Virus record (IMG/VR): IMGVR_UViG_3300042887_000309 | Coordinates: 1-32,066 of that record | DNA: 32,066 bases | Direction: 5' to 3' (one strand) | Source of the DNA: a virus | Shown here: positions 1-32,066 of the stretch, in pieces | Layout of the letters: every line of letters begins with the position of its first letter | Position numbering within the stretch: the first letter of the stretch is position 1 | Notes under the pieces: model-generated | What the model was told of the DNA's origin: nothing | The model's database searches: none | What the model saw: only the letters and a program-made list of their open reading frames with translations | Made by a program: the position numbers and the translations under genes

Positions 1-96
1 ACAAAAGATACAGAACATCACAATGTAATGATACTACGTTTAGAAGCTATCTATGATATGAATATGAAAGTAATAGAACATAATAAAAACAATTAA
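1..96 (+). CDS. 3' fragment of DnaA-domain-IV-like protein (partial at window edge)
   Basis: The first codons read TKDTEHHNVMILRLEAIYD and end at TAA 94-96. They are base-for-base identical to the last 96 nt of the complete gene at 31213-31761, so this is the tail of the same gene seen again at the left end and not an independent gene. It encodes only the C-terminal helical part (last 31 residues) and carries no DNA-binding domain. The gene is cut by the window edge, not broken. The identity continues to base 105 and then stops abruptly. Confidence 0.85.
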   Translation, partial: TKDTEHHNVMILRLEAIYDMNMKVIEHNKNN

Positions 97-105
97 GATG
101 AAAAA
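1..105 (+). repeat. left copy of direct terminal repeat (identical to 31666-31770)
   Basis: Bases 1-105 match 31666-31770 exactly. The match begins inside a gene (the DnaA-domain-IV-like CDS) and ends 8 nt into the next ORF. A second, imperfect block of similarity follows (221-376 against 31911-32066). Mid-gene ends suggest an assembly overlap across the junction of a circular or circularly permuted genome, not a defined physical terminus. Confidence 0.9.
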
Positions 106-217
106 GAAAATAATAGATAAGATAAATAAAGGACAAGAAAAAGACATACCATTATACACTTGGAAAACAATACCAAATAGTTTAAAAGAGTTTTGGTCTA
201 ATCAATTAAATAAATAA
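98..217 (+). CDS. small hypothetical protein, 39 aa (variant allele of the locus at 31763)
   Basis: ATG at 98, one base after the preceding stop, TAA at 215-217. The product is lysine-rich at its start (MKKKIIDKINKGQEKDIPLY) and has a TIPNSLKEFW segment; no known domain is recognised. It occupies the same place, between the DnaA-domain-IV-like gene and the cysteine-rich MPDITMC gene, as the unrelated 48-aa ORF at 31763-31909. Only the first four codons are shared in kind (MKKK/MKKN). The tight spacing supports co-transcription with its neighbours, but so short a frame could still be non-coding. Confidence 0.5.
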   Translation: MKKKIIDKINKGQEKDIPLYTWKTIPNSLKEFWSNQLNK

Positions 218-220
218 GCT

Positions 221-385
221 ATGCCAGATATAACAATGTGTCAAGGAAACAACTGCGAACTATCTTCTATATGTTACAGGTATAAAGCAGAACCAAGTAA
301 GTTTAGACAATCTTGGTTTATGGATTTACCTAATGAAGGATTAGAATGTGAATACTTTTGGGAATATAAACCCGATGAAGAATGA
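221..385 (+). CDS. small cysteine-rich phage protein (MPDITMC family), 54 aa
   Basis: Begins MPDITMCQGNNCELSSICYR and ends in a C-E-Y-F-W segment; four cysteines lie near residues 7, 12, 18 and 46. The C-x4-C-x5-C spacing with a downstream CEYFW is a pattern I associate with short, probably metal-binding proteins common in Bacteroidota phages, of unknown function. The stop overlaps the next ATG (ATGA at 382-385), the usual coupling in this genome. A variant copy at 31911 differs by a Q-to-S change, a seven-residue block (SWFMDLP against SYFCKPP) and silent changes. Confidence 0.75.
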   Translation: MPDITMCQGNNCELSSICYRYKAEPSKFRQSWFMDLPNEGLECEYFWEYKPDEE

Positions 386-633
386 AAGATTCACTTGAAG
401 AAGCTGCTATAATAAATTACAAAAAATTATATGAAGGAGAACCACTTACACAAGATGTACCAATTGATGCTTTTAAACAAGGTGTTAAATGGCAACAAGA
501 AAGAAGTTATAGTGAGGAAGATATTAAATTAGCATTTATGGAGGGTTTTGGTATATGTAGAGAAGTTACAGATAATACGGATGAAGCTAAAGAATGTTTT
601 AATTATTGGTTTGAACAATTTAAAAAGAAATAA
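382..633 (+). CDS. conserved hypothetical phage protein, 83 aa
   Basis: The start overlaps the upstream stop (ATGA). The product has an acidic helical N-terminus (MKDSLEEAAIINY), a central KWQQERSYSEEDIKLAF segment and ends in YWFEQFKKK. Proteins with the WQ-ERSYSEE segment and an F-E-Q-F-K-K-K tail recur in flavobacterial phages without an assigned role (from memory of the family). No catalytic motif or membrane segment is visible. It lies in the run of small ORFs that leads into the terminase genes. An alternative frame beginning at 548 inside it is only the upstream extension of the next gene. Confidence 0.75.
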   Translation: MKDSLEEAAIINYKKLYEGEPLTQDVPIDAFKQGVKWQQERSYSEEDIKLAFMEGFGICREVTDNTDEAKECFNYWFEQFKKK

Positions 634-634
634 T

Positions 635-841
635 ATGAAACCAATACATAAACTAAATGGAGGAATAGGTGCTACACTATGTCGCTTGTGTAGTATAATA
701 ATAACTACTGGTGCTACTCAAGACTTGTATTGTGATAAATGTTTATCTGAAAGAATTATAACTGATTCTGAATTTAAACAGATAAAAGAAAGAGCAAATA
801 ATTTAATGAGATTGAAAAAAGGATTTAAAGATAAACAATAA
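635..841 (+). CDS. small zinc-ribbon-like protein, 68 aa
   Basis: The frame is open from 548, but the ATG at 635 sits two bases after the previous stop and gives the expected start MKPIHKLNGGIGATLC. Two C-x2-C pairs (LCRLC at residues 16-19 and YCDKC at 33-36) are separated by about 13 residues, a typical zinc-ribbon arrangement; the C-terminal half is basic and helical. No enzymatic motif is seen, so nucleic-acid or protein binding is only an inference. It is the last small ORF before the terminase genes. Confidence 0.75.
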   Translation: MKPIHKLNGGIGATLCRLCSIIITTGATQDLYCDKCLSERIITDSEFKQIKERANNLMRLKKGFKDKQ

Positions 842-885
842 ACAAAAATGTTTATTTTTAATTTGAATAAACAAATTATTTCAAG

Positions 886-1143
886 ATGGAAAATAAAAAG
901 AATTGGGGAGGTAAAAGAGAAAATGCAGGTAGAAGTACTAAAGCAGAAGAAGTAAAGTTAATAGAAAAACTTGGAGCATTAGAACCATTAGCATTTATGG
1001 CATTAGAAAAAGGATTAGAGAATGGAGACTTTAAATTTACACAATTATTCTATAACTATTATGCAGGTAAACCAAGAGAAACAAAAGACATTACAGTAAC
1101 AAATGAGCAACCTATCTTTAACATCAATTTTGATGACATTTAA
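886..1143 (+). CDS. terS: terminase small subunit
   Basis: An 85-aa product starting MENKKNWGGKRENAGRSTKA. The GGKRENAGR motif at the N-terminus followed by a helical region and GKP at residues 64-66 is typical of short small-terminase subunits of the DUF5681-like type, whose role is to recognise phage DNA and regulate the large subunit. Its position directly upstream of an unmistakable large terminase (11-nt gap) supports the call. The 44-nt gap before it holds an A/T-only inverted repeat but no clear promoter. It is shorter than many TerS proteins; the DNA-binding part may be the basic N-terminus. Confidence 0.8.
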   Translation: MENKKNWGGKRENAGRSTKAEEVKLIEKLGALEPLAFMALEKGLENGDFKFTQLFYNYYAGKPRETKDITVTNEQPIFNINFDDI

Positions 1144-1154
1144 GACACTATTAT

Positions 1155-2321
1155 ATGGAGTTTGTATTAACTACTGCAATAAAGAAGTTATCACGTTTAA
1201 AGCAACGTATTAAAGTTATTAGAGGAGGTACTTCAGCGGGTAAAACTTTTGGAATACTTCCTTTGTTAATTGATAAAGCAATAAAAGAACCAATGCTTGA
1301 AATAAGTGTTGTATCTGAATCTATACCACATTTACGTAGAGGTGCTTTAAAAGACTTCTTAAAGATTATAATGGCTTTAGGTAGGTATAATGATGAACAG
1401 TTTAATAAATCTACTTTAAAATATACATTTGCAAATGGAAGTTATATAGAATTCTTTTCTGTAGACCAACCTGATAAATTAAGAGGTGCAAGGCGTAACA
1501 TATTATACGTAAACGAATGTAACAACATAGACTTTGAAAGCTATTACCAAATGGCAATTAGAACATCTGGAGATATATGGTTAGATTATAATCCTGCTTC
1601 TGCATTTTGGGTTGATAAAGAAATACTAACACAAGATAACGTAGACTTTATTACATTAACGTATTTAGACAATGAAGCATTAAGTGATACTATAATAAAA
1701 GAAATAGAATCAGCAAAAGTAAAAGCATTAACAAGTTCTTATTGGGCTAATTGGTGGCAAGTATATGGACTTGGACAAACAGGTAGTTTAGAAGGTGTAT
1801 GTATTACAGATTGGCAAGAAATAGATTTACCAACAGAAGCAAGAATATTATGTTACGGAATGGATTTTGGTTATTCAAATGACCCAACAAGTTTAGTTGC
1901 TATGTATAAATACAATGATGCTTATATATTTGATGAGGTAATATACAAGAAAGGATTATTAAATAGTGAAATATCTAATTTATTAAAAGCAAATAGTGTT
2001 AATGATATTGTTTATGCTGATAGTGCAGAACCTAAATCAATAGCCGAGTTGAATAGTTACGGACATAATGTATTACCAGTATCAAAAGGTAAAGATAGTA
2101 TCTTATTTGGCTTGAATTTAATCAATCAAAACAAAATATACGTAACATCAAGAAGTAAGAATCTAATAAACGAATTAAGAAACTATATCTGGATGGTAGA
2201 TAAGACAGGAGTAAAAATGAATAAACCAATAGACGCTTATAATCACGCAATAGATGCTATGCGTTATGCAGCAACATCACATTTAGAGAATCCAAACAAG
2301 GGAACTTACTTTATATACTAA
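1155..2321 (+). CDS. terL: terminase large subunit (packaging ATPase/nuclease)
   Basis: A 388-aa motor protein that pumps DNA into the prohead and cuts it. The N-terminal ATPase has Walker A GGTSAGKT (residues 24-31) and a Walker B-like ILYVNE (116-121; NE where DE is common), followed by LDYNPAS. The C-terminal RNase H-fold nuclease shows all three acidic positions: D237 in MDFGYSNDPT, D289 in YADSAE and D367 in HAIDAMRY. Length is slightly short but complete. The stop overlaps the next ATG (TAATG). The sequence gives no way to tell whether packaging is by headful or from specific ends. Confidence 0.97.
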   Translation: MEFVLTTAIKKLSRLKQRIKVIRGGTSAGKTFGILPLLIDKAIKEPMLEISVVSESIPHLRRGALKDFLKIIMALGRYNDEQFNKSTLKYTFANGSYIEFFSVDQPDKLRGARRNILYVNECNNIDFESYYQMAIRTSGDIWLDYNPASAFWVDKEILTQDNVDFITLTYLDNEALSDTIIKEIESAKVKALTSSYWANWWQVYGLGQTGSLEGVCITDWQEIDLPTEARILCYGMDFGYSNDPTSLVAMYKYNDAYIFDEVIYKKGLLNSEISNLLKANSVNDIVYADSAEPKSIAELNSYGHNVLPVSKGKDSILFGLNLINQNKIYVTSRSKNLINELRNYIWMVDKTGVKMNKPIDAYNHAIDAMRYAATSHLENPNKGTYFIY

Positions 2322-2470
2322 TGAGCTACGGAGAAATAATCGCAGTTATACAATGTTACATACATCACGTTAAAGATATACAAGTGGTTATTAATTTGCC
2401 ACGTAATATAGGTGAGATTAGAAAGATGCAGGAAATGTATAAGGTTGCAAGTTCTTACCTTTTGCAGTAG
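2321..2470 (+). CDS. small hypothetical protein, 49 aa
   Basis: The ATG at 2321 shares its A with the terL stop, and the frame ends at TAG 2468-2470. Product MSYGEIIAVIQCYIHHVKDI and onward, with a hydrophobic N-terminal stretch and a helical second half. No family is recognised. The start-stop overlap with terL is the main argument that it is translated; it is the last gene before a 196-nt non-coding regulatory stretch. Confidence 0.55.
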   Translation: MSYGEIIAVIQCYIHHVKDIQVVINLPRNIGEIRKMQEMYKVASSYLLQ

Positions 2471-2512
2471 GATAACACTTAAAATTAGGGTTTATCTTTA
2501 CATCAAAGGTAA

Positions 2513-2631
2513 TGTTAAATAAAAGTTACAAAAAGCATTGTATTTGTAAAATGTATTTAATCTTATAAATGTTAAAGTTTTGTTAAAATTTATATTCATA
2601 GTTTTTAATGTTAATAACTGTTGTATATTTG
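2513..2631 (+). promoter_or_regulatory. promoter P1 with tandem TGTTAA boxes
   Basis: The 196 nt between 2470 and 2667 hold no ORF. TATATTTG at 2624-2631 fits the Bacteroidota -7 consensus TAnnTTTG; a T-rich stretch starts 23 nt upstream (2601). Upstream are TGTTAA at 2570-2575 and 2581-2586, exactly 11 bp apart, with further single copies at 2513-2518 and 2609-2614. The same tandem with the same period is found ahead of the promoters at 23797 and 29059. The leader to ATG 2667 contains ACACAAACAAG, close to the leaders at 23825 and 29080. Confidence 0.75.
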
Positions 2632-2666
2632 TACTCAGATAACAACAACATAAAAACACAAACAAG

Positions 2667-2837
2667 ATGAAAAATTTAAGAACTGCAACAGTAAACGATT
2701 TTAAAGTAGGAACTACATTAATAACTTCAGAAGGATTTGAATTTAAATTAACAAACAAATATGATGATGGAGTTTGGGAATGTAAAAAAAGAGTACATAT
2801 GGAATCAGAAGCTAAATTTTATAAAGTAGCTTTGTAA
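2667..2837 (+). CDS. small hypothetical protein, 56 aa (first gene of promoter-terminator unit)
   Basis: ATG at 2667 follows promoter P1 by 36 nt; TAA at 2835-2837 overlaps the next ATG. Product MKNLRTATVNDFKVGTTLIT and onward looks beta-rich, with an EGFEFKL strand and a VWECKKR segment, like a small barrel (SH3- or OB-like), but no family is recognised. It heads a three-gene unit (2667-3219) that ends at a strong terminator and has the same promoter type as the replication genes. Early host-takeover or counter-defence proteins often have this format; that is inference only. Confidence 0.65.
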   Translation: MKNLRTATVNDFKVGTTLITSEGFEFKLTNKYDDGVWECKKRVHMESEAKFYKVAL

Positions 2838-3058
2838 TGATTACAATAACACACACGCCACAAAATTTATCTTATAATCGCTATACAATAGAGTGTAGCG
2901 ATATAGATTTACTTATTGATGATTGCATTAAAAGAATTAGACCACAAAGTAAATTGTATTACGAAAAAGAATTAAGAATAGATTTAAAAAAAAATAAAAA
3001 TTCAATGATAGATGTTCACGCAGGAATGGGAGTGTCTTATCTTGTTAAACTTATATAA
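2837..3058 (+). CDS. hypothetical protein, 73 aa
   Basis: The start overlaps the preceding stop (TAATG). Product has SYNRYTIECSDIDLLIDDCIK at its centre-left, a basic middle (RIDLKKNKNS) and ends GVSYLVKLI. No domain or signal peptide is recognised. It is the second gene of the P1 unit; tight coupling to both neighbours argues that it is expressed. Confidence 0.6.
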   Translation: MITITHTPQNLSYNRYTIECSDIDLLIDDCIKRIRPQSKLYYEKELRIDLKKNKNSMIDVHAGMGVSYLVKLI

Positions 3059-3060
3059 TT

Positions 3061-3219
3061 ATGAAACAATACGAAGTTAAAGGATGGTACAGATATGCTG
3101 ATAATGAAAAAGATTATGAGTATGCTAAAATAATAGCAGAAAATGAACAGATGGTTATTACACTATTCAAAGATATGTATACACAAAACTTCTTTGCAAT
3201 AGATATAAAGGAAATTTAA
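3061..3219 (+). CDS. hypothetical protein, 52 aa
   Basis: ATG two bases after the previous stop; ends at TAA 3217-3219, 26 nt before the terminator stem. Product MKQYEVKGWYRYADNEKDYE continues AKIIAENEQMVITLFKDMY. The pattern of a beta strand (YEVKGWYRY), a helix containing A-ENE, then a second strand resembles small phage proteins that follow the scheme 'YEVKGWYR...AEIIAENEEEA', but no function is known to me. Third and last gene of the P1 unit. Confidence 0.65.
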   Translation: MKQYEVKGWYRYADNEKDYEYAKIIAENEQMVITLFKDMYTQNFFAIDIKEI

Positions 3220-3245
3220 GTAATATTAAATTGGTTAGGGAAATT

Positions 3246-3273
3246 AGACTTACAGAAATGTAGGTCTTTTTTT
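3246..3273 (+). terminator. intrinsic terminator T1
   Basis: Stem AGACTTACA / TGTAGGTCT (one T-G wobble) closed by a GAAA tetraloop at 3255-3258, followed by an uninterrupted run of T to 3273. It closes the small P1 unit and separates it from the tail genes. Confidence 0.9.
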
Positions 3274-3280
3274 GTTTAAT

Positions 3281-3316
3281 ACAATTATGACTTTATTTTA
3301 TTATTATAAAAAAATA
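3281..3316 (+). promoter_or_regulatory. late-type leader element (copy 1; matches 13803-13838)
   Basis: Directly after T1 and before ATG 3322. TATTATTATAAAAAAATA at 3299-3316 is identical to 13821-13838, and an ACAATT lies exactly 18 nt before it in both places; about 30 of 36 bases agree. It contains no TAnnTTTG. Since transcription should have stopped at T1, a promoter for the tail genes is expected here. It may be a late promoter, or the A-rich part may act as a translation enhancer. Confidence 0.5.
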
Positions 3317-3321
3317 AACAA

Positions 3322-4002
3322 ATGAAGTTAGAGATTACAATACCAACAAAATTAAGTGAAATAAAACTTTCACAATATCAGGCTTTTTTAAAGATAGCTA
3401 AAGACAATGAAGATACAGAGTTTTTGCATCAGAAGATGGTTCAAGTATTTTGTGGAATAGATTTAAAAGAAGTTGCTGCAATTAAATATAAAGATGTAAA
3501 TGATATAACTACATCTATTGGAAATATGTTTAACCAGAATCATTCTTTTATACCTACGTTTAAAATGGGTGGAACTGAATTTGGTTTCATTCCTAATTTA
3601 GACGAAATGACATTTGGAGAATATACTGATTTAGATACTTATATTACTGATTGGGATGAGATACATAAAGCAATGGCAGTATTGTATAGACCAATTAAAA
3701 AGAAAGGCTTAAATGGCACGTATGAGATTGAAGATTACAATGGTTCAATAACATATGCAGAAGTTATGAAGTTTGCTCCATTGGATGTTTGTTTAGGTGC
3801 TACTGTTTTTTTTTACAGTTTAGGCAACGAATTATTGAAAGCTACGATAGCTTATTTGGAGAAGGACACGGAGGTACAGAATATTCTGCAACAGCAAACT
3901 TCGGACAAAAATGGGGATGGTATAGTTCAATCTATGCTATTGCTCAAGGAGACCTTAACAGATTTGACAAAGTTACAAGATTACCAATTAACCAATGTTT
4001 AA
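3322..4002 (+). CDS. putative tail assembly chaperone, short (zero-frame) form, 226 aa
   Basis: First late gene after T1. The N-terminus (MKLEITIPTKLSEIKLSQYQ) and acidic middle (IPNLDEMTFGEYTDLDTYI) are of a type found in flavobacterial siphophages in front of tail-completion genes. At codons 162-164 the frame runs GTT TTT TTT TAC (nine T, 3806-3814). The zero frame continues 62 codons to TAA 4000-4002, but a -1 slip opens a frame to 4070 (separate entry). After the T-run the zero frame has many G- or C-ending codons (GAG, CTG, TCG, CTC) unlike its neighbours, as expected if the -1 frame is the better-constrained one. The chaperone role is inferred from the gpG/gpGT-like arrangement and position. 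Confidence 0.7.
   Translation: MKLEITIPTKLSEIKLSQYQAFLKIAKDNEDTEFLHQKMVQVFCGIDLKEVAAIKYKDVNDITTSIGNMFNQNHSFIPTFKMGGTEFGFIPNLDEMTFGEYTDLDTYITDWDEIHKAMAVLYRPIKKKGLNGTYEIEDYNGSITYAEVMKFAPLDVCLGATVFFYSLGNELLKATIAYLEKDTEVQNILQQQTSDKNGDGIVQSMLLLKETLTDLTKLQDYQLTNV
3805..3814 (+). other. candidate -1 ribosomal frameshift site (G followed by T9)
   Basis: Zero-frame codons are GTT TTT TTT TAC. Tandem slippage of both tRNAs by one base on TTT TTT keeps full pairing, and the next codon becomes TTA at 3813. The product would be 164 zero-frame residues plus 85 from the -1 frame. The run is also a place where an assembly could gain or lose a T, so the alternative is a single fused ORF with a miscalled homopolymer. 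Confidence 0.6.
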
Positions 4003-4070
4003 CATATCTAACATTTGAAAAAGAAAAGAATAAAATAGAAGCTGATTTAATTAAAAGACAGAATAGATGA
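3813..4070 (+). CDS. -1 frame extension of the putative tail assembly chaperone (85 codons)
   Basis: Read from TTA 3813 after slippage at the T9 run; the frame is open to TGA 4068-4070. The product includes QKWGWYSSIYAIAQGD, a VTRLP segment and CLTYLTFEKEKNKIEADLI, which looks like a genuine conserved protein. Codons are typical of this genome (GGA, GAA, ACA, TTA). Its stop overlaps the next ATG by four bases (ATGA 4067-4070), so it, and not the zero-frame stop at 4002, sets the spacing to the next gene. An ATG at 3789 exists in this frame, but initiation there would give only a fragment; fusion by frameshift is more likely. Confidence 0.65.
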   Translation, partial: LQFRQRIIESYDSLFGEGHGGTEYSATANFGQKWGWYSSIYAIAQGDLNRFDKVTRLPINQCLTYLTFEKEKNKIEADLIKRQNR

Positions 4071-4543
4071 CATCACATTATTACGAAATAACACAAGCAA
4101 TTAAGAACCAATTAAAGGAAGATTTATTTGTAAATACAGTTACTATAGGAGATATATTTAAAGTTGATTTAAACAAGCTTACAATCTTTCCTTTGAGTCA
4201 TATTATAATTAATTCAGCAACTTATTTAGGTTCAACTTGGAGTTACAATATATCTATATTATGTATGGATATTGTAGATGAAAGTAAATCATTAACAACT
4301 GATATATTTTTAGGTAATGACAATGAGCAAGATGTTTTAAATACGCAGCTAATGGTAGTTAATAGATTCTTGGAAGTATTAAGAATGGGTAAATTTGGAG
4401 ATGATTATGAATTAGCAGGTACACCATCTTGTGAATTTTTTACAGAAAGATTTGAAAATAAAATGGCAGGAGTTACAGTTACTTTTGATATGATAATTCA
4501 AAATCAAATGAGCAAATGTCAAAATCAAACGACAAAATGTTAG
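4067..4543 (+). CDS. putative tail terminator/tail-completion protein, 158 aa
   Basis: ATG at 4067 overlaps the end of the frameshifted frame. Features include TIGDIFKVDLNKLTIFPLSH near the N-terminus, then ILCMDIVDES, GNDNEQDVLNTQLMVVNRF and PSCEFFTERFENKMAG. The N-D-N-E-Q-D-V-L-N-T-Q segment is a hallmark I recall from flavobacterial phages, next to an HK97 gp10-like gene; the size and order fit the ring protein that ends the tail tube or joins it to the head. The assignment is from context. The last 14 residues consist of two near-identical heptads (QNQMSKC, QNQTTKC) created by a 21-bp tandem duplication in the DNA. Confidence 0.65.
   Translation: MTSHYYEITQAIKNQLKEDLFVNTVTIGDIFKVDLNKLTIFPLSHIIINSATYLGSTWSYNISILCMDIVDESKSLTTDIFLGNDNEQDVLNTQLMVVNRFLEVLRMGKFGDDYELAGTPSCEFFTERFENKMAGVTVTFDMIIQNQMSKCQNQTTKC
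4498..4539 (+). repeat. 21-bp tandem duplication spanning a gene junction
   Basis: 4498-4518 and 4519-4539 match at 18 of 21 positions and each ends in an ATG (4516, 4537). It is in frame with the end of the 4067 gene, where it produces two seven-residue repeats, and it duplicates the A-rich start region of the next gene, giving that gene two possible initiation codons. Confidence 0.85.
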
Positions 4544-5043
4544 AAGTTGAAAAGACTTTAAAGAAATTTAGGGATTATGTTATCCAACAATCCAGAAGTA
4601 ATCTAACCAAAAGTGGAAAGAATAGTTCTAAAGAATTATATAATTCAATCGATGGGGAAGTAGTTACTGAAAATGGATTTAGTATAATTGGTTTTACAAT
4701 GGCAGAATATGGTGCTTACCAAGATAAAGGAGTTTCTGGTAAGATTAAAAAATACAATACACCATATAGTTATAAAAATAAAATGCCTCCTGTTAAAGCA
4801 TTTGACAAATGGATGGTAAGAAAAGGAATCGCACCAAGAAATGCTAAAGGAGAATTTCAATCAAGAAAAGGTTTACAATATGCAATAGCAAGAAGTATCT
4901 TTTTAAATGGAATTAAACCAAGTTTATTTTTCACTAAACCATTTGAAGCAGGATATAAAAAATACATAGATGTAGATTTAATAAAAGCATTTGGTCAAGA
5001 TGTTGAAACAATGGTAGATTATAATTTAAAAGATATAAAATGA
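4537..5043 (+). CDS. HK97 gp10-like neck/tail-completion protein, 168 aa
   Basis: A connector protein expected at the head-tail interface. The product has RSNLTKSGKNSSKELYNSI near the N-terminus, EYGAYQDKGVSGK, a central PPVKAFDKWMVRKGIAPR and RSIFLNGIKPSLFFTKPFE. The mixed pattern (Y-G-x-Y-x-D-x-G-V-S-G, then W-x-x-R/K-K-G-I, then R-S-I-x-x-x-G-I) fits gp10-type proteins of flavobacterial phages. I chose ATG 4537 (MLEVEKTLKKF), which overlaps the upstream stop by seven bases; ATG 4516, seven codons upstream, is in frame and arose in the tandem duplication. The stop overlaps the next ATG. Confidence 0.75.
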   Translation: MLEVEKTLKKFRDYVIQQSRSNLTKSGKNSSKELYNSIDGEVVTENGFSIIGFTMAEYGAYQDKGVSGKIKKYNTPYSYKNKMPPVKAFDKWMVRKGIAPRNAKGEFQSRKGLQYAIARSIFLNGIKPSLFFTKPFEAGYKKYIDVDLIKAFGQDVETMVDYNLKDIK

Positions 5044-5201
5044 ACATAGTAAAAATTTATAAAGGAGAAGATACAATTCCAACATTTATAATAGAGTCAC
5101 AAAATATAATTGATTCATCTGCATCTACTAATTTATGGGATTGCAAAGAAGAAATTTATATAAATGAAGATTTGATTGACACAATATATCACATAATATG
5201 A
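5040..5201 (+). CDS. small hypothetical tail-region protein, 53 aa
   Basis: ATG 5040 overlaps the previous stop (ATGA) and its own TGA (5199-5201) overlaps the next ATG at 5198. Product MNIVKIYKGEDTIPTFIIES and onward has a predicted two-strand start, then DSSASTNLWDCKEEIYINED. Double four-base overlaps on both sides strongly suggest real translation. No family is recognised; the location between neck and baseplate genes suggests a minor tail component or assembly factor. Confidence 0.65.
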   Translation: MNIVKIYKGEDTIPTFIIESQNIIDSSASTNLWDCKEEIYINEDLIDTIYHII

Positions 5202-6322
5202 AAGTAGTAAAAGTAAGAAGTCCATTTATAATTGAAGTAAATGAAACTGGACAAATAGGTAGCAAGATAGAATTATCAATATGGAATGGAACATCATACC
5301 CTACTTCTGGAGTTGGATTCTATTCTTTATCAAAATCAATTCCAAGTCCATCGCAAATAAATACATCTTATAATGTTTCAAATTATGTAAAAGAATTTAT
5401 AAACAATATAAAAGCTACTTATGTATGGTCTTATACAGACCCAGAACAAAACAATGAGTGGACAAGATTTCAAGTTAAAAGATATAAATTAGTTGGAAGT
5501 ACTTATACGCAAGTTGGCACTACAGATGAATATATAGGTGTAAATGGATTTAGTAATTATTCAGATGGTTATCAAAATCCAACTGACACAAAGATTTTAG
5601 TTTTATCAAATACAAATATTAATAATTATTATTATTCCCAAACTACATATCCAAATATTTATACTCAATATTTTAATTTATTAATTGATAAACCAACTAC
5701 TACTACAACTATTATTACTGTAAAATATGAGCGAATAGATGGTATTATTTTTTCATATACTAATAGTATTGCTGTTGGATTATTTGGCTTATTTAATATT
5801 GCAAATCCAATAACATTAGCAAAACAATTTAATGAATTTATAAATGGTTGTAAAATTACAATAACATATACTCCAGCAAGTGGAAGCCCTACTATACTTC
5901 CTTCATTTTATACCTATCCAATAGAAGAATGTAAATATACACCTGTACTTTGTGATTTTATAAATAGATATGGAGGTTGGCAAACTATTACATTCTTTAA
6001 GCAACAAACCAATACTATTTCAGTAAAAGGAACAGATTATAAATTAACTCAAAGTGCTATAAATTATAATACTGCTATAGGTCAATTCAAAACATTTAAT
6101 CTAAATGGTAAACAAACTATAAAATTAAATACAGGATTTGTAGATGAGAATTATTCAGAATTAATAACTGATTTATTATTATCTGAAACAGTTTTATTAG
6201 ATGGTAAACCTGTAACTGTTAAGACACAAGGAAGCGATTTAAAGACAAGTTTAAAAGACAAACTAATAAACTACGAAATAGAATTTGAATACGCTTATAA
6301 CCTTATAAATGATGTTGTATGA
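5198..6322 (+). CDS. putative minor tail/baseplate protein, 374 aa
   Basis: Starts MKVVKVRSPFIIEVNETGQ and then IGSKIELSIWNG, a beta-rich opening that I associate with a conserved flavobacterial phage tail protein. Further segments are YNVSNYVKEFINNI (residues about 59-72), RFQVKRYKL and a VNGFSNYSDGYQ motif; the C-terminal third (TDLLLSETVLLDGKPVTVKT) looks like a beta-sandwich. Many Asn, Thr, Ser and Tyr and few charges fit a structural protein. It overlaps the following gene by four bases. A distal tail or baseplate role is inferred from position ahead of the hub-like protein. Confidence 0.65.
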   Translation: MKVVKVRSPFIIEVNETGQIGSKIELSIWNGTSYPTSGVGFYSLSKSIPSPSQINTSYNVSNYVKEFINNIKATYVWSYTDPEQNNEWTRFQVKRYKLVGSTYTQVGTTDEYIGVNGFSNYSDGYQNPTDTKILVLSNTNINNYYYSQTTYPNIYTQYFNLLIDKPTTTTTIITVKYERIDGIIFSYTNSIAVGLFGLFNIANPITLAKQFNEFINGCKITITYTPASGSPTILPSFYTYPIEECKYTPVLCDFINRYGGWQTITFFKQQTNTISVKGTDYKLTQSAINYNTAIGQFKTFNLNGKQTIKLNTGFVDENYSELITDLLLSETVLLDGKPVTVKTQGSDLKTSLKDKLINYEIEFEYAYNLINDVV

Positions 6323-8394
6323 TAGTAGTAGGAATATATATCCAAGATTCAGTTACATTAGAATACAATAAAGTAGAATTATTTAACGATGAAAAAATAT
6401 CTGTTAATAGTTCTATTCAAAATGTAAATGATATAAGTAAAACCTATACTGATTTTAGTCAAACATTTACTGTACCTGCATCAAAACAAAATAATAAAAT
6501 ATTCAGACATTGGTACGAAAATTCAAATGATAATGGATTTAGTACATTAACAAAAGCTGATGCATATATTGAAATAGATACAATTCCTTTTAGAAGTGGT
6601 AAGATACAATTAGAAAGTGCTAATGTAAAAGATGGGCAACCACAAGATTATAGCATTACATTTATTGGTGCTTTAGGTAGTTTAAAAGATAAATTTAATG
6701 GTTTATATTTAAAAGATTTAACAGATACAACTTATGATTTTGCTTATACTGCTGATTTAGTAAGGGATAAAGTAACTACTCAAACAACATCTCCTGTACT
6801 TCCTGATATAAAATTTCCTTTAATTTCATCATCAAGATATTGGACTTATGGAAGTGGAGATAATATAAATTCATCATCTACACCAATTAGATTTAATGAG
6901 TTATTTCCTGCTATAAAATTATCAGCAATTTTAAATATGATTTCAAATGATAGTAATATTTTAAATTTAAATTTTAATGGTTCATTTTTATCTGATGCAA
7001 GGTTTACAAATGCTTATTTATGGTTAAAAAATGCAGATATTTTTGAAACAATAACAAAAGAGGATTTAATTACTTTTCAAAATACAAGTGCAATAACATA
7101 TTCACCCACATCTGGAAATCCTCAATATAATGCTTTTAAAGTACCTCCATTATTAAATGATACTGTTTACAGAAATAGTATTAATGAACCATTATTTCCA
7201 GATAAAGATTATAAATTAACATTAACAATATCTCCAACTGTTGCTGGAATTTCATATACTATAAATACATATTTTATAAGTGCAGGTTCAACAGTTGAAT
7301 ATTTATTAAGTAGTGAAACAAAAACTTCTATTGTAGGAAATCAAACTTTTATACAATCTTCTTCTTCTCAATTTAATAAAGATTCTGGATATAGATATAA
7401 AATAGTTTCTGATTCAAATATAACTTTTAATGCTTCTATTTTATTAACAAGTTACATTAGATTTAATAATACAGATTTTTACAGTTATCAAACAATTTCA
7501 AAATCAGCTAATCAAACTTTAACTGCATCTACTGTAATCCCTATTAAAAAATATATGCCAGAAATTAAAATAGAAGATTTTTTTAGTGGATTATTAAAAA
7601 TGTTTAATCTTACTTGTTATTCAACCGATGGAATAAACTATACAGTAGAGCAATTAGAAAGTTATTATACAAGTGGACAAATTAGAGATATTACAAAATA
7701 TATTAAATCGGATTCTATTAATTTAAATAGAGTAAAAACTTATAAGAAAATAAATTTTGAATATGAGAAAAGTGAATCTTTAGTTAATGTTGGTTTTATG
7801 TCAGCTAATGGAATAGAATATGGTTCTTTATTTTATAATACAAATAATGATGGAGATGAATATAATATTAAATTACCATTTGAAAATTTAAACTTTAATA
7901 ATTTACAAGATAAATTACAAGTTGGTTATTCATTAAAAACTGATTTACAAAAGTATATTCCTAAACCTGTAATCTTATATGATTATAATCCAAGTGCATT
8001 AACTACATTAACAGGAACTACATTTTATTTTTCAAATTCTACAAGTGGAAGCGGAACAGGATATACTTCTTATAAAGCATTTGGACAAGAATATTATGAT
8101 GGTACTGATACATATAGTTTAAACTTTAATCAACAACAAAGTACATTAACAAATGAATCAATAAGTGATAGTTTATATAATGAATATTACGAAAAATATT
8201 TAGCTAACATATTTGATTCTAAAGCAAGATTAATTAAAGTTAGTGGAATATTACCAACATCATTATTAACTACGCTTAAATTGAATGATAGGCTTGTTAT
8301 AAGAGATAAGAGATATTTGATTAACACGTTTACAACAGATTTAACAACTGGAGAAGTACAATTTGAATTACTAACAGACAATAGGATATTATGA
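6319..8394 (+). CDS. putative baseplate hub/tail-tip protein, 691 aa
   Basis: A large beta-rich structural protein. The N-terminal region contains VNDISKTYTDFSQTFTVPAS (about residues 37-56) and then FRSGKIQLESANVKDGQ, a combination I recall from flavobacterial phage tail-tip proteins; the middle is low-complexity and Ser/Asn-rich; the C-terminus (LNDRLVIRDKRYLINTFTTD, about 657-676) looks like a hub-type beta-barrel end. It lies between the 374-aa baseplate candidate and the tape-measure gene, where siphophages encode distal-tail and hub proteins. No peptidoglycan hydrolase domain is seen. The stop overlaps the next ATG (ATGA). Confidence 0.65.
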   Translation: MIVVGIYIQDSVTLEYNKVELFNDEKISVNSSIQNVNDISKTYTDFSQTFTVPASKQNNKIFRHWYENSNDNGFSTLTKADAYIEIDTIPFRSGKIQLESANVKDGQPQDYSITFIGALGSLKDKFNGLYLKDLTDTTYDFAYTADLVRDKVTTQTTSPVLPDIKFPLISSSRYWTYGSGDNINSSSTPIRFNELFPAIKLSAILNMISNDSNILNLNFNGSFLSDARFTNAYLWLKNADIFETITKEDLITFQNTSAITYSPTSGNPQYNAFKVPPLLNDTVYRNSINEPLFPDKDYKLTLTISPTVAGISYTINTYFISAGSTVEYLLSSETKTSIVGNQTFIQSSSSQFNKDSGYRYKIVSDSNITFNASILLTSYIRFNNTDFYSYQTISKSANQTLTASTVIPIKKYMPEIKIEDFFSGLLKMFNLTCYSTDGINYTVEQLESYYTSGQIRDITKYIKSDSINLNRVKTYKKINFEYEKSESLVNVGFMSANGIEYGSLFYNTNNDGDEYNIKLPFENLNFNNLQDKLQVGYSLKTDLQKYIPKPVILYDYNPSALTTLTGTTFYFSNSTSGSGTGYTSYKAFGQEYYDGTDTYSLNFNQQQSTLTNESISDSLYNEYYEKYLANIFDSKARLIKVSGILPTSLLTTLKLNDRLVIRDKRYLINTFTTDLTTGEVQFELLTDNRIL

Positions 8395-8549
8395 TAAAGC
8401 ACATTTTAGATTTATTAGCATTAGATGAATTTTACGGACAAAGTGAATTAATTGAAATAGCTAAAGGAAAATATCAAAGACCAACAACATTTAAACAAGG
8501 ATTTAATCAAATCAAAAGAGAAATAAAATGGCTGAAAAGAAAACAATAG
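8391..8549 (+). CDS. small conserved protein ahead of tape measure, 52 aa
   Basis: ATG 8391 overlaps the preceding stop and TAG 8547-8549 lies 22 nt inside the next gene in another frame. Product MIKHILDLLALDEFYGQSEL, then KYQRPTTFKQGFNQIKRE, is helical. I recall similar short ORFs directly in front of the tape-measure gene in flavobacterial phages. The overlap with the tape-measure start suggests translational coupling. A role as an assembly cofactor of the tape measure is speculation. Confidence 0.65.
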   Translation: MIKHILDLLALDEFYGQSELIEIAKGKYQRPTTFKQGFNQIKREIKWLKRKQ

Positions 8550-10387
8550 AGTTAGAAATAAAATCGAATTTAGATTCCGCTCAACAATCAGTATCTGGTT
8601 TAAAAACTCAATTAAGAAATGCACAAGCAGAGGTAGCTATTTTATCTGATAAGTTTGGAGCAACATCTAAAGAAGCAGTAAACGCAGCTAAAAAAGCAGC
8701 AGAATTAAGAGATAGAATTGGAGATGCAAAAGCCTTAACTGATGCCTTTAATCCTGATGCAAAATTTAGAGCATTAAGTGGCTCGTTAGCAGGTGTTGCA
8801 GGTGGATTTTCTGCAGTTACAGGAATAATGGGTGCTTTAGGTACTGAAAGTAAAGAAGTAGAACAGGCTATTTTAAAGGTTCAATCTGCAATGGCTATTG
8901 CAAGTGGATTACAAACATTAGGAGAAAGTATAGACCAATTTAAAATATTAGGTAGTGTTATATCAAATACTACAATATATCAAAGAGCATTAACAATAGC
9001 AACTGCTACTTATACTTATGTAAATGCAGCAGCAACTACAGGATTAAAATTGCTTCGAGGTGCTATGGTTTCAACAGGAGTTGGAGCTTTAGTTGTTGGT
9101 ATTGGATATTTAATATCTAAAATGGGCGATGCTTCTGACGCTACTGAAAAATTAACTAAAAGACAAGAATCACTAAATAAGCAACTTGAAAATACTAAAA
9201 AATTAACTGATGATGCTGCTAAATCTATTGATTATAATACACAAATACAACTAGCAAAAGCTAAACAAAGAGGAGCATCAGAAAAAGAATTATTGCGTAT
9301 TGAATTAGATGGTTATGAAGCAAGAGGAAAAGCTAATAATAAAGAAATTCAAGATATACAAAAAACTCAAAAAAACCAACTTAATCTTACTAAAGAACAA
9401 AATAAAAGAATACAAGAATTAAGAGAAGAAAATCAAAACTTACAAAGACAAGGTAATCTTGCAATAGCAAATTTAGATGCTGAATTAGCAGTTAAACAAA
9501 GAGAAAATGTTAAAGAAACAAATAAGGAAATTAGTGTAGAAGAACAAAAAAGAATAGATGAAAAGAAACAAAGGTTAGATGATGAAATGCAATCTGCTAA
9601 AGATGCTATTGCTATTTTAGAATCATTAAAACCACCTGAAACTCCTGCACAAAAAGAATTAAGAGAATACGAAGAAAAGAAAGCAATTTTATTAGCAAAT
9701 AATTTAGACACAAAAAAATTAACTGAAGATTTTTTAATAAGTCAAGCAAATGCTGAATATGTTATTTATGAAGAAAAATTAGCAGCGACAAAAGAATTAA
9801 CAGACAAGGAATTAGCTGCAGAACAAGCGGTAAGAGAAGCAAAAAGAAATGCATTAGATACAAGTTTAAATATATTACAACAATTTGCAGGTAAAAATAA
9901 AGCGGTTGCATTAGGTATTTTAGCGGTTCAAAAAGGATTAGCAATAGGAGATGTAGTAGTAGGTGCAGCAAAAGCAATAGGATTAGCAAAAGCATCAATG
10001 GCTCCAACACCATTAAATCCCCCTTTTTTAGGTCCAGGAGTTCCAAATCCATCTTATTTAACAAATTTAAAAGTAGGTGCTGCTTCTATTATAGCTACTA
10101 AAATTGGTGCAGCAACTTCTATTGCTTCTATATTAGCTGCTGGTATATCAGGTGCAAAATCTATTACAGGTGGAGGTGGTGGTGCTACAGACGGTGGTGG
10201 TGGTGGAGGAGGAACTGCTCCTACTGCTCCTGCATTTAACGTAGTAGGTGCAAGTGCAACAAACCAAATTGCTCAAACAATAGCAAATCAACAACAACAA
10301 CCTATAAAAGCTTATGTGGTTTCTAATGATGTTACAACTGCTCAAAGTTTAGATAGAAATATAATTTCAAGTGCTTCAATAGGATAA
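8528..10387 (+). CDS. tape measure protein, 619 aa
   Basis: Determines tail length. Residues 1-65 and about 205-420 are charged, heptad-rich coiled coil (LKTQLRNAQAEVAIL; IQELREENQNLQRQG); residues about 178-198 are a hydrophobic, Gly/Ala-rich segment (STGVGALVVGIGYLI) of the membrane-spanning kind; the C-terminal part (450-575) is Ala/Gly/Ile-rich and includes a run of glycines near residue 548. These are classic tape-measure features. By the usual 0.15 nm per residue the tail would be about 90 nm, within the siphovirus range. A/T-rich leader sequence follows and the next gene starts 40 nt later. Confidence 0.9.
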   Translation: MAEKKTIELEIKSNLDSAQQSVSGLKTQLRNAQAEVAILSDKFGATSKEAVNAAKKAAELRDRIGDAKALTDAFNPDAKFRALSGSLAGVAGGFSAVTGIMGALGTESKEVEQAILKVQSAMAIASGLQTLGESIDQFKILGSVISNTTIYQRALTIATATYTYVNAAATTGLKLLRGAMVSTGVGALVVGIGYLISKMGDASDATEKLTKRQESLNKQLENTKKLTDDAAKSIDYNTQIQLAKAKQRGASEKELLRIELDGYEARGKANNKEIQDIQKTQKNQLNLTKEQNKRIQELREENQNLQRQGNLAIANLDAELAVKQRENVKETNKEISVEEQKRIDEKKQRLDDEMQSAKDAIAILESLKPPETPAQKELREYEEKKAILLANNLDTKKLTEDFLISQANAEYVIYEEKLAATKELTDKELAAEQAVREAKRNALDTSLNILQQFAGKNKAVALGILAVQKGLAIGDVVVGAAKAIGLAKASMAPTPLNPPFLGPGVPNPSYLTNLKVGAASIIATKIGAATSIASILAAGISGAKSITGGGGGATDGGGGGGGTAPTAPAFNVVGASATNQIAQTIANQQQQPIKAYVVSNDVTTAQSLDRNIISSASIG

Positions 10388-10427
10388 AACAAAATAAATA
10401 CAAATTAATTATAATTAAAAAAATAAT
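10388..10427 (+). promoter_or_regulatory. A/T-rich leader before the capsid gene block
   Basis: Forty non-coding bases with ATTATAATTAAAAAAATAAT directly in front of ATG 10428. The composition and the TATAAT/A7 pattern resemble the leaders at 3281, 11215 and 13803, but no exact long match is present and no terminator precedes it. It may be a weak late promoter or only a translation-enhancing leader. Confidence 0.3.
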
Positions 10428-11018
10428 ATGAGAATAGTTGAATTAATAATAGACGAAACTGAAAAGTTAAACGGAATAGAAGCAGTATCAATAGTTGAAT
10501 TTCCTGCAATAGAATCTAATTTCATTGCATTAAGTGAACATTTAGAACTTGCTAAAGTAGATGATGAAAAGAAGATTTTAATGGGTGCTGCATTAATACC
10601 AAATAAGAACATTTACCGTAAGAATGGAGATGATGAATATTATATATTCTTTTCAAATGATACAGTAAGAAAAGCAAGTGAATTATTCTTAATGAATAGC
10701 AATCAAAACAATGCAACATTAGAACACGAAAAGAAACTAAAAGATTTGTCAGTAGTTGAATCTTGGATAGTTGAAGATACTGAAATGGATAAATCTAAAA
10801 AGTATGGTTTAAATGCTCCTGTAGGAACTTGGATGGTATCTATGAAAGTTAATAATGATGCTATATGGAATGACTTTGTAAAGACTGGAAAGGTTAAAGG
10901 TTTTAGTATCGAAGGATATTTCTCTGATAAATTAGAAATGAGTTTAGAACTTGCAAAAGAACAAGAATTAATAGATAAAATAAAATCAATAATAACTAAT
11001 GCTGAAATTAATAAATAA
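10428..11018 (+). CDS. capsid maturation protease, XkdF-like, 196 aa
   Basis: Probably processes the scaffold or capsid protein during head assembly. The N-terminal half has LMGAALIPNKNIYRKNG, then YYIFFSNDTVRKASELF; the core contains LEHEKKLKDLSVVESWIVED and ends APVGTWMVSMKVNND and VKGFSIEG. This series matches the XkdF-type putative serine protease domain of phage head modules; the His of LEHE and the Ser of VVES are candidate catalytic residues by analogy only. Its place just upstream of scaffold-like and major capsid genes supports the call. Confidence 0.8.
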   Translation: MRIVELIIDETEKLNGIEAVSIVEFPAIESNFIALSEHLELAKVDDEKKILMGAALIPNKNIYRKNGDDEYYIFFSNDTVRKASELFLMNSNQNNATLEHEKKLKDLSVVESWIVEDTEMDKSKKYGLNAPVGTWMVSMKVNNDAIWNDFVKTGKVKGFSIEGYFSDKLEMSLELAKEQELIDKIKSIITNAEINK

Positions 11019-11022
11019 AATT

Positions 11023-11202
11023 ATGGGAAAAACAAGTTCACCAACAGGTGGTAATAGAGGTTGCTTATGCAAAGATGGTAAATATTCGCAAAAATGTTGC
11101 AATGGAGAATTATCAGAACAAGGAATAGGAAGTTTAGTTGGAGGTTCTACTGCAGTAGTTAGAGATGGTGCAGGAAATATAATTTCAACAAGAACAACTT
11201 AA
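11023..11202 (+). CDS. small cysteine-containing phage protein, 59 aa
   Basis: The frame is open from 10999, but ATG 11023 lies just after the upstream stop and is preceded by an A-rich leader. The product is MGKTSSPTGGNRGCLCKDGK followed by a paired CC and a Gly-rich C-terminus (IGSLVGGSTAVVRDGAGN). The C-L-C ... K-C-C pattern with an EQGIGSL continuation recurs in short proteins of Bacteroidota phage head regions, in my recollection. No function is assigned; a minor structural or metal-binding role is possible. Confidence 0.65.
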   Translation: MGKTSSPTGGNRGCLCKDGKYSQKCCNGELSEQGIGSLVGGSTAVVRDGAGNIISTRTT

Positions 11203-11249
11203 TTTATAACAAAATTTTATAATATTAATTTATACTTAAAAAATATAAT

Positions 11250-11588
11250 ATGACAACTGAAAAATTAGTAAACAATGCTTTGTTTGGAAAAACAGAATTA
11301 GCAAGCCAAAAAATAGAATTAGCAAGTGCTAAAGATTTAGAAAATGTTTTAACTAAAATTTATTCTGAACAAACTAAAACAGATAAAATTAAAGCTATTT
11401 ATGAAAAATCTATAAAAGATTTGGAAAATTCAAAATTTAATCTTCAAAGTCAAGTTAATATAAGCGAAAATTTATTAAATGATTTTTTAAAACAAGCTAA
11501 TGATTTAGGAATAAGTGCTGATTCAGTTCCTTCTTATAAAAAATTAGTTATTGAAGTTCAAAATACAAAATCAGAATATCTTAAATAA
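11250..11588 (+). CDS. hypothetical coiled-coil protein of the head region, 112 aa
   Basis: ATG follows an A/T-rich leader (11203-11249) that ends CTTAAAAAATATAAT. The product is almost wholly helical (KIELASAKDLENVLTKIYSE; a long Lys/Glu/Asn heptad pattern to residue 85), with one likely turn (LGISADSVPSY). No catalytic motif. It lies between the protease and the scaffold-like gene, so a scaffolding accessory or internal capsid protein is possible. It has its own leader, suggesting separate control. Confidence 0.6.
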   Translation: MTTEKLVNNALFGKTELASQKIELASAKDLENVLTKIYSEQTKTDKIKAIYEKSIKDLENSKFNLQSQVNISENLLNDFLKQANDLGISADSVPSYKKLVIEVQNTKSEYLK

Positions 11589-11594
11589 ATAAAT

Positions 11595-12140
11595 ATGAAT
11601 GTAATTAATGAAATCAAAACTCTTTTGGGTATGGAAGTTAAACTTGCTCAAATGAAACTTAAAGATGGAGTTACTGTTATAGAAGCTGATGCTTTTGAAA
11701 TGGATAACAATGTTTTTATTGTAAACGGTGAGGAAAAAATTCCTATGCCTGTTGGAGAATACGAACTTGAAGACGGAATGATTTTAGTTGTAGCAGTAGA
11801 AGGTATTATTGCTGAAATTAAAGAACCTGTTGCTGAAGTTGAAGAAACTCCTGAAGTAGAAGTTGTTGTTGAGGCACAAGCTGCTACACCTGCTACTCCT
11901 AAAAGAATTGTTGAATCAGTTTCTAAAGAAATGTTCTTTTCTGAAATTGAAAAACTACGTACTGAAATTGCTGAATTAAAATTAGCAAAAGAAGTTGTTA
12001 AAGAAGAATTAAGTTCTGATGTTGTTGTTGAACCATTAACACATTCACCTGAAGTTAAATCTGAATTAAGATTAAATAAAATATCAACTAATCGCCAAAT
12101 GACTACACAAGATATAGTTATGGCAAAACTTTTTAACTAA
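11595..12140 (+). CDS. putative scaffolding protein, 181 aa
   Basis: Ends 13 nt before the major capsid gene. N-terminal residues about 20-75 form a small beta domain (LKDGVTVIEADAFEMDN, then IPMPVGEYELEDGMILVV); residues 78-110 are a Glu/Val/Pro/Ala-rich linker (AEVEETPEVEVVVEAQAATP); residues 112-145 are a helical segment (MFFSEIEKLRTEIAELKLAK). A disordered acidic linker plus coiled coil directly upstream of the capsid gene is typical of scaffolds. The beta domain could also be a head-decoration fold; this is from sequence appearance only. Confidence 0.6.
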   Translation: MNVINEIKTLLGMEVKLAQMKLKDGVTVIEADAFEMDNNVFIVNGEEKIPMPVGEYELEDGMILVVAVEGIIAEIKEPVAEVEETPEVEVVVEAQAATPATPKRIVESVSKEMFFSEIEKLRTEIAELKLAKEVVKEELSSDVVVEPLTHSPEVKSELRLNKISTNRQMTTQDIVMAKLFN

Positions 12141-12153
12141 AAAAATTTAAATT

Positions 12154-13119
12154 ATGCCTACTACAACAACAATTACTTCTCCTACTTATGCTGGAGAATT
12201 TGCAGGAAAATATATTTCTGCTGCATTACTTTCTGGTTCTACTATTGCTAATGGTGGTATTGAAGTATTGCCTAATATCAAATTCAAACAAGTAATTAAC
12301 AGAATCAATACTGATGCTATTGTTGCCAATGCAACTTGTGATTTTAGTGCTACTTCTACTGTTACTATTGCTGAAAAAATTATTACTCCTGAAGAATTTC
12401 AAGTAAACTTACAACTTTGTAAAAAAGATTTCCACCAAACTTGGATGGCGATTCAACAAGGTTATTCTGCTTTTGATTCTTTGCCTCCAACATTTGCTGA
12501 TTATTTGATTTCTCACGTTGCTGCTAAAGTTGCTGAAAAAATTGAAAACAACATTTGGAAAGGTGTAACTGCTAACGCTGGAGAATTTGACGGTTTTACT
12601 GCATTGCTTACTGCTGATGCTGGTTTACCTTCTACTCAAGAAGTTGCTGCTACTTCAACTAATATTACTGCTGCTTCTACTGTTGTTGCTGAACTTGGTA
12701 AACTTGTAGATGCTATTCCTGCTGCACTTTACGGTAAAGAAGATTTGTATCTTTATATCTCTCAAGCAACTGCAAGAGCTTATGTTAGAGCTTTAGGAGG
12801 ATTCGGAGCTTCTGGATTAGGTGCTAATGGTACTAACGCAATGGGAACACAATGGTATAACAACGGTTCACTTTCTTTTGATGGTATCAAAATATTTGTT
12901 GCAAATGGATTAGCTCCAACTGTTGCTATCGCTGCTCAAAAATCTAACCTTTATTTTGGAACAGGTTTATTGAATGACCAAAACGAAGTACAAGTAATTG
13001 ATATGTCTCCAGTTGATGGTTCTCAAAACGTTAGAGTTGTAATGAGATTTACTGCTGCAGTTCAATACGGTAATGTTTCTGATATTACTACTTATGGTAT
13101 TACAAACGCTGCTAACTAA
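12154..13119 (+). CDS. major capsid protein, 321 aa
   Basis: Lies after protease and scaffold-like genes and before a strong terminator, as expected of the most abundant head protein. The N-terminus is flexible and Thr/Ser-rich; the central part has an E-loop-like region (TIAEKIITPEEFQVNLQLCK), a long amphipathic helix segment (FADYLISHVAAKVAEKIENN, about 114-133) and a C-terminal half with FDGIKIFVANGL and NVRVVMRFTAAVQYG. These fit an HK97-fold capsid protein. Length is typical. The A-rich leader (AAAAAATTTAAATT) and stretches of GCT/GTT codons suggest strong expression. No introns or frameshifts. Confidence 0.88.
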   Translation: MPTTTTITSPTYAGEFAGKYISAALLSGSTIANGGIEVLPNIKFKQVINRINTDAIVANATCDFSATSTVTIAEKIITPEEFQVNLQLCKKDFHQTWMAIQQGYSAFDSLPPTFADYLISHVAAKVAEKIENNIWKGVTANAGEFDGFTALLTADAGLPSTQEVAATSTNITAASTVVAELGKLVDAIPAALYGKEDLYLYISQATARAYVRALGGFGASGLGANGTNAMGTQWYNNGSLSFDGIKIFVANGLAPTVAIAAQKSNLYFGTGLLNDQNEVQVIDMSPVDGSQNVRVVMRFTAAVQYGNVSDITTYGITNAAN

Positions 13120-13140
13120 TAATTAGTAACGTATATTAAC

Positions 13141-13176
13141 AAAGGGGTAGGTAAAAGTGCCTACTCCTTTTTTTTT
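13141..13176 (+). terminator. intrinsic terminator T2
   Basis: Eleven-pair stem AAAGGGGTAGG / CCTACTCCTTT with one G-T wobble and an eight-base loop, then a further run of T to 13176. It ends the capsid transcript 21 nt after the capsid stop and lies 20 nt ahead of the next ATG, so the tail-tube gene needs read-through or its own start. Confidence 0.93.
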
Positions 13177-13196
13177 AACTTTAAAAATATAAAATT

Positions 13197-13739
13197 ATGC
13201 CTTGCGATATATCATTAGGAAGAGCTGTACAATGTAAAGACAGTTTAGGAGGATTAAGAGCAGTTTACTTCATTAATTGGGGTGATGCTACAACAGTAAC
13301 ATATTCTGCAACTGCAGGACAAGAGGATGTAATTACTGCTTTAGGTGGTACTCCTATTGGTTACAAATATGAATTAAAAGGAACTTCAACTTTTGAACAA
13401 ACTGTAACAAGTTCAAGAGATAACGGTACTACATTTGTTGACCAAAAATTATCTTTAGATATTAAAAAATTAACTATTGCCGACCATAAACAACTTAAAC
13501 TTTTAGCTTATGGTAGACCACAAGTTATAGTTGAAGATAACAACGGTAATTTCTTTATGGCAGGTTTAACTAAAGGAATGGATTTAGTAACTGCAACTGT
13601 ATCTACAGGAGCTGCAATGGGTGATGCTTCATCTTATAAAATGGAATTTCAAGGAATGGAAAAATTACCTGCTAATTTCGTTACTGGACCATTAACTACA
13701 GGAATATTAGCTTCTATTGTTGAAGGTACTGTAGCATAA
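13197..13739 (+). CDS. major tail (tube) protein, 180 aa
   Basis: Starts MPCDISLGRAVQCKDSLGGL. Size, a beta-strand-rich pattern, the segments YKYELKGTSTFEQTV and KLSLDIKKLTIADHKQLKLL, and an isolated, terminator-flanked position after the capsid gene fit the tube subunit of a siphophage tail. No sheath gene is present anywhere in the window, so the tail is non-contractile. Placing the tube gene after the capsid and several kilobases after the tape measure is unusual. The assignment is by context and appearance. Confidence 0.75.
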   Translation: MPCDISLGRAVQCKDSLGGLRAVYFINWGDATTVTYSATAGQEDVITALGGTPIGYKYELKGTSTFEQTVTSSRDNGTTFVDQKLSLDIKKLTIADHKQLKLLAYGRPQVIVEDNNGNFFMAGLTKGMDLVTATVSTGAAMGDASSYKMEFQGMEKLPANFVTGPLTTGILASIVEGTVA

Positions 13740-13761
13740 CATTTTGTTTGTTTGTTTTTTT

Positions 13762-13794
13762 AAAAAGGTGTACTTTAATTAGTATGCCTTTTTT
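13762..13794 (+). terminator. intrinsic terminator T3
   Basis: Twelve-pair stem AAAAGGTGTACT / AGTATGCCTTTT with two G-T wobbles, loop TTAATT and a T-run to 13794. The A-tract on the 5' side could also make it work in reverse. It closes a unit consisting of the tail-tube gene only. Confidence 0.9.
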
Positions 13795-13802
13795 GTTTTA
13801 AA

Positions 13803-13838
13803 ACAATTTTATGTTTAAATTATTATTATAAAAAAATA
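13803..13838 (+). promoter_or_regulatory. late-type leader element (copy 2; matches 3281-3316)
   Basis: Immediately after T3 and before ATG 13841. TATTATTATAAAAAAATA at 13821-13838 repeats 3299-3316 exactly, with ACAATT at the same 18-nt distance upstream. Occurrence right after a terminator both times suggests a promoter used for late genes. The distance from its last base to ATG is 2 nt here and 5 nt at 3322, so if it is a promoter the transcript would be nearly leaderless or start within the element. Confidence 0.5.
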
Positions 13839-13840
13839 TT

Positions 13841-14170
13841 ATGATAATTTTAAAAGAACAAAATACTGCACAAACTTTTAGCTTTATTCCAAGAGAATTA
13901 AAAGCTACTACTATTGTTTTAAGAAATGAAAGTACAGGAAGTGAAACAACTATTGCTGCTGATTTCTTTTTATCAGATTATTATTTAACAACAACATCAA
14001 TTTTTAATTTAAAAGAAAATACATTTTACAATCTTTCAATTAAGAACAATAATGAAATAGTTTATAAGGATAAAGTTTTTTGTACAAATCAAGAAACAAG
14101 TACATACACAGTTAATCAAAATCAATACGTAGCAAACACTACAAACAACGAATTTGTAATTTATGAGTAA
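13841..14170 (+). CDS. hypothetical structural-region protein, 109 aa
   Basis: Starts MIILKEQNTAQTFSFIPREL and has an immunoglobulin-like strand pattern (TTIVLRNESTGSETTI, FYNLSIKNNNEIVYKDKVF) ending in an Asn/Thr-rich tail. Beta-sandwich proteins of this size occur in head-tail joining and baseplate modules, but no family is assigned. The start follows the late-type leader; the stop lies eight bases inside the portal gene (start 14163), so it is coupled to portal translation. Confidence 0.6.
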   Translation: MIILKEQNTAQTFSFIPRELKATTIVLRNESTGSETTIAADFFLSDYYLTTTSIFNLKENTFYNLSIKNNNEIVYKDKVFCTNQETSTYTVNQNQYVANTTNNEFVIYE

Positions 14171-15950
14171 TATATCAATAGTTAATTTAAGTGCTTATAC
14201 AAGTCCTCAAATTCAAGAAAACAAAAAGAGCAATTACATAGAATACGGAAGTGATAATAATTACTTTCAGTATTTAATTGATAGGTATCTTTATAGTGCT
14301 ACAAACGGTGCTATTATAACAGGTGTTACTAATATGATTTATGGCAAAGGATTAGATGCTTTAGATTCTAATCGTAAGCCTAATGAGTATGCTCAATTCA
14401 AATCACTTATTAAAGATTCTGATGTAAAGAAAGTAGCATTAGAAAGAAAGTTATTAGGAATGGCTGCAATGCAAATTGTAATGGAAAAGAAACAAGTTAA
14501 ACAAGTTCTTCACTTTCCAATGCAAACATTAAGAGCAGAAAAATGCAATGATAAAGGACAAATTGAGGCTTGGTATTATTTTCCTGATTGGACAAAAAAG
14601 AAACCATCTGAAGAAGCTAAACGCATTCCTGCTTTTGGTTTTGGTAATGGTAATGAAGTTGAAATATACGTTATTAAACCTTATGTAAGTGGATTTGATT
14701 ATTACAGTCCTATTGATTATTCTGGTTCTTTACCTTATGCTTTATTAGAAGAAAACATTGCAGACTATCAAATAAATGATTGTCAAAACGGATTTAGTGG
14801 CACAAAAGTTATCAATTTCAATAATGGCATTCCTTCAGAAGAAATGCGTGATAAAATGAAACGTGATGTACTTGGAAAACTAACAGGTGCAAGAGGTGAA
14901 AAAGTAATTGTAGCTTTTAATAGTAATGCTGAATCAAAAACAACTGTTGAAGATTTACCTTTAAATGATGCTCCTGCACATTATGAATATTTATCAAGAG
15001 AATGTTTTGAAAAGTTAATAGTAGGACATAGAGTTACAAGTCCAATGTTATTAGGAATTAGAACAGGAGATGGTGGTTTAGGTAACAATGCAGACGAAAT
15101 AAAGACTGCTACGCTATTATTTGACAACATAGTAATAAAACCATACCAATTAGAAATAATTGAAGCATTAGACGCTATTTTAGCTATTAATAATATATCA
15201 TTAAAGTTATATTTCAAAACAATACAACCTTTAGAATTTGTAGATACATCAGGAATGAATGCAGAAACTCAAGAAGAAGAAACAGGAGTTAAAATGTGTT
15301 CACATAATTTATCAAGTGAAAATGTAGCTGATTTATTAATTGAAAAAGGAGAAGAATTAGGTGATGAATGGTTAATGATTGACGAAACAGAAGTTGATTA
15401 TGATACTGAAGATGAATTAGATTTAGAAATACAAAACATAAATTCTAAAAAACAAAGTACATTATCTAAAATATGGAAATTTGTAAATACAGGAGTTGCA
15501 AGACCAACTAATAAATCAGAACAAGATGAAGTAGTTGATGGTGTAAACTTTATTACAAGATATGTTTATAGTGGTAATTTATCAGGACAAAGAGAATTTT
15601 GCAATAAAATGGTAAATGCTGACAAAGTTTATAGAAAAGAAGATATTATTTCTATGGGTGGTCAAGTTGTAAATGCTGGATTTGGAGTTAAAGGTGCTGA
15701 TACATATTCTATTTGGTTATATAAAGGTGGAGCAAGATGTGAGCATAAATGGCTACGTAGAACATACGCTAATTTAGATGGTGTAAAAATTGACCCAACA
15801 AGTCCAAAAGCAAAACCATTAAGCAATGCAATAGCTGAAAAATATGGATATAGAATTAGAAATGAAAAAGAAGTTTCTATGAAGCCTTCAGATATGCCAA
15901 CAAAAGGATATACACAAGAATATTGGGATAAAATGGGATATACAAATTAA
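14163..15950 (+). CDS. portal protein with additional C-terminal domain, 595 aa
   Basis: Forms the ring at the capsid vertex through which DNA passes. Residues 1-355 are portal-like: IEYGSDNNYFQYLIDRYLYS, NMIYGKGLDAL, YEYLSRECFEKLIVGHRVTS and the PMLLGIRTGDGGLGNNADE segment that ends in the long helix seen in such portals. After an acidic linker (about 385-425) comes a separate domain (about 430-595) with GVNFITRYVYSG, REFCNKM, KVYRKEDI, GGARCEHKWLRRTY and a C-terminal EVSMKPSDMP. The C-x-H-x-W part resembles minor head/MuF-type C-terminal regions. Length exceeds a usual portal (about 400-500 aa). Portal function is well supported; the extra domain's role is unknown. Confidence 0.85.
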   Translation: MSNISIVNLSAYTSPQIQENKKSNYIEYGSDNNYFQYLIDRYLYSATNGAIITGVTNMIYGKGLDALDSNRKPNEYAQFKSLIKDSDVKKVALERKLLGMAAMQIVMEKKQVKQVLHFPMQTLRAEKCNDKGQIEAWYYFPDWTKKKPSEEAKRIPAFGFGNGNEVEIYVIKPYVSGFDYYSPIDYSGSLPYALLEENIADYQINDCQNGFSGTKVINFNNGIPSEEMRDKMKRDVLGKLTGARGEKVIVAFNSNAESKTTVEDLPLNDAPAHYEYLSRECFEKLIVGHRVTSPMLLGIRTGDGGLGNNADEIKTATLLFDNIVIKPYQLEIIEALDAILAINNISLKLYFKTIQPLEFVDTSGMNAETQEEETGVKMCSHNLSSENVADLLIEKGEELGDEWLMIDETEVDYDTEDELDLEIQNINSKKQSTLSKIWKFVNTGVARPTNKSEQDEVVDGVNFITRYVYSGNLSGQREFCNKMVNADKVYRKEDIISMGGQVVNAGFGVKGADTYSIWLYKGGARCEHKWLRRTYANLDGVKIDPTSPKAKPLSNAIAEKYGYRIRNEKEVSMKPSDMPTKGYTQEYWDKMGYTN

Positions 15951-15957
15951 TTAAGAT

Positions 15958-16488
15958 ATGGCACAAGGATTATTCATAAGCACAAATGATATAGTTAAAT
16001 TTACTAATTTGAATGGTAATTTAGACCCTGATATATATACTCAATATATATTTCAAGCACAACAATTACATATTCAAAACTATTTAGGAACTAAACTATA
16101 TGATAAAATAAACGATGGTATTGTTGCAGGTAATTTAGCAAGTCCATATACAACGCTTTTAAGCAAATATATTAAGCCAATGGTAATACATTGGGCAATG
16201 GTAGAGTTTTTGCCTTATGCTGCTTATAAAGTATCAAATAAAGGAGTATTTAAACATAATTCTGAAAACAGTTCTACGGTTGAAAAGTCTGAAATAGATT
16301 TCTTAATTGAAAAAGAAAGAGATGTTGCACAATCTTATACAAATAGGTTTATAGATTATATGAGTTTTAATCAAAATTTATTTCCTGAATATACTGCTAA
16401 TTCAAATGCTGATGTATTTCCAGACCACAATGCAAACTTTACAGGATGGGTTTTGAATTTAGCAATTCTATTAACATTAATAATTTAA
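15958..16488 (+). CDS. head-tail connector/adaptor (DUF6712-like), 176 aa
   Basis: Starts seven bases after portal. Product MAQGLFISTNDIVKFTNLNG, then YIFQAQQLHIQNYLGTKLYD and IHWAMVEFLPYAAYKV, is a helical adaptor of the kind that attaches to the portal ring; the FPEYTANSNADVFPD segment and GW near the end are typical of the family as I recall it. Members usually end about GWxx; here a hydrophobic tail (LNLAILLTLII) follows GWV. The HNH gene starts 17 nt downstream, so insertion of that element may have replaced the original 3' end. Confidence 0.75.
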   Translation: MAQGLFISTNDIVKFTNLNGNLDPDIYTQYIFQAQQLHIQNYLGTKLYDKINDGIVAGNLASPYTTLLSKYIKPMVIHWAMVEFLPYAAYKVSNKGVFKHNSENSSTVEKSEIDFLIEKERDVAQSYTNRFIDYMSFNQNLFPEYTANSNADVFPDHNANFTGWVLNLAILLTLII

Positions 16489-16505
16489 CATAAATAAAAA
16501 AGCGT

Positions 16506-16907
16506 ATGCGAACAGAAATTTGGAAGCCAATAAGTGGATACAATGGCTATTATGAAGTAAGTGATTTAGGTAGAGTAAGAAGTATTACAAGAGAAATAGA
16601 AAGGACAAATCCTTTTATTCCTACACAAAAAACTTTTTATACTTATAAAGGAAAATTAATTCCTTTTTGGATAACTCCAAAAGGATATTGTAGATGCACA
16701 TTAAATATTGATGGAATTAAAAAAAATCATTTAGTACATCAGTTGGTTGCAAAAGCTTTTATAGAAAATATAGAAAACAAAAAACAAGTTAATCATATTA
16801 ATTGTATAAAATCAGATAATAAACTTGAAAATTTGGAATGGGTTACAAATTATGAAAATCATTTACACGCAGTAAAAAATGGTTTGTTACATTATCAAAA
16901 AAGATGA
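16506..16907 (+). CDS. homing endonuclease (NUMOD4 + HNH), 133 aa
   Basis: A free-standing mobile endonuclease gene. Residues about 5-25 are the NUMOD4 DNA-binding motif (WKPISGYNGYYEVSDLGRVR); residues 78-115 contain the HNH core: HQLVAKAFIEN, VNHINCIKSDNKLENLEWV and YENHLHA, with the histidines and asparagines in place. Length is typical. It sits between connector and baseplate-type genes, a classic place for such elements. Its stop overlaps the next ATG (ATGA at 16904). It is unlikely to have a structural role. Confidence 0.93.
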   Translation: MRTEIWKPISGYNGYYEVSDLGRVRSITREIERTNPFIPTQKTFYTYKGKLIPFWITPKGYCRCTLNIDGIKKNHLVHQLVAKAFIENIENKKQVNHINCIKSDNKLENLEWVTNYENHLHAVKNGLLHYQKR

Positions 16908-16990
16908 ATAAAAAAGAAACATATAAGCCAAAAGAAACTAACGTAAAAAAGTTAGAGGTATTTTTAAACAAATTAAATAAAGACAAATAA
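16904..16990 (+). CDS. very small basic protein, 28 aa
   Basis: Product MNKKETYKPKETNVKKLEVF and eight more residues; a third of it is lysine. ATG 16904 overlaps the HNH stop (ATGA) and its TAA overlaps the ATG of the next gene (TAATG, 16988-16992). The double overlap supports translation in spite of the length. It may be the original downstream partner of the connector gene from before the HNH insertion. No function is suggested. Confidence 0.5.
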   Translation: MNKKETYKPKETNVKKLEVFLNKLNKDK

Positions 16991-17382
16991 TGGCTTTAGA
17001 TTTTACACATATAAAAGGAGATACATTTGAAGCAGTAAACTTTCAAATGCTTGTTAATTCAGTAGCTTTAAATTTAAGTGGATGTGCATTAAGAATGCAA
17101 TTAAGAAAAGAATATGGAGGAGTTATATATTTATATCTAAATTCAATTTATACATCTGATACATCATTAATAACAGCAGATTCAGGTATTCCTATTGATT
17201 TATATTCAAGTGGAGGTATTACAATAACTAATGCAGCATCTGGATTATTTAAAATAAATAAACAAATTATAGATATTTGTGCAGGTAATTATATTTATGA
17301 TATTGAATTAGATAAACCTGACGGAACTGTTAAAACATATATAAACGGAAACTTTTTAATAACTAATGATATAACACGATAA
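16990..17382 (+). CDS. putative upper-baseplate-type protein, 130 aa
   Basis: Starts MALDFTHIKGDTFEAVNFQM. The KGDTF-x-x-x-NF opening, a hydrophobic strand (LNLSGCALRMQLRKE) and the ending YIYDIELDKPDGTVKTYING resemble the N-terminal beta-sandwich of BppU-like baseplate proteins that anchor receptor-binding proteins. It overlaps the following fibre gene by one base (TAATG), and the functional pairing with that gene is inferred. No enzymatic motif. Confidence 0.6.
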   Translation: MALDFTHIKGDTFEAVNFQMLVNSVALNLSGCALRMQLRKEYGGVIYLYLNSIYTSDTSLITADSGIPIDLYSSGGITITNAASGLFKINKQIIDICAGNYIYDIELDKPDGTVKTYINGNFLITNDITR

Positions 17383-18593
17383 TGGCAACAATTCAAAACA
17401 TTAATGTAGGAACAACAACAAACGATGGTACTGGAGATACTATAAGAAATTCATTTATTAAAACAAATGATAATTTTACAAGTGTAAATTCAGATTTATC
17501 TTTAAAAGCACCATTAGCATCACCAACCTTTACAGGAACAGTAAATGGAGTTACAAAATCTATGGTTGGATTAAGTAATGTAGATAATACTTCAGATGTA
17601 AATAAACCAATTTCAACATCAACTCAAACTGCTTTAAATTTAAAAGCTCCATTGGCATCTCCAACTTTTACAGGAACAGTAACGACTAATTCTGATGCTT
17701 CAGTAAATGGAATAAAAGTAGGTAAAGGTGGAGGAAATATTACTACAAATACTGCTATTGGTACAGACGCATTAAATTCTAATACAACAGGATATTATAA
17801 CACTGCGACAGGAACGGCTTCTTTATTTTATAACACAACAGGAGTTAGTAATACCGCAAATGGTTCTGGTGCTTTATATTTTAATACAACTGGTAATTAT
17901 AATACAGCAAATGGTGACGGTTCTTTATATTCTAATACAATAGGAGGTAATAATACTGCTAATGGTACTTATGCTTTAGTAGCTAACACAACAGGTAGTT
18001 TTAATACTGCTACTGGTCAAGGTGCTTTAGGTAATAACACAGTATTTAATAATATATCTGCATTAGGTGCTAATGCACAAGTATCTGCTTCAAATCAAGT
18101 TCAATTAGGTGATTCAGCAGCCACTACTTATGTTTACGGAACTGTTCAAAATCGTTCTGATTTAAGAGACAAAGCTGATGTAAGAGATACTGTATTAGGA
18201 TTAGACTTTATATCTAAATTAAGACCTGTTGATTACAAGTGGGATATGAGAGAAGATTACAAAACAGAAGCTCCAAGTCTTTTAAGTCAAGATGCAACTG
18301 AAGAAGAAAAAGAAGCATATAAAATATTAATGGATGAATGGTTGGAATCTGTTAAATTAGATAATATAACTCACAATGGTACTAATAAAAGAACAAGATA
18401 TCATCACGGTTTAATAGCACAAGAAGTTCAAGATATTATAGATGAAACTGGAGTTGATTTCGGTGGATTCCAAGACCATAAAATTTCACAAGGACAAGAT
18501 GTTTTATCAATTGGTTACGATGAATTAATTGCACCTATGATTAAAGCTATACAAGAATTAAAAGCTGAAATTGAATTATTAAAAGCTAACTAA
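17382..18593 (+). CDS. tail fibre/spike with C-terminal S74 intramolecular chaperone, 403 aa
   Basis: A trimeric host-recognition fibre. The N-terminus has TTTNDGTGDTIRNSFIKTND and two LKAPLASPTFTGTV units (near residues 43 and 87). Residues 126-210 are five 17-residue repeats (ALxxNTTGxxNTAxG type). Residues 259-403 are a peptidase S74 chaperone: SDLRDK gives the Ser259/Lys264 dyad with the five-residue spacing of known endosialidase chaperones, followed by KLRPVDYKW, HHGLIAQEV and a C-terminal coiled coil (LIAPMIKAIQELKAEIELLK). Cleavage is expected before Ser259 after trimer folding. The stop overlaps the next gene's ATG. Confidence 0.85.
   Translation: MATIQNINVGTTTNDGTGDTIRNSFIKTNDNFTSVNSDLSLKAPLASPTFTGTVNGVTKSMVGLSNVDNTSDVNKPISTSTQTALNLKAPLASPTFTGTVTTNSDASVNGIKVGKGGGNITTNTAIGTDALNSNTTGYYNTATGTASLFYNTTGVSNTANGSGALYFNTTGNYNTANGDGSLYSNTIGGNNTANGTYALVANTTGSFNTATGQGALGNNTVFNNISALGANAQVSASNQVQLGDSAATTYVYGTVQNRSDLRDKADVRDTVLGLDFISKLRPVDYKWDMREDYKTEAPSLLSQDATEEEKEAYKILMDEWLESVKLDNITHNGTNKRTRYHHGLIAQEVQDIIDETGVDFGGFQDHKISQGQDVLSIGYDELIAPMIKAIQELKAEIELLKAN
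17757..18011 (+). repeat. five 51-bp coding repeats in fibre gene
   Basis: Five in-frame units of 51 bp, each encoding 17 residues ending NTA (17757-17807, 17808-17858, 17859-17909, 17910-17960, 17961-18011), plus a partial sixth. The consensus is roughly xGxxALxxNTTGxxNTA. These are protein repeats forming a beta-roll or prism shaft; copy number could vary by recombination. Confidence 0.85.
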
Positions 18594-21292
18594 TGGCAAA
18601 CGATATAATAGATATTAATGTTACAGAAACAGTAGATAGTGTTTCAATTACTGTTAATCCTAATTTAACTACTGTAAATATTAATAAAGTTACAGGTGGA
18701 TTAAATCAAACTTTACAATCTGTTACGGATTTAGGGGCAACAACTACTAATAATATAACTGCCAATAAATTTATTAAATCAGGAGGAGTTTCTAATGAGT
18801 TTTTAATGGCTGATGGAAGTGTATCAACTGGCGGTGGCGGAGGTGGAGCAACTAATTTATCGCCAACTCAAACTGCAACTAATTTTACTATCAATTCTGA
18901 TACAGGAACAGATGCAACTATTCCATTAGGAAATGGAAGTTTAGCAGGTGCTACTTTAAATGATTACACAACTGCTGAAAAGAATAAATTAGCAGGAATA
19001 GCAACAGGTGCTGAAGTAAATGTTAATGCTGATTGGAATGCTACAAGTGGCGATGCTCAAATATTAAACAAACCTACAATACCTTCAATAACAAATTTAG
19101 TTCCATATACAGGTGCTACTACTGATGTTAATTTAGGATTAAATGATATAACTGCTGCAAAATTAATAAAAGATGGTGGCTTTGATTATCAATTCTTAAA
19201 GGCTGATGGTTCAGTAGATAACAATACATACTTAACTTCTGCTGATTTACCAGCTACATTAGATTTATATGCTACAACAACTGCTTCAGATATAAGTGGA
19301 TATACTGTACTCGTTAGAAACATTGCAGACACAAGATTCAATACAACTGCGGTAGATGTATCAACAGGGATTATAACATCAGTTGGACAATTAGTAGGTT
19401 CACTTATTACAGATGCAAATATTATATCAGGAAATCCTGGTGTTTTTGATTTTAAAACTATTGGAAATATAAGCAGAACAAGTGGAACAGGTCAAGCAGA
19501 GTTCTTCTTTAGAATATATAAAAGAAATTTAGCAGGAACGGAAACATTGATAGCACAATCAGATTATACACTACCTGTAACAAATGGCGGTTATGTTGAG
19601 TTTTCTGCAACTGCATTATGGAATGATGGTATATTTTTAGATACAGATAGAATTGTTTTAAAATATTACGCAAATAGACTTGCATCACCCGTTGGTTCAG
19701 ACCCTACATATCAATTTCAATTTGGAGGAGCTTCTCCTGTTAGAAGTTCAGCAGCTATTCCTACATCTGTAATGCCAAATATATATTTAAGAGATTTAGC
19801 TGATGTTGAGAATGTTGACGCTTTAAACAATGAGATATTATATTGGAATGACTCTGCATCTTTATGGGAACATTCACTTGCTGAAAATTTAGTTCCTTTA
19901 GCAACTGCAACTCAAAAAGGATTAGTTTCAACAACTACTCAAACATTTGCAGGAAGTAAAACATTTACAGGGACTATAACATCAGGTACAGTAAATGCTT
20001 CTTCAATTAATGATTATGGTGTAAGTGCTATTTCTCAAGATTCTGATGGTGTAAGTGCTGAATCTAATAATGGCAATGGTATAGTAGGTATTTCAACAAA
20101 TGTAGCAGGTGGTGTTTTTATGACAACTAACGGTGCTAATATTGCTGAATTTAAAACAAATTTTGTACTTAAAGCAGCAATCCAAAACAACGGTAAAATA
20201 ACAGCCACAGCAGGTACAGCTAGTACAGATGTAGTAGTTAAAAGTCAATTGGATGCTAAAGTAACTCAAACTATTACAAATGGAGTTACTGCAACTGCAC
20301 CAAGCGAAGATGCAGTATTTGATGCTTTAGCTTTAAAAGCAAATGATTCAAATGTAGTTCACTTAACAGGACTAGAAACTATTGCAGGTACAAAAACATT
20401 TAGTTCTAATATTGTAATTCCTGCTACGGGTACTCCATTAATTTTAAGTGTTGGTTCTGGGGGTATAGTTAGCGGTCTTACAACAACTATTTATCCAGAT
20501 TTAACTGAATTAAGTTATGTAAAAGGAGTTACAAGTGCTATTCAAACGCAATTAAATGCTAAACAAGACACATTAACATTAACTACAACTGGTTCAAGTG
20601 GTGCTGCTACATTAGTAGGAAGTACTTTAAATATTCCACAATATAGTGGAGGTGGTAGTTCTGCTCAAACAGGAACAATAATAGTAACATCAGGAACATC
20701 ATTTACAACTCCATCAAATATTACAACATCAACAGTATTTATAATTGAATTAATTGGTGGCGGTGGCGGTGGAGCAGGTGGAGCTTCTACTAATCAACAC
20801 GGTTCAGGTGGCGGTGGAGGCGGTTATGTTTATAAAACAATAATAGGTCTTTCACCATCTACAACTTATACTTGTGCAATAGGAGCAGCAGGTAATGGCG
20901 GTGCGGCTGCAAATAATGGAACTGCTGGAACTTCAACTACATTAACAATAGGAGCTGCAACATATACCGCATCAGGTGGAGGAGCAGGATTAGCAGCAAT
21001 AAGTTCAGCAGGAGGAGCAGGTGGCACAGGTACTGCAACAGGAGGAACTCCTGATATTGCTATTACAGGACAAGCTGGTGATGGTACACCATCTGGGCAA
21101 TCTTTAGTTACTCCTTCAGCAAAAGGTGGCGATGCTCCAAGTGGATGGGGATTAGGAGGTTCAAGTGTAATTCAATCAACTAATGGGAATGCAGGAACAG
21201 GTTTTGGTTCGGGCGGTAGTTCAGGTAAATTAGCAACATTTACAGGAGGAGCAGGAAGAGCAGGAATAATATATTGTCAATACTTTAATTAA
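18593..21292 (+). CDS. large glycine-rich tail fibre, 899 aa
   Basis: The second and largest host-recognition protein. The N-terminus (MANDIIDINVTETVDSVSI) resembles fibre attachment segments; the shaft carries repeats like LTLTTTGSSGAATLVGSTLN and TFAGSKTFTG, and a segment YTTAEKNKLAGIATGAEVNV that is common in phage fibres. Residues about 710-899 begin FIIELIGGGGGGAGGAS and are mostly glycine in short runs, ending AGIIYCQYF: a polyglycine-helix-type tip as in some T-even adhesins. Such tips are often receptor-binding and variable. The tip assignment is by analogy. The 124-aa gene follows six bases later. Confidence 0.82.
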   Translation: MANDIIDINVTETVDSVSITVNPNLTTVNINKVTGGLNQTLQSVTDLGATTTNNITANKFIKSGGVSNEFLMADGSVSTGGGGGGATNLSPTQTATNFTINSDTGTDATIPLGNGSLAGATLNDYTTAEKNKLAGIATGAEVNVNADWNATSGDAQILNKPTIPSITNLVPYTGATTDVNLGLNDITAAKLIKDGGFDYQFLKADGSVDNNTYLTSADLPATLDLYATTTASDISGYTVLVRNIADTRFNTTAVDVSTGIITSVGQLVGSLITDANIISGNPGVFDFKTIGNISRTSGTGQAEFFFRIYKRNLAGTETLIAQSDYTLPVTNGGYVEFSATALWNDGIFLDTDRIVLKYYANRLASPVGSDPTYQFQFGGASPVRSSAAIPTSVMPNIYLRDLADVENVDALNNEILYWNDSASLWEHSLAENLVPLATATQKGLVSTTTQTFAGSKTFTGTITSGTVNASSINDYGVSAISQDSDGVSAESNNGNGIVGISTNVAGGVFMTTNGANIAEFKTNFVLKAAIQNNGKITATAGTASTDVVVKSQLDAKVTQTITNGVTATAPSEDAVFDALALKANDSNVVHLTGLETIAGTKTFSSNIVIPATGTPLILSVGSGGIVSGLTTTIYPDLTELSYVKGVTSAIQTQLNAKQDTLTLTTTGSSGAATLVGSTLNIPQYSGGGSSAQTGTIIVTSGTSFTTPSNITTSTVFIIELIGGGGGGAGGASTNQHGSGGGGGGYVYKTIIGLSPSTTYTCAIGAAGNGGAAANNGTAGTSTTLTIGAATYTASGGGAGLAAISSAGGAGGTGTATGGTPDIAITGQAGDGTPSGQSLVTPSAKGGDAPSGWGLGGSSVIQSTNGNAGTGFGSGGSSGKLATFTGGAGRAGIIYCQYFN

Positions 21293-21297
21293 TAAAA

Positions 21298-21672
21298 ATG
21301 GAAAAGTTTATTTTAGAAAATTATTTATTTGGTGCTGAAACATCAGTAAATCCAATCGGTTTTGAATTATTAGAAGCTGAAAAAACAGAAAATGTATTAG
21401 ATGAAGATGGAATTATTATAGATACAATAGTAACTCCAGCGGTATATTCAGATACAATAATTTACGATACAGATATGGAATTGCCAATAATTCCTGAAGG
21501 AGATGTGGCTTATTATGTAACTGTTAATTTATGGATAAAATCTAATAATCAGATATTTGGAGATTTTGAGCATATTTTAAGAATTGTATCTTTAAATTCA
21601 ATGACTGGATTTGAAGTAGATGCACAAAGAGAATTAGCTATTCAAGATTATATAAATCAAATAAATTTATGA
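21298..21672 (+). CDS. hypothetical fibre-associated protein, 124 aa
   Basis: Starts MEKFILENYLFGAETSVNPI; acidic (many Glu and Asp), with strands such as VAYYVTVNLWIKSN and HILRIVSLNSM. No recognised domain. It is between the glycine-rich fibre and the lysis genes, where small fibre-assembly proteins or fibre caps are encoded in many phages. Its stop overlaps the start of the next gene by four bases (ATGA at 21669), linking it to the lysis cassette. Confidence 0.6.
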   Translation: MEKFILENYLFGAETSVNPIGFELLEAEKTENVLDEDGIIIDTIVTPAVYSDTIIYDTDMELPIIPEGDVAYYVTVNLWIKSNNQIFGDFEHILRIVSLNSMTGFEVDAQRELAIQDYINQINL

Positions 21673-21851
21673 GTAAAGAGCAAATAGACAAAATATTAAG
21701 TAAATTCATATCACGTAAATTAATGGTATTTATAATAGCTTGTTGTGGATTATTTTTAGGAAATTTAACATCTCAAGACTGGGTTATAATATCAACCGCT
21801 TATGTAAGCATTCAAGGATTTACGGATATAGTTGCAAAATTAAAGAATTAA
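21669..21851 (+). CDS. holin candidate, two-segment membrane protein, 60 aa
   Basis: The product has a basic N-terminus (MSKEQIDKILSKFISRK), a first hydrophobic segment at about 18-36 (LMVFIIACCGLFLGNL), a short charged turn (TSQDW) and a second at about 38-54 (WVIISTAYVSIQGF), ending in KLKN. Two short transmembrane helices, 60 residues, and an amidase gene 290 bp downstream fit a small holin. No family motif is recognised, so the call is by topology and place. Confidence 0.6.
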   Translation: MSKEQIDKILSKFISRKLMVFIIACCGLFLGNLTSQDWVIISTAYVSIQGFTDIVAKLKN

Positions 21852-21852
21852 A

Positions 21853-22146
21853 ATGGAATTTCAAGACAAAGAAAGATTAGACCGAATGGAACAACACCTT
21901 CGACTTATAAAAGAAGATTTACAGTATATTTCTTCAGCTCTTATTGGTTCAAAAGTAAATGGTAATAAAGGTGTTATTTCTGATATTGATTCCATTAAAC
22001 ACGATATAGAAGCATTAAAAGAAAAGTTAGAGTTTATTGAATTAGATATGGCTAAAAAGTCTGTTTATATCGGTCAATTAAAATTTGTTGCAGGATTATT
22101 AACTGCTGGATTAGTAGGTACAATAATTAAACTTTTATCAAAATGA
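21853..22146 (+). CDS. XhlA-like holin-accessory protein, 97 aa
   Basis: Residues 1-72 form a charged coiled coil (KERLDRMEQHLRLIKEDLQY; HDIEALKEKLEFIEL), followed by one C-terminal hydrophobic segment (FVAGLLTAGLVGTIIKLL, about 78-95). This matches the layout of XhlA-type proteins, which work with a small holin to release an amidase. It lies between the holin candidate and the amidase and overlaps the amidase start (ATGA at 22143). The alternative is a minor membrane protein with another role. Confidence 0.6.
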   Translation: MEFQDKERLDRMEQHLRLIKEDLQYISSALIGSKVNGNKGVISDIDSIKHDIEALKEKLEFIELDMAKKSVYIGQLKFVAGLLTAGLVGTIIKLLSK

Positions 22147-22547
22147 GAAAAATTAATTTTATAGTAATTCATTGTACAGCTACGCAACCAAATGCTAAAA
22201 AAGAAGCTATTTTAAATTATTGGAAAAATACTTTAAAGTGGACTTCTGTTGGGTATCATAGATTAATAGATGCAAATGGTATTATTCACGAATTAGCTAA
22301 TTACGAACAAACTACAAATGGCGTAAAAGGATATAATTCAGAATCAATTCATTTTAGTTATATAGGTGGAATAGACGTAGCGGGTAATCCAAAAGATACA
22401 AGAACATTAAAGCAAAAAGAAAGTTTATTATATTTAGTTGAACAAGCTAAAAAACAATTCCCAAATGCTATTGTTCAAGGGCATAAAGATTTTAAAGGTG
22501 TAAAAAAGGCTTGTCCAAGTTTTGATGCTAAAAACGAATACAAATGA
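22143..22547 (+). CDS. endolysin: N-acetylmuramoyl-L-alanine amidase (Amidase_2), 134 aa
   Basis: Cleaves the bond between muramic acid and the peptide stem at lysis. Zinc ligands expected of the T7-lysozyme family are visible: H10 in VIHCTAT, H114 in QGHKDF and C124 in ACPSF; K122 sits two residues before the cysteine as in T7, and Y38 is in YHRLI. Length (134) is that of a minimal single-domain amidase, with no cell-wall-binding domain and no signal peptide, so it relies on a holin. Start and stop both overlap neighbours by four bases, typical of an operon of lysis genes. Confidence 0.92.
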   Translation: MRKINFIVIHCTATQPNAKKEAILNYWKNTLKWTSVGYHRLIDANGIIHELANYEQTTNGVKGYNSESIHFSYIGGIDVAGNPKDTRTLKQKESLLYLVEQAKKQFPNAIVQGHKDFKGVKKACPSFDAKNEYK

Positions 22548-23023
22548 AAAATCAAGATAGGAATTGGATATTATTTTGGGTTTATGTTGTAGTGTCATCA
22601 ATTGTAATTACAATGTTATCATCTTGTGGCACAAGAAAAGTAGTGATAGAAGAAGTTAAAAAAGATTCTTTGTCCCAAATTTACACTAAAATAGAGACGA
22701 AAGAAGATATAAAGATTGAAACTAAAAATGATATTGTAACTAATGAATTTATAATTATTCCTTTAGATACTTGTAAAGATATTGTAGTAAATGGTATAAC
22801 GTACAAAAATGTTGTTTTAAGACACATAAATACAAAAGACAATAGTTTACATAAAGAAGATATAAAAGTGTCTAAAATTGAAGATAAACAACAAACTATA
22901 AAAGTTAAAGAAAATACAAAAGTTAAAAATATAAAGAAAACTTCTAATCCAATAGGGTATATTTTAATTATAATTATAATTTATTTAGTATGGCAAAACA
23001 AACGGTTGTTTCTACCCGTATAG
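22544..23023 (+). CDS. unimolecular spanin (lipoprotein with C-terminal TM), 159 aa
   Basis: Residues 10-24 are hydrophobic and run into a lipobox LSSC with C28 as the lipidation site. The body (30-135) is hydrophilic, Lys/Glu/Thr-rich with strand-like repeats (IETKEDIKIETKND), and residues 136-150 (IGYILIIIIIYLVW) are a membrane segment followed by positive charges (NKR). An outer-membrane lipoprotein with a C-terminal inner-membrane anchor is the plan of a u-spanin such as T1 gp11, which fuses the two membranes to finish lysis. Position after the amidase supports it. Confidence 0.8.
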   Translation: MKNQDRNWILFWVYVVVSSIVITMLSSCGTRKVVIEEVKKDSLSQIYTKIETKEDIKIETKNDIVTNEFIIIPLDTCKDIVVNGITYKNVVLRHINTKDNSLHKEDIKVSKIEDKQQTIKVKENTKVKNIKKTSNPIGYILIIIIIYLVWQNKRLFLPV

Positions 23024-23124
23024 AAACTAATATTTCAAGACCAAATATACACTCTAAAACAAAATCTTCTAAATTAAAATCTTCTAAAAATTATCAAAAG
23101 AAGTACAGAGGTCAAGGAAGATAA
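22990..23124 (+). CDS. small basic protein, 44 aa
   Basis: ATG 22990 lies inside the end of the spanin gene in another frame (34-nt overlap). Product MAKQTVVSTRIETNISRPNI, then Ser/Lys-rich (KTKSSKLKSSKN) ending KKYRGQGR. Very basic and without hydrophobic parts, so nucleic-acid contact is plausible. I recall similar short basic ORFs at the end of flavobacterial phage late operons. It is the last gene before a 179-nt non-coding stretch. Confidence 0.6.
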   Translation: MAKQTVVSTRIETNISRPNIHSKTKSSKLKSSKNYQKKYRGQGR

Positions 23125-23236
23125 CTATTAGCAACACACTTTGTTTTTTGTTCTGTTTATTTTATTTTTTTTTAATTATTTTTTTTAAACTTTTTTTGTT
23201 TTTAAGAACATTTCAAAATTACAGTTTTTTTTTGAC

Positions 23237-23299
23237 ATTATTGCAATAATTAAAAATTAGTTATTTACAAATATTGTTAATTGATATTATATATATTTG
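23237..23299 (+). promoter_or_regulatory. promoter P2 region with 14-bp palindrome
   Basis: The gap 23125-23303 holds no ORF and no convincing terminator. TATATTTG at 23292-23299 fits the -7 consensus but its last base is only four bases from ATG 23304, implying a leaderless or very short-leader mRNA. ATTATTGCAATAAT at 23237-23250 is a perfect 14-bp palindrome and a possible operator. One TGTTAA (23275-23280) is present, without the 11-bp partner found at P1, P3 and P4. A/T richness makes chance matches likely. Confidence 0.45.
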
Positions 23300-23303
23300 A
23301 CAA

Positions 23304-23687
23304 ATGAAAAAGCCAACAAGAAAAAGTTTAGTAATAAAATTAGATACAGTCTTTAGTCAATATATTAGGCGTAAAGATGCTATTGATGAAATTGCTACTT
23401 GTGTTACTTGTAATAAGAAAGACCATTATAAAAAACTACAATGTGGTCACTTTATGTCCAGAAGGCATTATTCAACACGTTGGGATGAAAATAATGTAGG
23501 TGTACAATGTTATGGATGCAACATAACTAATCAAGGTATGCAATATGCTTTTTCAAAGTATTTAACACAATTTGATAATAACTTACCAGATAATTTATTA
23601 ATTAAATCAAAACAAATAGTTAAATTTGCTGATGTGGATTTAGTTGAAATGATTGATAAATATACTTCTCTTTTAGGTTATTTATAA
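23304..23687 (+). CDS. ninG: NinG-like recombination protein, 127 aa
   Basis: Product MKKPTRKSLVIKLDTVFSQY followed by a metal-binding core: C33-x2-C36, C47-x-H49 (QCGHFMSRRHYSTRW) and C69-x2-C72 (VQCYGCNITNQG). This is the pattern of lambda NinG, which helps RecA/RecF-type recombination; the domain is related to HNH nucleases. It is shorter than lambda NinG (about 200 aa). Bracketed by promoter-like P2 and terminator T4, so it is its own unit next to the ERF/SSB operon. Family call firm, function inferred. Confidence 0.82.
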   Translation: MKKPTRKSLVIKLDTVFSQYIRRKDAIDEIATCVTCNKKDHYKKLQCGHFMSRRHYSTRWDENNVGVQCYGCNITNQGMQYAFSKYLTQFDNNLPDNLLIKSKQIVKFADVDLVEMIDKYTSLLGYL

Positions 23688-23713
23688 TTCTTGTTTTTTA
23701 AATTGTTTGTTAG

Positions 23714-23746
23714 AAAAGGGGATGCTTTAATTAGTGTCCCTTTTTT
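23714..23746 (+). terminator. intrinsic terminator T4
   Basis: Thirteen-pair stem from AAAAGGGGATGCT with AGTGTCCCTTTTT (three wobble pairs), loop TTAATT as in T3, and a T-run to 23746. It ends the ninG transcript 13 bases before the TGTTAA-type boxes of the next promoter. Confidence 0.9.
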
Positions 23747-23758
23747 ATTTTATAAACT

Positions 23759-23804
23759 TTAACATTTCATTAACATTTTTATATTAAAAACAGTTATATA
23801 TTTG
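23759..23804 (+). promoter_or_regulatory. promoter P3 with tandem inverted-orientation TGTTAA boxes
   Basis: TATATTTG at 23797-23804 (TAnnTTTG -7 element) with a T-rich stretch starting 23 nt upstream, as at P1 and P4. TTAACA at 23759-23764 and 23770-23775 is the tandem hexamer of P1 and P4 in reverse orientation with the same 11-bp period; 21 bases separate it from the -7 element. The leader (AACAACTTAAAACACAAAC) is nearly the same as that of P1. Confidence 0.78.
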
Positions 23805-23836
23805 CCAAAGAAATAACAACTTAAAACACAAACAAA

Positions 23837-23920
23837 ATGAAACAGAATTTAAAAGACATCGGATTAGCATTTATTTTATGGGGATTATTTATTACTGCAG
23901 TATTAATTTTAACACTTTAA
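23837..23920 (+). CDS. 27-aa single-helix membrane peptide
   Basis: First ORF of the P3 transcript, preceded by the A-rich leader AAACACAAACAAA. Product MKQNLKDIGL followed by AFILWGLFITAVLILTL: a short charged start and one hydrophobic helix long enough to span the membrane. No family is recognised. The standard leader and the next ATG three bases after its stop favour real expression. Short early membrane peptides may affect the host envelope or superinfection, but that is inference. Confidence 0.55.
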   Translation: MKQNLKDIGLAFILWGLFITAVLILTL

Positions 23921-23923
23921 CAA

Positions 23924-24103
23924 ATGGAAGATTTATTAGATTACAACAGATTTAGAATAGAAGCAATGCAAGAGAAACTTTGCAAATTAGAATTTTACAT
24001 TAATCAATTAGAAACTTACTGTTTTGAATTAGCAGATGTAAATTGTCCAACAGATTACAAAAGAATAATTAAACAAGAAATTTACAACCTTAAAACAAAA
24101 TAA
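23924..24103 (+). CDS. hypothetical helical protein, 59 aa
   Basis: Product MEDLLDYNRFRIEAMQEKLC, then KLEFYINQLETYCFEL, is helical with a coiled-coil look; three cysteines (C20, C33, C41). Starts three bases after the previous stop and ends one base before the ERF gene. No domain is recognised. Its place suggests a role in recombination or a small regulatory protein. Confidence 0.6.
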   Translation: MEDLLDYNRFRIEAMQEKLCKLEFYINQLETYCFELADVNCPTDYKRIIKQEIYNLKTK

Positions 24104-24104
24104 A

Positions 24105-24668
24105 ATGGAATTAACATTAAATCAAAAATTGTCTTTAATTCAAAAAGAATTTAAAGCATCAAAATCAAAATTCAATTCATTTGGTAAATATAACTTTAGA
24201 AGTGCTGAAGATATATTAGAAGCATTAAAACCATTTAATGAAAAGTACAAAGTGAATTTTACAATTACAGAATCAATAGTTCATAGTGAATTTTTACAGT
24301 TTCCAATGTTAGAGTCTACTGCTTCAATAAACGATGATTTAGATAGGATAACTGCATCAGCAATAGTTGGTGTTGATTTAGAACAAAAAGGAATGCAAAT
24401 GCCTCAAAAATTTGGTTCAGCAAGTTCTTATGCTAAAAAGTATGCTTTAGGTAATTTGCTTTTAATTGACGATACACAAGATGCAGATGCAACTAATAAA
24501 CACGATAAAGCACCTGTTAAAGAAGATGATTTAAAATGGTTAAATAAAAATACACCAGAATTTACAAAAGCTATTGAATATTTAAAAAATGGTGGTAATA
24601 TTGCAACAATAGAAGGTAAATACAAAATGACCGCAATAGTTAAAAATGAATTATTAAAAGTCAAGTAA
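24105..24668 (+). CDS. erf: ERF-family single-strand annealing protein, 187 aa
   Basis: Anneals complementary single strands during phage recombination. The N-terminal ERF domain shows KSKFNSFGKYNFRSAEDILE, ITESIVHSEF, an Ala-rich VGVDLEQKGMQMPQ and the signature FGSASSYAKKYALGNLLLID with DTQDADA following (about residues 103-127). The C-terminal third is helical and basic (VKNELLKVK). Typical length. It is in one operon with an SSB, and a RecE-like exonuclease lies 5 kb downstream, so both halves of a two-component recombination system are present. Confidence 0.88.
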   Translation: MELTLNQKLSLIQKEFKASKSKFNSFGKYNFRSAEDILEALKPFNEKYKVNFTITESIVHSEFLQFPMLESTASINDDLDRITASAIVGVDLEQKGMQMPQKFGSASSYAKKYALGNLLLIDDTQDADATNKHDKAPVKEDDLKWLNKNTPEFTKAIEYLKNGGNIATIEGKYKMTAIVKNELLKVK

Positions 24669-24725
24669 ATAAAGCTGAATAGTTGACAACAGTAAAAAAA
24701 GGTAAACAAATTAAATAAGTAAATT

Positions 24726-25022
24726 ATGAGTGCATTAATTAATGTAAGTTTAAGAGTTGACAAATTACCAAAAGAAAAATTTGTATCTGGAAAAGATGGT
24801 GCAGTTTATTACAACTTTACAGTTGGAGTAAATGATGAATCTAACCAATGGGGACAAAATGTTTCTTTAACTGATAGTCAAACAAAAGAAGAAAGAGAAG
24901 CTAAAAAGCCTAAAACGTATTTAGGTAATGGAAATGTAATTTGGACAAATGGAACTATTTCAGTTGCTGATAAAAAAGCAGAAGCAACTAAAGAAGAAGT
25001 AGAATCAGATTTACCTTTCTAA
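24726..25022 (+). CDS. ssb: single-stranded DNA-binding protein, 98 aa
   Basis: Protects single-stranded DNA during replication and recombination. The product starts MSALINVSLRVDKLPKEKFV with a short OB-like beta pattern (YYNFTVGVNDESNQWGQNV; GNGNVIWTNGTISV) and ends with the acidic tip ESDLPF, which mimics the DDIPF/DLPF tip by which bacterial SSBs bind partners. It is shorter than a canonical OB-fold SSB (about 110-180 aa). The context directly after erf supports the role. A double hairpin follows within 45 bases. Confidence 0.8.
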   Translation: MSALINVSLRVDKLPKEKFVSGKDGAVYYNFTVGVNDESNQWGQNVSLTDSQTKEEREAKKPKTYLGNGNVIWTNGTISVADKKAEATKEEVESDLPF

Positions 25023-25033
25023 TTAATTATTAA

Positions 25034-25093
25034 TTTAGGGATTAGTCTACCTAAAATTATACTATAAAGGGAATGTAAAAGTTCCCTTTTTTT
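25034..25093 (+). terminator. terminator T5 with preceding hairpin (possible attenuator)
   Basis: The terminator is AAAGGGAA / TTCCCTTT (25066-25073 and 25082-25089) with an eight-base loop and a T-run to 25093. Just upstream, TTTAGG (25034-25039) pairs with CCTAAA (25050-25055). No -7 element lies between T5 and ATG 25111, only AACAAACAAACAAACAA, so downstream genes must depend on read-through from P3. T5 probably lowers or conditions expression of the downstream genes relative to erf and ssb. Confidence 0.8.
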
Positions 25094-25110
25094 AACAAAC
25101 AAACAAACAA

Positions 25111-25959
25111 ATGCAATTAAATAAAGACGAGAAAAGATTATTAATGGAAGTTTTTGAAGCAGAATGCTTTATTAATCCATTAGAAAAGATAGTACATCCA
25201 AAACCTGCAATTTCATTTGGTGTTAAAAGTTATGAAACTAAAGATGGTAAAATAGAATATCCTACACCTATTGGAACTTATGGCAATTTCAGCTTTGTAC
25301 AAGCTCCTCCTAAAAGTAAAAAAACATTCTTTGTATCATTATTATCAGCAATTTATTTAGCAGATGAATTAGAGCAATTTGGAGGCGATTTAAAGGCAAA
25401 TAGAGATAATAAGCACCTAATACATTTTGATACTGAACAAGGCAATTTCCACGCTGCAAATGTGTTTAAACGTCCTATTGATATGACCGGTATAAAAACA
25501 GATAAATACCATACTTTAGCATTAAGGCAATTAAGTTTTAAAGAAAGAGTTGAATTTATAGAATATTATCTTTACGATAAACTTGAAGCAACAGATATTG
25601 GATTAGTTATAATTGATGGAATAGCTGATTTATGTTCTGATGTAAATAATATTGAGGAATCAAATGCAGTTGTTCAGAAGTTAATGAAATGGTCAAAAGA
25701 ATTAAATTGTCACATAGTAACAGTTATACATTCTAACTTTGGAACAGATAAACCTACAGGACATTTAGGTTCATTTTTAGAAAAGAAAACAGAAACACAA
25801 ATACAATTAGAATTAAACACAGTTAATAAAGGATTAGTAACCGTAAGTTGTAAACGCTCAAGAAACGCACCATTTGAAAACTTTAGTTTTAAAGTAAATA
25901 ATTTTGGATTGCCACAAGTTGAAGGAGCATTTTACGACCCATTAAAAGATATATTTTGA
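25111..25959 (+). CDS. RecA-like replicative ATPase/helicase (RepA/AAA_25-like), 282 aa
   Basis: A RecA-fold motor of the RepA/DnaB type, probably the phage helicase or loader. The P-loop position reads QAPPKSKKTFF (64-74) in which both usual glycines of GxxxxGK[ST] are replaced but K71-T72 remain; LIHFDTEQGN (103-112), LVIIDGIADL with D169 as Walker B, and IVTVIHSNFGTDKPTGHLGS (202-221) follow the family order. I recall similar glycine-poor K-S-K/R-K-T P-loops in relatives. Start follows T5 by 18 bases. The stop overlaps the next start (TTGA). Confidence 0.78.
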   Translation: MQLNKDEKRLLMEVFEAECFINPLEKIVHPKPAISFGVKSYETKDGKIEYPTPIGTYGNFSFVQAPPKSKKTFFVSLLSAIYLADELEQFGGDLKANRDNKHLIHFDTEQGNFHAANVFKRPIDMTGIKTDKYHTLALRQLSFKERVEFIEYYLYDKLEATDIGLVIIDGIADLCSDVNNIEESNAVVQKLMKWSKELNCHIVTVIHSNFGTDKPTGHLGSFLEKKTETQIQLELNTVNKGLVTVSCKRSRNAPFENFSFKVNNFGLPQVEGAFYDPLKDIF

Positions 25960-26252
25960 AAACAACAATTAAAAACCATTTAGAAGAATTACAAGTTTCA
26001 AACGAAAGAATGTTACTTTATCATTCAGATAATAAAATGTTAATAAGTTTTTTTAAAGATTTAAAAGAAAAACTTGTATATTTACAAGAATTAACAGATA
26101 TGGAAGCAAGATATAATTTAACTCCAATAGCTGATTGTATTGAAGAACTATTAGAAGTTGATTCTGAATTAACACATATTGATTTTTCAATCCAATTAAA
26201 GGAAGTAATATCTGAAAAGAAAACAGCAAAAGTAAACGCAAAATTATTTTAA
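25956..26252 (+). CDS. hypothetical protein with TTG start, 98 aa
   Basis: If TTG 25956 is used, the start overlaps the upstream stop by four bases (TTGA), matching the ATGA couplings elsewhere, and the product is MKTTIKNHLEELQVSNERML and onward. The first in-frame ATG is at 26010 (residue 19), which would leave a 54-nt gap. The product is helical (KDLKEKLVYLQELTD; IADCIEELLEVDSE) with a C-terminus rich in Lys. No family is recognised. It may be a small replication partner of the ATPase. Confidence 0.6.
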   Translation: MKTTIKNHLEELQVSNERMLLYHSDNKMLISFFKDLKEKLVYLQELTDMEARYNLTPIADCIEELLEVDSELTHIDFSIQLKEVISEKKTAKVNAKLF

Positions 26253-26253
26253 T

Positions 26254-26472
26254 ATGATAACATTAACTTTAGGTTTTATTTTATGTACTGCATTTATAAT
26301 AGCACAATTTTACGATTGTGAAATAATTATAAATCCAATTAAAGGTGTAATGCTTGGGGCATTGTACAACGATGATGAATTTGATGACGAAACAGAACAC
26401 ACAATACAAGTTCTAATATTAATAATATCATTTTCATTTATATGGACAACTTCAACTGGCTGGAACAAGTAG
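26254..26472 (+). CDS. small membrane protein with two TM segments, 72 aa
   Basis: Hydrophobic segment one at about 1-20 (MITLTLGFILCTAFIIAQF), a polar loop with the signature KGVMLGALYNDDEFDDETEH and segment two at about 48-66 (TIQVLILIISFSFIW). The loop G-A-L-Y-N-D/E followed by an acidic stretch and H-T-I/L-Q is a pattern I recall in flavobacterial phages. Its 3' end overlaps the sigma-like gene by 31 nt in another frame. Function unknown; an early membrane protein acting on the host envelope is possible. Confidence 0.65.
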   Translation: MITLTLGFILCTAFIIAQFYDCEIIINPIKGVMLGALYNDDEFDDETEHTIQVLILIISFSFIWTTSTGWNK

Positions 26473-26984
26473 CAAAACACCACAAAGAATGGATTGAAAT
26501 AATTCATAAATTTGGTGAATATGATTACGCTGAAGATATAGTACAGGAAAGTTATATAGCATTAATAAAATATGCTGATGCTTCTAAACTTATTGACTTA
26601 AATGGTAAAGTCAGAAAAGGATATATGTTTTTCACATTGAAATCTTTGTTCTTTCAGTTCTACAATAAGAAAATGAAAATAACAAAAGTACCTATTGATG
26701 GATGCTGGGAATTATTTGATGATTCAAACATAGAAGAACACAAGGCATATAATGATATATGTATGTTAATTGATGATGAATTAGAAAATTGGCATTGGTA
26801 CGATAGAAAACTGTTTAAACTTTATAGAGATACTGATATGTCAATGAGAGATATTGCAACTGAAACCAACATAAGTTTAATATCTATATTCCATTCAATT
26901 AAAAATTACAAAGAAATATTAAGTAATAAATTTCAGAAGGATTATCAGGATTACATTAACAATGATTACAATCAAATATATTAA
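26442..26984 (+). CDS. sigma-factor-like protein, 180 aa
   Basis: Resembles a reduced sigma-70 (ECF type) factor: residues about 27-46 contain the region 2.1/2.2-like YDYAEDIVQESYIALIKYAD; residues about 118-160 hold a region 4-like helix-turn-helix, RKLFKLYRDTDMSMRDIATE followed by NISLISIFHSIKNYKEIL. Between them is an unusual spacer with VPIDGCWELFDD. Length is close to ECF factors (about 180-200 aa). A phage-encoded sigma could direct the late leaders at 3281 and 13803. Functional evidence cannot be read from sequence; a DNA-binding protein that is not a sigma factor is the alternative. Confidence 0.65.
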   Translation: MDNFNWLEQVAKHHKEWIEIIHKFGEYDYAEDIVQESYIALIKYADASKLIDLNGKVRKGYMFFTLKSLFFQFYNKKMKITKVPIDGCWELFDDSNIEEHKAYNDICMLIDDELENWHWYDRKLFKLYRDTDMSMRDIATETNISLISIFHSIKNYKEILSNKFQKDYQDYINNDYNQIY

Positions 26985-26999
26985 TTAAAAAAAACTAAA

Positions 27000-27377
27000 A
27001 TGGCAAAAAGAAAATCAGCAGGATTAGGAGATTCAATAGAAAAACTAACCGAAGTAACAGGAATTAAAAAAGTAGTTGAAATGTTTAGCGAAGCAACAGG
27101 TATTGATTGCGGATGTGATGAAAGAAAAGAAAAGTTAAATAATTTATTTCCTTATAACAGAAATATTAATTGTTTAAACGAATCAGATTATAATAAATTA
27201 ACAAAGTATTTATCTGCTCAACAAACTACATTAACACCAATAGAGCAACAAGAGATTTCAGACATCTATTTTAACGTATTTAACTATCGTTTACAGATTA
27301 GTTCTTGTGCAAGTTGTTGGAAAGGTAAGCTTGATGAATTAAGACGAGTTTACAACGAATATAAAATAAATGAATAA
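27000..27377 (+). CDS. conserved phage protein with paired cysteines, 125 aa
   Basis: Starts MAKRKSAGLGDSIEKLTEVT. The GLGD-x-IEK-x-T-x-x-TGI opening is followed by an internal near-repeat (EATGIDCGCDERKEKLNNLF) and a C-terminal SSCASCWKGKLDELRR; two CxC/CxxC pairs (C37 and C39; C102 and C105) suggest metal binding. I associate this N-terminal pattern with a family frequent in flavobacterial phages but know of no function. It overlaps the next gene by eight bases. Confidence 0.65.
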   Translation: MAKRKSAGLGDSIEKLTEVTGIKKVVEMFSEATGIDCGCDERKEKLNNLFPYNRNINCLNESDYNKLTKYLSAQQTTLTPIEQQEISDIYFNVFNYRLQISSCASCWKGKLDELRRVYNEYKINE

Positions 27378-27765
27378 CTGGTCAGAAGTTGATTTATTTA
27401 ATTGGTTAAAAGAAAATGTATATCCTGATTTAGTTAAAGCTAAAAATCAAATGTCAAGGTGGGATTGTTACAGTCCCATCAAAGGACATAGGTTAGAACT
27501 TAAATGCAGAAAAACACATTACAATACTTTATTACTTGAAAAGAAAAAGTACGATGCAATGAAACAAGAATGTGAAAAGCATTTAGATACACCAATGTAT
27601 TTTAATTCAACTCCAAAAGGAATATACAGTTTTAACTTAAATCTAATTGTCCCAGAATGGGAACTTAATAATAAGAACCCTGCAACAACACAATTTTATA
27701 ACACACAAAGAATAGAAAAAGAAGTAGCATATTTAGAACTAACAAAAGCAAAACAATGGAAGTAA
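27370..27765 (+). CDS. putative PD-(D/E)xK nuclease, 131 aa
   Basis: Residues 30-60 read RWDCYSPIKGHRLELKCRK and then THYNTLLLEKKKYD: the D32-x10-E43-L-K45 arrangement is the catalytic core of PD-(D/E)xK nucleases, and the C-terminal portion (GIYSFNLNLIVPEW) provides the flanking strand of the fold. Length is compact, as for Holliday-junction or repair-type phage nucleases. The start overlaps the preceding gene and the stop the next one. The substrate is unknown. Confidence 0.7.
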   Translation: MNNWSEVDLFNWLKENVYPDLVKAKNQMSRWDCYSPIKGHRLELKCRKTHYNTLLLEKKKYDAMKQECEKHLDTPMYFNSTPKGIYSFNLNLIVPEWELNNKNPATTQFYNTQRIEKEVAYLELTKAKQWK

Positions 27766-28112
27766 ACGCAATACAACAAGAGTATTTAAAATCAGTAATA
27801 TTAAGTCAATTACTGTTAGAATCAAATGAGAATCTATTTTTTACACAACAGTACAAGCAACAAATTAAACACAAGATAAATAGTTTAAATAAAGACTTGG
27901 AAGAAATAGTAAGAAATGAATTTAAAATCATTTACAATACAGACCCTGAAACAACAACTAATATATTAAGGAGTATAGAAGAAATAGTTTCTAAACTGCA
28001 AACAAGTTCATTAGATGAATTAGTATTTATAAATGCAGTAATAGACAAATACAAAGAAAATGCTGAATGGTTCAGTGAGTATGCATCAACAGAATTTTTA
28101 AAATTAGACTAA
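27756..28112 (+). CDS. hypothetical helical protein, 118 aa
   Basis: Entirely helical: LKSVILSQLLLESNENLFFT, QQIKHKINSLNKDLEEI and NILRSIEEIVSKLQTSSLDE. No cysteine or catalytic motif. It starts inside the nuclease gene (10-nt overlap), so the two may act together. The stop overlaps the following ATG by one base (TAATG). Confidence 0.6.
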   Translation: MEVNAIQQEYLKSVILSQLLLESNENLFFTQQYKQQIKHKINSLNKDLEEIVRNEFKIIYNTDPETTTNILRSIEEIVSKLQTSSLDELVFINAVIDKYKENAEWFSEYASTEFLKLD

Positions 28113-28279
28113 TGAAATTAACATATACATCTTACGGAAAAACATCAACAATAGAAACAGAAAATGATGACATTGATATTGATGAATTAGGACAAATGCT
28201 TTATAATTTATGTTTAACACAAACTTGGTCACCTGTAATATTAAAATCAATATTTAAAAAGGATGTTACAAATGGCTAA
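28112..28279 (+). CDS. small hypothetical protein, 55 aa
   Basis: ATG 28112 shares the last base of the upstream stop; TAA 28277-28279. Product MKLTYTSYGKTSTIETENDD followed by IDIDELGQML: two strands then an acidic turn and a helix. The TIETENDDIDI segment followed by a short helix is a recurrent theme in small phage ORFs in my recollection. It overlaps the next gene by eight bases. Role unknown. Confidence 0.6.
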   Translation: MKLTYTSYGKTSTIETENDDIDIDELGQMLYNLCLTQTWSPVILKSIFKKDVTNG

Positions 28280-28535
28280 AAAGCAATCAGAAAAGTATTC
28301 TCCAAAAGAAGATGAAATACAAGCTATGAGATTGTGCTGGAAGAATGATTTAGCTTATGTAATACAACCAATACAGAACACAAAAATGTATCACGTAATT
28401 AAGTTTCAAATATCAGACAACTTAAAGATATATACTTTTGAAATAAATAAACAAAAAATAGAATTTACAGAATATGAAGCATCTAAAAAGGTTATGGAAT
28501 TATACACACAACATTCTAAAAGATTTAGTAAATGA
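28272..28535 (+). CDS. hypothetical protein, 87 aa
   Basis: ATG 28272 (MAKKQSEKYSPKEDEIQAMR) is preferred to ATG 28263 because it matches the MAKK style of starts here and keeps the overlap with the upstream gene at eight bases. After a helix (EIQAMRLCWKND) come strands (LAYVIQPIQNTKMYHVIKFQ; KIYTFEINKQKIEFTEYEAS) and a final helix (KKVMELYTQHSKRF), an alpha/beta layout resembling small DNA-associated phage proteins. No family is assigned. Confidence 0.6.
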   Translation: MAKKQSEKYSPKEDEIQAMRLCWKNDLAYVIQPIQNTKMYHVIKFQISDNLKIYTFEINKQKIEFTEYEASKKVMELYTQHSKRFSK

Positions 28536-28684
28536 ATAATGAAATGAAATTTGCAGAATGGGTATCTGAAAATCATTATGTATTAATTGATATTGATAAA
28601 TATGGAAATAGAATTTGGAAAAATGAAACAGAAACATTAGATACAAAATTGTTGTATCGTAAATTTAAAAAAATGAACCGATGA
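28532..28684 (+). CDS. small hypothetical protein, 50 aa
   Basis: Start and stop both overlap neighbours by four bases (ATGA at 28532 and at 28681). Product MNNEMKFAEWVSENHYVLID has a helix and a strand, then DKYGNRIWKNETETLDTKLL. The two couplings argue that it is translated. No recognised family. Confidence 0.6.
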   Translation: MNNEMKFAEWVSENHYVLIDIDKYGNRIWKNETETLDTKLLYRKFKKMNR

Positions 28685-28881
28685 AAGATAGTATAGTAGA
28701 ATCAGTTATAGAGCAATTTAAACAACGTTCTGAATTTGGAATTTATAAATATGGTATTACATTAGATAGAGAAGATTTAAATGCTTTAGATTGGCTACAA
28801 CACCTTCAAGAAGAATTAATGGATGCAACACTTTATATTGAAAAATTAAGAAAAAAATTAAAACAATATGACAAAGAGTAA
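28681..28881 (+). CDS. short MazG-like protein (nucleotide pyrophosphohydrolase fold), 66 aa
   Basis: Product FKQRSEFGIYKYGITLDRED (residues 13-32) and WLQHLQEELMDATLYIEKLR (38-57). The E44-E45-x2-D48 cluster plus K-Y-G-x-T/x-L-D is the MazG-like signature of NTP pyrophosphohydrolases. At 66 aa it is about half a typical MazG domain, so it may function as a multimer or be a reduced relative. Phage MazG proteins hydrolyse (d)NTPs or ppGpp-type alarmones; which applies cannot be said. Confidence 0.6.
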   Translation: MKDSIVESVIEQFKQRSEFGIYKYGITLDREDLNALDWLQHLQEELMDATLYIEKLRKKLKQYDKE

Positions 28882-29005
28882 ACAATCAGCACTACAAAGA
28901 ATCCAACGTATAATGAAATTCAATTATAACAGGGGATTAAATTCAGAAAGAGTAAATGAAGTATATCGTAAAATAATAAATGAAAAGCTATCCGTAAAAA
29001 GATAG
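28868..29005 (+). CDS. small basic protein, 45 aa
   Basis: Starts 14 nt inside the MazG-like gene in another frame; ends at TAG 29003-29005. Product MTKSKQSALQRIQRIMKFNY, then RGLNSERVNEVYRKIINEKL, is basic and helical. Its last codons form part of the T6 terminator stem, so the terminator overlaps coding DNA. DNA or RNA binding is possible, no family is recognised. Confidence 0.6.
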   Translation: MTKSKQSALQRIQRIMKFNYNRGLNSERVNEVYRKIINEKLSVKR

Positions 29006-29014
29006 TTTTTTTTT
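28983..29014 (+). terminator. intrinsic terminator T6
   Basis: Ten-pair stem AAAAGCTATC / GATAGTTTTT (one G-T wobble), eight-base loop CGTAAAAA, and T-run to 29014. The 5' arm lies in the end of the upstream CDS. It ends the P3 transcript just ahead of the TGTTAA boxes of P4. Confidence 0.9.
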
Positions 29015-29015
29015 A

Positions 29016-29066
29016 TGTTAATTTTATGTTAAAATGTTTTTTATAAACAAATAATGTTTATATTTG
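29016..29066 (+). promoter_or_regulatory. promoter P4 with tandem TGTTAA boxes
   Basis: TATATTTG at 29059-29066, T-rich stretch beginning 23 nt upstream, and TGTTAA at 29016-29021 and 29027-29032, again 11 bp apart and in the same orientation as at P1; 26 bases separate the second box from the -7 element (37 at P1, 21 at P3). The leader AACAATTTAAAAAACAAAC leads to ATG 29094. It begins right after T6. Confidence 0.78.
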
Positions 29067-29093
29067 CATATAACAATTTAAAAAACAAACAAA

Positions 29094-29300
29094 ATGGACA
29101 AACTACAAATTTTATTCAAATTAGAAACTTGCATTTCTATTTTAGAAAACACAGACAATGTTTATGTACGTAAACAATTAGAATTAATTGCTAATGCATT
29201 AGTAAAAGATTGGAATGAATCAGAAGCTTATGCTCAACAAATTAGAGAAATATTAAATGTTGATGAAACTTATAACAATTTAGATAACTTAAGAATATGA
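29094..29300 (+). CDS. hypothetical helical protein, 68 aa
   Basis: First gene after P4, with the leader AAAACAAACAAA. Product MDKLQILFKLETCISILENT, then YVRKQLELIANALVKDWNES, is helical with no known motif. Its stop overlaps the next ATG (ATGA at 29297), so it is coupled to it. A possible early regulator or host-acting protein, without direct evidence. Confidence 0.62.
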   Translation: MDKLQILFKLETCISILENTDNVYVRKQLELIANALVKDWNESEAYAQQIREILNVDETYNNLDNLRI

Positions 29301-29500
29301 ATGAAGCTGCATACTTTACAATCCAATCTAAAGTACAAGGATTAGATAGAGAATTGTTCCAATACATAAATGAATTAATGTCTGGACAAAGTTTAACATC
29401 TGATGACCATTTAAAGATAATGATTGAAAGCACAGAAAGAGAATTAGCAACATACGATTACATACTAAAACTAATAATAAACAATGGAAACAAAAATTAA
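29297..29500 (+). CDS. hypothetical helical protein, 67 aa
   Basis: Product MNEAAYFTIQSKVQGLDREL, then FQYINELMSGQSLTSDDHLK and TERELATYDYILKLI: helices with a polar turn. It overlaps the RecE-like gene start by 17 bases. No family is recognised; its linkage suggests a small partner of the exonuclease, as inference. Confidence 0.6.
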   Translation: MNEAAYFTIQSKVQGLDRELFQYINELMSGQSLTSDDHLKIMIESTERELATYDYILKLIINNGNKN

Positions 29501-30260
29501 AACATTCGATAACAAGATTTGGGATAAAAAAGAACTAATAGACAATATGTATGATGATACATTCTACTATGGTTATTTAGGTAAACAAGCTTTATCTTCT
29601 TCAAGTCTTAAAATGGTATTATCAAGTCCTAAAACGTATAAGTACGTTACAAAGTACGGACAAAGTGAAACACAACCTTTACGTGATGGTAAACTATTCC
29701 ATACAATGATTTTAGAGCCACATAAGATTGATGAATTAACTATTGTAGATGTAGCAACAAAAGCAGGAAAAGCATACAAAGAAGCAAAAGCAGAAGGTAA
29801 AGAAGTATACACCACAAATGAAATAAAAGCTGCAGAAAGATTAGCTGATGCAATATTAAGAAATGATGAAGCAGTACACTATATGTCTAAAGCACAATTT
29901 GAAATTCCAGAAATAGCAATGATAAACGGAATACCATTTAGAGCAAAAGCAGATATATTAAAAGACAATATGATTGTAGATTTAAAAACTACTACAGGAT
30001 TGAATGAATTTAGATATTCAGCAGATAAATACTCTTATGATTTACAAGCATATCTTTACAGGGAAATGTTTAACGTAGATGAATTTGTATTTGTATGTAT
30101 TGACAAAGGAAGTTTAGACATTGGAATATTTGAATGTAGTGATGAATTTTATGAAAAAGGAAAACGTAAACTTGAACAAGGAATAGATAATTATAAATAC
30201 TTCTTTGGAGAAGATAGCGATGTAGATTTAAATCAATATGTATTAAGAGGTGTATTATGA
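29484..30260 (+). CDS. RecE-like exonuclease (PD-(D/E)xK, exo VIII family), 258 aa
   Basis: Degrades one strand of double-stranded ends to provide substrate for the annealing protein. Visible signs: LSSSSLKMVLSSPKTYKY at the N-terminus, GKLFHTMILEPHK with H73, GIPFRAKADILKDN with D157, MIVDLKTTTG with D166 and K168, and YDLQAYLYREMF, in the order and spacing of the exonuclease VIII/DUF3799 domain. Length fits the minimal catalytic domain. The ERF annealing partner is encoded 5 kb upstream and not next door. Overlaps the methyltransferase start (ATGA). Confidence 0.88.
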   Translation: METKIKTFDNKIWDKKELIDNMYDDTFYYGYLGKQALSSSSLKMVLSSPKTYKYVTKYGQSETQPLRDGKLFHTMILEPHKIDELTIVDVATKAGKAYKEAKAEGKEVYTTNEIKAAERLADAILRNDEAVHYMSKAQFEIPEIAMINGIPFRAKADILKDNMIVDLKTTTGLNEFRYSADKYSYDLQAYLYREMFNVDEFVFVCIDKGSLDIGIFECSDEFYEKGKRKLEQGIDNYKYFFGEDSDVDLNQYVLRGVL

Positions 30261-31207
30261 ATGTAGTTAGTTTATTTAACGGAATGAATACAGGCAGACA
30301 AGCTCTTGAAAATATAGGAATCAAAGTTAATAAATACTATTCAAGTGAAATAAAACCTTATGCAATAGAATTAACACAACATCATTTTCCAGATACAATA
30401 CAAGTAGGAGATGTAACTAAATGGAGAGAATGGAGTATTGATTGGAGTAGTATTGATTTAATATTAAGTGGTTCACCTTGTCAAGATTTAAGTGCTGCAG
30501 GAAAACGAGCAGGAATAAACGGAAGTAAATCTTCTTTGTTCTTTGTTTTTGTAGAAATATTAGAACATATTAAATCACTTAATCCTAAAGTATTATTCCT
30601 TCAAGAAAATGTAGGTAGTGCATCTAAATTAGATGTTGGTATTATGAGCCGAGCATTAGGAGTTTATCCAGTACGAATTAATAGTAGTTTAGTTACTGCT
30701 CAATTAAGAGACAGATACTATTGGAGTAATATAAAAACAAAAGAAACTATGTTTGATGTAGTGACTGATATTCCACAACCAAAAGATAGAGGAATAATGT
30801 TTAAAGATATTATTACAGAAGGAACAGTTGAAAGAGTTAAAGCATTAGCCTTATTAGAAAGTGAAAGTAGAGCTTGTACAAGTCAAGATAGTATTAAGAA
30901 AAGAGCATCAAAAGAATTTATTAATATGGTATATATTGATACTGATAAACATACTTGTTTAAATACTGGTAGTGGTAAAGATGGAAGTCAAAGATATTTA
31001 AAACACAGAAATGAAACTACTGGAATGATTACTTTAATTCAAGAAGATAAATTAGTAAGAACAGTAAATCAAATTGAAATGGAAAGGCTACAAGGTTTCC
31101 CTGATGGATATACTTCTATACTTTCAAAAGCTAAAGCAGGTTCATTATTAGGAGATGGATGGACTTTACCAATAATAGAACATATTTTTAAATTTATAAA
31201 ACAATAA
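30257..31207 (+). CDS. DNA (cytosine-5) methyltransferase, 316 aa
   Basis: Adds methyl groups to cytosine C5, probably protecting phage DNA from host nucleases. Motif I is VSLFNGMNTGRQALENIG (residues 4-21), motif IV GSPCQDLS with catalytic C75, motif VI QENV (116-119), motif VIII QLRDRYYW (149-156); motif IX region MERLQGFPDGYT and motif X LLGDGWTLPIIEHIFKF complete the enzyme. The short target-recognition region (about 190-255) gives no clue to the site. The GSPCQDLS-AGKR-G form is like the DNMT3-related phage clade. No restriction enzyme is adjacent. Confidence 0.92.
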   Translation: MNVVSLFNGMNTGRQALENIGIKVNKYYSSEIKPYAIELTQHHFPDTIQVGDVTKWREWSIDWSSIDLILSGSPCQDLSAAGKRAGINGSKSSLFFVFVEILEHIKSLNPKVLFLQENVGSASKLDVGIMSRALGVYPVRINSSLVTAQLRDRYYWSNIKTKETMFDVVTDIPQPKDRGIMFKDIITEGTVERVKALALLESESRACTSQDSIKKRASKEFINMVYIDTDKHTCLNTGSGKDGSQRYLKHRNETTGMITLIQEDKLVRTVNQIEMERLQGFPDGYTSILSKAKAGSLLGDGWTLPIIEHIFKFIKQ

Positions 31208-31212
31208 ACAAA

Positions 31213-31761
31213 ATGGAAATAACAGAAAGATTAAAAGAAATAATATTAAAAGAAACTGATATAGATGTTTCTAAAAATAGTAGAAAGCATAATATAATAG
31301 AAGCAAGAGCATTATATTTTTATTTGGTAAAACATTTTAAACCTAAAATGACATTACAAGAAATAGCTGAATCAGTAAATAAGAATCACGCTACTGTAAT
31401 ACATTCTTTAAATAATTATGAAATGTATGAAAAGTTTAATAGAGATTTAAGAAGTTTAAGAAACATAATAACAAATGAAATAGATGAAGAAAATGTATTA
31501 AATACAGAAGATAATGAAGAATTAAGATTAGAACTTAAAAAGAAAAACTTAAAAGTATCTGAATTAGAAATAAAATTAGAGGAAAGTAATTTAAGAATAA
31601 ACAAACTTGAAAAAGCAGCATACGAATACAAAATAATAGAACAGTTAAACAACCTTCTTAATAAAACAAAAGATACAGAACATCACAATGTAATGATACT
31701 ACGTTTAGAAGCTATCTATGATATGAATATGAAAGTAATAGAACATAATAAAAACAATTAA
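31213..31761 (+). CDS. DnaA-domain-IV-like replication protein with coiled coil, 182 aa
   Basis: Residues about 25-70 (RKHNIIEARALYFYLVKHF, then TLQEIAESVNKNHATVIHSL) match the helix-turn-helix domain IV by which DnaA binds origin boxes; the AAA+ domain of DnaA is absent. Residues about 96-150 are a Glu/Lys/Leu coiled coil (LRLELKKKNLKVSELEIKLE) for self-association. It may mark the phage origin or recruit host replication factors. Its last 96 bases recur at window position 1, so the next gene downstream on a circular map is at 98 or 31763. Confidence 0.82.
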   Translation: MEITERLKEIILKETDIDVSKNSRKHNIIEARALYFYLVKHFKPKMTLQEIAESVNKNHATVIHSLNNYEMYEKFNRDLRSLRNIITNEIDEENVLNTEDNEELRLELKKKNLKVSELEIKLEESNLRINKLEKAAYEYKIIEQLNNLLNKTKDTEHHNVMILRLEAIYDMNMKVIEHNKNN

Positions 31762-31770
31762 GATGAAAAA
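31666..31770 (+). repeat. right copy of direct terminal repeat (identical to 1-105)
   Basis: Exact 105-base match to 1-105, covering the last 96 nt of the DnaA-domain-IV-like gene, a one-base gap and the first eight bases of the next small ORF. The copies then diverge for about 140 bases and converge again at 31911. The pattern fits a circular genome with two strain haplotypes in one assembly. Confidence 0.9.
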
Positions 31771-31909
31771 AAACAAAGTAATTCAATTAATGACTTTAGC
31801 ATTTGAAGCAGGATTTAAACAAGCAGCAATAGTTGAAGCAGGATTAGAAGGAAAAGAAACAGATATATTAGTAAACTGGATTTATATTAAACACGTAAAT
31901 AATAAATAA
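31763..31909 (+). CDS. small hypothetical protein, 48 aa (variant allele of the locus at 98)
   Basis: ATG one base after the preceding stop. Product MKKNKVIQLMTLAFEAGFKQ, then AAIVEAGLEGKETDILVNWI, is helical with a helix-turn-helix-like A-G-F-K-Q-A-A start but no recognised family. It occupies exactly the locus of the unrelated 39-aa ORF at 98-217 and is followed by the same MPDITMC gene. As a swapped allele it is a candidate accessory gene. Confidence 0.6.
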   Translation: MKKNKVIQLMTLAFEAGFKQAAIVEAGLEGKETDILVNWIYIKHVNNK

Positions 31910-31910
31910 G

Positions 31911-32066
31911 ATGCCAGATATAACAATGTGTTCAGGAAACAACTGCGAACTATCTTCTATATGTTACAGATATAAAGCAGAACCAAGTAAGTTTAGACAA
32001 TCATACTTTTGTAAACCTCCTAATGAAGGATTAGAATGTGAATACTTCTGGGAATATAAACCTGAT
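31911..32066 (+). CDS. small cysteine-rich phage protein (MPDITMC family), variant copy, partial at 3' edge
   Basis: Starts MPDITMCSGNNCELSSICYR and is open to the window edge (52 codons). It is the same gene as 221-385 with scattered silent changes (AGG/AGA, TTT/TTC, CCC/CCT), Q-to-S at residue 8 and a block SYFCKPP where the left copy has SWFMDLP, which adds a fifth cysteine. Third-position silent changes indicate an older, functional divergence and not sequencing error. Confidence 0.8.
   Translation, partial: MPDITMCSGNNCELSSICYRYKAEPSKFRQSYFCKPPNEGLECEYFWEYKPD

Follow-up and report, generated by a model that had tools for sequence, protein, structure and literature searches.

Paired TGTTAAA boxes at promoters of Bacteroidota phages, a predicted site of a host OmpR/PhoB-family response regulator

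The pho boxes of PhoB and PhoP are 11-bp direct repeats for regulators of the OmpR family, with TTAACA repeats in the case of B. subtilis PhoP, and cyanophage promoters use pho boxes and, with them, a two-component regulator of the host. For WalR/VicR, the described sites are TGTWAHA-N4-TGTWAHA as the consensus of S. mutans VicR and TGTWAH-N5-TGTWAH as the WalR box (PMC4168254). Among Bacteroidota, binding of RprY to the promoter of its own gene has been reported for P. gingivalis (PMC5706477), and TAnnTTTG is the sigma-A −7 element, covering −12 to −5 in F. psychrophilum (PMC9723704). Little is known about the control of phage transcription in this phylum past the host −7/−33 consensus; we found no published RprY consensus in the RprY literature searched, and literature searches on TGTTAA in Flavobacterium promoters, on PhoP TTAACA and on pho boxes in Bacteroidetes phages returned nothing. 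Here we analyzed a virus record of 32,066 bases, which is taken entire and called the window below, and whose terminase shows 55% identity to its counterparts in Flavobacterium psychrophilum phages.

Box pairs and promoter cores in the window

The window holds three exact copies of TGTTAA-N5-TGTTAA against 0.05 expected (the mean of 100 dinucleotide shuffles, none of which reached three), standing 5′ of small ORFs with AAACAAA-ATG-type leaders, and no further exact pair was found elsewhere in it. The copies read TGTTAAAGTTTTGTTAA at 2570 (+ strand), TTAACATTTCATTAACA at 23759 (− strand, on which the letters are TGTTAATGAAATGTTAA) and TGTTAATTTTATGTTAA at 29016 (+ strand). An earlier note on this DNA had listed three such pairs, all of which are exactly where it placed them, and the comparison with shuffled sequence that it proposed leaves its observation standing. 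Allowing two mismatches gave 26 matches in the window versus 22 by chance, and since the motif in this relaxed form is not above chance level, it is pairs with an exact or nearly exact match that carry the signal. By itself, TATATTTG, the core downstream of each pair, was found 10 times in the window versus 6.4 expected, which is not significant.

The distance from pair to TATATTTG is 37 bp at the first promoter (P1), 21 bp at P3, where the pair is inverted, and 26 bp at P4. We read TATATTTG as a putative −7 element of the ordinary Bacteroidota sigma-A kind and the T-run at about −34 as the probable −33 element; the promoters in the window have TAnnTTTG with a −33 element about 19–23 bp upstream, as sigma-A promoters do. 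On this reading, TATATTTG and the T-rich stretch are ordinary host elements and no part of the new signal; the stretch itself exists before all three cores, starting about 21–22 nt upstream rather than at exactly 23 nt as had been noted.

On a scale that sets TAnnTTTG at −12 to −5, the P1 boxes (2570..2586, + strand) occupy −66..−61 and −55..−50. They are followed by the −33-like T-run TTTTT (2602..2606, +), for which the homologous promoters of relatives read TAGTTTTG, and by the −7 element TATATTTG (2624..2631, +), which matches the consensus TAnnTTTG (PMC9723704). A small ORF (2667..2837, +) that begins MKNLRTATVNDFKV is read from P1 with the leader ACAAACAAG-ATG. Flavobacterium phage 11b has a core and leader similar to those of P1 (83% over 76 bases). 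A decayed older promoter, P0 (2513..2558, +), consists of TGTTAAATAAAAGTTAC and a truncated core and is intact in relatives.

At P4 the boxes (29016..29032, +) occupy −55..−50 and −44..−39, with a −33-like T-run (29037..29042, +) and the −7 element TATATTTG (29059..29066, +) downstream and a terminator-like hairpin, CTATC...GATAG followed by T9 (28988..29014, +; identified by eye), directly 5′. The P4 operon encodes a PD-(D/E)XK nuclease (29484–30260), a C5 methyltransferase (30257–31207) and a DnaA-C-domain protein (31213–31761). P3 also has a terminator-like hairpin with a T-run directly 5′ of it (23718..23746, +; identified by eye). Its inverted boxes (23759..23775, − strand; TTAACA-N5-TTAACA on the + strand) occupy −50..−45 and −39..−34, the −7 element TATATTTG lies at 23797..23804 (+), and the operon comprises two small ORFs, an ERF recombinase, a protein in the SSB position for which no Pfam match was found, and an AAA ATPase.

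Spacing and phasing across other phages

A pattern scan of IMG/VR for the pair and the core with a free gap of 20–45 bp gave a two-peaked distribution, with 51 sites at 26–28 bp, the class of P4, and 68 at 36–38 bp, the class of P1, versus two at 34–35 bp and none from 29 to 33 bp. With the seed sites masked, the same loci contained 37 TGTTAA pairs at distance 11 versus 0–5 at any other distance. For a stricter test, homology to the terminase, ERF or nuclease protein was the sole ground for picking viral loci, the motif playing no part, and near-identical contexts were removed before counting; the spacing N5 then accounted for 57 unique sites, while each other spacing from N1 to N16 had 0–4. 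A core stood at a gap of 26/27 bp in 20 of the 57 and at 36/37 bp in 30 (50 of 57 together), none was found at any other gap, and seven sites had no core in reach. Of 86 TGTTAA copies at phased positions, 56 were paired with another one 11 bp upstream; away from these positions, this held for 1 of 56. The inverted arrangement with a gap of 21 bp, as at P3, occurred in three distinct relatives among the homology-picked loci, and the P3 pair is a second position class, phased separately. Between direct and inverted pairs, the position shifts by roughly half a turn, and a simple model offers no explanation for this shift.

Related phages do carry the pairs at homologous promoters, and the view of them as a shared, helically phased operator pair at an activator position gains support from the 26- and 37-bp classes in dozens of other phages. 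Likewise, the one-turn difference between P1 and P4 that had been pointed out corresponds to the two main classes of those phages.

Across 32 phage records (22–412 kb), about 20 of which had been chosen via a motif hit and 11 via homology, we counted 114 exact pairs versus 2 for the reversed pattern; the 11 homology-picked records alone had 16 versus 1. The densest records were one of 368 kb with 21 pairs and one of 280 kb with 14, and elemo phage, an isolate, has two pairs, both with a gap of 27 bp. Box pairs were absent from 3 of the 32 related records and from the isolates 11b and FpV9. Because phage 11b keeps the P1 core and leader without boxes, the boxes are a separable module, and the box-free phages and records together indicate that any activation through them would not be indispensable to such phages.

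When only TTAA was required in both boxes, G filled position 2 of the two boxes in 92% and 89% of sites, T filled position 1 in about 80% and A filled position 7 in about 80%, which gives TGTTAAA-N4-TGTTAAA as the refined consensus. These are two direct TGTWAH half-sites with 5 bp between them, as in sites of the WalR/VicR type; by its letters, the phage consensus agrees with that of VicR and fits the WalR box exactly (PMC4168254).

Host copies of the boxes and the candidate regulator

In five flavobacterial genomes (22 Mb) we found 32 exact pairs versus 21 of the reversed pattern, and since this count is not clearly above the control, location was used instead of number. Nearly all of the host loci examined (28 of 30, by a simple ORF criterion in 3-kb loci) had the pair outside long ORFs. 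The sites include a PhoB-like regulator gene, the DUF47-PiT phosphate operon, the rprX/DUF1573 intergenic region and a DUF4870-PadR-PspC operon, where gene names other than those of the two regulators and DUF47 were read from the sequences rather than from database matches. A collection scan gave 120 host hits, 65 of them with the spacing of the PadR operon; a further group comprised DUF1573 genes from Crocinitomicaceae.

In tests on genes chosen independently of the motif, the Flavobacterium rprXY/DUF1573 intergenic region carried an exact pair in 5 of 5 cases, compared with 0 of 809 upstream regions in the background set (p about 3e-13), and TGTWAH-N5-TGTWAH preceded 13 of 27 orthologs of the PhoB-like regulator versus 4 of 809 (p about 3e-18); both p-values are optimistic, because a single genome (F. 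chilense) supplied the background and several supplied the tested genes, and genomes that are related do not count as independent. The five Flavobacterium RprX orthologs (44–52% identity) are all that were found among 30 genomes. At RprX genes outside Flavobacterium no exact 11-bp pair was found, some having GTTAA repeats at 10 bp, and most of these homologs match the kinase domain only and cannot test the hypothesis. The PhoB-like gene has boxes of the form TGTTAY instead of TGTTAAA, and those at PiT read TGTTAA. DUF47-PiT is present in 8 of 28 genomes, four of the eight having an exact inverted pair and three more a pair with one mismatch; a test for the classical pst operon found no PstB over the family cut-off in the five genomes first searched, and DUF47-PiT was used in its place. 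The regulator beside RprX has RprY as its best model (250 bits, below the cut-off of 370) and the other has PhoB models as its best, also below cut-off, with a DNA-binding domain that resembles the solved domains of VicR, WalR and PhoB. Both rprXY and the PhoB-like gene represent host regulators of OmpR/PhoB type with sites at their own gene; for RprY, identical hexamers stand at its own locus in Flavobacterium and not in other groups.

From these observations we infer that the paired TGTTAAA half-sites are probably bound by a host response regulator of the OmpR/PhoB family that activates sigma-A promoters, the likeliest candidates being RprY and the conserved PhoB-like regulator of Flavobacteriaceae. 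The protein would occupy two half-sites 11 bp apart on one face of the DNA, just upstream of the −33 element at P4 (about −55/−44), one helical turn further up at P1 (about −66/−55) and in inverted form at P3. Once bound, it would recruit the sigma-A RNA polymerase of the host, or stabilise it, at TAnnTTTG promoters that are ordinary in other respects, and phage transcription units would in this way be switched on by a sensor-controlled activator of the host. Such a regulator accounts for the hexamer and its conserved G, for the repeat at 11 bp and its phasing, and for the copies at host regulator genes as well as the spread among phages. The earlier note had spoken of a phage regulon signal, with the small DNA-binding ORFs of this phage or a host factor as candidate binders. 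The signal is not private to the phage, as regulator and phosphate genes of hosts carry the identical pair, and so do phages of different kinds from 22 to 412 kb; for this reason a host regulator of the OmpR/PhoB family is favored over a small phage ORF, which is an unlikely binder.

A rival reading, in which the phage itself encodes the activator of a phage regulon (one of the small DNA-binding ORFs, the sigma-like ORF at 26442–26984 or the DnaA-C-domain protein), would fit the much greater density of sites in phages (114 in 32 records versus 32 in 22 Mb of host DNA) and the sigma-like protein found in 24 of the 32 records. That protein is absent, however, from several site-rich phages (G051, G052, G055, G060 and G061), Trans_reg_C, the winged-helix DNA-binding domain of OmpR-type effectors, was detected in 0 of 32 records, some of which may be fragments, and the identical pair stands at host regulator genes, so that we regard a phage activator as unlikely. 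We also consider it improbable that the boxes are an UP element, in which two RNA polymerase alpha-CTDs on T/A-rich repeats at about −41 and −52 would strengthen the promoter without any regulator, even though the box positions and 11-bp phasing suit alpha-CTD sites, alpha-CTD is present in the hosts, phages favor strong promoters and a weak NGTTAA excess occurs at about the same place in 287 F. chilense promoters. Box position 2 is about 90% G in AT-rich DNA, unlike an A-tract, flavobacterial rRNA promoters have A-tracts only and lack these boxes, the boxes are hardly seen at general host promoters, and host copies concentrate at regulator and phosphate genes. A general host UP element was rejected on the weakness of the NGTTAA excess and the A-tracts of rRNA promoters.

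Binding by a host protein that is not a response regulator, possibly a repressor of early phage genes or one that uses the boxes as a silencing site, has a still smaller probability in our estimate. It draws on the fact that response-regulator binding is a prediction and on host copies at the PadR-operon and at TetR, MarR and AraC genes, but 11-bp direct repeats with the VicR/WalR consensus are the signature of the OmpR/PhoB family, and the sites lie upstream of −33, in activator positions, whereas one would expect a repressor to cover the core. Common descent of the relatives, some with near-identical spacer and core, is what could suggest chance or the functionless inheritance of one ancestral promoter. 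This explanation is extremely improbable, being refuted by the counts of 114 versus 2 reversed and of 57 versus 0–4 at other spacings with near-identical copies removed, and the same classes recur at three non-homologous promoters and in phages of 22–412 kb.

Implications and comparison with known systems

The signal is real and general, and it is likely a response-regulator box used by phages. Elements of this kind are known, but no report of one in this setting turned up in the literature searched; what is new are the rules of phasing and how widely Bacteroidota phages use the box. It is possible, though somewhat less likely than not, that many Bacteroidota phages that are unrelated and range from about 30 kb up to jumbo size converged on one host response-regulator site as their standard activator site, wiring expression phylum-wide to a single host sensor of envelope or phosphate state. 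A position-coded activator site shared across phage sizes would supply a promoter grammar for reading such genomes, predict which operons start early and connect infection with the state of a two-component system in the host, and TGTTAAA-N4-TGTTAAA is a first candidate consensus for the RprY or PhoB-like regulators of Flavobacterium.

As for the RprX/RprY system of Bacteroidota, Flavobacterium has the exact pair in the interval from rprX to DUF1573, and outside that genus it was not seen at rprX. UP elements and alpha-CTD sites are alike in position and helical phasing, but the boxes differ by their strong G, their defined hexamer and their absence from rRNA promoters. With pho boxes they share the 11-bp repeats, and host copies stand at the DUF47-PiT operon and the PhoB-like gene; unlike pho boxes, the sites in these phages are not tied to phosphate genes, and the regulator here is a candidate. 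All cores are of the Bacteroidota sigma-A kind (TAnnTTTG with TTG/TTTG at −33; PMC9723704), to which the tandem boxes add an upstream module that is absent from the sigma-A consensus and from the homologous promoter of phage 11b. The WalR/VicR (YycF) box of Firmicutes has the same direct repeat, of which TGTTAAA-N4-TGTTAAA is the phage version; here the phylum is another one, no WalR ortholog scores above the family cut-off, and the boxes stand mostly on phage promoters.

Box-bearing promoters in the phage records

Immediately 5′ of P1, the promoter with tandem TGTTAA boxes at 2570..2586 (+), the window carries the remnant of an older box-bearing promoter (2513-2558), which relatives have kept intact together with the TAnnTTTG-type -7 element TATATTTG. 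In the 280-kb phage record G061, the source of locus L215, 13 of 14 box pairs fall inside 19 kb, at 13-32 kb, and this cluster may mark the early region of that phage.

Sigma-like and DnaA-domain genes, and the window ends

An ORF at 26442-26984 resembles ECF-like sigma-70 factors (TIGR02985, Bacteroidota; E 1e-6, under the cut-off); it was found in 24 of the 32 phage records tested and could be responsible for expressing a later class of genes. Positions 31213-31761 encode a phage protein that carries the C-terminal HTH domain of DnaA (PF08299), and a C5 cytosine methyltransferase is encoded beside it. Close to both window ends lies an exact 105-bp direct repeat (1-105 and 31666-31770), each copy followed by a diverged copy of one small ORF (MPDITMC...), an arrangement that suggests either that the genome is circular or permuted and has a variable spot, or that a duplication took place.

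Upstream elements at host promoters

At the promoter of the Flavobacteriaceae DUF4870-PadR-PspC operon (L001-L120, e.g. L001, L005 and L012), tandem boxes stand 40 bp upstream of TATATTTG with a palindrome like GTACTATG-N4-CATAATAC in between, a layout that probably reflects PadR autorepression combined with activation. Flavobacterial rRNA promoters (L606-L608) share A-tracts (CGAAAAAAAAGATTAAAAAA) 5′ of TAnnTTTG, a candidate UP element. Upstream of rprX in other Bacteroidota (L717, L718, L719, L721 and L722), GTTAA repeats are spaced 10 bp, not 11.
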